From Legionella massiliensis (GTDB taxonomy: Bacteria; Pseudomonadota; Gammaproteobacteria; Legionellales; Legionellaceae), in assembly GCF_000756815.1 (NCBI RefSeq), contig NZ_CCVW01000001.1:1106001-1170000 (forward strand): a stretch of DNA of 64,000 bases, given 5' to 3'. This document shows positions 1 through 64,000 of this stretch, piece by piece. The notes beneath the pieces are model-generated. The model saw only the letters and a program-made list of their open reading frames with translations. It was not told where the DNA came from and did no database searches. Every line of letters begins with the position of its first letter. The first letter of the stretch is position 1. The translations under genes were made by a program, and so were the position numbers.

Positions 1-266
1 TTGAGGGTGAATTTATTCAAGTAGGGGATGATTAGAAGCCAGCTTGGTTTGGCTTCAAGAGGCAGAGCCGCAAGTAGTGAGCCTTGGTAAACCGGTGTAA
101 TCGCTTCTCTTTGGGTATTTACTAAGGCAGTTACAGTATCGAGGGCAGCAGGATAGCCATAGAGCAGCCATTGGCTGATAGCCCATAGAATGAGAGCCAA
201 CCAGCCCAGAAATAAAACCAGGAACAGTTGCAGGGTTAATTGCCGGGAATATTGTTTTACTGCCAT
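1..266 (-). CDS. ICE membrane protein, TIGR03747-like, 3' part outside window
   Basis: This is an open frame of 88 codons running off the left edge. It starts with ATG at 266, overlapping the end of the upstream gene by 10 bp, which fits translational coupling. The N-terminus has a short basic segment (MAVKQYSRQLT) and then a strongly hydrophobic helix (residues about 12-35) ending in WLLYGYPAALD. Later residues include NTQREAITPVY. Position next to a PFL_4695-family gene and the single N-terminal membrane segment fit the TIGR03747 integrating-conjugative-element membrane protein, which accompanies the TraD-type coupling ATPase in this ICE class. The family assignment is from gene order and pattern. 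An open frame at 55-282 in another phase is a shadow of this gene. Confidence 0.6.
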   Translation of the reverse strand, partial: MAVKQYSRQLTLQLFLVLFLGWLALILWAISQWLLYGYPAALDTVTALVNTQREAITPVYQGSLLAALPLEAKPSWLLIIPYLNKFTL

Positions 267-691
267 ACAGCCCCCTCAGCAATGATCAAGGGGTAATGGT
301 GCTCTTTTATAAAGTCCAACAGGGGATCAATATTGACTGGCAGCAAAGGTAATTTGAATTTGTTCTGTAATGCAACTATGGTTTGAAAATCGTTGACATT
401 TGTGATGAATCCCAACGCTTGCATAGATTTTAATTCTTCTTGGTGAGCTTCTAACCATTGGTAGGAAAGCCTGTCCGCCCCTATGATAAATAGGTTCATA
501 TTCAATAAGTTTTTCGGGATATCTTTGCGGGTTACTTTACCGACAGTAGCCTTGCTCTTGGCTGGAACTCCGATTGGGCTTGATAAGTTGAGCTTCATGG
601 CATTATCAGATTGAGCCACTGTTAAGGGGATGACATTCATGCAATGGGCATGGAAAGAAACGATTAATAAGAGCAAAATTCGCAACATCAA
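257..691 (-). CDS. ICE protein, PFL_4695 / TIGR03765 family
   Basis: This 144-residue exported protein has an N-terminal signal sequence (LRILLLLIVSFHAHC). The rest matches the pattern of the PFL_4695 family of PFGI-class ICEs: a segment reporting a position (NLFIIGADRLSYQWL), an ALGFITNVND segment and the terminal HYPLIIAEGAVWQ. These proteins are predicted periplasmic accessory factors of the GI-type conjugation machinery and have no known activity. The start at 691 gives the four-base ATGA overlap with the upstream TIGR03759 gene, so the two are coupled. The assignment is by sequence pattern and context, without a profile search. Confidence 0.75.
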   Translation of the reverse strand: MMLRILLLLIVSFHAHCMNVIPLTVAQSDNAMKLNLSSPIGVPAKSKATVGKVTRKDIPKNLLNMNLFIIGADRLSYQWLEAHQEELKSMQALGFITNVNDFQTIVALQNKFKLPLLPVNIDPLLDFIKEHHYPLIIAEGAVWQ

Positions 692-1509
692 AATCTCCCC
701 AAATCGACAATCTGAGAAGTCTTGCCATTGGATAACAGCAGCAAGGGCGTTTGTTTTTTATCGAGTTTTAATGCTTCAAATTGTTGCTGGCCTGGATTTA
801 GGGTTATTTGATGGCTATTTACCAGGCTGATTGGGATTTGATGCCGATTTGCCCATAGCTGGATTGCAGCTTTATTCATATCCAGAAAAAATAGGTTTAA
901 TTGGGTGTTAGGTTTGCGGTTTATGGCATCAATCAGCTGCATGAGGATGGTGGTAACTGGATCGTCAGGGCTTATAAAGAAATACAGTACCTCGCCTTCT
1001 TTAAGTTCAATGGGATGGTGGGCATAAGGGGAGTAGGGCGAGGGATCAAAATCGCCAACCACAGGGACATCTTTAAATAACTGATTGTAGGCCTTGTAAA
1101 AGGCATTATTCCAGGCAATGTTTTGTGCCACTTTCTGGGCTTCTTGTTGGGCTGCCAGTTCGGCAAAATGATTGCGTTCAGAGTCATTTCTGGCATTAAG
1201 TCCAAGGATATCGACAGGGGTCATGCGCAGTTCTTTATAATAAATACCGCTCCTGCTTTGCATTAATTGCAGATAGCGTTTTTCTTCTGATTCATTTAGC
1301 CCCCAAACTAAAGCTTCTTGTTTTTGTGCTTCATTCAGTTGAAATTCTTTACTATTAATCACTTCATCCTGAAGTTCAGTCAGTCCTGCCTTAGCCAAGG
1401 CATTGTCTGCCGTTTGCATAGACGGGTTTACCAGGCCTGGAATATATAATCCTGCCATGGCTTGCTGGCCTAGTAATAGGCCTAAGGTGAGGGTGGTCAG
1501 CCTATTCAT
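688..1509 (-). CDS. ICE protein, TIGR03759 family
   Basis: The product is 273 residues with a signal peptide (about residues 1-19, ending QQAMA). The central segment WGLNESEEKRYLQLMQSRSG, followed by TPVDILGLNARNDSERNHFA, is the hallmark arrangement of TIGR03759 proteins of GI-type ICEs. The C-terminal half looks thioredoxin-like in layout: a strand before FFISPDDPVTTILMQLIDAI and a second LNLFFLDMNKAAIQLWANRH region, but no CxxC pair is present. It probably acts in the periplasm as a transfer accessory protein. It overlaps both neighbours by 4 to 8 bp, which places it inside one leftward operon. Confidence 0.75.
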   Translation of the reverse strand: MNRLTTLTLGLLLGQQAMAGLYIPGLVNPSMQTADNALAKAGLTELQDEVINSKEFQLNEAQKQEALVWGLNESEEKRYLQLMQSRSGIYYKELRMTPVDILGLNARNDSERNHFAELAAQQEAQKVAQNIAWNNAFYKAYNQLFKDVPVVGDFDPSPYSPYAHHPIELKEGEVLYFFISPDDPVTTILMQLIDAINRKPNTQLNLFFLDMNKAAIQLWANRHQIPISLVNSHQITLNPGQQQFEALKLDKKQTPLLLLSNGKTSQIVDLGRF

Positions 1510-2086
1510 TGCCCACCTCTTGTTGAGTCAAGTGAATCAGGACATGGGCTTTCTCTACATTCTCAAATTCGATGGTTTGCTTGGCAAAATTGATATCCAG
1601 AATTTTCCATCCGGCCAAGGAATCTCCTTTCTCAAGGGCTTTAGTTTTATAATCGTAAGCAACCGAAGCGACTGAAACTTCCTGTATGCTGTCTATGCTT
1701 AAAACTTTAAAAGGAAGAGCGCTTGCAGGCAGCATTTTAACTGGCTGCTTTTGGCTATCTAAATGCTTCAGTAATTCCTGGATGCCATCGAGTTGGCTTT
1801 TAATGGCGGCTTGTTCAGTTGAAAACAATTCACCTAATTGATGGTCGTCCTTGTTTTGCATTTGCTGGATAAAGTCCCCCAGCTGTTTGATATGGTCAGT
1901 AATGGGGGAAAGATCAGGCTGTTGGGTAGGTTTATTTAATTGCGACTCAATGGTTGTCAGTTTTTGTTCCAGGCCATTTAGGTTGTTATTAGAGGATGAA
2001 GATTTGTGTTTAACACACACAAACACAACCAACAGAATGTTTAAAGCAACCAGGCCAAGCCATTTGGCATCCAGGAATTTCTTCAT
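1502..2086 (-). CDS. ICE-encoded inner-membrane-anchored coiled-coil protein
   Basis: I do not recognise a named family. The 194-residue product has one N-terminal membrane anchor (WLGLVALNILLVVFVCV, residues about 9-25) and then a Ser/Asn-rich linker. Residues 35 to 105 have long heptad-like stretches (LNGLEQKLTTIESQLN and following) that look coiled coil. The small C-terminal domain contains KALEKGDSLAGWKILDINFA, reminiscent of the periplasmic domain of pilus-assembly (PilP/GspC-like) proteins. It lies between a PilL-like gene and a TIGR03759 gene, overlapping each by a few bases, so it is most likely a periplasmic scaffold of the transfer apparatus. That role is inferred from position and topology only. 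Confidence 0.6.
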   Translation of the reverse strand: MKKFLDAKWLGLVALNILLVVFVCVKHKSSSSNNNLNGLEQKLTTIESQLNKPTQQPDLSPITDHIKQLGDFIQQMQNKDDHQLGELFSTEQAAIKSQLDGIQELLKHLDSQKQPVKMLPASALPFKVLSIDSIQEVSVASVAYDYKTKALEKGDSLAGWKILDINFAKQTIEFENVEKAHVLIHLTQQEVGNE

Positions 2087-2496
2087 TGCGCTCTCCTTGC
2101 ATTAAGACTGAAATTGATTTCTCTTGAGAGGTCATCCTGCTTGAGGCTGAACAGGGATTTTCCAACCAATACTCTAAGCCCGTCGGCTAAGGTTAAAGGA
2201 CCAAGGTTTCTGGCAACCTGGGGTAGGGGTTGCTTGAGGATCTGTTGAAGGCTTTCGCTTTGTTTATCCTGAGGCGCAAGATGGTAGCCTGAGTAGCGGA
2301 GCCAATACTCAACCGCTTCACCTATCGACTGCACAGAGCTTGGAAAATGAATCTGCTGAACAGTTTTAAGCGGGTTGATTTGTGCAGCCAATGGTTGATT
2401 ATTAACCGTGGCATAACGCCCAACCTGGGTGATATTGGCAGCTTGGAGTTGCAAGCTGCTTAGGGCTAAAAAGCCGATAATGGTTGTTCTCAACAT
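2083..2496 (-). CDS. PilL-like ICE protein (TIGR03748-like)
   Basis: The product is 137 residues with a cleavable signal peptide (TTIIGFLALSSLQLQA). The mature part, TQVGRYATVNNQPLAAQINP through SIGEAVEYWLRYSGYHLAP to LADGLRVLVG, follows the pattern of the short PilL proteins of PFGI-class ICEs. In those proteins a Tol/Pal-like or secretin-N-like domain prepares a one-step look-up over the last residues. In other ICEs it belongs to the type IV pilus or transfer cluster and acts in the periplasm. It is the first gene after lvrC and overlaps the next gene by 4 bp. Family membership is judged by pattern. Confidence 0.7.
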   Translation of the reverse strand: MLRTTIIGFLALSSLQLQAANITQVGRYATVNNQPLAAQINPLKTVQQIHFPSSVQSIGEAVEYWLRYSGYHLAPQDKQSESLQQILKQPLPQVARNLGPLTLADGLRVLVGKSLFSLKQDDLSREINFSLNARRAQ

Positions 2497-2504
2497 AATG
2501 ACCC

Positions 2505-2705
2505 CTAACTTTGATTTGACTTGTTTTCTTGGTCTAACTTTTCAATGAACTTGCGGATAAAGACTTCTTTGCGATCAATATCGATGTAGTTAGGCGCTCG
2601 GACGCCAATCCCTATCAGGCCATTTTTTTCATAAAGAACGGTGATTTTGATTTTGCCTTTATTGATGTAGATTTCTTCACCAATTTTACGGTCTAAGATC
2701 AGCAT
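2505..2705 (-). CDS. lvrC: CsrA-family RNA-binding regulator of the ICE (LvrC/CsrT type)
   Basis: The 66 residues are a complete CsrA fold. MLILDRKIGEEIYI supplies the first strand with Arg at position 6, IKITVLYEKNGLIGIGVRAP the middle strands, and IDRKEVFIRKF the last strand, with the RNA-contacting Arg of the usual VHREEI motif kept. CsrA proteins bind GGA-containing hairpins near ribosome binding sites and repress translation. In Legionella ICEs the lvrC/csrT gene follows lvrA and lvrB and is thought to control element or host life-cycle genes. A good AGGAG site precedes the ATG and the start overlaps lvrB by 7 bp. The tail (KLDQENKSNQS) is longer than in core CsrA. Confidence 0.85.
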   Translation of the reverse strand: MLILDRKIGEEIYINKGKIKITVLYEKNGLIGIGVRAPNYIDIDRKEVFIRKFIEKLDQENKSNQS

Positions 2706-3217
2706 GATTTTTTCTCCTTAACTGAAGGGCTGGTTAGTTTTGTCATCATCTCTTTGATGTGGGATTTAACGACTTGTGGATCGGTTCTTTTGTAGTTTTC
2801 AGGTCTAGCTTGTAGGGCTTCTTCTCTAGCCTTGATTGCTTTTTGAATACTGCTGCAAAGCTCTACAAAGACGGGGAGCACTGGAGGGCGTTGTTGCGTT
2901 CTTTTAATTTTTTCTACGGCAAAGGTTAATACCTGGCTTTCGAATTCTTTAATGCTGTCAGACCATTCCAGCTTGGCTGCTTCAAGGGCTCTTTCGTTGT
3001 TATAAGCTGACAGCCACAATGCGCCATAGATGGCATTAAAACGTAAGAACAAAGTATCCACCCGCTTGTCATACGTTTCTTGTTGAGTTGAAGTGGAGGA
3101 CGTTGCTTCCTGTTTGGGGTTCGTCTTCAAAGTGGATGCTGAAGCTAGATTCTTTGCAGGATTCAGCGAGAATATCTGCGGCTGATTTTTTCCTAAAACT
3201 TGTTTGAGGCTTTGCAT
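2699..3217 (-). CDS. lvrB: LvrB; lambda P-like replication/helicase-loader candidate
   Basis: By order (after lvrA, before lvrC) and N-terminus this is LvrB of Legionella ICEs. The region 50 to 125 (YDKRVDTLFLRFNAIYGALW, then a conserved W in LEWSDSIKEF, then a basic helix and RPPVLPVFVELCSSI) has the layout of lambda replication protein P. That family shows a large-aromatic helix, a Trp, a KxxxR segment, then the P-P-x-F-x-x-C pattern. Lambda P recruits DnaB to the O-bound origin. The N-terminal 50 residues are polar and low complexity. The start at 3217 is supported by AGGAG seven bases upstream and makes the gene overlap the lvrA 3' end by 149 bp in another frame. The P-like role is inference from pattern. 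Confidence 0.65.
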   Translation of the reverse strand: MQSLKQVLGKNQPQIFSLNPAKNLASASTLKTNPKQEATSSTSTQQETYDKRVDTLFLRFNAIYGALWLSAYNNERALEAAKLEWSDSIKEFESQVLTFAVEKIKRTQQRPPVLPVFVELCSSIQKAIKAREEALQARPENYKRTDPQVVKSHIKEMMTKLTSPSVKEKKSC

Positions 3218-3974
3218 GATTTTGCTCCTGTTTTCTTACGGGTAAAAGTTCATCATTCCAGCATTGTTGAGCTAGCCAATTGGCAGGAAATTTCCATTTA
3301 GGAACCCATTCGCCACAGAGCTCCAGGTATAAGCGATTTTCAATTTGCGCCTTAAGGGCATCCATCATCTGCTTAAACAGGCTTTCATCAGGCTTGAGTT
3401 TATAAAATTCCTCACATGCCCTGGTCTCATCCTGCTTCTGTGGATAAAGTTCCCAAAATTTTTCAAATTGGGCGCCCACATACACACACAAATTTTCTGA
3501 GTTATGAGGTGTGTCGGGTTTTATGTTTTGAGCTGTGTTGGGTTTTTTAGAGAAACCATCGTAACTTGATGATTTGTAATTCTTTTTGTTGTCCTGGTTT
3601 GTGTCGGGTTGCTGTGTCGGGTTTGTGTCGGGTTTATTTTGAACAGAATTATCCGCATCCGCTAAAAGACATTTTACAATCAGGTTCATTCCTATAGACT
3701 CAATCTTGATTAATCCAGCTCTTTCCAGGGCGTAGATGATTCTTCGCAGTTGTTGACGACTAGGACTGCCAGATTGTTCAAGGCCTTGATGAGGTTCAAT
3801 ATATAAAGCCTCAGCCAGTTGCTGATAACTGATTTTCCGTTTAACCCCAACCAGAAAGGTTTCCCTATCCATATAAGGCCGAATCCCCAGCAAATAGGCT
3901 GACTGCTGGATATAAGGCAATCCCATCAGCGCTGATAATTCGGTAGTGGTAACAAACAAAAATCCCATTTTCAT
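3069..3974 (-). CDS. lvrA: LvrA; winged-helix protein, lambda O-like replication initiator candidate
   Basis: This 301-residue protein is LvrA by position. Residues 10 to 110 look like winged-helix DNA binding (ISYQQLAEALYIEP ... SRQQLRRIIYALERAGLIKI). Residues 115 to 165 are a low-complexity Lys/Pro/Asp/Thr/Asn linker whose DNA holds five iterons. Residues 170 to 235 (FEKFWELYPQK, a run of alternating charged positions, GEWVPKWKFPANWLAQQCW) match the tail found in phage O-type and DnaT-like replisome proteins: FW..YP.K, an A..F position, then P..WL....W. A function in starting ICE replication is therefore plausible, with LvrB as helicase loader. The last ~50 codons overlap lvrB in a different frame. 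Start at 3974 follows GGAAG. Confidence 0.65.
   Translation of the reverse strand: MKMGFLFVTTTELSALMGLPYIQQSAYLLGIRPYMDRETFLVGVKRKISYQQLAEALYIEPHQGLEQSGSPSRQQLRRIIYALERAGLIKIESIGMNLIVKCLLADADNSVQNKPDTNPTQQPDTNQDNKKNYKSSSYDGFSKKPNTAQNIKPDTPHNSENLCVYVGAQFEKFWELYPQKQDETRACEEFYKLKPDESLFKQMMDALKAQIENRLYLELCGEWVPKWKFPANWLAQQCWNDELLPVRKQEQNHAKPQTSFRKKSAADILAESCKESSFSIHFEDEPQTGSNVLHFNSTRNV
3510..3635. repeat. Five iterons inside lvrA, candidate replication origin
   Basis: The 11-mer TGTGTCGGGTT occurs at 3510-3520, 3600-3610, 3613-3623 and 3624-3634, with a one-mismatch copy (TGTGTTGGGTT) at 3534-3544. On the lvrA coding strand the unit reads AACCCGACACA. Four copies fall in the frame that encodes PDT or PNT, but the copy at 3613 falls in another frame, so the repetition is kept at DNA level rather than as a peptide repeat. 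The three right-hand copies are spaced 11 to 13 bp apart, about one helical turn. AT-rich stretches lie between and beside the copies. Confidence 0.6.
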
Positions 3975-4136
3975 CTTCTTCCATCTAAAAGCACCGCTCC
4001 AAAACCAGTGCTTGCAATATCAAGTAATTTCATTTAGTATCAATCAATAACACGAAGTGTGTTGCCAATAACCCATTGTAAATAGCCACTTTTTAGAGTC
4101 AATGGGGTATTTCCTTTTGATAGCAAATGAACCTAA
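3975..4136. promoter_or_regulatory. Divergent lvrA/lvrR control region with palindromes
   Basis: The 162 bp between the two start codons contain ACACGAAGTGT (4050-4060), a perfect 4+3+4 palindrome. They also contain an inverted pair CCCATTG (4072-4078) and CAATGGG (4100-4106), 21 bp apart. The 13-mer GTATCAATCAATA at 4037-4049 recurs exactly at 31138-31150 in the other divergent regulatory region of the element. These are good operator candidates for LvrR. I do not see clear -35/-10 pairs. Confidence 0.5.
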
Positions 4137-4391
4137 ATGAATATGAAAAAAATTATCGGTGGTAGGATTACGCAGGCTAGAAAGGCGAATGGGTGGACGA
4201 TTAAGATCTTGGCAGAGAGGACAGGGTTGGGGGCTGCTAGGATTGGGAATTGGGAGCAGGGTACGAGGAGTCCTGGGCCAGAGGAGGCTAAAATTCTTTC
4301 TAGGGAGTTGAGGGTAGCTGCTTCTTGGTTGCTTTGTTTAACAGACAACCCCCAAGGAGAGTACTTAGACAGTTTGGAGGTTATATTTTAG
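4137..4391 (+). CDS. lvrR: LvrR, HTH (XRE-like) repressor of the lvr locus
   Basis: The 84 residues are a helix-turn-helix protein of the Cro/CI type: GRITQARKANGWTIKILAER forms helices 1 and 2 and TGLGAARIGNWEQGTRSPGP the recognition helix and turn. It is transcribed away from lvrA, as lvrR is in other Legionella ICEs, and is the likely repressor of lvrABC. Its base composition is odd: strongly purine-rich, with six of the seven Arg codons being AGG. That differs from the neighbouring genes and could slow translation. The gene ends 31 bp before the converging kinase gene. Confidence 0.75.
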   Translation: MNMKKIIGGRITQARKANGWTIKILAERTGLGAARIGNWEQGTRSPGPEEAKILSRELRVAASWLLCLTDNPQGEYLDSLEVIF

Positions 4392-4422
4392 ATGCTATTT
4401 CGACTTTAATTTACAATCCATA

Positions 4423-5913
4423 TTAAAATAATCCAAGTAATTCATAATGATGGCGTTTGCGTGCTAACTTCTCATCTCCATTTGCAATTTTTAAGGCAGC
4501 TCTCAAATAACCTGAAGCTGAGTTGTAATCTCGACTTTGTTCACAAACTAAGATGAGTCGAGAAAGTACATCAATCAACCTAGGGTTCCGTTTATTAATT
4601 GTTTCAAGTTTTTTTCTAGCATCATCATATCTGGCCTCCATAGCATCTATTGATGCTTCGCAAATCGCTAAATCTAAGGATTCATCATTACAATGTTTTG
4701 AAATATTTAGTATGTGGGTAGCACTATCAAGACGCCTTAATTTCATGAATACCTTTATCGTTAACTCACGAATATGTGTAGTCGATTGATCTTTAGATTC
4801 AAGCTCATCTTGATCTAATTTATCTACTACTTTCGCAAAATCAAACCATCGTTCAGCACGATATAATGCATTTAGCTGTTGCAATAGGGCCAGTTTTTCC
4901 TTGGTCTTGAAATATTGATTTCCTGCTATATTGGCTGCTTTAAGGTAATCTGCTTTCTCAAGCGATGCTACAACGTCGGTAGTCCAATCTCGAAGTGACA
5001 TGTTATTTGCGGGAGCAAGATGCATAATACTATTTTGTTTATTTTGAATTTCAACAGCGCTAGTAAATGCAATTTTTAGTTCTTCTATTGATTGAAAACG
5101 ATTTGTTGGCTCCTTTTCCAGGCAACGTAAGATTACCTGATCCAGTTCTTTACTGATTGAATGATTAATTTCACTAGGTTTTCTAAAAGGATCATATCTT
5201 AATACTTGTGCTTGTGTATCATGTGGTAATTCACCCGTCATTAATTGATATAATAAAACACCCAAGCTATAAATGTCGCCGGCTAATAATTCCGCAAAAT
5301 TACCTTTTCGACTAACGCAATCACAAAATTCCGGTGCAGAATACAGAACCGTACCGCCATTTTCTCTTGTGCGAACATATATTTCTTCTGGTAGTGCCGA
5401 GCTTCCAAAATCTGTTAATTTAACTAACTGGCCTTGGCCAATTAGAATATTATGAGGTTTTATATCTCCATGAGATATCGGGCGATCTAACTGCGAAAGA
5501 AATTCAACTGCATCTAATACCTGGGTGTATATATTAAAAAGTCTTTGATAGGTATTTCCAAAATGATGACTGCGTTGTTCAAGCTTTTGGGCCAGGCTCT
5601 CGCTGGGGAAATATTCCATTTCTATAGCATACCATTCTTTTTCTGGGGGAACTCGTCCCATATCATATATCTGGATAACATTAGGATGAGGTTTAATGCC
5701 AATTAGTTCTTTCCCTTCAGCTAGGGACCGATCAGACAAGGTGATATTTTTTGGTATTTTCACCGCCACAATTAAATTATCTGAAAGGCGTTCTGCTCGC
5801 CAAACCCAACCATGACTACCGTCACCTAAACAATCAAGTAATAAATATTTATTACCTAATTGTTTATCTCTTCCTGGTAAAAAATGAGCTGAATTTATTT
5901 TCACTTTATGCAC
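4423..5913 (-). CDS. Ser/Thr protein kinase with helical-repeat tail, defence operon
   Basis: A eukaryotic-type kinase domain spans about residues 15 to 285. The glycine loop is LGDGSHGWVW (29-38), the ATP lysine is K52 (VAVKIPK) and the catalytic loop is SHGDIKPHNIL with D150 and N155. DFG is at 168-170 and the SAPEF segment around 193-195. HRD is replaced by HGD, seen in some bacterial kinases. Residues 310 to 496 are all-helical with TPR-like features and may sense partners. It is the last gene of the 11-gene leftward operon, overlapping the preceding gene by 13 bp. Kinases of this kind occur in PGL/BREX and MADS defence systems, so a regulatory or toxic role on infection is likely. No membrane segment is present. 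Confidence 0.85.
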   Translation of the reverse strand: MHKVKINSAHFLPGRDKQLGNKYLLLDCLGDGSHGWVWRAERLSDNLIVAVKIPKNITLSDRSLAEGKELIGIKPHPNVIQIYDMGRVPPEKEWYAIEMEYFPSESLAQKLEQRSHHFGNTYQRLFNIYTQVLDAVEFLSQLDRPISHGDIKPHNILIGQGQLVKLTDFGSSALPEEIYVRTRENGGTVLYSAPEFCDCVSRKGNFAELLAGDIYSLGVLLYQLMTGELPHDTQAQVLRYDPFRKPSEINHSISKELDQVILRCLEKEPTNRFQSIEELKIAFTSAVEIQNKQNSIMHLAPANNMSLRDWTTDVVASLEKADYLKAANIAGNQYFKTKEKLALLQQLNALYRAERWFDFAKVVDKLDQDELESKDQSTTHIRELTIKVFMKLRRLDSATHILNISKHCNDESLDLAICEASIDAMEARYDDARKKLETINKRNPRLIDVLSRLILVCEQSRDYNSASGYLRAALKIANGDEKLARKRHHYELLGLF

Positions 5914-6476
5914 CTATATGTCATATTCTTAAGTCGTAACAGACCATCAGAACCTTTTATAAACATCATACGATTAATTAATAGTTGGCAATTGTTAGGC
6001 ACCTGTATAAATGCGCCTTTATTATTTAGAGCTCCATTTTGAAAAACTTGCTCCAACTCATTAAAGTCGGGTAAGGAAACCAAATCTTGACTCCAAAATG
6101 AGAGCACTAGTAATTCAGTGCTGCTTTGCCACCGAGCTGCCGCATCTATAAGATTAATTAATTTTTCTAGTAATTTACGCTTTCCTTTATAGGTACCGTC
6201 AAATCGTTCATATTCGATCAAGACTTTTGGTGTAACAGTTTTTTTGTCAAACCAGACGGAGTCAGAACGAATATCATTTCCAGCTGCACTTGGAGCAGGG
6301 CCTTCAACTACTGCCATATAATCAAATTCGTGTCCAAGGGTATTCCATAAGCTACAACCAATGCTGTGCACGTAGACATGCTCATCTTTAACTCCATGAT
6401 GTAGCAGCACTGGAAAAGCGTTTTCAATAAAATCACTGTCAAGCTTATTTTGAATTTTCTGAATTAAGTTACTCAC
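5901..6476 (-). CDS. Small possible nuclease (PD-(D/E)XK-like), defence operon
   Basis: The family of this 191-residue protein is not recognised. The middle part (RSDSVWFDKKTVTPKVLIEY, then ERFDGTYKGKRKLLEKLINL) contains an Asp followed about 15 residues later by a strand with E-Y-E and then a basic helix. That is the layout of the PD-(D/E)XK nuclease core, although the usual Lys is not in the standard place. The N-terminus is helical and the C-terminus hydrophobic. It overlaps the HerA-like ATPase gene by 8 bp and the kinase gene by 13 bp. A DNA-cleaving role is a guess from the core layout. Confidence 0.5.
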   Translation of the reverse strand: MSNLIQKIQNKLDSDFIENAFPVLLHHGVKDEHVYVHSIGCSLWNTLGHEFDYMAVVEGPAPSAAGNDIRSDSVWFDKKTVTPKVLIEYERFDGTYKGKRKLLEKLINLIDAAARWQSSTELLVLSFWSQDLVSLPDFNELEQVFQNGALNNKGAFIQVPNNCQLLINRMMFIKGSDGLLRLKNMTYRCIK

Positions 6477-8154
6477 TGAAACTATCCCATATTTTCAATA
6501 CCTCTGGTGATTCGCCCCCATGAACCAGTGCTTTTGTTCCAATCTTGACTAATAACGGTGCAGGAATAGAACGACCACAAATTAATGCTTCACCAGTTGA
6601 TAAGCTTGGTAATTCGTCTAAATCAGCTTTACTCACCATATCAGATGCTTTTGCAATAAATCGCTGATCATCAGGATTTTTTAATCTCATGGTAATCAAC
6701 GTATTGCATTGGGAGGTTACATCAGAATCAAGCTTAGATGGTCTTTGGCTTACAATGCCAAATCCAACACCAAATTTACGGCCCTCACCAGCAATTTTCT
6801 TAATGATTCTGTGGCTAACGGCATTGCCACCGGCTGGTGCAAAATTATGTCCCTCTTCATATACAAGAAAACAGGGGCGTAAAGGATCTGTTTTGCTAGA
6901 AGCTGCTCTGAGTATTTCACTACTTAGCAAACCACAAACTACCTGTTTTGCTGTATCACTTAGGCCTTGAAGATCTATGACTACAAGACGACCTTTACGA
7001 TTTGAAGGACGACCTACCATTTGGTAAATATCAGTTGGTTCTTTCATAGTTGCAGAGTAAAAGCTCTGAGCTTCATTTAAAATTCGGCTTAATTTCATTG
7101 ATGCTACAGCAGCGCTGCGTCCATTTAGTGCTTTAGCTTCGGCCTCTGACAGGTCATCCCATGCTCTGATTTCCTCAATGCCATCGCCAAGAAAAAATCT
7201 GAGTCTATTAATATCTCTTGGTTCTGTCTTATCATGTGTTCTCCAATAACGAATCGCTACATCAAGAACACGTTGTTGAGGTTCTGTCAGCCCAGGTAAA
7301 ATTTCTGAAATATCATCCATTTCGAATCGATCAAATTGCAGGGCTAAAGGATTGTTTTTATTTGCATACTTATACTTGAAGGATTCATGCTGAGGTGTAT
7401 AAATCTGTATTCCCGCTCCTGAACTATGAAGACGCTCCATCATTGCTTTAATTTCAGGTAACGTTTTTTGGTCGCGAACATCTTCAACATCATTAAAGTT
7501 ATTATTAAAATGCAATTTACCTTTTGCAAGAGCTTTACCGTATTCCCCATGAGGGTCAAATACCACGACTGTACCATTATTAATAGCGACCAAGCGTTCA
7601 ATAATTCTACCAACGGTGTAAGACTTACCTGAACCCGTCATAGCCAAAATTGCCATATGTTCTGTTACCAGTTTGTTTACATCTAAAAAAACTGGAACGG
7701 TATTTTCACCACGCTCATAACCTATTAAATTTCCTATATGAAGGCTTGTGTGCTCATTAAACTCATAGAAATCAGATAGAAATTGAAAATCAACGGTTTC
7801 AACTTTAGCACCAGGATCTAATGGCCTTCTTGGAATTTTAATCTGTCTAGTTGCAGGATCACGGTAGCCAACTAATTCAAGATTTGCATATAAATGCTCC
7901 CCGGTTACATTGGCACCAGGCAATAATTCCAGTTCGGTCACTGCATCTCCAAATCCAGAATTATAGAGCATATTGGACCGATGAATTTTCATGATGCGAC
8001 CTAAAACCGGGACTGCTTGTTCATCTTGTCTCTCTTTATGCATGATACGAACAAACTCGCCCCGTCGGACTGAGAATGAATCCTCTATAATCATGGTAAG
8101 TTTTGAGGCTTCGCCTGTATTACCTACCAATTTACCTAATACTTTATGTTTCAT
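6469..8154 (-). CDS. HerA-type hexameric DNA-translocating ATPase
   Basis: The 561-residue protein starts with a HAS-barrel-like segment (residues 1-95), followed by the HerA/FtsK-like ATPase. Walker A is AMTGSGKSYTVGR, with K177. Further on are VVIDLQGLSD and the Walker B-like LVYEEGHNFAP, where HerA has the double Glu and the conserved His/Asn. GRKFGVGFGIVSQRPSKL is typical of the HerA arginine-sensor region. HerA proteins form hexameric rings that pump DNA and work with NurA-type nucleases. The adjacent upstream gene here is NurA-like. In this operon it is probably the motor that delivers DNA to a nuclease. Confidence 0.88.
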   Translation of the reverse strand: MKHKVLGKLVGNTGEASKLTMIIEDSFSVRRGEFVRIMHKERQDEQAVPVLGRIMKIHRSNMLYNSGFGDAVTELELLPGANVTGEHLYANLELVGYRDPATRQIKIPRRPLDPGAKVETVDFQFLSDFYEFNEHTSLHIGNLIGYERGENTVPVFLDVNKLVTEHMAILAMTGSGKSYTVGRIIERLVAINNGTVVVFDPHGEYGKALAKGKLHFNNNFNDVEDVRDQKTLPEIKAMMERLHSSGAGIQIYTPQHESFKYKYANKNNPLALQFDRFEMDDISEILPGLTEPQQRVLDVAIRYWRTHDKTEPRDINRLRFFLGDGIEEIRAWDDLSEAEAKALNGRSAAVASMKLSRILNEAQSFYSATMKEPTDIYQMVGRPSNRKGRLVVIDLQGLSDTAKQVVCGLLSSEILRAASSKTDPLRPCFLVYEEGHNFAPAGGNAVSHRIIKKIAGEGRKFGVGFGIVSQRPSKLDSDVTSQCNTLITMRLKNPDDQRFIAKASDMVSKADLDELPSLSTGEALICGRSIPAPLLVKIGTKALVHGGESPEVLKIWDSFSE

Positions 8155-8157
8155 ATT

Positions 8158-9294
8158 TTATTCATCCTCAAATAATCCAGATAGCCATATATCTTCTACT
8201 TCATTTTTCTTCATTTCTGAAACCAGTGTATTGCGATAATAATCGGTAAATTGTTCTAGCATTTTTAATTGCTGCAAACCAAGTATTTGGGGTAGGGGTA
8301 CGCTCTTATGATGGCTTTGCATATCAAGAATCATTAGCTTCCACGCAACATTATCTAATGCTACAGAATCCCAATCGGTTTCTTCACCTGCCATTTGTAT
8401 CATCTGAATTTCACCCTGGTTCCCCCCTTTAAAATGAAACCCAATCAACCCCTCAGAAACGATTTCGACTGGTTCAATGCGTGTATGTTTTTCAGTTATT
8501 CGAAATGCAATGGTACGGTTAAATGATCCTAATATCCCTTTAATGAATCGATAGTCCCCAATTCCTTTAAGTTTAGTCTCTATCCCAATTAAAGAAGTTG
8601 CCTTTTCTGCTTTAAAACCATCAGACAATAACAAATGCTTACGACCTTCTTCCGTCCTTAAATCCTGATACGCTATATTGACAATGGCGCTAAATCGTTG
8701 TGCCATGATACTCACAAGAACAGGACCATTCTTATTCCATGGAAAAAGGCTATTTCTATATTGCTCCCAAAACTTTCTTATAACAGAAAGAGTTTTTGCA
8801 TATTCAGCAACATGTTGAAGATGATGGCTAAGTGGTGCCATCTCCCTTTCTAAAAACAAAGGGGTGTCTATGATTATTAGTTGTGGCACCTCTTCTTTCT
8901 TGAGTGTTCGTTCAATCAATTCATAAGATTGCCTGATTGCAATTAATTCCAGTCTTTTGGTTTGTGCTTCAATGTCAATATCATCTAGCTCTGCCACTGA
9001 ATCACTTCCTTGAGTGCTCACTTTATTGTCTGCAATCAGCATGTCTGTTCTGACTGCTGCTGAAGAATAAATAAATCCACCTAATGCTTTTTTGATGCAA
9101 TACTTTGTTGCAATTCCAGTTAACGACAAATTCATTTGCGCGGGTCTATTTACTGGTTTTATCAACCCGGCTTCACGAAATAAGGGCGCTACAGACTCTA
9201 TATCTCTAATTTGTTTTAAAAGACGGCCAGCACTGCCTGGTAATCTAATTTGACTCTCTACAGCTAATGTTTGCGCCAGACTAGCTTCTCTCAT
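8158..9294 (-). CDS. NurA-like nuclease candidate, partner of the HerA ATPase
   Basis: The 378-residue protein is encoded directly upstream of the HerA-like gene with a 3-bp gap. NurA-like features are a strand-rich N-terminal half with a late acidic position (RTDMLIADNKVS), the hydrophobic strand before an Asp (PQLIIIDTPLFLEREM) and a helical QSYELIERTL segment between them. The C-terminal region contains IQMIQMAGEETDWDSVALDN. HerA and NurA are usually neighbours, which strengthens the call, but the catalytic Asp pair is not as clear as in archaeal NurA. If right, it would provide 5'-3' exonuclease or endonuclease activity driven by the HerA motor. Confidence 0.5.
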   Translation of the reverse strand: MREASLAQTLAVESQIRLPGSAGRLLKQIRDIESVAPLFREAGLIKPVNRPAQMNLSLTGIATKYCIKKALGGFIYSSAAVRTDMLIADNKVSTQGSDSVAELDDIDIEAQTKRLELIAIRQSYELIERTLKKEEVPQLIIIDTPLFLEREMAPLSHHLQHVAEYAKTLSVIRKFWEQYRNSLFPWNKNGPVLVSIMAQRFSAIVNIAYQDLRTEEGRKHLLLSDGFKAEKATSLIGIETKLKGIGDYRFIKGILGSFNRTIAFRITEKHTRIEPVEIVSEGLIGFHFKGGNQGEIQMIQMAGEETDWDSVALDNVAWKLMILDMQSHHKSVPLPQILGLQQLKMLEQFTDYYRNTLVSEMKKNEVEDIWLSGLFEDE

Positions 9295-10135
9295 TTGACC
9301 ATTCCTCTTTTAGTCGTTCAGTATAAATCCAGTATGGGGATTGCTGTAATGCGTTGATTCCTTTATCAGATAAACCATTGCTGCTTAAAAAGCCTGCTTG
9401 TTCTAATCGTTCAAAGCCAGTGTCAATCTCCTGGTCACTAAAGGAAAAGATACCCATTCGATTTTGTTTTAATAAATGAATAATTTCTTCTCTATTTTGT
9501 AGGTTAAGGGCATCTATACAAACCATTAAACCAAAATCAGTCTTTTCAAGAGATGGTTGATGTTCATCTGATATTTTATGAGGTTGAGTTCCTGGTTTGC
9601 CAGCTAACCTAAGCAATTGTAAAAGCCAGTCAGTCACTTCATCAGTGTGATTCAATAATGAAATAGACCACAAAGGCAAACAAGTTGCGGAAAATACACC
9701 ACTACCTGAATGTGTTTTAAAATAGCGAGTATTAATGGTCAGATTTTTCCATTGATATCCTAGTTGTCGATCAGTCTCACCATCCATCCCGTCAATTCGT
9801 GTGGCAACCTCAGGAACGATTTGGGAATAAAGAGTTTTGAAACAATTGATATCAGCAAGATCTACGACTGTTTCTAGAAAAGAAATTCTCCAATCTAAGG
9901 ATGAGTATATCTTGCCTGGATTAAAAGGAGGAATTAGTAGCAAACAACACGCGGGTTGGGAGGCCCAACGCCACCAATTTAATTTTTGATTGTCTTCTAA
10001 TTCTTGAAATTGATTACCATGAATTAATACCATTCCACTATGAGGAAGCTCTTCAAATATTAGGGCGTTTAGTTGAGATTGAAAAAATCGGCCATGTCGA
10101 TGTTGGCTTAATTCAGGCTCTAAATAGAGGTTCAT
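9281..10135 (-). CDS. Uncharacterised defence-operon protein with winged-helix-like C-terminus
   Basis: The family is not recognised. The 284 residues start with LYLEPELSQHRHGRFF and a Trp-rich segment (KLNWWRWASQPACCLLLIPP). The C-terminal ~70 residues (REEIIHLLKQNRMGIFSFSD, then QEIDTGFERLEQAGFLSSNG) look like a winged helix in which the last strand pair follows a short helix. This could bind DNA or a protein partner. It overlaps the NurA-like gene by 14 bp and the large ATPase gene by 4 bp, so it is translated as part of the operon. No catalytic motif is visible. Confidence 0.6.
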   Translation of the reverse strand: MNLYLEPELSQHRHGRFFQSQLNALIFEELPHSGMVLIHGNQFQELEDNQKLNWWRWASQPACCLLLIPPFNPGKIYSSLDWRISFLETVVDLADINCFKTLYSQIVPEVATRIDGMDGETDRQLGYQWKNLTINTRYFKTHSGSGVFSATCLPLWSISLLNHTDEVTDWLLQLLRLAGKPGTQPHKISDEHQPSLEKTDFGLMVCIDALNLQNREEIIHLLKQNRMGIFSFSDQEIDTGFERLEQAGFLSSNGLSDKGINALQQSPYWIYTERLKEEWSNERS

Positions 10136-13100
10136 ACATTGCCTCCAAAAGTTAACTGTATTTTTAAAATACCTTCGTTTACGAGTAACTTTTGTTCATC
10201 ATCTGACAGTTGGGGACTCTGATTTTTTAATAAACCCTCGGCAATTTGACACCAGCGCTCTAATAAAACTGATGTACCCGAAAGTGCTTCTTGAGCTTGT
10301 GATTTCCATTGTTGCAAATAAATATCTAAGCCAATGTTTAAATCATGTAAGGACAAGTCTTTAATATCTTCCTCTGATATGGCTTTTATTTCCTCGAGTC
10401 CTTTCGCACGTAACAATGGATTAATCAGCGGACGAAGTTGGCTATTTGTCTGATTGAGTTTCTCTTGGCGATAACGATTAAGTGCGTTTTCACAAGACCT
10501 CAATTTTCCGCCCAAGCCACTCAATTGTCTTTTTATAGGACCTAGTAATTGTTCTGGTGCATTGGTGATGGCAGAAAATTGACCTCGATGTGTTTGCTCA
10601 ACAAACCGCTGACGAATTAAATCAATCTCATCTTCCATACCTTCAAAGCTTTCATGAATCAGAGCAAGTTGATTTTGTAATTCCAATAATATGAGAGGAT
10701 GCTCATTATCCGGATAATCAACTGGTAGTTGCTCATCTAGGCTGGCGATAGCCTTTCTAATCCGAGCATCTAAATCCAATACTGTATCATTAACATCTTT
10801 ATATTGTTCAAGAAAATGATGATAAGTTTTTAAAATGTATCTACTGATATCCTCAATTTTTTTAAACGTATTACTCGGCAAATCATAACCGACTTCTTCC
10901 GCTAACAGGGAAAGTCTTTCTGACGCTTTGTTTAATTGCAAAGATCTTAAATAATGCAGCAATGTTTCAGAACCTGCCTGAGCCTCCTTTTCTTGAGTGG
11001 CTGTGTTTCGACTCCCCTGAAGGGCGCCCTGAATAATATTACTGATTGTTTGTAGTGATAAGGTGAATAACCGGCGTGGAAATGGAAAGGCTGCCTTGAG
11101 GTCATTTTCAATATATTCTAATAAAGCGTCTACGCGTTCATTGATATTTTTAGCGCCAGTTGAAACAAATTCCGCAAATAATCTCGCACGTTCAATACGT
11201 TCATATAACGAAACTTCTTTGTCTTCTAAAGAAATATTACGTAGATTATCTAGTCTTACTCTAGGCAAGGGATTTGGATAAACTTTTTTCAAATCAGCGA
11301 TAATCGCTAATCGCCTCTTAATGATTAAAGGAAGTTGTTCAAGAGCATCTTCCAGGCTACCGATTAAATTTTCTTCTTGATTTTTTAATGCTGAAAAGCA
11401 CTCATCAGCGTCTTTTAAACAATCCAATGCTTCAGTAGTCTGTGTTCCCTGAGGAGACTTACCCCTGGGTGCAAATAAGTCACTAATTTTGGTAAAACCA
11501 TAAACCTGTTCTAATGTAGCTATTACTTGAGGATAATCATCAGGACCAGTGCCTTCAAGCCAGTTGTTGGCTTCTGTAAGTGCATTATCAAGCTCAGCTC
11601 GAGAAATGTTGATATAACATGATGACTTTGTAGAGTTATCTTCTAATTTTAAAAGATGTAGCTCGCGGCACCACCACATCCAGTCATCAAAGACATTCTT
11701 ATCATTCAAACCATTACTGGCGCCAGACCACAAATAACCCCAGTACCATTCTTTTCTGGCCTTTTCGATTGTCCATTTTGTGAGTTTTGCTGGGTTAGCA
11801 ATTTTTGCCAAAAATGCAGGAAAGTGAGCCTGCGCATTTGCTGGCTGTTCAAGATCCGTAAATAACCCAGCCTGTTCATGACGGCTATAGCCTTGGGCTT
11901 GAGCTTTACTTCCCACTAACAAACGCCCAAAGAGTGATACCAATGCCTCAACGTCAATGTGATGCTCTGGTGTGAGCGCGTGCAAACCACCTAGTTTTGG
12001 CTGTTGGATTGCAAATAATTTCCACGTATTTAATAAAAGTTGACGTTCATCCAGATTTAATTTTCCAGATGGACGTAAAGGCCAGGCTATCAACCCTCGG
12101 TAGGATAGTGACCGTCGCCATTGGTGAATACGTTGATAAGCAAAATCACGTATGCTATTCAATCGTCCTTTGAATTTGGTTGTAAAAATTTCTTCCTTTA
12201 AATTAAATTGAAGGCAATGTTTTTGAGGTAACCCGATACGCTCTAAAACATCAATTTCACTAGTGTTCAAATGATAGATCAAAATATCATCATGCAGTTG
12301 TGTATCGCTTTCATTTCCATTTGCTATATACCAGTCATTTACCGCAACCGAGCCTGTAAACGCCATGACAGGTATACGACCTTCACCATCTTCACGAACT
12401 CTGGCTATTAAAGCATGTAAGCTTTGTAATTCTTGTATATTGTTAACCCAGGCAAACCAGGCTAACCCTTTCGGGTGCAGCTTCAGCCCATCACAAAATT
12501 GTAGTCCTCCTAATAATCCTCTTCCTTGGCCTCGTGGTGTTATCTGAATAGCAAGACCGTCTCGTGTTGGATATGCTGGTTCATCATATTGCCATTGTTT
12601 ATCCAGTAAGCGAAACAATCCTGTTAATCTTGCCTGTGCTCGGGATAAAGGGTTCTTTGACCATTCTATCTCCGCATTTTTCATTGCTGCTTCATGATAG
12701 TCGGCCATCATAGCATCGCGAAAGATCATTGAATTATGATGTTGGCTGCGATAGCGCAAATCCAGGCGTAATAACATTGCAACACTAGGGCCAATATGTG
12801 TACTTTCAGATTCTGAAAGTTGCTGTTCTTGGCCAATAAATTTTTCCCATAGTGCATCAGCTGCAAATTCAGCCGCAGAATGACCATAAAGTAAAGCGAC
12901 CAATTGTTTGAAATCGCTTCGTATTAACGGAATTAATAACCCATCAGGACCAGCATTTTTTTCCGCAACAGCAAAGGTTTTAAGATTTTGCAACAAGGTC
13001 TTTAGGTTCAGTCCTTGGTCAACACTGGGATAAAACCATTCATCTTTATCCCGTTGAAACTTGGCATCGCTCAAAGCCAATCGACAATCGCTCTCGGACC

Positions 13101-14439
13101 ATTGGACCAGTCGATAGAGACTGACGACAGGTTCATCATACTCATTGACTAAAGGAAGTAATTCATTAATTCGTTCGTCTGCATTATTTAAAGATATTGG
13201 CAGTTGACCAAATAAAAGTGTGCGTGCTAACTGCAGCAATTGTCGGTCATTGGTTTTAATCCCTTCAATTGCTTCCGCATCGAGTACATGTCTGGCCACA
13301 CGTCCGGATGCATCCAAAACACTATCAAACAGTTCACCTGTAGAGGGAATAGCTTTACCGGCATTGGAAAAAGTCTCTAGCACAGCATCAACATTAGCCA
13401 TAATGACATTAAACCAGCCAAAATTGGCTCCACTCATAGCATAGGCTGCTTCCACCAGGCCAGTAGGGTAATCAAATCGAAGTTTCGAATTCTCTTTGAG
13501 CTGAGCCACATAATCAGAGACGTCAGAAAAGGCATTATGCTCAAGTTCCACTAATTCAAATCGACGAGCAGTCGATTGAATTTCTCGCAATTGTTGACCT
13601 AAAAGAGGGGAGCATAGGGCTACATAACGAAGCCAGGGTAATTTTCGGCGGGGATCTTCTTCTTTAATTGCTTTACCAATTAAACGAATTGCTTGTCCAT
13701 CTAGTTGGCTCGCTTCATCTCGTTCAAGTCCGAAAGTAGCCGCTTCTGCAACTGTTTCTAATTCATCTAGGACAACCAGTACGTATTGAATGCCAAATTG
13801 TTTTAAATATTGATAAGCTGCCTGCACCAGATTGGTGGCCAGTGTTTCATCATAATAAAGTGATTCATCGCTATGTTGTTGGCTCAGTTCCAATGCTTTG
13901 GCCAATTCTTCGTGCTCAAATCCCATGGGTTCCAATCGCCTCAGCGCTTGTTTGGCAATTTCACTTTGGATGGAATGATCAAATTTTTTGCTTGCCAAAG
14001 GCAATAAGGCTTTATATAACCCATAAGCAAACCAATTATCTGAATTTTGATATTCTGAAGCTACTTGAGAATAGCGTATATACAAACAAAGGTATTGATC
14101 GCGTCGGTGTTCATCATCAAAAAGTTGTGCTGATTCCAAACCGCCTTGTTTATTACGAACAAACCAGCCTTTAGAACAATCATTGATTTGAGCGATTAAT
14201 TCATAACCTAAACGTGATTTACCTTTTCCCCATTCCCCCTCAACGGCAAAAACATGAGCAAAACGATCGTCCTCATGATCAATGGTTTGAATAAAATTTT
14301 TATAGCGGTTAAAAAAAGTACTTTGTCCAACTAAAGGATCTCGAGGTGGATAATCAGAAACTCCGGTTGCAGCCCAACGGTGCTCCTTCACTGCCTTGGC
14401 AGTATAATCCTCAATTGATGTATGACTAATTTTACTCAT
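10132..14439 (-). CDS. Large (1435 aa) P-loop ATPase of the defence operon
   Basis: The N-terminal 400 residues hold a STAND/ORC-like P-loop domain. Walker A is VEGEWGKGKSRLGYE, with K74, and Walker B is YVLVVLDELETV, with D225 and E226. The rest is a very long mostly helical region, with coiled-coil-like stretches around residues 1030 to 1400. The size and the N-terminal ATPase with a long helical tail resemble BrxC/PglY of BREX and the large ATPase of MADS, but no obvious BREX partner such as PglZ is present. It may work as a sensor or a DNA-organising motor. It overlaps its neighbours by 4 and 8 bp. Confidence 0.75.
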   Translation of the reverse strand: MSKISHTSIEDYTAKAVKEHRWAATGVSDYPPRDPLVGQSTFFNRYKNFIQTIDHEDDRFAHVFAVEGEWGKGKSRLGYELIAQINDCSKGWFVRNKQGGLESAQLFDDEHRRDQYLCLYIRYSQVASEYQNSDNWFAYGLYKALLPLASKKFDHSIQSEIAKQALRRLEPMGFEHEELAKALELSQQHSDESLYYDETLATNLVQAAYQYLKQFGIQYVLVVLDELETVAEAATFGLERDEASQLDGQAIRLIGKAIKEEDPRRKLPWLRYVALCSPLLGQQLREIQSTARRFELVELEHNAFSDVSDYVAQLKENSKLRFDYPTGLVEAAYAMSGANFGWFNVIMANVDAVLETFSNAGKAIPSTGELFDSVLDASGRVARHVLDAEAIEGIKTNDRQLLQLARTLLFGQLPISLNNADERINELLPLVNEYDEPVVSLYRLVQWSESDCRLALSDAKFQRDKDEWFYPSVDQGLNLKTLLQNLKTFAVAEKNAGPDGLLIPLIRSDFKQLVALLYGHSAAEFAADALWEKFIGQEQQLSESESTHIGPSVAMLLRLDLRYRSQHHNSMIFRDAMMADYHEAAMKNAEIEWSKNPLSRAQARLTGLFRLLDKQWQYDEPAYPTRDGLAIQITPRGQGRGLLGGLQFCDGLKLHPKGLAWFAWVNNIQELQSLHALIARVREDGEGRIPVMAFTGSVAVNDWYIANGNESDTQLHDDILIYHLNTSEIDVLERIGLPQKHCLQFNLKEEIFTTKFKGRLNSIRDFAYQRIHQWRRSLSYRGLIAWPLRPSGKLNLDERQLLLNTWKLFAIQQPKLGGLHALTPEHHIDVEALVSLFGRLLVGSKAQAQGYSRHEQAGLFTDLEQPANAQAHFPAFLAKIANPAKLTKWTIEKARKEWYWGYLWSGASNGLNDKNVFDDWMWWCRELHLLKLEDNSTKSSCYINISRAELDNALTEANNWLEGTGPDDYPQVIATLEQVYGFTKISDLFAPRGKSPQGTQTTEALDCLKDADECFSALKNQEENLIGSLEDALEQLPLIIKRRLAIIADLKKVYPNPLPRVRLDNLRNISLEDKEVSLYERIERARLFAEFVSTGAKNINERVDALLEYIENDLKAAFPFPRRLFTLSLQTISNIIQGALQGSRNTATQEKEAQAGSETLLHYLRSLQLNKASERLSLLAEEVGYDLPSNTFKKIEDISRYILKTYHHFLEQYKDVNDTVLDLDARIRKAIASLDEQLPVDYPDNEHPLILLELQNQLALIHESFEGMEDEIDLIRQRFVEQTHRGQFSAITNAPEQLLGPIKRQLSGLGGKLRSCENALNRYRQEKLNQTNSQLRPLINPLLRAKGLEEIKAISEEDIKDLSLHDLNIGLDIYLQQWKSQAQEALSGTSVLLERWCQIAEGLLKNQSPQLSDDEQKLLVNEGILKIQLTFGGNV

Positions 14440-15658
14440 AATTCGCCTTTATTCTTGGAGATAACTCTAATGATTTTTCATTAATTTTAGCAGTTTTTGG
14501 TGATTTTATTTCATCACGCCATTGATTAGCTTGAGATCGTATTGCATAACGCAAATGTCTGGCAAAGCGGGAAAATGCTGGTTGGCCTTTTCGTCCATAA
14601 CAGACATCAGAAAAATCGGGGTGGATTTGATACTGCCCCTGTTCACCACCAATACCTTCTCTGTACTGCCAGACTTTGTGAGCTAATAGTGTGGCAATTA
14701 CTGGTGATAATGCGATATTTAAATCGTGTTGCTTCAAACCCGCAGGATAAAGCGACATATTAAGGCTATTTAAAATTCTTAAGATATAGGCCCCAAGAGA
14801 ACCGCAACTGAGCTCATCACTCTCTTTGCCTAGCACTAAAACCTGAATCTCAGCAGGATGGTAGGGTGATTGGCCTTCTGGCAACTCTAATAATAATCCT
14901 CCACTCCCTTCAACTTGAAGGACATTTTGCTCATATGTAATGAGGGCCAATAAATAGCACCAGGGATTTTTTAATACCCAATCAAGATTTTTAAGTGCAT
15001 GATTTTTCCCTGGAGTATCTTCAGTGGTATGTTTTTTTGATAGTGTTTGATCACTCAAAAGCCAAGCGCCATCACCAACAAATAAGCCTGGCTGAACAAT
15101 CGTCCGCCCAGAGCACCAATTAATATCAGGCCGACTGCCATCGGTAATGACGCCTGGCAATTTATCTAAGGATTGCTTTTGCCATTGAGATAACTGATAT
15201 GCTGCCCGCAAAACTCTGGCTAAAATTAAGCTTGCTTGATTTTGTTCGGCTGTTGTTCCCAATATTGTTCGTTCAAGAGATGTAAAAGTCGTCATGGCAA
15301 GACTGGCCTGAGGATAGAATGTTTCAATCCAAGCACTCGCATCACCTAATTCGGTGATTAAATGAATTAATACATTCTCATCAGTTAATTGACCAGCTTC
15401 CATACACCGCGCAGCCATGATTTGACACCAGCTTTGTTTAATCGTCTCATTCGTGGCAAGAATTGCGGCAATCAACTCGTAATCATTAAGCAATTGTGAG
15501 CGCACCGTGATCAAGCGCTGGCTTAAAACCCAATGGTAATTGTCAACGGTTGGATGGGCCAAGCCTACCAGTAAGCCATGTAATTCACCTTCCTGTAAAG
15601 GGCAAACACCTTGGGTTAATAATTGATTTAAAGGTTTTATCAAGGTATCTAGATTCAT
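14432..15658 (-). CDS. Uncharacterised defence-operon protein (408 aa)
   Basis: The family is not recognised. The N-terminal region (about 1-170) is mostly helical (LDTLIKPLNQLLTQGVCPLQ). The middle has a mixed segment with GGLLLELPEGQSPYHPAEIQ, and the C-terminus is basic, with several Arg (YGRKGQPAFSRFARHLRYAI) that could bind DNA. It overlaps the 1435-residue ATPase gene by 8 bp and the HsdS-like gene by 4 bp. Its place between the specificity protein and the large ATPase suggests a bridging role, but that is inference. Confidence 0.6.
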   Translation of the reverse strand: MNLDTLIKPLNQLLTQGVCPLQEGELHGLLVGLAHPTVDNYHWVLSQRLITVRSQLLNDYELIAAILATNETIKQSWCQIMAARCMEAGQLTDENVLIHLITELGDASAWIETFYPQASLAMTTFTSLERTILGTTAEQNQASLILARVLRAAYQLSQWQKQSLDKLPGVITDGSRPDINWCSGRTIVQPGLFVGDGAWLLSDQTLSKKHTTEDTPGKNHALKNLDWVLKNPWCYLLALITYEQNVLQVEGSGGLLLELPEGQSPYHPAEIQVLVLGKESDELSCGSLGAYILRILNSLNMSLYPAGLKQHDLNIALSPVIATLLAHKVWQYREGIGGEQGQYQIHPDFSDVCYGRKGQPAFSRFARHLRYAIRSQANQWRDEIKSPKTAKINEKSLELSPRIKANYE

Positions 15659-17220
15659 TCATGATCCTTCTGTTCAAATGCTTCCTGACTTTCTTGTAAT
15701 AAGTCATAGAGGTTATCAAGATCGTGAAACAAAGATTTTCTCTCAAAATCAAAGCCCTTATCGGTAACCCTTGATAAAATGTCTCTATCTAGTGAGTTAT
15801 CTCCAGCTTCTAACGCATTTTGAGCATCGATTATTTGTTGTTCTGTGATTTGACCTTCGATTAGAGCTTCTACAAGAAATTTTGATATATCTACAAGTTG
15901 AGTGGATAGTTCATTTGCCATACCTGCTTTTAGCATTTGTTCATCACAGGCAAACCATTTTTGCTTCAAGTGACTTGGAATATTCGGGATAGGAATATTG
16001 ATTTGTTTTACATCGGTAGGGTAGCTGTGAGCAGAAATACCTCTAATAGTTGATTGTATCTGAATATAGCCTATTTTTGTTTGCAAATAACAACGCACAA
16101 ATGAAGCAGGGATTTGCTCGTTAGGTATTCTTATAACCATTACTTCTGTAGAAGGTAATAATGGCTTATTCGTATGGCAGTATGTGATATCACGACCTAT
16201 GTAAGATTTATTATGGGCAGCGTTACAAAGGAGTAAATCATGTTTTTGAGTATATCTAGAATTATTCGATGGTTTTATAACTTGTCTAGGATTACCTTTC
16301 AGAAATACGGGTGATAAGTGAGCTACAGTAATTTGATTGGCACTATTATAATCTGTTGTTTCGTCTTGTGTTTGCCCATTAAATACTTCTATTGAGAGGT
16401 TATCCAAAGAATCAAACTCTATGTTCGAAGATGACAAATAATCTTCAACTACTGCTGGATAAAAGTGGGCATCAAATCTTTCTGTCATATTACTTGATTT
16501 TACATACCTGGTTTTTTTTCCATAATTCAGTTTGTTTTGTTCAGGAATTAGTTGGAAGTGAAATTGATTAACCTTATTTTCAATTTTCTTTCCCCAAGTC
16601 CTTAACTGTTCAGCTTGGCGGACTTTATCGCCGATGTATTTTTGGGTTTTATTTTGATATATAACTACATTTAATTTGCCTATAGCATGTAAGCTCACAT
16701 GATCAAATATAGCGCCACCACTTAATCTTTTAAGTTGACTTTGACCATAAGAACTATTTAAGAATACTACTAAAAAGGCTTTGTCTATTCCTGAGTTTTC
16801 TTTAAGGCTAAAACTTATAATATCTGAAACTGAGTTCACGTATGGATATGGTGAAGCATCCAGAATAGCAGCTGCACCAACATTGCCGCTTTTATTAATT
16901 AAAATATCACCATTATTGACTCTACATTTAGCCCATTTTTTATCAGCTAAACCATTTATGTATTTAGAACCACTTATATACGCGATAATGTCGTTTACTT
17001 GCTTAGTTGTTATATAAGGAATGGCATTTGGAGTGCCTAATTCAACATAATCTTTGGCTATTGAGCCTGTAACTCCTAATTTCACTTTTCCTTCGATATA
17101 ATTGCTTAGCACATCACATGATTTTAATTTATTACAAATTTCTACCAGTTGTGGTTCATACGAAGAAGCAGATAAAATATCTATGAGTTCGTCATTAGCA
17201 TAAAATTTAGCAAACATCAT
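15655..17220 (-). CDS. HsdS-like DNA specificity protein (first of two)
   Basis: This is a 521-residue type I specificity-like protein. It shows the characteristic target-recognition-domain pattern twice. The first half has NAIPYITTKQVNDIIAYISG, then RVNNGDILINKSGNVGAAAI and SVSDIISFSL. The second half has NQITVAHLSPVFLKGN, HDLLLCNAAHNKSYIGRDIT and LPSTEVMVIRIPNEQIPASF. A helical spacer follows each half (KYIGDKVRQAEQLRTW, the conserved-region helix). It would direct the adjacent HsdM-like methylase. The start overlaps the hsdM stop as ATGA (17217-17220). Confidence 0.82.
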   Translation of the reverse strand: MMFAKFYANDELIDILSASSYEPQLVEICNKLKSCDVLSNYIEGKVKLGVTGSIAKDYVELGTPNAIPYITTKQVNDIIAYISGSKYINGLADKKWAKCRVNNGDILINKSGNVGAAAILDASPYPYVNSVSDIISFSLKENSGIDKAFLVVFLNSSYGQSQLKRLSGGAIFDHVSLHAIGKLNVVIYQNKTQKYIGDKVRQAEQLRTWGKKIENKVNQFHFQLIPEQNKLNYGKKTRYVKSSNMTERFDAHFYPAVVEDYLSSSNIEFDSLDNLSIEVFNGQTQDETTDYNSANQITVAHLSPVFLKGNPRQVIKPSNNSRYTQKHDLLLCNAAHNKSYIGRDITYCHTNKPLLPSTEVMVIRIPNEQIPASFVRCYLQTKIGYIQIQSTIRGISAHSYPTDVKQINIPIPNIPSHLKQKWFACDEQMLKAGMANELSTQLVDISKFLVEALIEGQITEQQIIDAQNALEAGDNSLDRDILSRVTDKGFDFERKSLFHDLDNLYDLLQESQEAFEQKDHE

Positions 17221-19256
17221 GCCCCCTTTTTATAAGCACCAATGATTTTATCCAAATCATTAGGCACACCAGCGGCATAATCTTCAATATTATTCTTTAC
17301 CAAATACCCTAAAGTATCGGCTACAGCCATAAATACATCGGTTTGTAGTTCAGGTAAGAATTGTTTGGAATCATCTTCACGAGCGGCTCGTTTTTGCAAA
17401 TATAAAATAGACGTCTTAGCGCCCGTTCCTGAGAGCTTGAAGGTATCGGAAGGCAAAGAAATCACTGCTTTGACAATCGCTTTTCCGCCAACAAATTCCC
17501 CTGTTTTTTCATCTTTTTTACCCATGATGTATTCGCGCACATAACGATCACCTGAATTACACAATACGCCATCAGGTAATACGATTAATAAACGACCACC
17601 GGGCTTTAACAGTTGTAAGCAGCGGTCAATAAATAGAACTGCAGGATCGATTGAACCACCTTTAACAGGATTCCAGCTTCCTTTACTGTCTGGTTTACTG
17701 CCCATAGCAAGACCTGTAGAAGTAGGGCGTAACTCAAATTTGGATTTGTTCCCAGTGCCAACATCAACTAAATCAGTACGAAACCCGGGCCAACTTGATC
17801 CATTATCGCGATTGTAGCCTTGCAAAATACGATTCATATTATTTTCATATTGAGCTTTAGCTTCTTTACCTTTTTTATCACTGCCAAACTTAGGGGTACC
17901 GAAGGGAGGATTGGTACAGATTAAATTAAAACTATTCGGTTTTAGAGCATCGGTTGTTAATGAGTTATCGGTATAAAATATTTGCGCTTTAGGTGCTCCT
18001 TGTAAAGCCATATTGACTCTAGCCAGCATGACCATTCTGGGGGCTGAGTCAGCGCCAACAAAACCGCCGTCACGCATTTTTTGTTTTAAAGATTCTCTTT
18101 GATTATCAGAAAGTCCACCTATATTATCGATGACCGCATCAATCCGACTTAATGCTACTGAGCCAAAACCAAAAGAGCCACAGGTCGGATCGGCAAATCG
18201 AAATTCCCCTGCAACCAGTTCTTCCAGGGTTTTCTGATCATTTTGAATGTCATGTATTGCCATTTCCAACATGGCCTGTTTCACTGGGTTTGGGGTTAAG
18301 TAAACTCCAAGACCACCTTTAGATTCAAAATTGGCACGTAAAAAGACATCAAACACTCGTCCCAACATATCACCAGCGACGTCTCCCAATGTTCCCTGTT
18401 CTTTAATGATTTTTCCTTCATTAGTCGTCACAGGGCCTAAGTTTTGAATTGCTTCAAGTAGAGTACGAAAATTTTCTGGTTGAGAGAGTCTTAAGTGACT
18501 GTTTTTATCAAAAATGGCATTTCTCTGACCATCATCACTAACAGTGACATAATCATCGTGAGATTTAAATTCATCAAAAGCAGCTTGGATTTGCACTACC
18601 GCTTTAGCCCCATTATCTGCGACATATTGGTAATTAAATACGTCTCTAAAATTAAGTTGCTCACCCTCGAAATTAAATATGAGGCTTTCATCATGATGAA
18701 TGCGGAATGTTTCTAAAAACAAAATCTTTGCTACTTCTTCAATAATATCGTTTTTATCAGAAACTCTATCCTTAACCGTTTGATAAACTTGTTCATGAAA
18801 GGCATCTAATTTGTGCATCAATCGAGTGTATATCTGCATGGACCATTTCAGGGTGGTATTTTTATTTAAACGTTCAAACTCTCTGATTAAATGAAGGTCG
18901 GGTATTTCATCTACAGAGTGGGTCCCATCAGTACCATCAAGACCAAACAAAGCAAAGCAGCGTTGATTTTGACTATCTGAAAGATGGGCGAAAACAGGCC
19001 AGTCATCAGGTACATTTGCCAGTAATTCATAGGCTAAATCATCTAAAAAAGCTTCTTTGGAATATTGCCAATTCCCGTCCTCTAGTGCAATTAACATAAT
19101 GCGCGGTGTTAGATTACCTTCAACTTCTCCCCAGATTAATCCTGCTCTTATAAAATCATGTTGGCTTTCTAATGGCTGAAACTCAATATAACCACGTTCA
19201 TGGTATTGATTTTTTAGGTTGGTTAATGATTTGTTGCTATCTATATTTTTATTCAT
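17217..19256 (-). CDS. HsdM-like N6-adenine DNA methyltransferase
   Basis: The 679-residue protein has an N-terminal helical half, including a HsdM_N-like helix bundle (about 290-335, GDMLGRVFDVFLRANF ... LTPNPVKQAML). The methylase core follows. Motif I, the SAM-binding loop, is FADPTCGSFGFG (354-365), and motif IV is TNPPFGTPKFG, with NPPF at 449-452. The NPPF form means N6-adenine methylation. It likely marks self DNA. Two HsdS-like partners lie in the same operon but there is no HsdR-type restriction subunit. The domain order is that of type I HsdM, slightly longer than usual. Confidence 0.9.
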   Translation of the reverse strand: MNKNIDSNKSLTNLKNQYHERGYIEFQPLESQHDFIRAGLIWGEVEGNLTPRIMLIALEDGNWQYSKEAFLDDLAYELLANVPDDWPVFAHLSDSQNQRCFALFGLDGTDGTHSVDEIPDLHLIREFERLNKNTTLKWSMQIYTRLMHKLDAFHEQVYQTVKDRVSDKNDIIEEVAKILFLETFRIHHDESLIFNFEGEQLNFRDVFNYQYVADNGAKAVVQIQAAFDEFKSHDDYVTVSDDGQRNAIFDKNSHLRLSQPENFRTLLEAIQNLGPVTTNEGKIIKEQGTLGDVAGDMLGRVFDVFLRANFESKGGLGVYLTPNPVKQAMLEMAIHDIQNDQKTLEELVAGEFRFADPTCGSFGFGSVALSRIDAVIDNIGGLSDNQRESLKQKMRDGGFVGADSAPRMVMLARVNMALQGAPKAQIFYTDNSLTTDALKPNSFNLICTNPPFGTPKFGSDKKGKEAKAQYENNMNRILQGYNRDNGSSWPGFRTDLVDVGTGNKSKFELRPTSTGLAMGSKPDSKGSWNPVKGGSIDPAVLFIDRCLQLLKPGGRLLIVLPDGVLCNSGDRYVREYIMGKKDEKTGEFVGGKAIVKAVISLPSDTFKLSGTGAKTSILYLQKRAAREDDSKQFLPELQTDVFMAVADTLGYLVKNNIEDYAAGVPNDLDKIIGAYKKGA

Positions 19257-19267
19257 GAGACTCTCTA

Positions 19268-20284
19268 TTAATTATGCTCTAATAATTTCAGGATAAAATC
19301 CACAGCTTTTAAATTGTAAATACTTGGTATATTTTTATGCACAATTTGACTTTTAATATATTCATCTTCTTGTCTTTTATTTCTGAAGTTATATGCAGAA
19401 TAATCTGAATTTGATTTAATATTATTTTCTTTGATTATTTCCCAAATTTGATTTTGAGCAACATCTGGACGACGTTTTTTAATGTGTGATACAAGATCTG
19501 TTGCTGATAGGGGATATGTCTTTACCAAATTTTCTTTTACTCTTTTGGTAACTTCAATTTGTTCAACAGGATATACATCACCAATAAGTTTTAAAGTTTT
19601 TTCACCGTTTTTTTCAACAAACTCGCCTTCTTTAATGAAAGAAATTTTAGACGCTAATTGGTCATCCATGACTAAAACTTGCGCATCATTTTTTTCAATT
19701 AACCCTCTTTCAGTATCCAGTATTGCTGCATTTTCAGGTCCAGCTTTACCAATTTTACTCACTAAATCCATCCATGCTAGATTATTTGCTTCTATTCTTT
19801 TCCTTATTATGCTTTCAAGCTCCGCATATTGTATTTTCTGTGTTCTTCCACCATAACGATAATAAATTTCACCGTTTTTAATTGTATGGTCTTTCCCTTC
19901 ATCTTTTTTAGCAATTATAGGTTTATTGGTGCATTCTTCTATTTTAAAAACGCCAAATTGCTTTCCATAAAGTTCTATAATAGTTTGTTCCCAGCGTATA
20001 TCCGCAGAAAATATTTCCAGTAAATAACCGGTTATCTTTTCAGGATCTATGTTATTAAATTGTGATATTGAATTAATATTCATACCATTAGGTATTCGTG
20101 GTGAATCTTTAACACCAAAAATCAAATAACCACCGCGGTTATTAGCAAAAGCAGCAAAATCTCTAAAATAATCAGCTAATCCTGCTAAATTAAATTGCTC
20201 TTTGAACTCCAGTTCCTGACCTTCTCTATGGTAGAGAAAATCTCCTTTCATCTTTAGTAACTCTTTAATATGAGATTCATCCAT
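19268..20284 (-). CDS. AlbA_2 (Schlafen-like AAA_4) domain protein
   Basis: The N-terminal ~145 residues have the AlbA_2 domain pattern: GQELEFKEQFNLAGLADYFR, then FAAFANNRGGYLIFGVKDSP (the strand-helix with the GG pair), then INSISQFNNIDPEKITGYLL. The C-terminal half is helical and basic, with DLVSHIKKRRPDVAQNQIWE. AlbA_2 proteins occur in transcription regulators and in defence proteins related to the Schlafen fold, where they are thought to bind nucleic acids. In this operon it lies between the methylase and the small protein with an 11-bp gap and a 2-bp gap. Nuclease activity is possible but unproven. Confidence 0.78.
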   Translation of the reverse strand: MDESHIKELLKMKGDFLYHREGQELEFKEQFNLAGLADYFRDFAAFANNRGGYLIFGVKDSPRIPNGMNINSISQFNNIDPEKITGYLLEIFSADIRWEQTIIELYGKQFGVFKIEECTNKPIIAKKDEGKDHTIKNGEIYYRYGGRTQKIQYAELESIIRKRIEANNLAWMDLVSKIGKAGPENAAILDTERGLIEKNDAQVLVMDDQLASKISFIKEGEFVEKNGEKTLKLIGDVYPVEQIEVTKRVKENLVKTYPLSATDLVSHIKKRRPDVAQNQIWEIIKENNIKSNSDYSAYNFRNKRQEDEYIKSQIVHKNIPSIYNLKAVDFILKLLEHN

Positions 20285-20286
20285 TT

Positions 20287-20703
20287 TTAATTCTTCTTAT
20301 CAAATTTCACCAAAGGTCCAATCATCGAAAGATAAGGATGATCCTCTATTGTACTTTTCATCATTGTTTCAGTAACTATTAGTTCTTTGGGTAATTTATT
20401 TTTTATAAATGTCAATGGTAAAGGTCGTTGTTCTATTTTTAGTATTTTGATAATTTCTTCACTCAAATTTTCTTTAAAGTTCTTGTTTTGCTGACGATTA
20501 ATATAGGTTGTAATACCTTCTTTACTATCATCTTTAAAAATATCAGGTTGGCAGGTCAGCCATAAACTTAACTGTACTTTACTCCAGGCAAGCGTTTGCC
20601 AAAATTCCGGATATGAAAACCATAATTCATCCAGTGTTTGTGGTTGCTGGCGGAGGTTCTCTTTGATCCGCTTAAGTTCATTCAGATCAATGGGTTGGTT
20701 CAT
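20287..20703 (-). CDS. Small uncharacterised defence-operon protein (138 aa)
   Basis: The family is not recognised. The sequence is mostly helical, with a Trp-rich segment (LDELWFSYPEFWQTLAWSKV) and a C-terminal part (LPLTFIKNKLPKELIVTETM, then MKSTIEDHPYLSMIGPLVKF) that looks like a small winged helix. It is coupled to the second HsdS-like gene by a 17-bp overlap and precedes the AlbA_2 gene by 2 bp. As an early gene of the operon with a winged-helix look, it is one candidate for binding the two operator copies upstream. That is speculation. Confidence 0.6.
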   Translation of the reverse strand: MNQPIDLNELKRIKENLRQQPQTLDELWFSYPEFWQTLAWSKVQLSLWLTCQPDIFKDDSKEGITTYINRQQNKNFKENLSEEIIKILKIEQRPLPLTFIKNKLPKELIVTETMMKSTIEDHPYLSMIGPLVKFDKKN

Positions 20704-22150
20704 TCGATGTCCTTGTTATATTCTGCTCAGGGTGGATAGTGCGATAAATGCTATACATTTGTTCAAGCAATAGTGATATTTCTTGCTCAAGCATTTCTTT
20801 TTCTTGTTGTAACTCTAATAATTGTTGGTGCCATGAGTAAGCTAAAGACTGCTCAATCTCTGGTATAACGATCTGTTCAAGCATTTTATGCTGAATAAAT
20901 CGTTGGGTAGTTCCATGAGCCAAAGCTCGCATTTGTTCTATAATTAATTCTGTTTCCATCAGCAATGCATAAGCTCCAGGAGCATGATGAAATCGCAAGA
21001 TTGCTAATTGCTCACTTACCAGAGGTAGAGTTTTAAGTTCTTGGGCTATGATTGCAACTCTAGGTTCTTGCACGAAAGTTGAAATCAAGACATCAAAGGG
21101 CATCAAAGTACTTTTAAGCGTTCGCCAGCCAAAGTCATTTTGCTCAGGTTTATTTACAGAAAGCTGGCTATTTATATCACTAATTTTAACAACATGGGTT
21201 TGCTGAAGAGGGTCAGAAACGTATTTTGATTTAGGATTAATGAGTGCTAATTTAGTGAGTTTCTGGCAGTTATAGTCAGATATTAATTCCTCAGATAAGC
21301 TGGCTTGCCAAGAGGCAGCATAGGTCAATTGATCATTTATATGCCTGGATTGTATATAAGTTGACTTAATATCTGGAGTGCCGATTTTTGTATAAAAGTT
21401 ACTACCTGATAGTTTTTGTGTTAGCCAATTATTAACGGACAATCGCAAGTTGTAGAGGCGTTCTTGTGAGTAGGCTAAGGCGCTGTATTTTTTATAATAG
21501 ATCTTAGCCAAGGCTACAAAGCCTGTTGGCATTTCGGCAATAGGCATTTGCTCAAGTTGTTTAACACCCGCACGGATCATCGTTGTGCCGGCACCTATTT
21601 GTTCAAGATAGCGACGGTACCATAATTGATTAAGACAAAAGCTCAACCAAATTGCCTGATTTAACTCAAGCCCTCTAATAATGGCGACATTTGCATCAAC
21701 AGGGTGCTGACGATGATAGTTTGAAACGATACTTGCACAAATACTTCCAATGCGGCGAATCAATACGTCACCTTTTTTTACACAGGAAGTCAGGTGATCA
21801 ATAGAGGGTGGTCGCATCAAATGAGATTCTACATTTAATTTCATTGGTTCTATATGACGCATTCTGTAAAAAAGACTTTGCTTAATTGTTTGTTCATATC
21901 GTTCAGCTAAATCAATTTCATTTGAAGTCGCTTTAGATGTTCTTTGAATATTTGTAATATGCTTTTTATACCAGTCAGACTTCATGTTTTCACTGAACCG
22001 CCATCCATCAAGAACTGTCGCATTTATTTCCTTTAATGTCGTCCAGGAATTTGTAAAGTTCGTTACTTCATCTCTCTTGCAAAGATAATTCTCTGGAAGC
22101 CAGCTATCAAACTTATCAATATTTTCTTTTTTGATGTAAATGCTATCCAC
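20687..22150 (-). CDS. HsdS-like DNA specificity protein (second), first gene of operon
   Basis: This 487-residue protein is similar in architecture to type I specificity subunits. The first half contains SCVKKGDVLIRRIGSICASI, the strand pattern of a target recognition domain, and NVAIIRGLELNQAIWLSFCL with YLEQIGAGTTMIRAGVKQLE, the typical spacer-region motif. The second half has DINSQLSVNKPEQNDFGW, LMPFDVLISTFVQEPRVAII and LVSEQLAILRFHHAPGAYAL. It ends with a long helix (SWHQQLLELQQEKEMLEQEI). The first half has I-G-A-G-T in place of the common SGGT. It starts the leftward operon, 206 bp from the divergent nuclease gene. Confidence 0.78.
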   Translation of the reverse strand: MDSIYIKKENIDKFDSWLPENYLCKRDEVTNFTNSWTTLKEINATVLDGWRFSENMKSDWYKKHITNIQRTSKATSNEIDLAERYEQTIKQSLFYRMRHIEPMKLNVESHLMRPPSIDHLTSCVKKGDVLIRRIGSICASIVSNYHRQHPVDANVAIIRGLELNQAIWLSFCLNQLWYRRYLEQIGAGTTMIRAGVKQLEQMPIAEMPTGFVALAKIYYKKYSALAYSQERLYNLRLSVNNWLTQKLSGSNFYTKIGTPDIKSTYIQSRHINDQLTYAASWQASLSEELISDYNCQKLTKLALINPKSKYVSDPLQQTHVVKISDINSQLSVNKPEQNDFGWRTLKSTLMPFDVLISTFVQEPRVAIIAQELKTLPLVSEQLAILRFHHAPGAYALLMETELIIEQMRALAHGTTQRFIQHKMLEQIVIPEIEQSLAYSWHQQLLELQQEKEMLEQEISLLLEQMYSIYRTIHPEQNITRTSNEPTH

Positions 22151-22217
22151 AATGGCCTTTTTATTATTTTTTGAAAAAGAATAATGGTTTATTGAATTAA
22201 TGTCAAATTATAGTTAT

Positions 22218-22231
22218 GCGAGTATAGACGC
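22218..22231. promoter_or_regulatory. Operator candidate, copy 1 (leftward operon)
   Basis: GCGAGTATAGACGC is an imperfect palindrome that matches its reverse complement at ten of 14 positions. It lies about 68 bp before the leftward operon start codon. Confidence 0.5.
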
Positions 22232-22321
22232 TTAAATTAAAAATATTTCTGAATATGTATTGATCTTTTATCGATCATAATCGTACCATTACCGCCTGTA
22301 TAAAATATAAAAATAATGTTT

Positions 22322-22335
22322 GCGAGTGTAAACGC
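22322..22335. promoter_or_regulatory. Operator candidate, copy 2 (rightward genes)
   Basis: GCGAGTGTAAACGC differs from copy 1 at two positions (A/G and G/A). It lies 21 bp before the ATG of the AddB-like gene, just after a TATAAAAT -10-like box. Confidence 0.5.
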
Positions 22336-22356
22336 AAAACAAGAAAGGATGTGTCT

Positions 22357-25047
22357 ATGATAAAAATTATTGCAGGATTGGGTTATGGGAGCAGATTACC
22401 CAATCATCTCCCTGAATTATTGAACACTAAGATATGTGGTGAGTTAAGCCTAATTGACGAACTTGAGTTTCGCGTCGGGATTCCAAAACAAAATGAAGAT
22501 AGGGCATCCAGGATTATTGCTTATTTAAATGCGTTAAAGAAAGCAAATAAACCTTCGTGCTTTTATCATGCTTCTCTTGACACTGACGCTTTATCAACTG
22601 CTGAAACATTACTTCAATGGCGGGACTGGGCATTGGCCTATGGTTGGAATCCATCTGATCAAGGAAATAATCATGGCCGTTTAGTTGATTTGGCTGAAGT
22701 TGAACATCATTTTTTTTGCGAAAGTTTAAGTCTTCCTGGACGTATTTTTCGACTTATCCCATTAGTTGGTATTTTAAAGGGAACTATTGAAGGAGTTATT
22801 CTACATACTGAACATTCTCATTGGCCTCCTGTCTATCAGCAACTTTTTAATCAACTTCAAAGTTCTGGAATTGATATTATTGAAGACGTACCTAAAATGC
22901 TTTCACCTTTAGCGTTCGAGGGATGTGATCTATGGAAAATACAGAAAGCAATATTGAATAAAAAAGTTGAGCCTCTCAGACTTTCCAATGATGGCAGCTT
23001 GCGATTATATAACTGTTCAAGTAACCAGGTTGTTGCTGATTTCATAGCTCATTTTAATCCTGATAGTAGTTTGATAATTACCCAAAGTCAGGATTATGGG
23101 ATCGAAACTGCACTAAATAAGTTAAATCAAGTTTCACTTGGGCTGGGCAGTTCTTCGGTATCACGTATTCCAAATCATTTGTTGCAATTAAGTTTGCAGT
23201 GCGCCTGGCTTACACCTTCACCAGAGATAGTACTTCAATACTTAACTTTACCCACCGGTAAATTTAAGACGTTACGAAGAAAATTAGCACGTCAGTTTAA
23301 AGATCTTCCAGGATATAACCACGATGAATGGCAATACATCATCGATGAATATGTTGCTTCTGAAATTAAAAAGCAGCCTGCACTTAATGAATCCGTATTA
23401 CGACAATCAATACACGAATGGCTTCCCATTAGTTGCTGCCAAAATGATGAAAATATGCCGGTCAAACATGCTATTGAAATAGCTAAGAGAATTTCTGGTT
23501 ATTGGAAAACCTTATGTTCTGTTGGTGATGATGTAACCAAGGATATTTACTTGGCTTCATATAGGGCTGCAGATGCAACGGTCGAGGCTTTATCAAATTG
23601 GCCTGATTCTGAAATTAATAAGGTCCAATTAAACCGATTACTTACGATAATTAGAAAACTGAGACCCAGTACATTTTGTCAGCCAAGAGAAGTGAGCAGA
23701 TTTGATGTAGTCAAAAATCCTGAAAGTATTAACTTAACCCCCCGAAATATTGAACATATAATATGGTTAGACCCTAATCTTCAAGAGGAAGCAGGCGCTC
23801 CGCCATTTTCAAAAGATGAGCTATTATCAATTCCTTGGGCGCCAACGCATGAACAGCAAGCATTAATTAAGGAGTGGGCATTACAAAGAGCATGTTCTGT
23901 ATTTTTAAAAGCTAGAAAATCAGTGTATTTAATTAATTTAAATCAGCATACGGATCTGTTCAAACTATTTATAAACCAATTGGTATGCAATAGAAGGTGG
24001 TCTGATCTTGAGTCGTCATTGTTATTAACCACCACAAGAGAAGTTTCTTTGTCTCCAATAAAAGAACTGTCACTTCCTCATCCTCAGCGCTGGTGTACAC
24101 TTGGTGCTCCAATCCAATCAAATAGAGCGAAAGAATCTTATAGTAGTTTGTCGTCATTGGTTAATAAGCCTCATGAGTATGTTTTTAAATATTGCGCAAA
24201 AATATCTGAAGGTACGATCGAGGCCATTGCAGTTGATCATCGTCTAAAAGGTAATTTGGCACATAGAATTATTGAAAAATGGTTTACCGCTAATCCATGG
24301 ACGGGAAAAGAAGTGACGCAAGAATACATTTACGAATGGTTGAATGTCCAACTTCCCATATTTATTCGTCAATTTGCTCTTCCTCTGGCACAGCCAGGAA
24401 AGCATGTAGAGCGACTTGAATTTCATGAGGTCATGTTTAATGCAATAAGTGGCTTATGTAGTCTATTTCATCAGGCTAATGTTAAGGGAGTTGTAACAGA
24501 GAGGCATATGGAAGTACCTTTCAGCAGCGGTAACCTGGAAGGTAATATGGACATAATCTGTGAGTTTGGCGAAGAAAAATTTGCCATTATTGACATGAAG
24601 TGGGGTGGCTATGATCAATACAAACAGGAGTTGAAATCGAATACGGCTCTTCAATTAGCAACCTACGCTTATATCGCCCAAAAAGACCAGAAAAAAGAAT
24701 TAATTGACGCAGGCTATTTTATCTTGAGTAAAGCCGAGTTGCTCTGTAATTCCAATACGATATTCCCCACAGCAACAGTCATTTATCCCGAACAACCTGG
24801 TTCTTTAAATAATTCCTGGGCGCAATTTGAGCGCACCATACAATGGAGGCGTGCACAGTTAAAGGAAGGATTAATCGAACTAACCTATGGAGTGGCTGCA
24901 TCTGATGAATATTCAATACCACCTGATGGTTGTCTTTCTTTAGTTGATTCTGAAGAAAAGAATCTAAAGGGTCAAACAAGTTCTTATAAAAAAAATTACA
25001 AAAAAATTGATGTTTGGAGAAATCTGACAGGCAATATCAAGGAATAA
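22357..25047 (+). CDS. AddB-like nuclease, PD-(D/E)XK, defence-associated
   Basis: The 896-residue protein starts at ATG 22357, because AAAGGA (22344-22349) has a seven-base spacing to it, while an upstream GTG at 22351 is too close. The first ~600 residues resemble the inactive helicase-like fold of AddB/RecC-type proteins, without Walker motifs. The C-terminal nuclease domain contains HRLKGNLAHRIIEKWF (about residues 628-643, with the motif I His), EGNMDIICEF (D732), AIIDMKWGG (D746 and K748) and the QLATYAYIAQ helix. It is followed after 4 bp by the AddA-like gene. It probably forms a two-subunit helicase-nuclease with it, degrading foreign DNA. Confidence 0.75.
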   Translation: MIKIIAGLGYGSRLPNHLPELLNTKICGELSLIDELEFRVGIPKQNEDRASRIIAYLNALKKANKPSCFYHASLDTDALSTAETLLQWRDWALAYGWNPSDQGNNHGRLVDLAEVEHHFFCESLSLPGRIFRLIPLVGILKGTIEGVILHTEHSHWPPVYQQLFNQLQSSGIDIIEDVPKMLSPLAFEGCDLWKIQKAILNKKVEPLRLSNDGSLRLYNCSSNQVVADFIAHFNPDSSLIITQSQDYGIETALNKLNQVSLGLGSSSVSRIPNHLLQLSLQCAWLTPSPEIVLQYLTLPTGKFKTLRRKLARQFKDLPGYNHDEWQYIIDEYVASEIKKQPALNESVLRQSIHEWLPISCCQNDENMPVKHAIEIAKRISGYWKTLCSVGDDVTKDIYLASYRAADATVEALSNWPDSEINKVQLNRLLTIIRKLRPSTFCQPREVSRFDVVKNPESINLTPRNIEHIIWLDPNLQEEAGAPPFSKDELLSIPWAPTHEQQALIKEWALQRACSVFLKARKSVYLINLNQHTDLFKLFINQLVCNRRWSDLESSLLLTTTREVSLSPIKELSLPHPQRWCTLGAPIQSNRAKESYSSLSSLVNKPHEYVFKYCAKISEGTIEAIAVDHRLKGNLAHRIIEKWFTANPWTGKEVTQEYIYEWLNVQLPIFIRQFALPLAQPGKHVERLEFHEVMFNAISGLCSLFHQANVKGVVTERHMEVPFSSGNLEGNMDIICEFGEEKFAIIDMKWGGYDQYKQELKSNTALQLATYAYIAQKDQKKELIDAGYFILSKAELLCNSNTIFPTATVIYPEQPGSLNNSWAQFERTIQWRRAQLKEGLIELTYGVAASDEYSIPPDGCLSLVDSEEKNLKGQTSSYKKNYKKIDVWRNLTGNIKE

Positions 25048-25051
25048 ACCC

Positions 25052-28000
25052 ATGACTATCTATTATACACAAGCCAGCGCCGGTTCTGGAAAAACAACGA
25101 GCATTGAAAATGTAGTTACTGAAAAACTTATTAGTAAACAGCTTGAGCCACATCAAATCATGGCAGTTACATTTACAGAAGATGCAGCTGCTGAATTAAA
25201 AGAGAGAATCAGTCAGTCTCTTATAGCCAAAGGTAATCTATTTTTGGCAACGAGTATAATGAATTCACCGATTGGAACGGTTCATAGTGTTTTTGGTCAA
25301 CTGCTTGTGGATTTTGCCTTTGAGCTTGGTCTTTCACCTGAACAACAAGTAATTGACCCGTCTGATACAGAACAAATACTTGCTGAGGCCTTGGACAACA
25401 GTCTTGATGCTAAGAGGATTAAACAGCTTAATTATCTTGGAAATAGATTGAATGTAGACGACTGGAGAACAGTGATACATGATCTGATTCAATTATCTCG
25501 TTCTAATAATTTCTCAGATGAAGATATGGCTGTTTTTGCTGAGTTATCTATTAAGGATCTTATAAATTTATTACCTCCAATTGATGAAGGGATTAATGAA
25601 TCAGCATTTAGGTTGGTTATTCAACAGGCTATAGAGACTGGTCGTGTCGTAGACAATCCAACAAAAGGATTAAGCTCTACTATAGAAGATTGTGAAAAAA
25701 TTTTGAGAAAGGCCAGATTTGACTGGCAGGACTGGATTAAATTAAGCAAATTAAGCCCAACTAAAAAGGGGGAACTTGCATTCGCTCAAACCAAATTAGT
25801 CGGTGCTTCTGTCCTAAAATGTAAAGATTTTCAGGAGGAACTATTTGGTTTTATCCGTGAGATTTTTACTACAACTGCAATTGTTTTGAAAGATTTTCAA
25901 TTAACCAAAAAATCCCGAGGCTTCATTGATTTTGTAGATCAAGAACAATTGGCATTACATGCTTTAGATAATCCCATCATTCAGGAACGAATAAAAAATG
26001 AGATACGTTTTTTGATTATTGATGAATTCCAAGATACTAACCCAATCCAATTGGCATTGTTTTCTAAACTGTCATTACTGGTAGAAGATATTCTTATGGT
26101 TGGTGATGCTAAACAGGCTATTTATGGTTTTAGAGGTAGTGATCCTCGGTTGGCTTTAAATGTGTTGGATTTTGTACAAAAGGGAGGCGGTGAGATATCA
26201 ACATTACCTAATTCATATCGTTCAAGACCAGGACTTGTTGCACTTACCAATGAATTATTTACTCAACCTTTCAGTCATTTGTTAACTCCTGAGCAGGTTC
26301 AATTGGCATCAGTTCGAAAAGATAAATTAGAAACAGCTGAAGTGGAATGGTGGACCTTGGTAACTGAAGGTAGACCAAATAAAAACATTATGATAAATAC
26401 ACTTGCTCAAGGTATTAAGGATCACATCCATACCGGTGTTAAGATTATGGACAGAGAAACTAAAGAGCATCGATTTGCTACCTGGCGTGATTTAGCGGTT
26501 CTTTGTCGTGGTAATTCAGAAATTTCTGAGTTAGCGGGTTCTTTGGCAAAGATGGGGGTCCCTGTTTCGTTTAAGAGAAGTGGACTTCTTGAGACGCCTG
26601 AAGTTAGTTTGGCTCTAGCTTGTTTACGTCTTCTGATAGACCCCTCTGATTCTTTAGCCAGTGCTGAAATTGTATGTTTGGCAGCAAATACTGGTCCCGA
26701 AACTTGGCTGAGAGAGCGGTTAAATGGAATAGAAACCTCCAAATCGAATATTTGGGATGAAAATGCTCATCCTATTTTAGATAAGTTAGCCAAGGTAAGA
26801 AAACAAGTAAGTATGTTAAGTACTGGCGAAGCTTTAGATTTAGCAATGCTTACGGCAGATGTTTACTCAATTGTAGCTGCATGGGGGGAGAACACAAAAC
26901 TTGCAGAACATCGGTTCGCTAATCTTGCAGCACTCAGTGAGTTTGTCAATGAATATGAAAATCATTGTGAAACTCAATTTATGGCAGCCACCCCTTCTGG
27001 ATTTATTCTTTGGTTAAAAAACAAAGAGCAGAATAATTCAGATAATCAGGCAGCAAATCCTGGTGATGCCGTTACGTTAACAACTTATCATGGCTCAAAA
27101 GGATTAGAATGGCCCATAGTAGTTTGCTCTAGTTTAGATAGTTCATTGAAATTATCCCTTTATGGAATCAGGATCGTTCAAGATAATTTTGATTTTGATT
27201 GGAATAATCCATTAAAAGGTCGGGCTATTCGCTATATCCCTAATCCATTTCCAGACCAGAAAGCTAATGAGCCTCTTAATGATTTGTTGAAACAACTCAA
27301 TGATTGGACTGCAAATGAACGACAAGAAGTTAATGAGGCTATTCAGTTACTTTATGTTGGGATGACTCGAGCAAGAGACCAATTAATCCTCCCAACCTTG
27401 AATAAGAATGAGTATGTTGGTGAATGGTTAAAATTATTAAACAGTAACTTTTTACCTTTAAAAGGAGGGGATTTACAAATTGGTTCGAATACTTTGAAAG
27501 TAAAATCGAGAACAGTATTATATCAGGTTGAAAATCAAGTCTTACCTGCAGCCAAAAGATTGAAATATTGGTTTAATTCAGAGGCAGAGAAATCGTTGCA
27601 AGACAGGATGGTATATAATCAGCCCGCCTCTAACTGTTCTCCAATAGAAACGGCCCAAGGGAATATTATTCATAACTTTGATTCAAGGATAAAATTAAGC
27701 GGTCCTGTGGAAATGGAAGATCTTGGTGTAGCCTTACATCACTGTCTTGCAATATTGATTAATAATCCAGAAGCTGACCATAGCATCATTAATAGTATAA
27801 TTAATAATAAAGTTCCGGGCATAATTAATCCTGAGCACGTCATCGCTCGAGGCAAGGAGCTATTAAACTGGATTAATTCAACTTTTCCTGAATCTAAAAT
27901 GCATACAGAACTACCTTTTACTCAACATCTTGATAATGGCGGCATTAGGCAAGGTGAAATGGATCTGGTTTTGGAGACCTCGACGGGGTGGTATATAATT

Positions 28001-28174
28001 GACCATAAATCCAATCCACAACCATCAACAAATTGGGTTGATATTGCTCTTCAATATAGCGGGCAATTATCAGCATACAAACATACACTGGAAGCTCTCT
28101 CCAATAAAAAAGTGTTAGGTACGTTTATTCACTTTACTATTGGTGGGGGACTAGTTGAGGTAATAGTAGATTAA
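25052..28174 (+). CDS. AddA/RecB-like UvrD helicase-nuclease, defence-associated
   Basis: The 1040 residues form a superfamily 1A helicase with a C-terminal nuclease. Motif I is QASAGSGKTT, with K14, and motif Ia is AVTFTEDAAAELKERI. Motif II is LIIDEFQDTNP (324-329) and motif III is GDAKQAIYGFRGSDPR. Later motifs are TLPNSYRS, TLTTYHGSKGLEWPIVV and LLYVGMTRARDQ. The nuclease has GEMDLVL (D971) and YIIDHKS (D984 and K986), with the downstream QLSAYKHTLE helix. This is the AddA arrangement. The pair is separate from any core RecBCD. With the AddB-like protein it could replace the missing HsdR as the effector nuclease. Confidence 0.85.
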   Translation: MTIYYTQASAGSGKTTSIENVVTEKLISKQLEPHQIMAVTFTEDAAAELKERISQSLIAKGNLFLATSIMNSPIGTVHSVFGQLLVDFAFELGLSPEQQVIDPSDTEQILAEALDNSLDAKRIKQLNYLGNRLNVDDWRTVIHDLIQLSRSNNFSDEDMAVFAELSIKDLINLLPPIDEGINESAFRLVIQQAIETGRVVDNPTKGLSSTIEDCEKILRKARFDWQDWIKLSKLSPTKKGELAFAQTKLVGASVLKCKDFQEELFGFIREIFTTTAIVLKDFQLTKKSRGFIDFVDQEQLALHALDNPIIQERIKNEIRFLIIDEFQDTNPIQLALFSKLSLLVEDILMVGDAKQAIYGFRGSDPRLALNVLDFVQKGGGEISTLPNSYRSRPGLVALTNELFTQPFSHLLTPEQVQLASVRKDKLETAEVEWWTLVTEGRPNKNIMINTLAQGIKDHIHTGVKIMDRETKEHRFATWRDLAVLCRGNSEISELAGSLAKMGVPVSFKRSGLLETPEVSLALACLRLLIDPSDSLASAEIVCLAANTGPETWLRERLNGIETSKSNIWDENAHPILDKLAKVRKQVSMLSTGEALDLAMLTADVYSIVAAWGENTKLAEHRFANLAALSEFVNEYENHCETQFMAATPSGFILWLKNKEQNNSDNQAANPGDAVTLTTYHGSKGLEWPIVVCSSLDSSLKLSLYGIRIVQDNFDFDWNNPLKGRAIRYIPNPFPDQKANEPLNDLLKQLNDWTANERQEVNEAIQLLYVGMTRARDQLILPTLNKNEYVGEWLKLLNSNFLPLKGGDLQIGSNTLKVKSRTVLYQVENQVLPAAKRLKYWFNSEAEKSLQDRMVYNQPASNCSPIETAQGNIIHNFDSRIKLSGPVEMEDLGVALHHCLAILINNPEADHSIINSIINNKVPGIINPEHVIARGKELLNWINSTFPESKMHTELPFTQHLDNGGIRQGEMDLVLETSTGWYIIDHKSNPQPSTNWVDIALQYSGQLSAYKHTLEALSNKKVLGTFIHFTIGGGLVEVIVD

Positions 28175-28207
28175 TCACTGAATTTATAGAACTATGGTTT
28201 TTCAAGT

Positions 28208-29488
28208 TCAAGTATACAGCTTAAACTTAAGGAATTGGCGATGTTGAATCGCTATAATCAAAAAAGAAAATAGAACTAAAGCAAAAACTAATATTGATGG
28301 TGAGGATGCAATTTTTGTAGTTCTCACCAATAACAGCGATGCTAATGGTGCCAATCCAGCAGATAAACTAGCAGCAGTAGAGTATAAAACTGATAAAACG
28401 GTACACCTTAATTTGATAGGAAACATCTCAGATAATATCACGGGAACTGTTGCATAGTAGGCTCCAGCTGGGATTGCAATTAAAGCCTGCCCCAATAAAA
28501 GATTGTAGATATCATGATGAGAAAGGGCATAAAAAAATGGCTGGGACAGGATTAAAAACCCAATACTCGCAGCTATAACAATCTTCTCTCGATTCACTTT
28601 ATCCGATAATTTCCCAATTAATGGAAATACACCCAACAAAACAATTAACGAAAGAATATTTGAAAAAATAATTTCATGATCTTGAAAGTGCCCATATAAA
28701 TGAGCCTGAAGGGGACCATATATAAAAATCTGAAAGGTAGTGGTTACCCCTAAACAGCTTAAAACGAATACATAGAGCGCTTGAATTTTATTGTCTTTGA
28801 TATAGTTGATTGATTCACTTAGTAAACTCCTGAACTTGGGCTTTGGTCTATCTGAATAATAAACGATGTATTCCATACTCTCGGGAATGCATAGACGGAT
28901 ATACAGGCCTATTGATGATCCCAGCAAAGCTAACACAAAAGGTATTCGCCAGATTAACCAATCATGTTCAGGGCTATATTTAGTAAAATAGGACACTATG
29001 AGTGCTACTAGGGAAGCTAGTAATAATCCTGACATGGCACCGAAAGAAGCCCAACTTCCTGAGTATCCCTTTTGTGATGCCTCTGCGTTTTCTACCAGAT
29101 AGGCTGATGAATTCAGATATTCTGCGCCACACGAGAAACTTTGGACAATCCTGAGTACCAATAAGGTGAATACAGAAAATGCCCCTATGGCGCTATTAGG
29201 GGGTATAAATCCAATGAGCGTTGTAGATACTCCCATCGTTAGTATGGAGGCGGCGAGTATGATTTTTCTTCCATAGATATCAGAGAGCAAACCCATAAAT
29301 AATGCGCCTATAGGTCTGGCAAGATAGCCGGCAAAGAAGGTTAGTAAGACAATGAAAAAACTTGTAGGTGCATCCCCAATTAAATATTTAGCTAAGTAGA
29401 CAGTAAGTAGGCCGCAGATCGCCATATCAAAAGATTCAATTAAATTGCCTAGTGTGCCTGCCAATATGATTCGGGTTTGATGCTTCAT
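28208..29488 (-). CDS. MFS transporter, metabolite:H+ symporter (ProP-like) type
   Basis: The 426-residue protein has 12 hydrophobic segments. The N-terminal half shows LGNLIESFDMAICGLLTVYLAK and the MFS loop 2-3 signature GLLSDIYGRKIILAASI, with R and D residues in place. The conserved YLARPIGALFMG precedes it. This subfamily (ProP/KgtP-like) carries osmolytes, dicarboxylates or sugars with protons, and substrate cannot be told from sequence. In Legionella many MFS proteins help obtain amino acids in the host. It lies in the ICE cargo next to a deformylase gene, 4 bp downstream of it, so the two probably share a transcript. Confidence 0.85.
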   Translation of the reverse strand: MKHQTRIILAGTLGNLIESFDMAICGLLTVYLAKYLIGDAPTSFFIVLLTFFAGYLARPIGALFMGLLSDIYGRKIILAASILTMGVSTTLIGFIPPNSAIGAFSVFTLLVLRIVQSFSCGAEYLNSSAYLVENAEASQKGYSGSWASFGAMSGLLLASLVALIVSYFTKYSPEHDWLIWRIPFVLALLGSSIGLYIRLCIPESMEYIVYYSDRPKPKFRSLLSESINYIKDNKIQALYVFVLSCLGVTTTFQIFIYGPLQAHLYGHFQDHEIIFSNILSLIVLLGVFPLIGKLSDKVNREKIVIAASIGFLILSQPFFYALSHHDIYNLLLGQALIAIPAGAYYATVPVILSEMFPIKLRCTVLSVLYSTAASLSAGLAPLASLLLVRTTKIASSPSILVFALVLFSFLIIAIQHRQFLKFKLYT

Positions 29489-29492
29489 ATCA

Positions 29493-30011
29493 CTATCCTT
29501 TAGGTTGCATAGCTGATCGGGTAGTCAGGGACTCTTGATCTTCCATTCTATCTAGGAATAAATAGCCATCGAGGTGGTCTATCTCATGTTGGAGTATACG
29601 GGCTTCAAGTCCTGTGGCTCTTTTAGTAATCTGATTGCCATCCATGTCAAAGCCTGAATATTCAATTTCCATAGCACGGGGTACTTGTCCCATTAATTCG
29701 CCACAGTTTAAACACCCCTCATAACCAACTTGGATCTCATCGGATAAAACTCTTAGAGAAGGGTTAATGAGCACTGTGTCTGGTATGGGATATTCCGGTT
29801 TTCTACTTTTGGTATAACCCGTACTGAAGACAATCACTCTTTTGCTAACGCCGATCTGTGGTGCTGCCACCCCTACAGCTCCTTTATCAGCCATGATGTC
29901 AAACATGGTTTTAACTAAATTCTTAAGCCATGGGCTGCCGAATTCCGATTGTGTAACAGGTTCGGCTGTCTGTTTTAGTAGAGGATCATCTTTATCCAGT
30001 AGTTCGTTCAT
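29493..30011 (-). CDS. def: Peptide deformylase, ICE-encoded extra copy
   Basis: The 172-residue enzyme has all three deformylase motifs: GAVGVAAPQIGVS (motif I), YEGCLNCGELMG (motif II, with the metal-binding Cys) and LQHEIDHLDGYLF (motif III, HExDH). Motif II is EGCLN-C instead of the common EGCLS, which points to a divergent subtype. The enzyme removes formyl groups from new N-termini. As cargo of a mobile element it would be an extra copy beside the core genome enzyme, which could change sensitivity to deformylase inhibitors. It overlaps the upstream sensor gene by 20 bp. The substrate pocket cannot be judged further. Confidence 0.9.
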   Translation of the reverse strand: MNELLDKDDPLLKQTAEPVTQSEFGSPWLKNLVKTMFDIMADKGAVGVAAPQIGVSKRVIVFSTGYTKSRKPEYPIPDTVLINPSLRVLSDEIQVGYEGCLNCGELMGQVPRAMEIEYSGFDMDGNQITKRATGLEARILQHEIDHLDGYLFLDRMEDQESLTTRSAMQPKG

Positions 30012-30606
30012 AGTTCACCTGTTGGTTAATTATTAAAGTTAGTTTCGGTTTGGTTGAAACACTGGGTAGCTTGTCTGGAAAGGTTAAATATTGTTGAAGG
30101 TTTCTTAATGCAAATTTCCCCATGGCCAGTAGTCTGTCGCAATGCGCTGAACTTTTACTTTGGACATTGGGATTTATTCTTTTTAATCCACAGGAAATGA
30201 CCACTCGGTAGGAATCATAGTCTGTTGGAATGGAGATGCCGGTTATCAGTCCAGGTTCAATTTGTTTATACTTTTCAATTTCTTCTGCGCAGTTCCAATG
30301 CGACAGCTCAGCCCATAATTTAGGTTCATCTTGATAAATAAAGTTGGTTTGGTAGCTGCCGTCAAACAACCAAAGGTTTTTCTCAATCAGGTTTTGTTCT
30401 ATGGAGGGTTTTGATGAGATGAAAAAAATCTGACCCTTAGAGTTGATCAGGGCAATAGAAATATAGTCGGTTTCTATTTGCCCCAATACATCCGAAAACA
30501 CTTTGCGCATAGTCACATAGTGCTCAAAGAGAAATTCCTTGGCATTGGGGTGTAGTCTTAATTCAACAGCTGATACATCCATATCTACAAACTTCTTATA
30601 CTGCAT
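29992..30606 (-). CDS. Possible sensor-domain protein downstream of an HTH repressor
   Basis: The family is not recognised. The protein is about 204 residues from ATG 30606 (MQYKKFVDMD...). An alternative TTG at 30651 would add 15 residues but has no good ribosome site. Residues 10 to 175 look PAS/GAF-like: ISIALINSKGQIFFISSKPS, NFIYQDEPKLWAELSHWNCA and ITGISIPTDYDSYRVVISCG. No membrane segment and no enzyme motif is seen. The start overlaps the end of the repressor gene by 11 bp and the stop overlaps def by 20 bp. It may modulate the repressor. That pairing is inferred from coupling. Confidence 0.55.
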   Translation of the reverse strand: MQYKKFVDMDVSAVELRLHPNAKEFLFEHYVTMRKVFSDVLGQIETDYISIALINSKGQIFFISSKPSIEQNLIEKNLWLFDGSYQTNFIYQDEPKLWAELSHWNCAEEIEKYKQIEPGLITGISIPTDYDSYRVVISCGLKRINPNVQSKSSAHCDRLLAMGKFALRNLQQYLTFPDKLPSVSTKPKLTLIINQQVNYERTTG

Positions 30607-31087
30607 GACTGTGCTTTTTTCTCTTTTCTTCGTAGGAAGAAATTGAACCAATGGCCAAGTCTATGATTTTTAGTAAATTATTGTCCGAAGTGTCAATCAC
30701 TTTGACCTCTTTGATTAATCCTAACACAAAGTCAGCGTAATCGTCATTACTCCCATGCGAAACGGGGTAAAGATGATGGCTTTGTTTTAGGATGTAGTGA
30801 AGCAGCTTTTCATCGACTTCATTCTTCTTGGAAAAATTATCCCCCTCATCTCCGAATAACAGCCAACCCGGGTTAACCTGAAGATGTTGAGCCAGCTGTT
30901 TAACTTTCTCATAATCTGGAAGGGCATCACCGCGAATATAACGTCTACAGATTTGTTCAGAAGCCCCAGTGAACTCCGCCAGGGTTTTAATACAAATACC
31001 ATTGGGGGAACGGGAAGCAGTATGTCCTTTATCTTTGAGGGTATTAATCAAGCGATTAGCAAATGATTGATAGGTTCCCTTACTCAT
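30596..31087 (-). CDS. Phage-type HTH transcriptional repressor
   Basis: The start is ATG 31087 (MSKGTYQSFANRL), which has AAGGA eight bases upstream. An in-frame upstream ATG at 31144 lacks this and would put the start into the operator region. The 163 residues begin with a CI/Cro-like HTH: FANRLINTLKDKGHT, IKTLAEFTGASEQICRRYI and RGDALPDYEKVKQLAQHLQV, followed by NPGWLLFGDEGD, typical of phage-type repressors. The C-terminal part is helical and no LexA-type protease is visible. It is divergent from the small rightward genes leading to the integrase and likely controls them through the 31088-31292 region. Confidence 0.75.
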   Translation of the reverse strand: MSKGTYQSFANRLINTLKDKGHTASRSPNGICIKTLAEFTGASEQICRRYIRGDALPDYEKVKQLAQHLQVNPGWLLFGDEGDNFSKKNEVDEKLLHYILKQSHHLYPVSHGSNDDYADFVLGLIKEVKVIDTSDNNLLKIIDLAIGSISSYEEKRKKHSHAV

Positions 31088-31292
31088 AGAATTAATCCTT
31101 GTAATGCTAAGTCCAAAAAAAGTTACCATAATAATCGGTATCAATCAATATCATATCGTATCTTAATTAAAATATCTTAAAAACCGGTATTGATAAAATA
31201 ATTAATATCATATTAATATCAATTTCGTGGAATGATGCTAAATGTTAATTCGGCTTGGACTTTATTAGAAATGATTTACAGGAGTATGTCGT
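31088..31292. promoter_or_regulatory. Divergent control region with TATTGAT-type half sites
   Basis: About 205 bp of strongly AT-rich DNA separate the repressor and the rightward small genes. It carries repeated half sites of TATCAAT or its complement ATTGATA: GTATCAATCAATA at 31138-31150, CCGGTATTGATA at about 31182-31193, and AATATCATATTAATATCAAT at about 31202-31221. The 13-mer at 31138 is identical to 4037-4049. This looks like a multi-operator region. Confidence 0.5.
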
Positions 31293-31538
31293 ATGTTTCA
31301 CGATCAGAAGATCTCAATTTATAAAGGTATCATTCAATATTTATTGGACTCTACCGAATTTTCGTTGCAGCGCATTGCAAACATGTCTAATTCAGAAATA
31401 TGTCATCTGCAATTGATTTATAACCATAATCGCTTACCCAAACATGGCAAGGTTGAGTTGAATCTACTCAAATTATTTTCCCTTGTCGTGGACATGGAAC
31501 TAAAAGGCGAATGGAAGGCTCGTGTAGAGCTTAAATAA
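31293..31538 (+). CDS. Small HTH-like protein, integrase-region
   Basis: The 81-residue product starts at ATG 31293 with AGGAG nine to ten bases upstream. It contains a helix pair (FSLQRIANMSNSEICHLQLI) like an HTH, then YNHNRLPKHGKVELNLLKLF. The family is not recognised, but small proteins like this next to AlpA-type genes are common in Legionella mobile elements, probably as regulators. It is the first gene of the rightward set that leads to the integrase. Confidence 0.6.
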   Translation: MFHDQKISIYKGIIQYLLDSTEFSLQRIANMSNSEICHLQLIYNHNRLPKHGKVELNLLKLFSLVVDMELKGEWKARVELK

Positions 31539-31545
31539 CCAGGGA

Positions 31546-31767
31546 ATGGGGGAATCAAGAATGCAGGCAAAAGATAGCAATTTCAAGCAACAGCTCTTAT
31601 TTATCAATGACATTGAAATCATCATTGGAAAAGACCGACTGACCTTGAGAAGGTGGTGGATGGATGGAAAATTTCCTAAGCCAGTTAAACTTCATGGCAG
31701 AACCCTGGTCTGGCATAAAGATGATATTGATGAGTGGATAAGCCGAAATATAAGAAAGAAGCCATAA
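31546..31767 (+). CDS. AlpA-like DNA-binding protein
   Basis: The 73 residues have the AlpA/MerR-like winged-helix pattern: FINDIEIIIGKDRLTLRRWW, MDGKFPKPVKLHGRTLVWHK and DIDEWISRNI. AlpA proteins activate integrase or excision genes in phage-like elements. The start at 31546 lies after AGGGA; Met-6 (31561) is an alternative. It lies 7 bp after the previous gene. Confidence 0.8.
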   Translation: MGESRMQAKDSNFKQQLLFINDIEIIIGKDRLTLRRWWMDGKFPKPVKLHGRTLVWHKDDIDEWISRNIRKKP

Positions 31768-31779
31768 ATTCAGGATGAA

Positions 31780-32139
31780 GTGATGAGTATGTTTAATATA
31801 TTACCAAGATTGATAAGACTTAGGGATGCGCCAGCTTATTTAGGTATGGATAGGCATCGATTTAATAAAGAAGTAAGGCCTGTGTTGCGAGAAATTCAGA
31901 TTGGTTCTCAAGGAGTGGCTTTCGACAGACTTGATTTAGACGCATGGGTAGACGATTATATACAGTGTAGTGATCGACCCGCGGCATCCGAGCGTAGGAG
32001 TTTGGAATTATGGGGCGAAAACGCATACCAGGGATCTACAAAAAAGGTAGTCACTGGCAAATTGACAAAAAAATCTTTGGATACAGACTTTGCGAAAGCA
32101 CTGGTACAGGCGACCTCGAAGAAGCCGAGAAATATTTAG
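31780..32139 (+). CDS. Excisionase-like HTH protein overlapping the integrase
   Basis: The 119-residue protein has an excisionase/HTH_17 pattern in its first 65 residues: LIRLRDAPAYLGMDRHRFNK, VRPVLREIQIGSQGVAFDRL and DLDAWVDDYI. The rest, after RRSLELWGEN, is basic and low in structure. The last 130 bp of the gene overlap the beginning of the integrase gene in another frame, so either the protein tail or the integrase start is constrained by the other. Start could also be Met-2 or Met-4. It probably binds attachment DNA or regulates excision. Confidence 0.65.
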   Translation: MMSMFNILPRLIRLRDAPAYLGMDRHRFNKEVRPVLREIQIGSQGVAFDRLDLDAWVDDYIQCSDRPAASERRSLELWGENAYQGSTKKVVTGKLTKKSLDTDFAKALVQATSKKPRNI

Positions 32140-33137
32140 CAAGACGGATTGATGAAATTCGCCAAGCGACAGTATACGGTGTCAGGCCTAAGCGAAGTTT
32201 TATGGAAGCCGCGACTAAATTTCTGATGGAAAATCAGCATAAACGCAGCATTGATGACGATGCAGGGCGTTTACGCGAGGTAGTAAAGTACATTGGTGAT
32301 TTATCGTTGGAATCTATCCATATAGGTTCGCTGCAACCTTTTATTGAAGGTAGAAGAAAGGATGGCGTATCAACCAGAACTATTAATCATGGTTTGAAGG
32401 TGGTACGGCGAATCCTGAATCTTGCAGCAAGTGAATGGATGGATGAGTTTGGCTTAACCTGGTTGGCTAACGCGCCTAAAATTAAGCTCTTACCGGAGCA
32501 TGATTTGCGTAAGCCTTATCCACTGAATTGGGATGAGCAACATCGACTCTTTGATGAGTTACCGTCACACCTGGAAAAGATGGCTTTGTTTGCCGTTAAT
32601 ACGGGTTGTCGAGATCAAGAGATATGTGAGCTGCGTTGGGAATGGGAAATTAAGATTCCCGAAATGCCGCATATTATGGTGTTTATCATACCAGCTGAGT
32701 TGGTTAAAAATGGTGAAGAACGCCTGGTTGTTTGTAATGATACAGCCAGATCGGTTGTGAATAGTGAGCGTGAGAAGCATCCAACGCATGTGTTTAGCTT
32801 TAAAGGCAGGCCTTTAGCCCGGATTTTATCAACGGGCTGGCGAAATGCCAGAGTTAAAGCAGAATTACCACATGTGCGGGTGCATGATTTAAAGCATACC
32901 TTTGGCCGTCGGCTACGTGCTGCTGGGGTAAGTTTTGAAGACAGACAGGATTTGTTGGGACATCGTTCTGGACGAATCACGACGCACTATTCATCGGCTG
33001 AGTTACAGAACCTATTTGAGGCAGCCAATAGAGTTTGTGAGAAGCAAAAGAGCGGGGTGGTTTTGACTTTATTGCGGAACACAAATTTTAAAACCAGGAA
33101 GGTAGCAAATGGTGGTGTAAGTGCAATTTCACTTTAG
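32010..33137 (+). CDS. int: Tyrosine recombinase / ICE integrase
   Basis: This is a 375-residue phage-type integrase. An N-terminal arm-binding-like region (KRIPGIYKKGSHWQIDKKIF) is followed by a core-binding helical domain and the catalytic domain. Catalytic residues visible are the Arg in NTGCRDQEICELRW and the nucleophile Tyr in RITTHYSSAEL, with GH in DLLGHRSG. The H-x-x-R box is HDLKHTFGRRLRAAG, with Lys in the place of Arg. The gene is read toward the 3' end of the tRNA gene 91 bp away, fitting integration there. The 5' 130 bp overlap the excisionase-like gene. Confidence 0.92.
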   Translation: MGRKRIPGIYKKGSHWQIDKKIFGYRLCESTGTGDLEEAEKYLARRIDEIRQATVYGVRPKRSFMEAATKFLMENQHKRSIDDDAGRLREVVKYIGDLSLESIHIGSLQPFIEGRRKDGVSTRTINHGLKVVRRILNLAASEWMDEFGLTWLANAPKIKLLPEHDLRKPYPLNWDEQHRLFDELPSHLEKMALFAVNTGCRDQEICELRWEWEIKIPEMPHIMVFIIPAELVKNGEERLVVCNDTARSVVNSEREKHPTHVFSFKGRPLARILSTGWRNARVKAELPHVRVHDLKHTFGRRLRAAGVSFEDRQDLLGHRSGRITTHYSSAELQNLFEAANRVCEKQKSGVVLTLLRNTNFKTRKVANGGVSAISL

Positions 33138-33227
33138 ATTTTGCACACAGCTCCCGAAGAAGTCCCGAAGCGGGTTTCTAGGAGTTTAAGGTATCAAGTG
33201 TAACTTGTTGATTTATATGACTTTAAT

Positions 33228-33272
33228 TGGTGGGCCCACTAGGACTTGAACCTAGGACCAACGGATTATGAG
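33228..33272. other. Likely ICE attachment site at the tRNA 3' end
   Basis: The tRNA 3' half (T-arm, acceptor and encoded CCA) lies 91 bp beyond the integrase stop, in the place where tRNA-targeting ICEs have one att copy. The exact core cannot be set, because the second copy would be at the far end of the element outside this window. Confidence 0.4.
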
Positions 33273-33304
33273 TCCGCTGCTCTGACCAACTGAGCTATGG
33301 GCCC
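33228..33304 (-). tRNA. tRNA with CAT anticodon (Ile2 more likely than elongator Met)
   Basis: The minus strand from 33304 reads GGGCCCATAGCTCAG and so on, ending with encoded CCA at 33228. The acceptor stem GGGCCCA pairs with TGGGCCC, the anticodon loop is CTCATAA, giving CAT, and the T-arm has GGTTCAAGTCC. Acceptor bases C4-G69 and C5-G68 match the TilS lysidine recognition pattern of tRNA-Ile2. The D-loop and variable loop also resemble Ile2. It could instead be tRNA-Met. The ICE apparently uses its 3' end as integration site. Confidence 0.88.
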
Positions 33305-33363
33305 GAAGAGATGACATTGTAATGGTTCGTGAGGGGGATTGCTACAAAAATTTTTGTTTTTTA

Positions 33364-33387
33364 TGAGACAGGCGTTAGCCTGTCTCA
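33364..33387. terminator. Hairpin between tRNA and rpoD
   Basis: TGAGACAGGC and GCCTGTCTCA form a perfect 10-bp stem with a GTTA loop, 13 bp beyond the rpoD stop codon. The flanking T-rich tracts lie on the plus strand, so as an intrinsic terminator it fits better for rightward transcripts. Its place after rpoD also suggests a role at the end of that operon. Confidence 0.5.
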
Positions 33388-33399
33388 GTTCTTTTGGGG

Positions 33400-35286
33400 T
33401 TAGCTGTCATCGCCTTCTAGGAAGCTGCGCAGCTTTTCTGAGCGGGAGGGGTGGCGGAGTTTGCGTAGAGCTTTTGCTTCGATTTGGCGGATTCGCTCTC
33501 GGGTTACGTCGAACTGTTTGCCTACTTCTTCTAGAGTGTGGTCGGTGTTCATCTCTATACCGAAGCGCATGCGTAATACTTTGGCTTCCCTTGGTGTTAG
33601 TGTTTCTAATATTTCTAGGGTTGCTTCGCGTAGGCCTTCGGCGGTTGCTCTGTCGATTGGTGATTCGATGTTGTTATCTTCAATAAAGTCGCCTAAATGA
33701 GAATCGTCATCGTCACCTACAGGGGTTTCCATGGAGATGGGTTCTTTTGCAATTTTTAGAACCTTGCGTATCTTGTCTTCACTTAGCTCCATCTTTTCTG
33801 CTAATTCTTCAGGCGTTGCTTCTCTTCCTGTTTCTTGCAGAATTTGGCGTGAAATACGATTGAGTTTGTTGATTGTCTCAATCATATGAACTGGGATACG
33901 AATAGTTCTTGCCTGATCAGCAATTGAGCGGGTTATTGCTTGTCGAATCCACCAGGTGGCGTAGGTTGAAAACTTATAGCCGCGTCGGTATTCAAACTTG
34001 TCTACTGCTTTCATCAAACCGATGTTACCTTCCTGAATTAAATCAAGGAATTGTAAGCCACGGTTTGTGTATTTTTTGGCAATAGAAATAACCAAGCGGA
34101 GGTTTGCTTCGACCATTTCTTTTTTAGCTCGTCTTGCCTTTGCTTCACCAATAGACATTTTACGATTTATGTCTTTGATTTCGCTGATTGTCAGGCCATA
34201 TTCTTCTTCAAATGAAGCCAGTCTTGCTTGTAGGCGTCTGATCTCATCGGTGAATTCTTCAATACGAACCATATCTAGCTTTTTCGCATGTTTCTGAATC
34301 AAATCATCTAACCAATTCAGATCAGTCTCTTGGCCTGGGAAGGTATCGATAAAGAGCTTGCGGGGAATACGGGCTTTTTCAATGCAGAGTCGCATGATAG
34401 AGCGCTCAAATTCACGAATATGATTTCTTAATTGACGGAAATGGCGTGTCAGTCGGTCAACCTGTCTTGAGGTTAATTTCAGTTTGAGGAAAGAGTCTGA
34501 CATGACATCCAAGAACTCTATTGTTTTGCTATTGCTACGGCCATGTTCTTTTAAGGCCTTCATGGCATTATCAAAATTGCTGCGCAGTTCATCGAAATAA
34601 ATTTTCGCTTGTTCAGGATTTGGACCGTCATCGGCTTCGCTTATGCCGCCGCCTTCGCCATCCTCATCTTCATCGTCAACAGCAAGTATTTCTTCTACGA
34701 TTAACTCATCCTGTTGGGCTTCTTCGAGCATAGAACCGATGTTTGCAGGCGGTGCTTCTTCCTCAGAATCAGCAAATCCACTGATGATTTCGCTTAGCCG
34801 CATCTCTTCTGTTGCGACACGTTCGTAATCTTCTAGGACTAACTGGACAGTTTCAGGATAATGTGCCAATGCTTTAAGAACTTGATAAATACCTTCTTCA
34901 ATGCGTTTGGCAATGCGAATCTCGCCTTCGCGAGTTAGGAGCTCAACAGTTCCCATTTCGCGCATGTACATACGAACAGGATCCGTCGTGCGTCCGGTTT
35001 CTTTATCCACAGAAGCAAGAACAGCGGCAGCTTCTTCGACGTCTTCTGGTACTTCTTCAGTGTTTCCGAGTAGAGCTAATTCATCATCACTCGGCGGCAT
35101 TTCGAATACCTTGATGTTCATACCCTCTAACATGGAGATGATAACGTCAAAGTGTTCTGTATCGACAATGTTGGGTAACAGGTCGTTAATCTGGGCATAA
35201 GTAAGGTAGTTTTGTTCTTTACCCAAACTGATGACTTTGGTGATTTGCGAGCGCTGCTGTTCTTGATCATTCATGGTCATAGGCAC
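33400..35286 (-). CDS. rpoD: RNA polymerase sigma factor RpoD (sigma-70)
   Basis: The 628-residue principal sigma factor has the full sigma-70 plan. Region 1.1 is acidic, region 1.2 shows [20 protein letters not shown], and there is a long acidic non-conserved region ([11 protein letters not shown]). Region 2 has [40 protein letters not shown] and [20 protein letters not shown]. Region 4 ends with [20 protein letters not shown] and [19 protein letters not shown]. It directs RNA polymerase to housekeeping promoters. It is the last gene of the rpsU-yqeY-dnaG-rpoD macromolecular-synthesis operon, about 83 bp after dnaG. Confidence 0.97.
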
Positions 35287-35368
35287 TTAATAAGATGAGT
35301 GATTAATAAGGTACAAAAAAGGGTTTGATTATAAACCCGCCATCGCAAACTTGCCAGCATCTTATGCG

Positions 35369-37105
35369 TTAATTTTTATCATGAGCATTAAGATGCCGTT
35401 GTTTCATCATTTCTTGTAACATATGTCTTTCAGAAACAGTTAAGCCCTGATTTCGAGATTTTGCAAGATATTGGTTAATTTTATTTTCTAAATTTTGTTT
35501 TTGTAAAAATAAAATGATGTCTGTAAATTTTTTTACTAGCTCTTCTTCAGGCTCTTGATGTTCCCATCCAGCTAGTTTCCCCAGGGCTGTAAAATAAGAT
35601 GTATCTCGCCAGGCTTCAATAAGTGTTGCTGTGTTTGCTTCAGGAGATTTTTCAACCTGGGATAAAAGTTTCTGTAGGACTTCCTGTTCTTTACTATCTA
35701 GAGAGCTAATGTCTATTTTATCTTGGCATGCCTTAAAAATTTCGGGGTTTTGAATAAGTAGGGCAATCGCTAAACGAATAGGGGAGTTCGTAATTTTCTT
35801 GCTGCTTTCCTCAGCTTTGATGGCCAAATTATCATTGATAATTTGCAGAATGCGGTAATTTTCGATATGCGTCATGCGTGATAGTTCGTTTAATAACAAT
35901 TGCTTGTATGGGCCATCTTGCATTTTTAAAAGATAGGGTTTTGCCGCATTGATTAATTGGCTTTTGCCGGCATGACTGAAGGTGTCTATCTCCTTAGCAA
36001 TTGTGTCGAGAAAAAAACGGTTCAAGGGGGTGGCATTTTCTAAGCGAAGCTTGAAATTTTCACTGCCTTCAGCTCTGACAAGGCTATCTGGGTCATGTTC
36101 TTCCGGTAGAAAAATAAACCCGGCATCAAGACCTGAATTTAATTCAGGCAAGCAACTTTCTAAGGCGCGCCAAGCGGCTTGCCGCCCCGCAGCGTCGCCA
36201 TCAAAACAAAAAATTAACCGTTTGCTGTGTTTCGATAGCAGTTGAATATGGTAGCTACTTGTTGCGGTACCAAGGGTGGCTACAGCGTTGCGAATTCCGT
36301 GTTGGGCTAGGGCGATGACATCCATATAGCCTTCAACAATGACGAAGTTAGAGATGGCAGTTTGCTGTTGCAGAATTTGGTGTAAACCGTAGAGTTCGCG
36401 GCTCTTTTGAAAAATAGCTGTTTCAGGCGAATTGAGGTACTTGGGTTTTTGCTCATTATCAAGAACCCGGCCACCGAAGCCGATTATTCGTCCATGGCGA
36501 TCATGGATAGGAAACATTACGCGGTGGCGGTAGCGATCATAAGTTTTACCATCATCTTTTTGGATGAGCATCCCGGTTGCAATAAGCTCATTGCGGTTTG
36601 CTCTGAATTTTGCTTCCAGAGTCTGCCAACCTGAGGGGGCATATCCTAGTTGATATAATTTGGCGATTTCCCCGCTAAGACCGCGTTGACGCAAATAATC
36701 AATAGCAGCCTGGCCATTAGTTTTTAGTGTTTGTTGGTAGAATTGACTGACTCGAGTGAGTAATTGGTAGAGGCTTAGCGATTGTTGGTTTTTCTCAGCC
36801 TTGCCATCTTTTGGCACTTGCATGCCTAATCTAGCGGCCAAGGTCTCTACTGCGTCAGTAAAACCTTGATTCAAATAACTCATAACAAAGCTAATAGCAT
36901 TACCGCTGGCACCACAGCCAAAGCAATGATAAAACTGTTTTTTTGCAACGACATTGAAGGAGGGTGTTTTTTCGCTGTGAAAAGGGCAACAAGCGATAAA
37001 GCTGTTTCCTCGTTTTTTCAGGGGGACATAGCTATCGACTAGCTCGACAAGATCAGTACGGCTAAGCAGTTCGTCAAGGAACGGCTGCGGAATTAAGCCT
37101 GACAT
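35369..37105 (-). CDS. dnaG: DNA primase DnaG
   Basis: The 578-residue primase makes RNA primers at the replication fork. The N-terminal zinc finger is CCPFHSEKTPSFNV with FYHCFGCGASGNAI. The TOPRIM core follows, with VIVEGYMDVIALAQHGIRNA, SKRLIFCFDGDAAGRQAAWR and PEEHDPDSLVRAEG. The C-terminal helical part (about 440-578) binds DnaB. It is 9 bp from the yqeY gene and belongs to the macromolecular-synthesis operon. Length is near the family norm. Confidence 0.96.
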   Translation of the reverse strand: MSGLIPQPFLDELLSRTDLVELVDSYVPLKKRGNSFIACCPFHSEKTPSFNVVAKKQFYHCFGCGASGNAISFVMSYLNQGFTDAVETLAARLGMQVPKDGKAEKNQQSLSLYQLLTRVSQFYQQTLKTNGQAAIDYLRQRGLSGEIAKLYQLGYAPSGWQTLEAKFRANRNELIATGMLIQKDDGKTYDRYRHRVMFPIHDRHGRIIGFGGRVLDNEQKPKYLNSPETAIFQKSRELYGLHQILQQQTAISNFVIVEGYMDVIALAQHGIRNAVATLGTATSSYHIQLLSKHSKRLIFCFDGDAAGRQAAWRALESCLPELNSGLDAGFIFLPEEHDPDSLVRAEGSENFKLRLENATPLNRFFLDTIAKEIDTFSHAGKSQLINAAKPYLLKMQDGPYKQLLLNELSRMTHIENYRILQIINDNLAIKAEESSKKITNSPIRLAIALLIQNPEIFKACQDKIDISSLDSKEQEVLQKLLSQVEKSPEANTATLIEAWRDTSYFTALGKLAGWEHQEPEEELVKKFTDIILFLQKQNLENKINQYLAKSRNQGLTVSERHMLQEMMKQRHLNAHDKN

Positions 37106-37114
37106 GATCGATGC

Positions 37115-37558
37115 TTAACTCAACTTAGCCTTTATTAACGAACTCACTTTGCTCATATCTGCTCTGCCTTGTAATTGTGGCTTTAGCAAGGCCATAACCT
37201 TACCCATATCACTCATTTTTTCGGCGCCGACCTCAGCAATTGCTTTACTAATTAGGGTTTCGATTTCTGCTTCGGATAGGGGTTCAGGCAAATACTGGCT
37301 GATGATGTCTAATTCAAACTGCTCTTGAGCAACTAGATCGTCGCGTCCTGCAGCTTGAAACTGAGCTATGGATTCTTTACGCTGTTTCGAGAGTTTATCG
37401 AGGATAACGAGCATACGCTCTTCATCGACCTCGATACGCTCATCAACTTCGACTTGCTTGACTGCAGCAGTAACAAGACGTAGGGTATCCAGTTTCATTT
37501 TATCTCTGGCACGCATGGCGTCCTTTAAGTCATTACTGATGCGGTCTTTAATAGTCAT
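37115..37558 (-). CDS. yqeY: GatB/YqeY domain protein
   Basis: The 147-residue protein consists of a YqeY domain: MTIKDRISNDLKDAMRARDK, LVTAAVKQVEVDERIEVDEE and LPEPLSEAEIETLISKAI, with DMGKVMALLKPQLQGRAD near the end. The domain is shared with the tail of GatB, where it binds tRNA, but the job of the free-standing form is unknown. It often sits between rpsU and dnaG, as here, with a 2-bp gap to rpsU. Confidence 0.92.
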   Translation of the reverse strand: MTIKDRISNDLKDAMRARDKMKLDTLRLVTAAVKQVEVDERIEVDEERMLVILDKLSKQRKESIAQFQAAGRDDLVAQEQFELDIISQYLPEPLSEAEIETLISKAIAEVGAEKMSDMGKVMALLKPQLQGRADMSKVSSLIKAKLS

Positions 37559-37560
37559 AA

Positions 37561-37788
37561 TTACTTGCGTCTGTGTTTTAAGCCACGGCGGCTGGAGGTA
37601 TCACGAGAAATCTTCTTAAGATGACGTTTTACAGCAGCAGCTTGCTTGCGCTTACGCTCAGCAGTTGGTTTTTCATAAAATTCGCGACGACGTAACTCAG
37701 TTAGAATTCCTGCTTTTTCACAGGATCGTTTGAAACGACGTAGTGCGTATTCAGGATTTTCGCCCTCTTTCACACGAACGGTAGGCAT
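37561..37788 (-). CDS. rpsU: 30S ribosomal protein S21
   Basis: The 75-residue basic protein has the S21 pattern [39 protein letters not shown] and [20 protein letters not shown]. It is the first gene of the rpsU-yqeY-dnaG-rpoD operon. The operon promoter must lie in the 183 bp before tsaD on the other strand; I do not see a clear box for it. Confidence 0.96.
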
Positions 37789-37912
37789 TAACTATTCCTC
37801 TGGTTTAATTGAACACAATAGGTTGGCAATTCTAGTGCCAGTTGTCTTCGGCGTCAAGTGTCTTTGCAGACAAGTTATTTTTGATAACGAATAATTTGCA
37901 TAAGGCCGCGAT

Positions 37913-37941
37913 TTTAAGGTTTTTTGTACCTCATGTATAAT
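37913..37941 (+). promoter_or_regulatory. tsaD: Candidate tsaD promoter
   Basis: A perfect -10 box TATAAT at 37936-37941 is preceded by TG, with no strong -35 sequence 17 bp upstream (TTAAGG-like). It lies 31 bp before the tsaD start and on the right strand. Confidence 0.5.
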
Positions 37942-37971
37942 TCACAGACATTTTTCGTATCTGGAGCATTA

Positions 37972-38988
37972 ATGCTTGTTTTAGGAATTGAATCCTCATG
38001 TGATGAAACTGGAATTGCTATCTATGATTCCGAAAAGGGTATCATTGCACATGCACTTCATTCTCAGGTGGCAACCCACCAGCGCTATGGGGGGGTGGTG
38101 CCTGAGCTGGCTTCTCGTGATCATGTTAAGTACTTGGTTCCCTTAGTTGATGAGGCTTTGCAACAGGCTGGGATCGCCAAAACTGCTATTGATGCTATTG
38201 CTTACACAGCAGGACCTGGTTTAGTGGGGGCTTTATTAACCGGTGCTTGTTTTGCCAAAAGTCTTGCTCTCGGGCTTAATATACCTGCTTTAGCTATACA
38301 TCACCTTGAAGCGCATCTGCTTGCTGCCAAGCTCGACTCAGCACAATTGGATTTCCCCTTTCTGGTTTTGCTGGTATCCGGTGGCCATACGCAGTTAATC
38401 GAGGCAAGCGCTTTAGGTGAATATGAGCTATTAGGGGATACCTTGGATGATGCTGTGGGTGAAGCTTTTGATAAGACTGCAAAATTAATGGGGCTACCTT
38501 ATCCAGGGGGCGCAATCCTCGCCGAACTTGCTGATCAATGTTCCATGGACGAAGGGTCGTTGGCTCCTTTTCCTCGCCCGATGACAGACAGACCCGGTTT
38601 GGATTTTAGTTTTAGCGGGCTGAAAACCCATGCCTTAACAACCTGGAATAATAGTGAGAAAGATACGAAGGCGCGTGCTGCTATTGCTAAGGTTTTTCAG
38701 GAGGCGGTTGTTGATACGCTCCTAATTAAATGTAAGCGTGCTTTGAAGCAAACTGGTAATCGTCGATTAGTTGTCGCTGGTGGGGTCGGGGCAAATCGCA
38801 AGTTACGTGCTTTGTTGACAACTTTAATGAATGATTTAAATGGAGATGTGTATTTTCCTAGAACGGAATATTGCACTGACAATGGGGCTATGGTTGCCTA
38901 TGCGGGATATTTGCGATTAATGCAGGGAAATAGGGATGATAGTCAATCAATCGAAGTAAAAGCGCGTTGGCCTTTGATTGGGGAGTAA
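37972..38988 (+). CDS. tsaD: tRNA threonylcarbamoyladenosine biosynthesis protein TsaD
   Basis: Start is ATG 37972, with GGAG about 8 bases upstream. An upstream in-frame ATG at 37924 would add 16 residues that do not resemble TsaD. The 338-residue protein shows the ASKHA nucleotide-binding pattern with [47 protein letters not shown] (metal-binding His), [13 protein letters not shown] and [12 protein letters not shown]. It makes t6A37 in tRNAs reading ANN codons, with TsaB and TsaE. It also needs threonylcarbamoyl-AMP, which the Sua5 protein at 61731-62693 makes. Confidence 0.96.
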
Positions 38989-38991
38989 GAG

Positions 38992-39023
38992 AAGTCCATT
39001 CTCCCACAAGAGAGAATGGACTT
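38992..39023 (+). terminator. Intrinsic terminator after tsaD
   Basis: AAGTCCATTCTC and GAGAATGGACTT form a 12-bp perfect stem with an 8-base loop, followed by GTTGTTT. It separates tsaD from the converging plsY gene, so both transcripts may stop here. Confidence 0.8.
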
Positions 39024-39028
39024 GTTGT

Positions 39029-39736
39029 TTAGGTCTCTTTATTCTCGGTCTCTTTTGCTTCATCAGCTTGTTCTTCTGTTGCTGGTGATACAACTCGTGT
39101 TGGTTCAGTAAGCACCGCGTTAATTTCTTCATTAAGGTTATGGCTGGCTTTGATCTTAGGTTCTTCCCCATCGATCAAGCGGGTTATGTTGTTACGATGT
39201 TGGTATATAACTAGTAGAGTAATAAAAAATAATGGTGGGAAAATCTCCAAATGGCCTATTGCAAGCATCGCATAGATGGGAGCAAGGATGATCGAAACGA
39301 TCGATGCCAGCGATGAGTAACGTGTGAAATTTGCTACCAAAAGCCAGGTTGCAATAACCATAACGCCAAGAATGAAGTTCACGCCTAATAAGGCGCCCAG
39401 GGCTGTAGCGACCCCTTTTCCGCCGTGAAAACGAAAGAAAACAGGATACATATGACCTATAACTGCGGCGAGGGCGGTGAAGCATATTGCAACATGGTCA
39501 GCGCCAAGTATTTTCGCTAGTAAAACTGGGAGCAAGCCTTTGAGCATATCCCCGAGCAAGACTATAGCTGCGTATTTCTTACCAGCAAGACGTAGAACAT
39601 TAGTAGCCCCTGGATTTTTTGAGCCCTCAGTACGTGGGTCAGGGAGGGAGAAGAGTTGACTGACAATTACGGCGGAGCAAACTGAGCCAAATAAATAACC
39701 AACAACTATCACGAATGTGTATAACAGGGCTGTCAT
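39029..39736 (-). CDS. plsY: Glycerol-3-phosphate acyltransferase PlsY
   Basis: Start is ATG 39736 (MTALLYTFVIVVGYLFGSV), with GGAGG about 8 bases upstream; a longer open frame to 39820 is not supported. The 235 residues include five or more membrane segments and the PlsY signatures SKNPGATNVLRLAGKKYA and FRFHGGKGVATALGALLGV. It transfers acyl from acyl-phosphate to glycerol-3-phosphate, the first step in phospholipid synthesis. The C-terminal ~45 residues (after RLIDGEEPKIK) are an acidic, Glu/Thr-rich tail that is unusual for the family. Confidence 0.93.
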   Translation of the reverse strand: MTALLYTFVIVVGYLFGSVCSAVIVSQLFSLPDPRTEGSKNPGATNVLRLAGKKYAAIVLLGDMLKGLLPVLLAKILGADHVAICFTALAAVIGHMYPVFFRFHGGKGVATALGALLGVNFILGVMVIATWLLVANFTRYSSLASIVSIILAPIYAMLAIGHLEIFPPLFFITLLVIYQHRNNITRLIDGEEPKIKASHNLNEEINAVLTEPTRVVSPATEEQADEAKETENKET

Positions 39737-39831
39737 TAGGTGCCTCCAAGCGCAGGGATGAGTTCTGATTAGACTTAGAATCTTATTATCAAGTAAAGCA
39801 GGTTGCTTGTGAAGCATCAATCCGAAAATTG

Positions 39832-40965
39832 CTACTCGGGGAGGAACATCGCTTGTAAATTATTGGTATAACGACGGCCAAGCGCTGTAATTTGCCAGTT
39901 TGACTCAGTCATGGTTATAAGGCCAGTTTGCTCTGCCTTAGCTAATAATGGTTTTAAATTGTCAAAAGGAAGGCCGGTGCGCTCTTGGAATAAACTATTG
40001 TCAATGGCTTGTTCTAAACGACTGGCATTTAGCATGAATTCAAAAATCAGCGAGTCTGTACTAACTTGTTCACTCGCGGCCATGAAAGATTTGTCTGGGC
40101 TTAAATAATCATTAGGTTGGCGTTGTTTACGAGTGCGGACGATTTGACCATTTTCACAGGTTATTTTGCCATGGGCACCAGCACCAATGCCGTAATAATC
40201 ACCAAAGAGCCAATAATTCAGGTTATGGCGGGCGGGTTTGTTGGCTTTACAAAAAGCAGAGATTTCATAGCGTTGATAACCCTTGGCCGTTAAATTCGCT
40301 AAACCTTGCTCCTCTAAGAGACAAACTACTTCCTCGTCCGGTAAGCTGGGTTGTTGCTTATAGAAAACCGTGTTTGGCTCAATAGTAAGCTGATACCAGG
40401 ATAGATGTTCGGGGTTATGGGATAGTGCGGTGTTTAAGTCTTCGAGGCCTTGCTCAATGGATTGTTCAGGCAAACTGTGCATGATATCGATATTAATATT
40501 GTCGAAACCTGCTCGCCTTGCGGTTTCAATTGCTTTGTGTGCCTGTTTATCGTCATGAATACGTCCCAAGGCTTTTAAATGATTAGCGTTGAAGCTTTGT
40601 ATCCCTAAGGACAATCGGTTAATGCCGAGTTGACGGTAATCATTAAAACGTTGTTGTTCAATCGTTCCTGGATTTGCCTCGAGAGTGATTTCGATATCAC
40701 TTGTAAAAGGAACAAGCTTTTGTAATTGTGCGAATAAGGATTCATAAGCCTGTGCTGAAAATAAGCTGGGTGTGCCACCACCGATAAATATTGTATTGAT
40801 TTCACGCACAGAAAATTGAGCCAAATCCGCTTTAAAATCTGCGATTAAGGCGGAGACATAATTTTCTTCCGGTAAGTTATCGGGGCTTTTATGAGAATTA
40901 AAATCACAATAGGGGCATTTGCGAATGCACCAGGGAATATGGATATATAAAGAGGTAGCTAACAT
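39832..40965 (-). CDS. hemW: Heme chaperone HemW (radical SAM)
   Basis: The 377-residue protein has the radical SAM cluster motif CIRKCPYCDF and the HemN/W signature IFIGGGTPSLF. SAM-binding segments follow (EANPGTIEQQRFNDYRQLGI and NRLSLGIQSFN). ALGRIHDDKQAHKAIETARR and WYQLTIEPNTVFYKQQP support HemW rather than HemN. HemW binds heme and passes it to membrane proteins. It lies between plsY and the divergent nudE gene. Confidence 0.95.
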   Translation of the reverse strand: MLATSLYIHIPWCIRKCPYCDFNSHKSPDNLPEENYVSALIADFKADLAQFSVREINTIFIGGGTPSLFSAQAYESLFAQLQKLVPFTSDIEITLEANPGTIEQQRFNDYRQLGINRLSLGIQSFNANHLKALGRIHDDKQAHKAIETARRAGFDNINIDIMHSLPEQSIEQGLEDLNTALSHNPEHLSWYQLTIEPNTVFYKQQPSLPDEEVVCLLEEQGLANLTAKGYQRYEISAFCKANKPARHNLNYWLFGDYYGIGAGAHGKITCENGQIVRTRKQRQPNDYLSPDKSFMAASEQVSTDSLIFEFMLNASRLEQAIDNSLFQERTGLPFDNLKPLLAKAEQTGLITMTESNWQITALGRRYTNNLQAMFLPE

Positions 40966-41045
40966 CGTTTTTTAAATCAGGCTGGCTTGTTCAAAGGCAC
41001 AATAGTATCATAATTCGCTGTTACTATTTAAGATGGATTCCTAGG

Positions 41046-41603
41046 ATGCGTGAAAAACCGGTTTGTCATAAAAAAACGGTTATTGCAAAGTCAATGCTGT
41101 TCACTATCGAGCAAATGCATCTTCGGTTCTCAAATGGTGCAGAGCGGATTTATGAGCGTATTCGTAGTCATGGCCACGGTGCAGTACTAATTGTTGCCCT
41201 GACAGCAAGTGAGTCCTTGCTTCTAGTGCGTGAATACGCTGCAGGTACAGACTCTTACGAACTTGGTTTCCCCAAGGGATTAATTGATAAAGGCGAGTCT
41301 GTATTTGAGGCAGCGAATAGAGAGTTGCGCGAAGAAGCTGGCTTAGCGGCAAAACGTTTTGATAAGCTTAAATGTCTGACTTTAGCACCGGGGTATTTTG
41401 GAGCCCGTATTGAAGTTGTTGTGGCCAGGGATTTATATCCTTCTCCTTTACCAGGCGATGAACCAGAAGCGCCTGAAGTAGTGGAATGGCCTTTATATGC
41501 CTATAATGAATTGCTGGAACGTCCTGATTTTTCTGAAGCGCGCAGTATTGCTGCGCTTTTATTAGTTAAACAATGGTTAGAAGAGGAAGTAAATAATGAA
41601 TAA
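41046..41603 (+). CDS. nudE: ADP compounds hydrolase NudE
   Basis: The 185-residue protein has a Nudix box: [20 protein letters not shown] and [12 protein letters not shown], with the usual REUXEEXGU part. The second signature is [20 protein letters not shown], which is typical of NudE. It hydrolyses ADP-ribose, NADH and Ap3A. It overlaps mdh by 8 bp (41596-41603), so the two are coupled. Confidence 0.92.
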
Positions 41604-42588
41604 GCGAGTGAGAGTAGCTGTCACAGGTGCTGCAGGGCAAATTGGTTATGCTTTGCTGTTTAGGATCGCCTCTGGTCAAATGTTCGGCCCAAATACCGAA
41701 GTCGAACTACAATTACTGGAGTTAGAGCAAGCTTTACCTGCTCTTGAAGGCGTTGCGATGGAATTGGATGATTGTGCTTTCCCCTTACTGAAGAATATCG
41801 TTTGTACTTCTAGCCTTGACCAAGCAATGGATAGAGTTAATTGGGCCTTATTAGTAGGTTCAGTTCCCCGTAAGCAGGGAATGGAGCGTTCTGATTTACT
41901 TAAAGTAAATGGCGGAATTTTCACCAAGCAAGGGCAGGCAATCAGTGATAATGCTGCTGATGATGTTCGTGTTTTTGTTGTTGGAAATCCTTGCAATACC
42001 AATTGCCTGATTGCCATGAATAACGCTAAAGATGTACCTAATGATCGCTTTTATGCAATGACCACGCTGGATGAGCTGCGCGCTCGTACTCAATTGGCCA
42101 AAAAAGCAGGTGTTGATGTGACCAATGTTAGTCAAATGACAATTTGGGGTAACCATTCATCCACACAGTATCCTGACTTTTATAATGCAAAAATCAATGG
42201 TTTCTCAGCAGCGACAGTGATTGATGATGAAGCTTGGTTAAAGGATACCTTTGTGACCACAGTCCAACAACGCGGTGCTGCAATTCTTAAGGCGCGTGGC
42301 CTGTCTTCTGCTGCTTCTGCGGCGAATGCAATCATTCATGGCGTTAGCAATCTAATTACTGATACTCCTGCTATGGAATCATTCTCCGTATGCCGCAACT
42401 CTGAAGGCGAATATGGTGTTGATGAGGGCTTGATTTTCTCCTTCCCATGCCGCCGTGAACATAATGAAGTTCGAGTTGTTGAAGATCTGACATTTAATGA
42501 CTATGGCAGAGAAAAATTCAATCTAACCTTAGATGAATTGCGCCAAGAGCGTGATGCGGTAAAAGAGATGGGTCTTTTGGGAGACTAA
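41596..42588 (+). CDS. mdh: Malate dehydrogenase
   Basis: The 330-residue enzyme interconverts malate and oxaloacetate with NAD. It has the Rossmann motif [53 protein letters not shown] and the active-site region [16 protein letters not shown], with the catalytic His in GNHS. It is of the cytosolic (MDH type 2) class rather than the E. coli type. It is followed by a perfect terminator hairpin. Confidence 0.97.
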
Positions 42589-42597
42589 GAGTAGATA

Positions 42598-42626
42598 GGT
42601 AACCATTCGGCAGAATGGTTACCTTT
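42598..42626 (+). terminator. Intrinsic terminator after mdh
   Basis: GGTAACCATTC and GAATGGTTACC form a perfect 11-bp stem with a GGCA loop, followed by TTTAG. It lies 10 bp after the mdh stop. A spurious ATG for the next gene at 42615 falls within this hairpin. Confidence 0.88.
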
Positions 42627-42683
42627 AGTAAAAAGATAAATTTTTGCCATACTTTAAGTGATTTTTCTTTTAGGGACGAAATA

Positions 42684-43580
42684 ATGAGAAAAGGATTAAT
42701 TTATTTCTTGACCGCTTTTGGTGCCTTCAGTCTCTTCTTTATTATCCTTTCAGCGAGCCTAAGTCGAACTGGTGCAACGATGTATGGTTCTATTGGTCCT
42801 GAAGGTGGGGCTATCCCAACCATTGCTACTCCTGGTAATACTACCCCGGTAGGTATGCAAACAGGAAATCAACCTTCTGATAGTGAGGTAAGAGGGATGA
42901 TTATCCATAATGCTGATATTTCCTTACAAGTCGAAAATATCGATAAAGCTATGGATCAAATTACCCAGTTAGCTGATCGTTCAGGTGGTTATATCGTTAA
43001 TTCCTCTATAAGCCAGTTAACTGCCGCAGCGGATAGTACTGCTCAAATTAGTATTAGAGTGCCATCACAGGGTTTAAATAATGCATTGACAGCTTTGAAA
43101 GCCTTAGCGACGCGCGTTATGCAAGAATCAATTACTGGCGAAGATATAACACAACGATATATTAGCCTTGAAAGTAGGCTTAAAAATCTTGAGACGGCAA
43201 AAGATCAGTTAGCAAAGATTATGGCTGGGGCAACAAAAACAGCCGACGTTCTTAGTGTTTATCAAGAATTAAGTGATACTCAGGAACAAATTGAGATCAT
43301 TGAAGGGCAAATAAAATATTACAAACAATCAGTTGCTTATTCATTGATTAACATCAGTTTGAGCCTTAATCCCGCGACGGCAAGCGCTGCTGAGAAGCAT
43401 TGGATGTTAGCTGATGTAGCCAGGGAGTCTTATCATGCACTTATTGACCAATTGCGCAGTATAACTTATGGTTTTATTGAGTTTATTATCTATTTTGTAC
43501 CTTTAATTTTGTTATGGGCTGTGGTTTGCTTGATTGTTTTTTGGATTGGAAGGAAGATCTATGTTTCATTCAAAAAATAG
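42684..43580 (+). CDS. DUF4349 domain protein, inner-membrane anchored
   Basis: Start is ATG 42684 (MRKGLIYFLTAFGAFS), preceded by AGGGA; the open frame reaches back into the terminator of mdh, so an earlier start is unlikely. The 298 residues have a membrane anchor at 5-28, a low-complexity Gly/Thr/Pro stretch (about 40-70) and the DUF4349 domain (IIHNADISLQVENIDKAMDQ ... GGYIVNSSI). A coiled coil follows (LESRLKNLETAKDQLAKIMA), then a C-terminal membrane helix (FIIYFVPLILLWAVVCLIVF). The function is not known. The domain likely lies in the periplasm. Confidence 0.82.
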   Translation: MRKGLIYFLTAFGAFSLFFIILSASLSRTGATMYGSIGPEGGAIPTIATPGNTTPVGMQTGNQPSDSEVRGMIIHNADISLQVENIDKAMDQITQLADRSGGYIVNSSISQLTAAADSTAQISIRVPSQGLNNALTALKALATRVMQESITGEDITQRYISLESRLKNLETAKDQLAKIMAGATKTADVLSVYQELSDTQEQIEIIEGQIKYYKQSVAYSLINISLSLNPATASAAEKHWMLADVARESYHALIDQLRSITYGFIEFIIYFVPLILLWAVVCLIVFWIGRKIYVSFKK

Positions 43581-43608
43581 CAGGCGGTTATCCGTTCCCA
43601 AAGGCGTA

Positions 43609-43690
43609 CGTCATGTCGAACGTAGAGAGACATCTCCTGAGTGTAGCACTGTGCTAATTCCGGAGATCCCTCACTATGTTCGGGATGACG
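43609..43690. repeat. Palindromic intergenic repeat, copy 1
   Basis: This 82-bp imperfect palindrome begins CGTCATGTCGAACGTAGAG and ends with TCACTATGTTCGGGATGACG. Its arms of about 29 bp are CGTCAT..CATCTCC and GGAGATCCC..GATGACG, around a centre with TAGCACTGTGCTA. Similar elements occur at 47021-47090 and 52140-52222. Any open frame through it is spurious. Confidence 0.75.
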
Positions 43691-43817
43691 GGGTAAAGAG
43701 GCTGGGGCGCTCTGTAAGACGGCCCCTTGGCACTATATCCTGTTATTGTGTTCGCAATGATGTGACCTATTGCCTAGGGGAGAACAACTATCTTTGATTC
43801 CGAACAAGGGCGTTTCT

Positions 43818-45707
43818 GTGGCATTTCTTTCCAATCCAAGTCATAAAATATCCAATAAGAGTTATTTCTGGAGTCTTGGAATACTCTGTTTGGCCTATCT
43901 AATTTTTGAGGGTTTTTTTGTATTTTACGCCGCCCTTTCGATGGATGATTTTTGGCTTAGCTATCACAACTATCAATATAAATCAGCGCTTCCCTATCGT
44001 GATTTCCCACCCTATAAGACTGTGCTTGGTTACTATCTATTTCTTATTCCTTTAAGTCTTTTTCATGGTGTACTAAAGCCCTTAATTTATACCAAACTCT
44101 GGGTGGCAATCCTTAATGCTCTGTGCATGGGAGGGCTCGGAATTTGGCTAAGAAAATTTTTCGATTCCCTGGCAATTCTCTATGCTTTGCTGCTTGTTGC
44201 AGTATTGGAGCTTTTTCTTTTTTACTCAGTCGATATTCGCGTTGATATTATTACTTATTGGACTTGTCTAATCGCTGTACTATTTGTTTTTGAAGAAAAA
44301 TATGCTTTTGCAGGTCTGACAATTGGGCTTAGTTTCTTGGTTTGCCAAAAAGCTGTCTGGTATATTATTGCGATAAATTGTGGGCTAGTCTGCCATTGGA
44401 TGGTTGATGCACGGCATTGGAAGATGGTGAAAGATATCTTTATTTTCAATCTGTCTGCTTTGATTATCCTTTGCAGCTATATTCTTTTTTGGACTTATTT
44501 TTCAAGCTTTCAAACTGTATTAAATAGTATTTTTTATGAGGCTTATATTGTCTCTTCAGACAACTGGTTTGTTGACCATAAATATTATAATTATTGGCGC
44601 TTTAGTTTTATTGTGAATAATAATCCTGGTTTTCTTCTATGGCCAATTGCTTATTTAGGCCTATTTGTTTTTCCCATAAAGAAACGCGCGTTTATTACTA
44701 GTTATGCTACAGTTATTGCAATTTTTATTCTTCTCTGCAAACAACCCTTTTCTTATTATTTACTTGCAGGGCTCCCTATGTATTTGATTGTTTACTCTGC
44801 CTTTTTTTCTGCAGTTCTTAAAGGTGATAGGCTGAGTAAGAACAATAAAAAATTAATCGTTATTTTTTCCGTTTTATATATTTTATTCTTGCTGTTTTTG
44901 TTTTTTAAATTATCTATGCAAAGTAGTTATTTAATAGCGGTATTTATTCCCATTTCCTTAATAGTTTTATGTTCAGTTGATGTGGTTGAAAATTGGCAGG
45001 CTATTTTCAATAATTTAATTTTTAGTTCATTTTTGATGATAGGGATAATTTTTCCACTATTTATCGTTGCTACCCTCCTACCCTCAATGGATGGACGTTA
45101 CCAGAGGTCGATGGTTTATCTGGTGCAGGATTTATTAGCAACTGGTGGCACTTACATTGCAGGTGTTCCCTTGCTCCATGATATCAAGCAGCCAGTACCG
45201 GGCCTCGAGCATATAGTCGGTTCTTCAGCTAGTTATTTAGAACATCCAACCAAGGAGCTTGCAACCTTGATGCAGCTCAAGTCACTTTATTTTAGCCCTG
45301 ATACTATGCCTGAAATCATCGAGTCAATTAAAAAGGCACCTATTAAGCTCTATGTGGATAATAATCGCTTTCATTTGCTTCCCCAGCAAATCCATGACTA
45401 TTTAGCGACTCAATACCAGCACTTCTGGGGATCTATTTTTCTTTACGCGCCTTTAGTGAAAGCGGGGGAGCAAAGCTTGGACCTAAAATTTGCTGGTGAC
45501 TATCAGGTAGAGGCTGAAAAGGGTGCGGAAATTGATATTGATCATCAAAGGGTTACAGCAGGCTCTATTATTTCGCTTAAGCAGCAGAGCCATGTTAGCA
45601 AAGCAAATAGTGATTTTCGTTTAAGGCTGATTCCGCCATCCCTTAAACAGCCGCTTGAGCCGCAATTTAAGGATAATGCCTGGCAGAAGGTTTTGAGTTG
45701 GAATTAG
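43818..45707 (+). CDS. Multi-pass membrane protein, GT-C glycosyltransferase-like
   Basis: Start is taken as GTG 43818 (VAFLSNPSHK), with AAGGG seven bases upstream; a TTG at 43770 gives a longer frame with no better site. The 629-residue protein has a dozen or so hydrophobic segments up to residue about 430. The first extracytoplasmic loop carries LSMDDFWLSYHNYQYKSALP with an acidic DD pair, then a soluble C-terminal domain. That layout suits a GT-C (mannosyltransferase-like) enzyme using lipid-linked sugar, as in PMT-related proteins. The substrate is unknown. It follows the DUF4349 gene with a repeat between them. Confidence 0.6.
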   Translation: MAFLSNPSHKISNKSYFWSLGILCLAYLIFEGFFVFYAALSMDDFWLSYHNYQYKSALPYRDFPPYKTVLGYYLFLIPLSLFHGVLKPLIYTKLWVAILNALCMGGLGIWLRKFFDSLAILYALLLVAVLELFLFYSVDIRVDIITYWTCLIAVLFVFEEKYAFAGLTIGLSFLVCQKAVWYIIAINCGLVCHWMVDARHWKMVKDIFIFNLSALIILCSYILFWTYFSSFQTVLNSIFYEAYIVSSDNWFVDHKYYNYWRFSFIVNNNPGFLLWPIAYLGLFVFPIKKRAFITSYATVIAIFILLCKQPFSYYLLAGLPMYLIVYSAFFSAVLKGDRLSKNNKKLIVIFSVLYILFLLFLFFKLSMQSSYLIAVFIPISLIVLCSVDVVENWQAIFNNLIFSSFLMIGIIFPLFIVATLLPSMDGRYQRSMVYLVQDLLATGGTYIAGVPLLHDIKQPVPGLEHIVGSSASYLEHPTKELATLMQLKSLYFSPDTMPEIIESIKKAPIKLYVDNNRFHLLPQQIHDYLATQYQHFWGSIFLYAPLVKAGEQSLDLKFAGDYQVEAEKGAEIDIDHQRVTAGSIISLKQQSHVSKANSDFRLRLIPPSLKQPLEPQFKDNAWQKVLSWN

Positions 45708-45794
45708 GTTAAGCCTGTCAGCCTAAGGAATTTCACCATCCAAAGCACAGCGAGGACATATCACCTTCGATTGGCGCCATTACAGGTATTTTAC

Positions 45795-46751
45795 CTAGGC
45801 TGAAGGTAGTGCTGGTACAATCGGAGTATTATCGCTTTCCTCTCCCTGTGATTGATTCAAAAACCCTAACTTCCCTAAAAGAAAACCGACTAAAGGTTCA
45901 TTGCCATTTAAAGCATTTAGCTCGCGGTTTAGTGATGGGCTATATTTGCTTGTATCTCCAAGATGGAGGGTCTTGATGTTCGACGCTTGCAGAGCAGGGA
46001 GCATTGCCCTTATCTGATCCTCAGAGAAATCATTATCAGATAAATCAAGCTCGTCTAACGTTTCAGGCAAATGCCTTATTATATTTTCCAGTTCGTCTCC
46101 CGTTTTGAGGTTCAACATATTGCTACTCAAATTAAGACAAGTCAGCTTAGCAGGGAGAGCGTAAAGAGCTTTTGCCAATCCATTTCCATCTTTAGTGCCC
46201 AAATGATTGTAATATAACTCCAGCGAAGTCAGGCTAGTTGGCAACGCGGCAAAGATTTGCTCCAGCTCAGCTTCAGTTTTGGTGTCTAGTTCATTCCAAC
46301 CTAAATCAAGGAAAGTAAGTGGGGCGCGAATAGCGGCTAAAGCTGCGACCAATTCAGCTCCATTGCGAGTACCCAAATTATTTTGGCCCAAACCAAGCCA
46401 AGTCACGCTAGTGGAGATAGCAGCAAAGATTTGCTTCAGGTCAGCTCCCGTGTTAAGGCCCAGATCATTACGATATAATTCAAGTGAGGTCAATTCAGCA
46501 CGAATAACAGACAAACTTGCAGCTAGGTTAGATCCAAGTTTATCCAAATTATTAAAACTCAAGCCAAGCGAAGTTATGCAATCAGGGAGAGCAGCTAAAA
46601 GATCGACCCATTCTGTTCCAAATCTATAGTTTAATCTAATGTGTCTCATATCAAGTGAGGTCTCGTCTAAGGGAATGTTTTTGATTTCTTCAAGCAGTGT
46701 TGTAACAGGAATCAAACTTCGACCACTAACTCGCTGTAGTTTATATACCAT
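45795..46751 (-). CDS. Leucine-rich-repeat protein, candidate Dot/Icm effector
   Basis: The 318-residue protein has about eight LRRs of ~28 residues, of the ribonuclease-inhibitor kind: TSLGLSFNNL, TSLELYRNDL, TWLGLGQNNL, TFLDLGWNEL, TSLELYYNHL, TCLNLSSNML and DELDLSDNDF. It has no signal peptide. The C-terminal end (NQSQGEESDNTPIVPALPSA) is acidic with an EESD block and then small and hydrophobic residues, as in many Dot/Icm substrates. It is a single gene transcribed leftward with its own RBS (AAGGAA). Effector status is predicted from the tail and fold. Confidence 0.7.
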   Translation of the reverse strand: MVYKLQRVSGRSLIPVTTLLEEIKNIPLDETSLDMRHIRLNYRFGTEWVDLLAALPDCITSLGLSFNNLDKLGSNLAASLSVIRAELTSLELYRNDLGLNTGADLKQIFAAISTSVTWLGLGQNNLGTRNGAELVAALAAIRAPLTFLDLGWNELDTKTEAELEQIFAALPTSLTSLELYYNHLGTKDGNGLAKALYALPAKLTCLNLSSNMLNLKTGDELENIIRHLPETLDELDLSDNDFSEDQIRAMLPALQASNIKTLHLGDTSKYSPSLNRELNALNGNEPLVGFLLGKLGFLNQSQGEESDNTPIVPALPSA

Positions 46752-47099
46752 TGTAAATATTTCCTTAAAATTAAAGATTGGCGTTATATACGATTAATTC
46801 TACTGATTACTGTCCGACCAAGGTCATCACTCATTACAGTTATTACTCAACACTATCAGCAAAATGCATTTTAAGAGGATAAAATTACACCGATATTAAA
46901 TATTGATGTTATTTTTTAATCAGTTCTATTCGTTTTTTGATGTTCACTACGCCCTGGATGAAGGGTTGCTTAAAAAGATGCGGGCGTAGGGACAGGGAGG
47001 GGGATAATGCTTAAGTTGATATCCTTGCCTGAACGAGTACGGATCTCCGGGATTAGCACTGTGCCACATTCAGGAGATCCTTCGCTCTAAATGGCGTAT
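46752..47099. other. Intergenic region before the LRR gene
   Basis: The first ~270 bp are AT-rich and probably hold the LRR promoter, but I see no clear box. An 8-bp inverted repeat CTACGCCC (46947-46954) and GGGCGTAG (46982-46989) lies 27 bp apart. The end carries a degenerate copy of the palindromic repeat (47021-47090). No open frame of interest is present. Confidence 0.5.
47021..47090. repeat. Palindromic intergenic repeat, copy 2 (degenerate)
   Basis: GAACGAGTACGGATCTCCGG, then GATTAGCACTGTGCCACATT, then CAGGAGATCCTTCGCTC match the reverse complement of the copy at 43609. The outer arm ends (CGTCATCC type) are partly lost. It stops 10 bp short of the histidine-rich protein gene. Confidence 0.65.
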
Positions 47100-47957
47100 T
47101 TATGCTTCAGACTTATTAACAACAACCCCAAAAGGTACAAAGAGTTCTTTGCCTTTAATCTTTACCTGAGCAAAGAGCTTAATAAATCCTGTTTTTTGCG
47201 GCTCAATATGAAAATCAAGTTCAGGGCCGCCGCGGTCAGCCGATTTTTGTGGTTCTGTGCCCATTGGATGAATGTGGACAACGCTATTAAAGTCATCAGA
47301 AAAACCGACAATATGCGCATAAGCCCCCATTACTGGTTCCAAATAATGAACAGGCTTGCCTTGACTATCGCTAATATCAATTTTCCCCATGACCGCCTTG
47401 CCTTTTTGTAGCTGTGCTTGGTCAAAACTGAGTTTGAATTTATAACCATCAACAACGCTTTCCATCCTAATCTTAGGGACAATTTCTGTCAGGCTGGATT
47501 TAGCTCGGTGCAAATCGGTGATTACATATTCCTGCTGCTTAGTTTTCACAGGGACAAGATCAGCCCAAATACGATAGTTTGCATCTTTTTTGACCGGATG
47601 CCAGTTAAAGGAGTAGACGCCAGGTTCATGGGTTGGCATGGGATGCACATGGCTATAGTCGTTAAGGTTATCATCAATGACCAACATATGGATTTTCTGG
47701 GTATGAACCTCTGTGAGATCCGCTAAGCTAATTGGTTTATGGGTTTTAATATCGCTTAGTTTGATGAAAACAATTTTTTTATTGCCTTGATCCACAATCC
47801 TTTGCAAGGATAACTGGATTGTAGCTGGCGTTGCTTGCATTGAATGCGCTGGATGAGCATGGCCGCCATGAGCTAAAGCACAAGGCTGATAGGCCAAGCT
47901 CATAAATGGTAAGCTTAGAATCAGGAGCCGTTTGGTAAAGCGATTAACAGTTAACAC
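47100..47957 (-). CDS. Periplasmic histidine-rich protein of the metal efflux operon
   Basis: The 285-residue exported protein has a signal peptide (about 1-29, ending PCALA) and a His-rich mature N-terminus (HGGHAHPAHSMQA). Two similar His clusters follow (DYSHVHPMPTHEPG and SVVHIHPMGTEP), each ending a beta-rich domain. This looks like a metal-binding periplasmic protein with two similar lobes (IQLSLQRIV... and KLSFDQAQ...), suiting copper or silver. The gene is the last of the leftward copA-helC-helB-helA operon, 2 bp after helA. The family is not one I can name. Confidence 0.65.
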   Translation of the reverse strand: MLTVNRFTKRLLILSLPFMSLAYQPCALAHGGHAHPAHSMQATPATIQLSLQRIVDQGNKKIVFIKLSDIKTHKPISLADLTEVHTQKIHMLVIDDNLNDYSHVHPMPTHEPGVYSFNWHPVKKDANYRIWADLVPVKTKQQEYVITDLHRAKSSLTEIVPKIRMESVVDGYKFKLSFDQAQLQKGKAVMGKIDISDSQGKPVHYLEPVMGAYAHIVGFSDDFNSVVHIHPMGTEPQKSADRGGPELDFHIEPQKTGFIKLFAQVKIKGKELFVPFGVVVNKSEA

Positions 47958-47959
47958 GA

Positions 47960-50900
47960 TTAAGAACCTCCAGATTGATGAGCAGAGCGTTTTTGCTGAT
48001 TTTGTTTCATTCTATTATAGATAGTTGGCACGACGACCATATTCAATAGGGTCGAGGTGAAGAGTCCACCTAATAAAACCTGGGCCAAGGGCCGTTCCAA
48101 TTCTTTACCAACAGGTGAACCCCACAGTAAGGGAATCAGGCCTAGTGCTGCTGTCGCGGCGGTCATTAGCACCGGAACAAGGCGATCAATAGTTCCCTGG
48201 GTTACAACCTCATCTAAAGTTTTTCCTTCAGCCGCCAATTGATTATAACGGCTGACCAAAATAATACCATTGCGAGCTGCGATACCAAAGAGCGTAATAA
48301 AGCCGATCATTGCGGCCATGCTCATTTCTCTGCTTATCAGAAACAAGGATAAAATACCGCCAATTAAGGCTAAGGGTAGATTACAAAGGACTAACAAGGC
48401 TTCACTGTAGCTACCGAAGGCTTTAAAGAGAAGTAAAAACATCGCAATAACCGCTAAGCTACCTAAGAGAAGTATAGTGCGTTGGGCTTGCTGCTGGCTT
48501 TCAAATTGGCCGCCGTATTGCATAAAGTAACCTTCAGGGAGATGCAAATCGGTTTTAATTTTTTCTTGCACCTCTTGGATCACTGAACCCAAATCTCGCC
48601 CCTGCACATTGAAGCCTACTGTAATCATGCGTTGCACATTTTCTCGGCTAATGGAAAAAGGCTGTTGTTCTTCAGAGATTTGCGCAACAGCGCGAAGCGG
48701 TATTTTGTCACCATTTTCAATACCGTTGCCATGGGCATCAATAAGCATATCCTGTACGTCTCTTACCGAATTCCGTCCCGATTCAGCCATGCGCAGATAA
48801 AGGTCAAAAGAACGTTGACCTTCCAATACACTGGAAACACGAAAGCCATTTAGCAAGATTTGCACGTCCTCGGAAATCTGTCCTACTCGGATGCCATAGC
48901 GAGCTGCTTTTTCTCGATCAATTTTAATAATTAACTGCGGCACATCAATTTGTTGTTCTTTGTTAATATCAACTACGCCGTGCATTGTTTTTAGCAGCGA
49001 TTCAACGGATTCACTAAGTTGATTGAGCGTCGTTAGATTTTCACCAAAGATTTTAACTGCAACCTGCGAGCGGACTCCTGAGAGTACTTCATCCATACGG
49101 TGAGCGATAAATTGCCCAACATTGAAGGCTGCGCCAGGGATTTGTGTTAAATCCTGACGAATTCTCTTAAGCAAATCGATGGGGGCAACGCTTTTGTCCT
49201 TGTCAAAATCAAGATTGACATCAAATTCACTGACATTAGGGGGAAGGGCATCCTCATCGATAGCGCTCCGACCTGCGCGTTGGGCTATAGAAATCACCTG
49301 TGGGTACTTGAGCAGTTGCTTACGAACTTGCTGGCCAATACGCATGGATTCGTTAAGCGAGGTGCCAGGCAAAGTGGTCATCGCAATAATAAAATTACCT
49401 TCATGAAATTCAGGTAAGAAAACGGTGCCAAAAAAAGGAAGTAAGGACAGGGTTAGGGCAAACCCTAGGCCTGCCAGACTGACAACTGACCAAAAATGGT
49501 TTAACGACCACTGTAAAATTTGCTGATAATGCTTTTTTATCCAGAGAACTAATTTTGTCTCTTGTTCTTTATGATTCTCATCAAAGGTTTCTGGTTCTTG
49601 CTGCCGTTCTTCCTTAGTCATCGCTCGTAAGCGAAAATTTTGTTCATTTTGCTTTTCGCTGGGATAAACCAAAAGCAGATAACAGAGGGCGGGGATTAGG
49701 GTAATCGATACTATAAGAGAGCCAATGACTGAGGCGATATAAGCAATGGCGAGAGGACTGAAAATTCGCTCAGCAACGCCGGAGAGAAAGAAAATGGGTA
49801 AGAATACCAGGCTGATGATCAGCGTTGCATAAATGACTGAGCTTCTAATTTCCAAGACCGCATCAAAAACTATCCTTATAGCAGGCTGGGGTTTAGCTAA
49901 CTGACGATTAAGGCGTAAGCGCTTTAAGGCGTTTTCGACTGTGATGATACCGTCATCAACAACTTCACCAATTGCTATAGCAATACCGCCAAGGGTCATG
50001 GCGTTGATCCCAAAGCCGAATAAATATAAAACCAGAATGCCGCCCATAAAAGAAACAGGCATGGCTAGAAAAGTGATGAGTGAAGCGCGTAGATTCATCA
50101 AAAACACGGCTAGGACAATAATGACTATTAACGCTCCTTCCAGAAGTGCTTGTCTTAGGTTTTTAATAGCTGATTCGATGAAATTGGCTTGGCGAAAGAC
50201 CGTTGTTTGTAATTCTACGCCCGGAGGAAGAGCCGCTTTTATTTCATCCAAGGTCTTCTGGACTTTGTAGGTTGTGGCCAAGGTATCAGCACCATAGGTT
50301 TTTGAGATAGTGCCAATGACTGCTGCTTTAAGGTCATAAGCCCCATCGCCCCTTTTTATCTCGCCTCCATAGGCCACTGTTGCAACATTGGCGATGGTAA
50401 TTGGGATCCCTTCTCGCATGGTAATAATCGTATTTTTGATATCATCGAGGGTTTTTACCCGACCAATAGCGCCGATAGTTAGTTCAGCGCCTGATTTTTG
50501 CAGAAAAGCGCCGGGAACATTGCGGTTTGAGTTTTCCAAAGCCTGACTGACTTCTTCAACACTGATACGGTAGGCGAGCATGCGGGCTGGGTCCATTAAC
50601 ACCTGATATTGTTTAACTTCGCCACCCAGAGAAACGACAGAGGCAACACCACCAAGAGCCAGAATTCGCGGACGAATTACCCAATCTGAAATGGTACGTA
50701 AATCTTCAGGTGTTATGGTATTGCTAACAAGAGCATATTTAACTAGCCAACCAACCACGGAAATTACTGGCAGCATGACTGGGTTGGAGCCTTGGGGTAA
50801 TTGTCCCATGACTTGCTGGATACGCTCGTTAATTAACTGTCTGTCACGATAGATATCCGTTTTATCATCAAAGACAATAGTAATTGTTGAAAGGCCTACC

Positions 50901-51163
50901 GCAGTTTTTGAGCGTACATGGGTAACTCCTGGAGTACCGTTAATGGCGCTCTCCAGGGGGTAGGTGATCAAGGCTTCAACTTCTTGTGGTGCTAAACCTG
51001 GTGCTTGGGTTTGGACAACAACCTGAGGGGGAGCAAATTCTGGAAACACATCGACAGGCATACTTTGTAAGGCATAGCCGCCTAATATGCATAAGCCCGT
51101 GATTATGGAAAGGATAAGAAGCCGGTTTTTTAGAGACCAGGCAATAAGGTAGTTAAACATCAC
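47960..51163 (-). CDS. helA: Heavy-metal RND efflux pump, inner-membrane subunit (CusA/CzcA-like)
   Basis: The 1067-residue pump has the RND plan of 12 membrane segments and two large periplasmic loops. Characteristic segments are MPVDVFPEFAPPQVVVQTQA, PLESAINGTPGVTHVRSKTA, VLYLFGFGINAMTLGGIAIA and GEVVDDGIITVENALKRLRL (TM4). VFLPEFHEGNFIIAMTTLPG opens the second half. It exports Cu, Ag, Zn or similar across both membranes, with helB and helC. Legionella helCBA is a known metal efflux cluster. The start overlaps the helB stop by 4 bp (ATGA). Confidence 0.9.
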   Translation of the reverse strand: MMFNYLIAWSLKNRLLILSIITGLCILGGYALQSMPVDVFPEFAPPQVVVQTQAPGLAPQEVEALITYPLESAINGTPGVTHVRSKTAVGLSTITIVFDDKTDIYRDRQLINERIQQVMGQLPQGSNPVMLPVISVVGWLVKYALVSNTITPEDLRTISDWVIRPRILALGGVASVVSLGGEVKQYQVLMDPARMLAYRISVEEVSQALENSNRNVPGAFLQKSGAELTIGAIGRVKTLDDIKNTIITMREGIPITIANVATVAYGGEIKRGDGAYDLKAAVIGTISKTYGADTLATTYKVQKTLDEIKAALPPGVELQTTVFRQANFIESAIKNLRQALLEGALIVIIVLAVFLMNLRASLITFLAMPVSFMGGILVLYLFGFGINAMTLGGIAIAIGEVVDDGIITVENALKRLRLNRQLAKPQPAIRIVFDAVLEIRSSVIYATLIISLVFLPIFFLSGVAERIFSPLAIAYIASVIGSLIVSITLIPALCYLLLVYPSEKQNEQNFRLRAMTKEERQQEPETFDENHKEQETKLVLWIKKHYQQILQWSLNHFWSVVSLAGLGFALTLSLLPFFGTVFLPEFHEGNFIIAMTTLPGTSLNESMRIGQQVRKQLLKYPQVISIAQRAGRSAIDEDALPPNVSEFDVNLDFDKDKSVAPIDLLKRIRQDLTQIPGAAFNVGQFIAHRMDEVLSGVRSQVAVKIFGENLTTLNQLSESVESLLKTMHGVVDINKEQQIDVPQLIIKIDREKAARYGIRVGQISEDVQILLNGFRVSSVLEGQRSFDLYLRMAESGRNSVRDVQDMLIDAHGNGIENGDKIPLRAVAQISEEQQPFSISRENVQRMITVGFNVQGRDLGSVIQEVQEKIKTDLHLPEGYFMQYGGQFESQQQAQRTILLLGSLAVIAMFLLLFKAFGSYSEALLVLCNLPLALIGGILSLFLISREMSMAAMIGFITLFGIAARNGIILVSRYNQLAAEGKTLDEVVTQGTIDRLVPVLMTAATAALGLIPLLWGSPVGKELERPLAQVLLGGLFTSTLLNMVVVPTIYNRMKQNQQKRSAHQSGGS

Positions 51164-52257
51164 TCAGCGCCCTCCGGTGACGGTGGATGGCCGCCGGTTA
51201 GCCAATAGGTGTAAAGCTGGCGATTTCCCTGGGTTACAACCTGTTCTCCCTCAGAGAGTCCCTCTAATATTTCAGTGTAATTGTCATCGGCCATGCCTGT
51301 TTTAACCATTACTCGATCGTATCGGTTGCCTTGTTGCTTAAAGACAAATTTCTCATTATTGGTTTCAATAATTGCTGAGCTCGGTATAACTAAGGCTGAC
51401 TTGCTTTCCTGCAGAATAAGATTCGCTCGGGTAAACATTCCGGGTTTTAGTAAATCTTGTAAATTATTAACAATAATTTGCACGTTTACAGTTCGGGTTA
51501 GTGGATCAAGATTAGGCTCTATCAGGTTAACCTTGCCAAGAAAGGTGAGGTGGGGGTAACTCAGAACCCGAATTTTTGCGTCTTGTCCGACCTTAACCTT
51601 ATCCAAATCCTCCTCATAAACCTTAGCAACAACAATCAGTTTAGAACGGTTTGAAATATGAAAGAGTACGGTATTAGGCACGACGGCCTGGCCGAGGCTA
51701 ACATTACGTGCATCAATAACGCCTGCCATAGGCGCATTCATAACAATACTGGGCGGTGGATCACCAATTAAAAGGGATTGCACCTTAATTAGGGGTTGAT
51801 TGACCTTAACCTGATCACCCAAATTCGCATAAAGCGCGGTTACATTCCCTGAGATCCTGACGCTAACATCGGCTTGTTCATTGGGCAGTAACTGAATTTC
51901 ACCATTTAGTCCCAATAACTGCGCAAGTGGTTTATGACTCGCCTGAACTGTCTTAAGGTCGATTAGCTTTATCTGCTCGTTGCTTAGCTCAACAGCCCCT
52001 TTCGGTTGCCCAGAAATTTCCAGTTGCTCGCCGTGGGCAAAGGCAAAGGAAGTTGGAAATAAGCAGGCTGCAAAAAACAGCAAATAAATCAATTTATTAG
52101 GGTTTTTCTGGCGTGATTTCCCAATAAGTCCAGGCAAAACGTCATCTCGGACGCAGTGAGAGATCTCCGAAAGCAGGCGCAAAGCTAAATCCAGGAGATC
52201 CTTCACCCTGTTCAGGATGACGGTAGCCGAGTTACTTAGTCGGTTTTGCAAAAGCAT
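51160..52257 (-). CDS. helB: Heavy-metal RND efflux pump, membrane-fusion subunit (CusB-like)
   Basis: Start is ATG 52257 ([10 protein letters not shown]), with an AGAGGG site about 8 bases upstream and a 26-bp overlap of helC. The signal peptide (LIYLLFFAACLFPTSFAFA) is found only at about residues 56-74. The 40 residues before it are translated from the palindromic repeat at 52140-52222 and its flank. A TTG at 52092 just before the signal peptide has no RBS. The rest is a normal adaptor: LSNEQIKLIDLKTVQASHKP, lipoyl-like QADVSVRISGNVTALYANLG and PLIKVQSLLIGDPPPS, then the beta-barrel. It joins HelA to HelC. Confidence 0.85.
   Translation of the reverse strand: MLLQNRLSNSATVILNRVKDLLDLALRLLSEISHCVRDDVLPGLIGKSRQKNPNKLIYLLFFAACLFPTSFAFAHGEQLEISGQPKGAVELSNEQIKLIDLKTVQASHKPLAQLLGLNGEIQLLPNEQADVSVRISGNVTALYANLGDQVKVNQPLIKVQSLLIGDPPPSIVMNAPMAGVIDARNVSLGQAVVPNTVLFHISNRSKLIVVAKVYEEDLDKVKVGQDAKIRVLSYPHLTFLGKVNLIEPNLDPLTRTVNVQIIVNNLQDLLKPGMFTRANLILQESKSALVIPSSAIIETNNEKFVFKQQGNRYDRVMVKTGMADDNYTEILEGLSEGEQVVTQGNRQLYTYWLTGGHPPSPEGAE
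52140..52222. repeat. Palindromic repeat, copy 3, inside the helB coding region
   Basis: This 83-bp copy begins CGTCATCTCGGACGCAGTG, with AGAGATCTCC closing the left arm, and ends GGAGATCCTTCACCCTG then TTCAGGATGACG. It has the same ~29-bp arms and size as the copy at 43609. On the minus strand it encodes [14 protein letters not shown] and SEISHCVRDDVLPG, a translation often seen where such repeats fall into open frames. Confidence 0.8.
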
Positions 52258-53566
52258 GTAAATTCCCTCTATCAGACAAATATGGGCACAAAGAAGTAGT
52301 GGAGTCGTTACCAAGTGCCGTGCATAGTTTAACCAAGGCTTGCAGGTATTTTTCGAGCATATTGAGATAGGCTACCTGTAAATCATTCTGTTGGCGCTGG
52401 ATTTGAAGCACTTCTAACAACGAAATCTGGCCATTCTTATAGGCATTTCTCGCCAAATTAACATTCCTGCTTCTGAGCTTTAGAGTACCTAAGCGAGATT
52501 GCTGTAGTGCCTTTTGTAAGAGCACTAACTGCCTGTAGTTAGAGGCAACCTCAGTTCGGATCGTTAAACGAAGAGCCTGCATCTTGGCAAGCGCTTGTGT
52601 CCCTGTTACACCAGCCTCTCTGATTTTGCCTTGATTGGCGTTGAGTATTGGCAGGGGGATGGCGAGGTTAACACTCAAGGCGCGATCGGGGTTTTGGGGT
52701 AAACCGCCCTGGACGAAAGTTTTGCTCTGCTGCACAGCTAAACCGAGAGTCCAATCAGCCCAGCGGCCGGAGCGAGCTAATTGTTGATCTGCTTGGGCAC
52801 GATTAAGATTTAGCCAGAGAATATGCATATCCGGGCGTTGCTTGACGGCCAATTCCTGGGTTTCGTTAAAATTAGCTGTGAGGAGTTTTATATCGGGCAA
52901 GGATTTCTCTAAGGGAAGAGGGCTTAGGGCATCGCGTCCTAACAACTGATTGAGTTGTGCTATTTGGTTAATACGCAGACTATCCAAAATTTCTTTATCC
53001 TGGAGAATTCGTTGATATTCCAGACTTGCTGTATTTGTGTCTAGCTCTGAGACCTCTGCCGCATGAAAACGGTTCTGAGTCACGCGAACTAGTTTTTTGT
53101 TAATCGCCAAAAGTTTATTCTGTTGTTTTAAGCGATAGTCGGTAATAAGAATCGCATAATAACTATCTGCCACAGCTCCTCTAAGCAGGCGTTTGGCATT
53201 GTTCACTTCGGAAATAGCAATTGCTACATCAACACGCGCAACATTTTTCTGCCGACCTATGCGCCCAGAAATAGGAAAGGCTTGGCTAAATCCTGCACTG
53301 CGTGTGTATTCTCCTTCATTGGTAAACAAGCGATCATCAGTATTTGCTAAATTGATGCTGGGATTAGACCATAGTCCTGCTTGTACAAGGCGTGCCTTAG
53401 CCAGTTTGATATTGTACTGAGCCGCTTTTAAATCGTTATTATTTTCAATGGCGATTTGGGTTAATTCATTGACAGTCAAGCTGGGCTCAGCATTGACAAC
53501 AGCGACTATAGCCGTAAAAAGAAGGAGACCTAAACAAAAACAAAACTTGCTCATAAACTTGTCCAT
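52232..53566 (-). CDS. helC: Outer membrane efflux protein (CusC/TolC-like)
   Basis: The 444-residue protein has a signal peptide ending at about VNA and two long helical hairpin repeats of the TolC type. The first is [20 protein letters not shown] ... [17 protein letters not shown], and the second starts near [20 protein letters not shown]. It forms the outer-membrane channel for HelBA. The start at Met-1 (53566) overlaps the copA end by 16 bp; Met-5 (53554) would give an ATGA coupling and is equally likely. The C-terminal end overlaps helB by 26 bp. Confidence 0.88.
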
Positions 53567-55749
53567 CGTAAGCGCAGCGCATTGATAATAACAGAGAAAG
53601 AACTAAGTGACATGGCCGCTGCGGCAATCATCGGATTTAAGAGTGTTCCAGTGAAAGGATAGAGAATACCAGCTGCAATTGGCACACCTAAGGCATTATA
53701 AATAAAGGCAAAAAAGAGGTTTTGCCTTATGTTGCGCATCGTTGCTTCTGATAAATGGCGAGCCTTGACGATGCCCTCTAGATCCCCATGGAGCAATGTT
53801 AGGCCAGCACTTTCAATCGCAACATCAGTACCTGTCCCCATCGCAATGCCGATATCGGCTTTGGCCAGAGCGGGTGCATCATTGACACCATCACCTGCCA
53901 TAGCGACCACCGCATGTTTCTGTTGTAACTCTGCCACAATACGGCTTTTATCTTCTGGCAATACTTCTGCGATGACCTTTTCTATCCCTAGTTTTGCTGC
54001 AACAGCTTCGGCAGTTTTTTTATTGTCGCCAGTGAGCATAATTACGTTGATATTCTTGCGTTTTAAGCTAGCTATTGCCTCTGGAGTATTGGATTTTATA
54101 GGGTCTTCAATAGCTAAAATCGCTGCTATTGCTTGGTCAATTGCTAAAAACATGACTGAGGCGCCTTCGGCTCGTAGTTCATTTGCCCTTGCTAATAATT
54201 CAGGTTGAGCCAAACTTAGCTCCTGCATCAATTGACTAGAGCCAATCGCAACTAGCCGGTTGGCTACTCTAGCGCGCACACCTTTTCCGGTCAGAGATGT
54301 AAAATCTTGGATTGCTGGGAGAGTTAAATTCTTTTCTTTAGCGGCTGTGACAATGGCATGGGCAAGCGGGTGTTCGCTATGATTTTCAACGGCGGCAGCC
54401 AGAGCTAATAATTCATCGGCCTTTGTTTGATCGACGCAAATGAATTGGGCCAGGCGGGGATGACCTTCAGTAAGTGTTCCTGTTTTATCCACAACCAGGG
54501 TGGTTACTTTCTCCATTAGCTCTAGGGCAGTTGCATTCTTAATCAGGACACCATTTCCCGCGCCTTTGCCTACACCGACCATAATCGACATCGGTGTTGC
54601 CAAGCCTAAGGCACAGGGGCAGGCAATGATAAGGACGGAAACAGCTGCGATAAGGCCATAACTGAAGGAGGGCTGAGGGCCAAGGAATAACCAGATAAGA
54701 AAGGCTAATGCCGCGATTAAAATAACTAAGGGAACAAACCAGCCTGCGACTGCATCGGCTAAGCGCTGAATAGGAGCCTTACTACGTTGTGCCTCGCTGA
54801 CCATTTGTACGATGCGTGCAAGCATAGTGTCGCTACCAACATGTATCGCTTTCATAATGAAGCTGCCAGTCTGGTTGATAGTTGCGCCGATAACCTTATC
54901 ACCACTCGTTTTTCTAACAGCTAAGGGTTCACCGGTAACCATCGATTCATCGACGTTAGACTGTCCTTCAATGACCTCGCCATCAACAGGGACCTTCTCG
55001 CCAGGACGAACTCTTAAGCGATCACCAACAATGATTTTATCTAGTGAAACCTCAAGGTCCTGGCCATTTTCATCAAGACGGTGCGCTGTTTCAGGCGCTA
55101 AGCTTAGCAATGCGCGAATAGCACCGCCAGTTTTCTCTCGTGCCCTTAACTCAAGCAGCTGGCCTAGAAGTACCAAGGTTGTTATTACTGCTGCTGCTTC
55201 AAAATAAACCGGGACTAAGCCCATGTCCTTATGAAAGCTTAGTGGAAAGAGATTAGGTAAAAGAGTTGCGATGATTGAATAGCCCCAGGCGACCCCGGTT
55301 CCCATCGCAATTAAGGTAAACATATTTAAGTGACGAGTTTTTAGTGATTGCCAGCCACGTTGAAAAAACGGCCAACCACACCAGAGTACAACGGGTGTAG
55401 CTAGTAGCATCTGTATCCAGATTGACTGCTGTGGCGGAAGTATCCCTGCTAATCCAGGTTCTGTCATAGCTAAAATAAACACAGGAAGACTTAGTATTAG
55501 GGCTATCCAAAAGCGACGGCGCATATCCAGATATTCGGGATTGGTTGTTTCTTCAACACTAAGGGTTTCAGGTTCAAGTGCCATACCACAAAGAGGGCAG
55601 TTGCCTGGGGTGGCTTGGCGGATTTCAGGATGCATCGGGCAGGTATAAATTGCAGCCCCCCGTATACTGGGTTTAGTTTGCTGTTTGGGGGCTTGGCTAT
55701 GGCAACAGCTACTTGGCTGATGATGCTTGTGATGATCATTGTGTTCCAT
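53551..55749 (-). CDS. copA: Copper-translocating P-type ATPase
   Basis: The 732-residue pump has a His-rich N-terminus ([16 protein letters not shown]) and the heavy-metal-binding segment [20 protein letters not shown]. The P1B transmembrane metal site is [15 protein letters not shown], with the CPC motif. Further features are the [13 protein letters not shown] phosphorylation site, [28 protein letters not shown] and the final helices. CPC with a single YHS-like leader instead of CopZ-type domains is common in Cu+/Ag+ exporters. It is the first gene of the leftward operon with helC, helB and helA. A divergent 113-bp region separates it from the CBS gene. Confidence 0.93.
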
Positions 55750-55862
55750 AGCTTAGACGATTCCTTGTTTTTAAATTTGTTTTGTTGCCAATTCTGTTCT
55801 ACATTTAGCAATAGCTAACGTTTTGTTTTTTATTTGCATTTGATGTACGAGGAAATAATATC

Positions 55863-56414
55863 ATGATTTTAAAAACATGGGAGATTGCTTCAGTCAATCA
55901 CCTGATAACACCAGATGAAAATTTTGAAATAACTCTTGATTCTCCAGCACTTGAGATATTCACAGACTTCAAGAAAACGGAACCTCTTCTGATTGAGCAA
56001 TCGATTGATTTGGTTACCGCGGAAGATTTAATGAAGAAAACACATGTTAAATTAAAGTTGGTCATGGATCATGGAAATTTTGTTGGAACCTTGGCCTATG
56101 AGGATCTAATTAGCGAAAAGGCCATGTCGCGCGCGAACCATATGAAGCGTTCTGATATTTTTGTCAATGAGGTCATGACACCGAGAAGTTACTTAAAAGC
56201 GATTCAATTTGAAGACGTGAAGCGCGCTAAAATCAGGGATATCGTTGAAACCCTACAGAATGAAGGGAAACAACATTTTCTGGTTGTTGATGGCGAAGAT
56301 CATTGTATTCGCGGCATTTTTTCGGCTTCTGATATCGCTCGTCGTCTGCATGTGCCGATTAATATTGATAGGGTTTCGACCTTTATCGATATTTATAAGG
56401 CTTTGCGGCATTGA
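55863..56414 (+). CDS. CBS-domain protein
   Basis: The 183-residue protein holds two CBS motifs. The first (about 45-85) shows LVTAEDLMKKTHVKLKLVMD and HGNFVGTLAYEDLISE. The second (about 100-170) shows VNEVMTPRSYLKAIQFEDVK, GKQHFLVVDGEDHCIRGIFS and ASDIARRL. CBS pairs bind adenosine nucleotides and regulate other proteins. The start has GAGGAA about 8 bases upstream. It is divergent from copA and ends before the large inverted repeat at 56541-56628. Confidence 0.85.
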   Translation: MILKTWEIASVNHLITPDENFEITLDSPALEIFTDFKKTEPLLIEQSIDLVTAEDLMKKTHVKLKLVMDHGNFVGTLAYEDLISEKAMSRANHMKRSDIFVNEVMTPRSYLKAIQFEDVKRAKIRDIVETLQNEGKQHFLVVDGEDHCIRGIFSASDIARRLHVPINIDRVSTFIDIYKALRH

Positions 56415-56521
56415 GAGGTTGGGTTTCCCCTCTCCCCTAAGGGTATTTGTCATTCCCGGATGAGAGGAATATTTAAAACCTTGTTCTCTACTTATATGTT
56501 CAGGGGGATATCTAGAATCTT

Positions 56522-56644
56522 GGAGAACAGTCGGAGTTGAGCGCAGGTTTCGAGAAAACAAAGGAAAAAAAGCGCAGCATAGCATTCTATGTGAGCATTT
56601 TTTTCCTTTGTTTTCTCGAAACCTGCGCCAAATACGGCTGTTCC
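56522..56644. repeat. Large inverted repeat between CBS gene and purH
   Basis: GCGCAGGTTTCGAGAAAACA and AAGGAAAAAAA (56541-56571) are matched perfectly by the 31 bases at 56598-56628 in reverse complement. A partly paired 26-base centre (AGCGCAGCATAG ... CTATGTGAGC) lies between. Outer partial pairing extends to about 56522 and 56644 (GAACAG and CTGTTC). The arms run A-tracts and T-tracts into the loop. It lies between convergent genes and may be a bidirectional terminator or a MITE-like element. Confidence 0.7.
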
Positions 56645-56661
56645 TTGAATCAGGGTGCGAT

Positions 56662-58251
56662 CTAATGCTTAAAATGCCTATATCCTGTGAACACCATAAC
56701 TAATCCTGCAGCATTAGCTGCAGCAATAACTTCCTTATCGCGAACAGAACCACCGGGCTGAATAATGGCACTAACACCAGCCTGGGCAGCCAATTCTACG
56801 CTGTCGGCAAAGGGAATAAAGGCATCAGAAGCCATTACGGCTCCTTCAGTAGAGAATTTGGCTTGTTCTGCCTGCCACAATCCAATCCGCGTGCTCATTA
56901 CCCGGCTTGTTTGACCTGCTCCAATACCGATAGTGGCACAGCTTTTTGCGAAGACAATGGCATTGGATTTTACATGTTTCACTGCTGCCCAAGCGAATAA
57001 TAAGTCTTTCATTTGTTGGGGAGATGGCTTTTTCTCTGTAACAGTTTGGAATTCCTCGGTTGACACTAGAAAATCATCATGTTCTTGAACCAATAAACCG
57101 CCATCCACCCGCCGCATATCCAATTTGAACTCGTGGGTATCCTGCCAGAGACCTGTGCTAAGAACCCGAATATTGGGCTTAGCTGCCAGCACTGCTTTAG
57201 CTTCCTCGGTGATTTCTGGAGCAATAATCACTTCAGCAAACTGTTTTTCAATAATAGTTGCCGCTGTATCTGCCGTCAGTGGCTGATTAAATGCCAGAAT
57301 GCCACCAAAACTTGAAACAGGATCGGTGAGATAAGCGCGTAAATAGGCATTTAGCTGGCTGTCACTCAATGCGATACCACAGGGATTACCATGTTTGACA
57401 ATCACGCAAGCCGGTGTGTCTATAGGGAATGATTTGACACAATCAAAGGCTGCATCCGCATCAAGTAAATTGTTATAGGATAGTTGTTTACCCTGAATTG
57501 CTTCGGCTGTGGATAAGGAACCTGCAGGCGGATTTTTGTCAGAATAAAAAACTGCTTGCTGGTGGGGATTTTCGCCATAGCGTAATTCATATTGTTTATG
57601 AAATTGGCAGGTCAAGGTTGAAGGGAATCCGCTAGGCGATTTGTCAGTATTCAAGGTTCCTAGATAATTAGAGATAGCCGCGTCATAGGCTGCTGTATGG
57701 GCAAAGGCCTTCTTGGCTAATTCAAAACCCCAGTCTGCAGGCGCTTTTTTAGCTTTAACGTATTGGCCTAATACACTGTAATCTTCGGGAGTGACGACCA
57801 CAAAGACACGAGCATGATTCTTCGCGGCTGAACGTACCATCGCAGGGCCGCCAATATCGATGTTCTCTATTGCTTTTTGAAAGTCGCAGTCATGGTTACT
57901 AATGACTTGTTCGAAGGGATATAAATTGACAACGAGCAAATCGATATGTTGAATCTGATGTTCTGCTAAAACTCTATCATCGTCTGCTGTATTACGTGCT
58001 AATAAACCTGCATGAATTGCCGGGTGCAGAGTTTTAACTCGCCCATCTAGCATTTCGGGGAACTTAGTGCATTCGCTGACATCAGTGACTGGTAGATTAT
58101 GTTGACTAAGCAGGGCTGCGGTATTGCCAGTAGCAATCAGTTCTATATTTTGTTTATGCAGAGTTTTGGCTAGCTCCACCAATCCACGTTTATCGGAGAC
58201 GCTTAGAAGGGCTCTTCGCGGTGTGAAAGGGGAAAATTCTTGCTTGCTCAT
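56662..58251 (-). CDS. purH: Bifunctional AICAR formyltransferase / IMP cyclohydrolase
   Basis: The 529-residue enzyme does the last two steps of IMP synthesis. The N-terminal cyclohydrolase domain has RRALLSVSDKRGLVELAKTL, ELIATGNTAALL and RVKTLHPAIHAGLLAR. The formyltransferase domain begins with YELRYGENPHQQAVFYS and has CVIVKHGNPCGIAL, with the Lys-His pair, then VKSNAIVFAKSCATIGIGAG and GQTSRVMSTRIG. The end AAGVSAIIQPGGSVRDKEVI is typical. It is a single-gene transcript with the 220-bp spacer upstream. Confidence 0.97.
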   Translation of the reverse strand: MSKQEFSPFTPRRALLSVSDKRGLVELAKTLHKQNIELIATGNTAALLSQHNLPVTDVSECTKFPEMLDGRVKTLHPAIHAGLLARNTADDDRVLAEHQIQHIDLLVVNLYPFEQVISNHDCDFQKAIENIDIGGPAMVRSAAKNHARVFVVVTPEDYSVLGQYVKAKKAPADWGFELAKKAFAHTAAYDAAISNYLGTLNTDKSPSGFPSTLTCQFHKQYELRYGENPHQQAVFYSDKNPPAGSLSTAEAIQGKQLSYNNLLDADAAFDCVKSFPIDTPACVIVKHGNPCGIALSDSQLNAYLRAYLTDPVSSFGGILAFNQPLTADTAATIIEKQFAEVIIAPEITEEAKAVLAAKPNIRVLSTGLWQDTHEFKLDMRRVDGGLLVQEHDDFLVSTEEFQTVTEKKPSPQQMKDLLFAWAAVKHVKSNAIVFAKSCATIGIGAGQTSRVMSTRIGLWQAEQAKFSTEGAVMASDAFIPFADSVELAAQAGVSAIIQPGGSVRDKEVIAAANAAGLVMVFTGYRHFKH

Positions 58252-58427
58252 TTTGTTATATCCGTTCGGGCTTCGAAAGTTGGGTTTTGAAGTTTGGCAA
58301 TAGTACCGCCAAATAATCCATTTTAAAACGAGCTTAGGTAAAATTTTTACGTAAAGCTGTCATGATTAGTCGTTTGTAGTAGGTTGGGTTTGACTGTGGG
58401 GTCTATGCCGCGTGCACCACTGGCAGA

Positions 58428-58448
58428 TCCCGCGGTCAAGCCGCGGGA
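58428..58448. repeat. GC-rich palindrome between prmA and purH
   Basis: TCCCGCGG and CCGCGGGA form an 8-bp perfect stem with a TCAAG loop in the 220 bp between prmA stop and purH start. It lies 24 bp past the prmA stop and may act as a weak terminator, though it lacks a T-run on the minus strand. Nothing else in this 220-bp gap stands out. Confidence 0.5.
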
Positions 58449-58471
58449 ATTCCGGTCTTTATGTGTAATTC

Positions 58472-59341
58472 TTAACAACGGCTAAATGCCAAAAGTGACC
58501 AGCCTTCATGATTAATCGTTTCCAGGTGGTTAAAGTCTTCTTGATAGGCCTCAATCAATCCTGCGGCTTGTTCAGCTAAGATGCCTGATATAACTAACAT
58601 CCCCCTATCTTTGAGCAGCTCTTTGAAGCGGCTGCGCAGGTTTAAAAGAGGTGCAAGTAAGATATTAGCTATTAGTAAATCAACAGGCTCTTTGAGAATT
58701 TCAGGGAATCCAATGATTAATTGCTTGGATTCGACGCTATTGCTAAGGGCATTATTCTGAGTAGCTTGCAGCGCTTGCTCATCAATATCAACAGCATGCA
58801 CTGAAGCTGCACCTAATTTAAGGGCGGCTAGGGCTAAGATGCCTGAGCCACAGCCATAATCGACGACTGATTTATTAGTTAAATCGGCCTGATCAAGCCA
58901 TCTTAAACAAAGAGAGGTCGTAGGATGGGTGCCCGTACCAAAAGCCAAGCCAGGATCTAAGATAAGGTTAACTGCCTCAGGTTCCGGTGGCTCTATCCAG
59001 GACGGACAAATCCATAGTCGCTCACCAAAGCGCATGGGCTTAAACTCATCCATCCAAGCACGTTCCCAGTCTTGATCAGCGATTTCATTAATTGCATAGC
59101 TTAGATGTTCAAACTGAGCGCTTAGCATCGTTTTTGCCAACTCAGCCTCATCTTTTTCCTGGTAGAGTGCATTGACAATCACATCAGGCCAAAGAGGCGT
59201 AGTACCTGGTTCTGGCTCTAAAACAGGGTCATCGTTTTTATCAGTAAGGGTAATCGACAAAGCGCCAGTTTCTTCTAGCGCTTCGCTTAGTAGTTCCACC
59301 TTATCACGATGGCATTGTTCAATTTGTAATTGATACCACAC
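58472..59341 (-). CDS. prmA: Ribosomal protein L11 methyltransferase
   Basis: The 289-residue protein has the PrmA N-terminal domain (MWYQLQIEQC ... EEPG region) and a SAM methylase core. Core motifs are ILDPGLAFGTGTHPTTSLCL, SVVDYGCGSGILALAALKLG (motif I), AVDIDEQALQATQNN and DLLIANILLAPLLNL. It trimethylates L11. It is the last gene of the aroQ-accB-accC-prmA cluster, 4 bp after accC. Length is typical. Confidence 0.95.
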   Translation of the reverse strand: MWYQLQIEQCHRDKVELLSEALEETGALSITLTDKNDDPVLEPEPGTTPLWPDVIVNALYQEKDEAELAKTMLSAQFEHLSYAINEIADQDWERAWMDEFKPMRFGERLWICPSWIEPPEPEAVNLILDPGLAFGTGTHPTTSLCLRWLDQADLTNKSVVDYGCGSGILALAALKLGAASVHAVDIDEQALQATQNNALSNSVESKQLIIGFPEILKEPVDLLIANILLAPLLNLRSRFKELLKDRGMLVISGILAEQAAGLIEAYQEDFNHLETINHEGWSLLAFSRC

Positions 59342-59345
59342 TCTT

Positions 59346-60686
59346 TTATTCCTTCAGCATTTTTTCTAGGTAGTGAATATTTGTCCCACCTTGTATGAAG
59401 GCTTTGTCACGTAAGATGCGATGATGTAATTCAATATTCGTTTTAATGCCATCGATAATAATTTCATCCAGCGCATTACGCATTCTGGCAAAGGCTTCAG
59501 CCCGTGTTTCACCATAGCTGATTAATTTGCCAATCATCGAATCATAATTGGGTGGAACTGTGTAGCTGCTATAGATGTGTGAATCAAAGCGAATGCCGGG
59601 ACCGCCAGGCTGATGGAGCAAACGTATTGTGCCAGGACAGGGCATAAAGGTTTTGGCATCTTCAGCATTGATTCGGCATTCGACAGCATGCCCTTTGATG
59701 TGGATATTCTCTTGTTTGAGGGTAAAGGGCACATCGCTGGCAATTTTAATTTGCTCTTTGATCAAATCAATACCAGTAATCATTTCTGTAACGGGATGTT
59801 CAACCTGAATGCGGGTATTCATTTCGATAAAGTAGAAACAGCCATCCTGATAAAGGAATTCAAAGGTGCCTGCGCCACGATATTTCAGGTCACGACAAGC
59901 GTTGACGACTGAGTCACCAATTTCTTTCCTTAGTTCGGGAGTAATGCCTGGTGCCGGTGCCTCTTCAAGCACCTTTTGATGACGGCGTTGCATTGAGCAA
60001 TCGCGTTCACCCAGATGTATCGCATTGCCATTACCATCACCTAGCACTTGAAATTCGATGTGGCGGGGGTTTTCCAGGAATTTCTCCATGTAAACCACTG
60101 GGTTATTGAAAGCAGCCTTTGCTTCACTGCGGGTCAGGGCAATTGCATTGAGTAAATGTCCTTCATTGTGGACAACACGCATGCCACGTCCACCGCCGCC
60201 GCCTGCTGCCTTAATAATGACAGGAAAACCGATTTTGCGGCCTAGCTCAATATTATGAGCATCATCATCAAGCAGGGGGCCATCAGAACCTGGAACACAA
60301 GGAACCCCAGCCTTTTTCATCGCAGCAATAGCGGATACCTTATCACCCATCAAACGGATGGTGTCGCCTCGTGGGCCTATAAAACGAAAACCGCTTTGCT
60401 CGACAATATCAGCAAAATCAGCATTTTCAGCTAGGAAGCCATAGCCGGGATGAATGGCGACTGCATCGGTGATTTCAGCAGCAGAAATAATCGCTGGAAT
60501 ATTTAAGTAACTCTTTTGCGAGCTTGCTGGACCAATACACACCGTTTCGTCAGCGAGCCTTACATGCAACAGGTCTTTATCAACGTCAGAATGGACAGCA
60601 ACAGTCTGAATGCCCATCTCTTTACAAGCACGTAGAATACGAAGCGCAATTTCGCCACGGTTGGCGATAACAATTTTAGAGAGCAT
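59346..60686 (-). CDS. accC: Acetyl-CoA carboxylase, biotin carboxylase subunit
   Basis: The 446-residue enzyme carboxylates biotin on AccB using ATP and bicarbonate, the first step of fatty-acid synthesis. It has the preATP-grasp [35 protein letters not shown], the ATP-grasp loop [15 protein letters not shown] and [20 protein letters not shown], with the catalytic [10 protein letters not shown] and the ending [19 protein letters not shown]. It lies 12 bp after accB. Confidence 0.97.
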
Positions 60687-60698
60687 CTAGATTACCTT

Positions 60699-61169
60699 TT
60701 ATTCTTCGATAATAAACAAAGGTTGGTCATATTCAATGGGATCACCATTTGCGACCAGAATATCAACGATTTTACCGGCACGATCGGCCTCAATTTCGTT
60801 AAACATTTTCATCGCTTCAATGATGCAAAGCGTATCGCCAACTTTTACTAATTTTCCGATAGTAACAAAGGGGTCTGCATCCGGTGAGGGAGAGATATAC
60901 ATCGTACCAACCATTGGCGAACGTACCCGATGCCCTGGTTTTCCCGTCACTGCGGGTTTGTTATCCGCAACTGGAACAGCTGGAGCTGCTACTGGTTGGG
61001 CAGCTGTCATCACTGGTGGCGCTGCTGCGTAACGTACTTGCGTAGGAGCTTCCATAGGATAACTATGGCGGCTCAAACGAACAGATTCTTCACCTTCTTT
61101 GATTTCGATTTCTGAAATACCTGTTTCTTCCAGTAATTCGATCAATTTTTTGATTTTGCGAATATCCAT
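60699..61169 (-). CDS. accB: Acetyl-CoA carboxylase, biotin carboxyl carrier protein
   Basis: The 156-residue protein has the AccB plan: an N-terminal helix ([20 protein letters not shown]), an Ala/Pro-rich linker (residues about 50-75) and the biotinyl domain ([20 protein letters not shown] ... [15 protein letters not shown]), whose Lys in EAMKM is biotinylated. It carries CO2 to the carboxyltransferase. It lies between aroQ (16-bp gap) and accC (12-bp gap). Confidence 0.97.
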
Positions 61170-61185
61170 CGATAATAACTCTCTA

Positions 61186-61623
61186 TTAATTGAATTCGTC
61201 TATGATTGCTTGCAAAGCCAAGGAATAACCCTTAACCCCCAACCCGGATATAACCCCGCGGGCTATATCAGAAAAATAAGAATGATGGCGAAAAGTCTCG
61301 CGCGCATAAATATTACTAATATGAACTTCAATAAAAGGGATTGCTGCTGCGGCCACGGCATCGCGAAGCGCGATACTTGTATGGGTAAAAGCGGCAGGAT
61401 TGATAATCAGATAGGCCACTCCCTCATCGCTCGCCTGATGGATAAACTCAATCAGTGCTGCTTCAGAATTACTTTGCTTGCAGTTTAAGTCAAATCCAGC
61501 AGCTTTAGCCTGTTCACTCAAGGTATTGTCCAGTTCTATGAGCGTTGTTGAACCATAGACCGCCGGTTCGCGCTTTCCCAGACGATTTAGGTTTGGACCG
61601 TGCAGGACAAGTATTTTCTTCAT
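61186..61623 (-). CDS. aroQ: 3-dehydroquinate dehydratase, type II
   Basis: Start is ATG 61623 ([20 protein letters not shown]), since the longer open frame to 61671 adds non-family residues. The 145-residue enzyme dehydrates 3-dehydroquinate in the shikimate pathway. Type II features are [43 protein letters not shown] and [20 protein letters not shown], with the catalytic His. It heads the accB-accC-prmA cluster, common in this lineage. Confidence 0.95.
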
Positions 61624-61730
61624 TATGAACTGGGTTAGCAAAATTCCAGGAATTCTGCCTGAACTTTGCAATAATGTCTATATTTAAGATGATATCGGCA
61701 AGATGTCGGCATGATAGGCTCATACTCTGT

Positions 61731-62693
61731 TTAGAGGAGCTTACCAGCCTTCAAAATACGCTCTCTGACTCCTTGCCATTGTTCCTGTTCAGGAGGTAAT
61801 TCAATCACAAGGCAGTTTGCCTGCGATTGATCAGCACAACGCAATTGAAAATAAAGCTCATAGGCTGTTTGTTCCGGGGTGTTGGGAAGGCGATAGCATA
61901 GTTTGGGATTGGCTTGGGCTATTTCAGAAAAGGAAAGGACATAAACGCTAAGATCGTTCTTTTGTTTTATAAAATTGGAGATTGTGGTTGCATCATTGAA
62001 ACAAAAGAGTGGTTTTTCGGGTTGGTAATGACTCTCCAATTTTCCTGGTACTCTGATAGACGTCTGATCCTTAAATTGTTGCCTGGCTAAAACGGAATGG
62101 ATGTGGTTTTCATCAATGGTTCCATGCCTTAAAATTTCGTAGCTTTGTGGATTGGTTGCCGCAACAATAGTTGATTCAATGCCTACTTGGCAGCGGCCAC
62201 CATCCAAAATTAATAAATCGTCATGCTGAAAACTATAGCGCACATGTTCGGCTGTTGTCGGGCTAATCTTTCCAAAAGGGTTTGCTGAGGGAGCGACCAA
62301 AGGAAAATCAAGCTTTTGCAACAGCTCTTGCGCAAGAGAATGCTTGGGGCAGCGGATAGCAACAGTATCTTGCCCGCCAGTTATAGACGGACTGACCTGC
62401 CCAGCTTTGCTTTTGAAGACTAAGGTAAGGGGGCCTGGCCAGAAGTTATCAATCAAGATCTGCGCATAATCAGGCACATGAGCAACCCAGCGGGATAAAT
62501 CAGCATTTTCTGCTACATGCATAATTAAGGGATGATTTAAGGGTCTGTTTTTTAGCGTATAGATTTTGCGAATTGCCTGCTCATTCGCGGCATTACCCGC
62601 AAGACCGTAAACAGTTTCTGTAGGGATAGCTACAATATCGCCTTGTTGCAAATGAGTGAGGGCTAACTCAAGATCGGTTGTAATAGTGCTCAT
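61731..62693 (-). CDS. sua5: Threonylcarbamoyl-AMP synthase (Sua5/YciO/YrdC)
   Basis: The 320-residue protein has the YrdC core: GDIVAIPTETVYGLAGNAAN, YTLKNRPLNHPLIMHVAENA, FWPGPLTLVFKSKAGQVSPS and VAIRCPKHSLAQEL, then LILDGGRCQVGIESTIVAA. A C-terminal Sua5-type domain makes it longer than TsaC. It makes threonylcarbamoyl-AMP from Thr, bicarbonate and ATP, the substrate for TsaD at 37972. It is transcribed alone. Confidence 0.93.
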   Translation of the reverse strand: MSTITTDLELALTHLQQGDIVAIPTETVYGLAGNAANEQAIRKIYTLKNRPLNHPLIMHVAENADLSRWVAHVPDYAQILIDNFWPGPLTLVFKSKAGQVSPSITGGQDTVAIRCPKHSLAQELLQKLDFPLVAPSANPFGKISPTTAEHVRYSFQHDDLLILDGGRCQVGIESTIVAATNPQSYEILRHGTIDENHIHSVLARQQFKDQTSIRVPGKLESHYQPEKPLFCFNDATTISNFIKQKNDLSVYVLSFSEIAQANPKLCYRLPNTPEQTAYELYFQLRCADQSQANCLVIELPPEQEQWQGVRERILKAGKLL

Positions 62694-63248
62694 TTAAATT
62701 CATCAATCTCCCAAAGAACTTATCTGATTTTCCCTATCAGGAAAAAGCGAGTGTCGAATTATTACTCAAAACTATTGTGAGGCAAAGTTAAATTTATAAA
62801 ATAACGTCAGTTATGGACGAGAATCGTTAAAATAATTTTTTTAAATACATAAATACAATAGTGGTATCAATTTTAACTAAGATAACAAATTGAATTACAT
62901 ATTGGTTCGAATTCAGATTCCCAAGCAATAAAAGTTATGTTAGCGTGAATAAGGCCTGAAGATTATTTTACGGACATTAATGAGGCCGATCTTCATTCGA
63001 AACTCGGAAAGTCAAACTTATAGGTCAGTTCCAATTTGTTGTTATCTAGCTTTAAAAGCATGGAACGTTTTTTAAGTTTAAGAGCTGGCTGCCAATTCGT
63101 ACACCCACTCCCATTATTTTGATTTTTAATGCTTTTCTGACGTAATTATGCGGAGCATATTGTATTGGCAATAAGCGTTGGCATGGAAAAGTTAACAATA
63201 GGGCAAACTGGTCCTGTTTGCCTCAAGGATTAAAAGGAGAAAATATAA
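62694..63248. other. Gene-free region before proA
   Basis: The 555 bp between the divergent sua5 and proA genes have no coding frame of interest. They are AT-rich and probably hold the regulated proA promoter, but I cannot point to convincing -35/-10 boxes. The ribosome binding site AAGGAGA for proA is at 63234-63240. Confidence 0.6.
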
Positions 63249-64000
63249 ATGCGACCAAATTATCTAACCCCACTAGCAGCGTCATTAGCTATTATTTTAG
63301 CTCCCTCTGTGAAGGCAGCTGAAGAAGTCCTACTGCAGACTGAATCGTTCAACGTATTAAAGCAACAATTCCAGTTTTCCCTACCAGGTACAGCCAAAGC
63401 AGCTCTAACATCCCCAGAGACTCTGCAATTTATTAAGCAATATAAAGATGAGAACCAGGTTACCCATATTCGTATGCAACAAAAATATTCTGGCTTTGAT
63501 GTTTATGGTGGCTATGTCATTCTACATGGTAAACGTATTGCCAAGAATTTGTTGACTACGCAAAATGAGGTGCAGGTCAATGGAAGAGTCTATCGTGATT
63601 TGCAAAACGAATTGGGACAGCCAACCGCTGACTTGGTTAAGAATGCGGATCTTGCCTTAGAGCAGTTCAAAGGACAATTTGCCGGATTGGAGCTCAGTGA
63701 GGGACAGGTTAAGCCAATTGTCTATATTGATGAAGCTCATAAAGCCCATTGGGCTTATCGTGTTAGTGTCTTTATTCAGCACTATGATCGAATCCCAGAA
63801 AGACCCTCAGCGATTATTGATGCCAAAAACTATACCCCCTTTTTACAATGGGATGATATCAAAACGGCAAATTTAGCCGTAAAAGGAATGGGTTATGGTG
63901 GTAATACTAAGACAGGGCAGTATATTTTTGATGGCCAAACCTTCCCACTTCTGGATATAACCCGTAATACCTTATTGCGTACCTGCTATATGGAAAATAC
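63249..64000 (+). CDS. proA: Zinc metalloprotease ProA/Msp, N-terminal part (propeptide)
   Basis: This is the first 250 codons of a secreted thermolysin-family (M4) protease, cut by the window edge. The start has AAGGAGA eight bases upstream, then a signal peptide (LAASLAIILAPSVKAAE). The rest is the FTP/PepSY propeptide: FQFSLPGTAKAALTSPETLQ, VTHIRMQQKYSGFDVYGGYV, AHWAYRVSVFIQHYDRIPER and PSAIIDAKNYTPFLQWDDIK, the pattern of L. pneumophila ProA, then GMGYGGNTKTGQYIF. The propeptide keeps the enzyme inactive and helps it fold. The HEXXH zinc site lies beyond the edge. ProA is a type II-secreted major protease of Legionella. Confidence 0.93.
   Translation, partial: MRPNYLTPLAASLAIILAPSVKAAEEVLLQTESFNVLKQQFQFSLPGTAKAALTSPETLQFIKQYKDENQVTHIRMQQKYSGFDVYGGYVILHGKRIAKNLLTTQNEVQVNGRVYRDLQNELGQPTADLVKNADLALEQFKGQFAGLELSEGQVKPIVYIDEAHKAHWAYRVSVFIQHYDRIPERPSAIIDAKNYTPFLQWDDIKTANLAVKGMGYGGNTKTGQYIFDGQTFPLLDITRNTLLRTCYMEN

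What the first reader, a model, noticed from the sequence alone, without database searches (positions are those of the whole stretch)
4423..28174. Composite 13-gene defence island related to but larger than MADS
A kinase, a HerA ATPase with NurA-like partner, a possible small nuclease, a 1435-residue P-loop ATPase, three proteins of no known family, an HsdM methylase, two HsdS-like proteins, an AlbA_2 protein and a divergent AddB/AddA-like pair are all packed with overlaps or gaps of a few bases. The methylation-associated defence system (MADS) also combines kinase, ATPase, methylase and nuclease genes. Here there is an added helicase-nuclease pair with two nuclease domains and a HerA/NurA pair, so this may be a MADS variant or a new system. 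No PglZ, BrxL or DISARM proteins are present.
Basis: partly seen in the sequence, partly recalled or inferred. Interest (0 to 1): 0.85.

Follow-up and report, generated by a model that had tools for sequence, protein, structure and literature searches.

The report
Unnamed ten-gene methylation-guided HerA defence operon
This stretch of a mobile element carries a ten-gene operon, not named in the libraries searched and found in the same gene order in bacteria of at least seven phyla, that is predicted to mark the cell's own DNA through an exchangeable recognition subunit and likely uses a DNA motor with a nuclease to attack unmarked DNA; it is not the known system MADS.

Summary
The genes are real: 14 ORFs (not 13) at 4423-28174. 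They are a conserved core plus accessories. The core is ten genes: u138, HsdM, HsdS, u408, a 1435-residue ATPase, u284, a NurA-fold protein, HerA, u191 and a kinase. Of 49 related loci with enough flanking DNA, 44 have all ten; 51 of all 68 have them in one order, over seven phyla or more. A second S-like gene lies upstream in 31 of 54. AddB is in 3 of 52 testable relatives and AlbA_2 in 0 of 53; McrBC or a YhcG nuclease lies upstream elsewhere. It is not MADS: no MADS cut-off is met, and MAD3, MAD4 and MAD7 have no counterpart. The ATPase resembles ORC/Cdc6 proteins and BrxC in predicted fold, not in sequence. HsdS is only 32-41% identical in eight of nine otherwise similar operon pairs, the pattern of exchanged recognition domains. 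No HsdR or PglZ family match was found in the genome. The operon rides on a 55-kb element with conjugation genes in tRNA-Met. Best reading: a methylation-guided restriction system of a new type. Defence itself is untested.

The parts
4423..5913 (-). core: Ser/Thr protein kinase, 496 aa (VAVK49, HGDIK148, DFG168)
   Evidence: Pkinase 1.8e-34; MAD6 121 of 460 bits; motifs; in 48 of 49 testable loci
5901..6476 (-). core: u191, predicted small PD-(D/E)XK-like nuclease with an E-x-E variant
   Evidence: E58, D72, E88, E90, K105 identical in 35 of 35 aligned; no Pfam, NCBIfam or PADLOC match; 48 of 49 loci
6469..8154 (-). core: HerA-type ATPase
   Evidence: DUF87 3.9e-45; NCBIfam helicase_HerA 205 bits, below its cut-off of 970; the most conserved gene, median identity 75% in 40 loci; 48 of 49 loci
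8158..9294 (-). core: NurA-fold protein that seems to lack the first catalytic Asp, predicted to be impaired as a nuclease
9281..10135 (-). core: u284, unknown
   Evidence: 47 of 49 loci; PDB profile search gave no hit below E 0.06; zinc-transport regulators and a ribosomal protein tie for best
10132..14439 (-). core: 1435-aa P-loop ATPase, predicted ORC/Cdc6-like AAA+ fold resembling BrxC in its N-terminal part
14432..15658 (-). core: u408, no known family
   Evidence: 47 of 49 loci; no PDB profile hit
15655..17220 (-). core: HsdS with two predicted exchangeable target-recognition domains
   Evidence: PADLOC Specificity_I 468 bits; 32% identical to L003 while its neighbours u408 and HsdM are 89 and 93%; two variable blocks around a conserved spacer, then a conserved tail
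17217..19256 (-). core: HsdM N6-adenine methylase (DPTCGS356, NPPF449)
   Evidence: N6_Mtase 2.8e-21; PADLOC MTase_I 1178 bits; only gene in the genome matching PF02384 at E 1e-3; motifs
19268..20284 (-). accessory: SLFN AlbA_2 protein between u138 and HsdM
   Evidence: Pfam 3.8e-18; absent in 53 of 53 relatives that hold both neighbours (largest gap there 358 bases), also in the 97%-identical L003
20287..20703 (-). core: u138, small fast-evolving protein
   Evidence: 44 of 49 loci; median identity 25%
20687..22150 (-). frequent partner: second S-like protein (S2)
   Evidence: Specificity_I 9e-8, MAD5 1.1e-7; S2 in 31 of 54 testable loci; not exchanged when HsdS is (95% vs 32%)
22351..25047 (+). 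accessory: AddB-like PD-(D/E)XK nuclease
   Evidence: PDDEXK_1 1.2e-12; in 3 of 52 relatives with 9.7 kb of left flank
25052..28174 (+). accessory: AddA-like UvrD helicase with PD-(D/E)XK domain
   Evidence: UvrD 2.4e-46, PDDEXK_1 5.7e-5; lies at the edge of the flanks held, partly seen beside AddB in L003 and L005
32010..33137 (+). tyrosine integrase of the carrier element
   Evidence: Phage_integrase 2.4e-15
33227..33274 (.). att repeat: 48-bp exact copy of the tRNA-Met 3' half; other copy at G000:C1:1083901-1083948, outside the window
257..691 (-). integrating-conjugative-element protein (PFL_4695 family / DUF2859) of the carrier
   Evidence: TIGR03765 87 bits, cut-off 59.75; PF11072

Best explanation
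The window holds a ten-gene operon, conserved in gene order across at least seven phyla, that likely works as a methylation-guided restriction system in which HsdM-HsdS would mark self DNA and a HerA-centred motor-nuclease machine would destroy unmarked DNA. Shown by sequence: the core and its order; strong divergence of HsdS, in its two recognition-domain blocks, between otherwise similar operons; methylase and kinase motifs; no HsdR or PglZ family match in the genome; position on an element with conjugation genes and att repeats. Inferred: (1) HsdM with HsdS methylates adenine at a two-part motif. (2) Since the ATPase and HerA stay 93-100% identical when HsdS is exchanged, the attack machine likely reads the motif through HsdS itself, or does not read sequence; a role of the faster-evolving u138 or u408 is not excluded. 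(3) The giant ORC/Cdc6-like ATPase loads or gates the machine on unmodified DNA, by analogy with BrxC. (4) HerA pumps the DNA; the NurA-fold partner probably caps the ring without cutting, because its first catalytic Asp seems to be missing, and u191 is the likely nuclease. (5) The kinase controls activation. AddB/AddA and AlbA_2 here, or McrBC elsewhere, would be back-up nucleases beside the core.
Confidence: 0.62

Rival explanations
1. It is a BREX-type system: the 1435-aa ATPase acts as BrxC, HsdM-HsdS replace PglX, and phage replication is blocked without the HerA-side nuclease being the main effector.
For: BrxC is the top Foldseek hit and gives the longest alignment in the VIA list, 346 residues. 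A published composite joins BrxC, BrxB, BrxA and PglZ homologues with HerA (PMC12839542, section 36).
Against: No PglZ match in operon or genome. No significant sequence-profile match of the ATPase to 14 BrxC proteins, or of u191, u284, u408, u138 and the ~350-aa family to the two genes upstream of BrxC taken as BrxA/BrxB by position. HerA, the NurA-fold gene and u191 are in 48-49 of 49 testable loci.
Confidence: 0.18
2. It is a MADS variant.
For: MAD2 and MAD5 are the best NCBIfam models for HsdM and HsdS; the kinase matches the MAD6 kinase domain (hhalign 99.9%); PADLOC mad8 matches HerA (1.7e-25).
Against: MAD2, MAD5 and MAD6 cut-offs missed; no MAD3 (RecF/ABC-like), MAD4 or MAD7 counterpart. 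In four Pseudomonas stretches of 19.9 kb with MAD2-like genes, profiles of the ATPase, NurA-fold, u191, u284, u408 and u138 found nothing at E 1; the stretch of the full MADS locus ends after MAD7. HerA models beat mad8 by 107 bits.
Confidence: 0.05
3. The operon protects or regulates the conjugative element itself (DNA repair, exclusion of rival plasmids, epigenetic control) rather than defending against phages.
For: It is cargo of an element with conjugation genes; HerA-NurA is a repair machine in archaea (PMC9960219, abstract start seen in a search listing).
Against: Exchange of recognition domains and neighbouring restriction genes point to conflict. Phage and plasmid defence are not separated by any result here.
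Confidence: 0.1

Closest known systems
MADS (methylation-associated defence system)
   Same: HsdM-HsdS pair whose closest NCBIfam models are MAD2 and MAD5; Ser/Thr kinase; HerA-type ATPase (PADLOC mad8 match)
   Different: no MAD3, MAD4 or MAD7 counterpart; kinase 496 aa instead of a ~1400-aa protein also matching PglW; adds the 1435-aa ATPase, NurA-fold protein, u191, u284, u408, u138
BREX and BREX-related systems (BR, BRC; PMC12839542: abstract, passages and section 36 seen)
   Same: large ORC/Cdc6-like AAA+ ATPase resembling BrxC in predicted fold; methylase; BRC also has HerA; back-up nucleases
   Different: no PglZ or BrxL match, no BrxA/BrxB by sequence; HsdM-HsdS instead of PglX; NurA-fold protein and u191; not the BRC set with TGT/GNAT
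HerA/FtsK capture systems (PMC10853773: abstract, passages and section 22 seen)
   Same: HerA-type ATPase combined with an ORC/Cdc6-like ATPase, nuclease and winged-helix proteins
   Different: no HsdM-HsdS self-mark with a separate kinase in the passages seen
TdpAB (structure 8wfd)
   Different: Tdp uses phosphorothioate modification (recalled); here adenine methylation is predicted
Type I restriction-modification
   Same: HsdM and HsdS with two variable blocks, as in TRD exchange
   Different: no HSDR_N match in the genome

Membership tests
MADS | MAD2 methylase above NF047738 cut-off | tested here: not met
   109 of 720 bits; a true MADS gene scores 1013
MADS | MAD5 HsdS above NF047740 cut-off | tested here: not met
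   94 and 31 of 400 bits
MADS | MAD6 kinase above NF047741 cut-off | tested here: not met
   121 of 460 bits
MADS | MAD3, MAD4, MAD7 present | tested here: not met
   no NCBIfam match in any of the 14 ORFs; no hhalign match of nine families
MADS | MAD1 present | not tested
   no MAD1 match was listed, but no MAD1 sequence was obtained for comparison
MADS | MAD8 ATPase | tested here: inconclusive
   PADLOC mad8 88 bits but the best HerA model 195 bits
BREX | PglZ | tested here: not met
   none listed for the operon; 0 of 1 own genome, rings in 2 of 14 controls
BREX | BrxC ATPase | tested here: inconclusive
   fold resembles BrxC; no NCBIfam match; best profile stretches 45 and 106 columns at E 0.074
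BREX | BrxA and BrxB | tested here: inconclusive
   no sequence-profile match; folds of u284, u408, u138 not predicted
BRC (BREX-related capture) | PglZ with HerA and BrxC-type ATPase | tested here: not met
   no PglZ
Type I R-M | HsdM and HsdS | tested here: met
   1178 and 468 bits to PADLOC models
Type I R-M | HsdR | tested here: not met
   HSDR_N 0 of 1 own genome, rings in 9 of 14 controls
HerA-NurA pair | HerA ATPase | tested here: met
   DUF87 155 bits over cut-off 23.2; the NCBIfam HerA equivalog cut-offs are not met
HerA-NurA pair | NurA fold | tested here: met
HerA-NurA pair | NurA sequence family and catalytic Asp of motif 1 | tested here: not met
   Pfam NurA in 1 of 34 at E 0.038; profile comparison fails; column 59 S/A/G/V/T in 34 of 34, column placed by topology
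DISARM | DrmA, DrmB, DrmC | tested here: not met
   no such family among the PADLOC matches listed for the 14 ORFs; for kinase, HsdS and AddA only the best 25 rows were shown

The most novel reading that the evidence does not exclude
A new class of methylation-guided DNA interception: an exchangeable HsdS plug sets the self-mark for a machine built of a giant ORC/Cdc6-like loader, a HerA ring, a catalytically dead NurA cap and a separate small PD-(D/E)XK cutter under kinase control, carried here by a conjugative element and present in at least seven bacterial phyla.
Probability: 0.45. Interest if true: 0.87.

Novelty: new variant of a known kind. Interest (0 to 1): 0.74.

Why it matters
If true, it adds a large methylation-linked defence family beside BREX, DISARM and MADS, shows that a type I M-S pair can guide a restriction machine other than HsdR, and offers naturally exchanged HsdS subunits for testing how such machines read self. 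It also gives six protein families without a name a shared context.

Tried and rejected
MADS membership: rejected by cut-offs and by comparison with a real MADS locus. That locus was read over MAD2-MAD7; MAD1 and MAD8 were not compared, and the extra stretch fetched for MAD8 (L093) was not analysed. A first search of 369 genomes of the window's class found no MADS over the cut-off. AddB/AddA and AlbA_2 as parts of the core: rejected. The three 'AddA' loci are two cut-off pieces (L003, L005) and one weak helicase match (L025, 25 bits). BrxC, BrxA/BrxB and NurA by sequence: not supported (62, 78, 116). PDB profile searches gave nothing usable; the haemagglutinin HA2 hits of the ATPase profile (best E 3.5e-4) are read as coiled-coil similarity. 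Plasmids: no match for the ATPase; for HsdM 52 records, none over 80% of its length, all under 60% identity. Viral contigs: three loci, not pursued; L071 and L072 have the same gene coordinates as L050 and L054. Promoter scan of the divergent gap: no more sites than shuffles (4 against 3.3). In the divergent loci L067-L069 the genes in the places of u408, u138 and u284 match these by hhalign at E 1.8e-6 to 1.4e-4 but with low probability (79, 26, 28%), so they were counted as missing.

Dropped before counts: 19 of 68 loci for short flanks (49 'testable'); 14 of 68 from the S2 count; 16 of 68 from the AddB count; 15 of 68 from the AlbA_2 count; the identity correlation used the first 40 eligible loci. 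Alignments A2-A8 used chosen members, not all. S2 and HsdS profiles overlap, so the S487 row is not a count of S2. Phylum labels were set by hand from record titles.

Literature: the MADS paper is not held. No listed title or abstract start describes this operon; nor do the parts seen of PMC12839542 (abstract, passages, section 36), PMC10853773 (abstract, passages, section 22) and PMC7251087 (passages; a conjugative element with BREX and a HerA gene). Supplements and subscription journals were not searched.
Full report
WHAT IS THERE. Searches confirm 14 ORFs between 4423 and 28174 (the finding says 13 but lists 14). Twelve lie head to tail on the minus strand, with overlaps of 4-17 bases or gaps of 2-11. 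The AddB/AddA-like pair starts 200 bases away on the other strand. Pfam, PADLOC and NCBIfam support kinase, HerA, HsdS, HsdM, AlbA_2, AddB-like and AddA-like genes. Six proteins (u191, the 378-aa protein, u284, the 1435-aa ATPase, u408, u138) have no Pfam or NCBIfam family above its cut-off.

A CONSERVED TEN-GENE CORE. The ATPase has 448 homologues at E 1e-3 or better among 7994 scored candidates; those named among the best 120 are hypothetical or uncharacterized proteins. An alignment of it with 19 of them found 68 loci in the collection of 84,980 species genomes, a lower bound because two exact peptide patterns were used. Gene families built from the window proteins were mapped onto the loci. 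Of the 68, 49 have at least 6.5 kb left and 10.5 kb right of the ATPase start; 44 of these 49 hold all ten core genes. The order u138, HsdM, HsdS, u408, ATPase, u284, NurA-fold, HerA, u191, kinase holds in 42 by gene starts; the other two (L013, L029) differ by over-long ORF starts. By gene ends, 51 of all 68 loci hold the ten in order on one strand: Pseudomonadota 33, Bacillota 6, Planctomycetota 3, Acidobacteriota 3, Cyanobacteriota 3, Verrucomicrobiota 1 (ATPase split in two ORFs), Desulfobacterota/delta 1, and one MAG titled Fibrobacter (labels from record titles). Identities of eight core genes follow those of the ATPase with r 0.91-0.98 in 40 loci; this also reflects common descent.

ACCESSORIES. 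AddB is in 3 (L003, L004, L005) of 52 relatives with 9.7 kb of left flank; AddA lies at the edge of the flanks held and cannot be counted. AlbA_2 is in none of 53 relatives that hold both neighbours. L003 (Legionella bononiensis) is 97% identical in the ATPase but has no gene between u138 and HsdM. Upstream of u138, L017 has an AAA_5-McrBC pair with relatives in L024, L026 and L032; L015 has a YhcG-type nuclease gene (relatives in L036 and L066 lie inside the operon); L037 has a WYL protein (relatives in L008, L055) (one member of each family scanned). A second S-like gene (S2) lies upstream in 31 of 54 testable loci.

EXCHANGE OF RECOGNITION DOMAINS. In nine close pairs (some loci used more than once) HerA is 97-100% and the ATPase 93-98% identical, while HsdS is 32-41% in eight pairs and 71% in the ninth (L021/L022). 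HsdM is 92-97% in eight and 76% in one; u408 is 87-93% and u138 69-94%. In the six pairs examined, conserved blocks remain near residue 190-220 and at the C-terminus, with divergent blocks before and between. In the two pairs that carry S2 in both members it is 94-95% identical, so it is not exchanged. Only this one gene of the genome matches N6_Mtase, and HSDR_N has no match. Inference: HsdM-HsdS sets the self-mark, and the rest of the operon stands in for HsdR.

NOT MADS. Two of 348 Pseudomonas-genus genomes have MAD2 over its cut-off. One locus was read: MAD2, MAD3 (RecF/ABC-like), MAD4, MAD5, MAD6 in a 1402-aa ORF, and MAD7. The window's proteins miss the MAD2, MAD5 and MAD6 cut-offs and have no MAD3, MAD4 or MAD7 match; methylase, HsdS, a kinase domain and a HerA-type ATPase are shared in kind. 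The M-S pair may share ancestry with MAD2-MAD5.

CARRIER. The integrase at 32010-33137 adjoins tRNA-Met at 33228-33304. A 48-bp exact repeat of the tRNA 3' half lies at 33227-33274 and 55,326 bases to the left. TraD, TraC and five integrating-element proteins, each above its cut-off, lie inside (3 of 10 proteins scanned had no family). Beyond the tRNA come Pfam matches for a sigma-70 factor, DnaG, YqeY and TsaD. The ATPase is in 1 of 22 same-genus genomes held, the window's own. The window's genus is not named by any tool; the nearest named homologues are Legionella.

MECHANISM AND NOVELTY. The explanation above is the simplest that gives most core genes a part (u408, u284 and u138 stay open), but only conservation, motifs, predicted folds and HsdS exchange are shown. 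In the libraries and papers searched the operon has no name. The papers nearest to it describe HerA/FtsK capture systems (PMC10853773) and BREX-related capture (PMC12839542). It is best filed as a new variant of the multi-gene methylation-linked defence kind.

Noticed in passing
window 33227-33274 and G000:C1:1083901-1083948: 48-bp exact direct repeat marks a 55.3-kb integrated element in tRNA-Met with conjugation genes; the defence operon is its cargo.
   Followed up: yes
window 19268-20284: AlbA_2 (Schlafen-like) gene sits between u138 and HsdM here; 53 relatives holding both neighbours, among them the near-identical L003, lack it.
   Followed up: partly
L017:960-4362, relatives in L024, L026, L032: An AAA_5-McrBC pair occupies the region upstream of u138, where the window has S2 and AddB/AddA: perhaps an exchangeable nuclease cassette beside the core.
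   Followed up: partly
L059:8925-9980 and 14 other loci: A ~350-aa family lies between u408 and the ATPase in 15 loci, not in the window; the one member scanned has no Pfam match.
   Followed up: partly
L067-L069: Divergent arrangement with HsdS beside HerA in L068 and L069, and distant versions of u408, u284 and u138; possibly a sister form.
   Followed up: partly
window 38989-64000: ORFs beyond tsaD were listed but not annotated.
   Followed up: no
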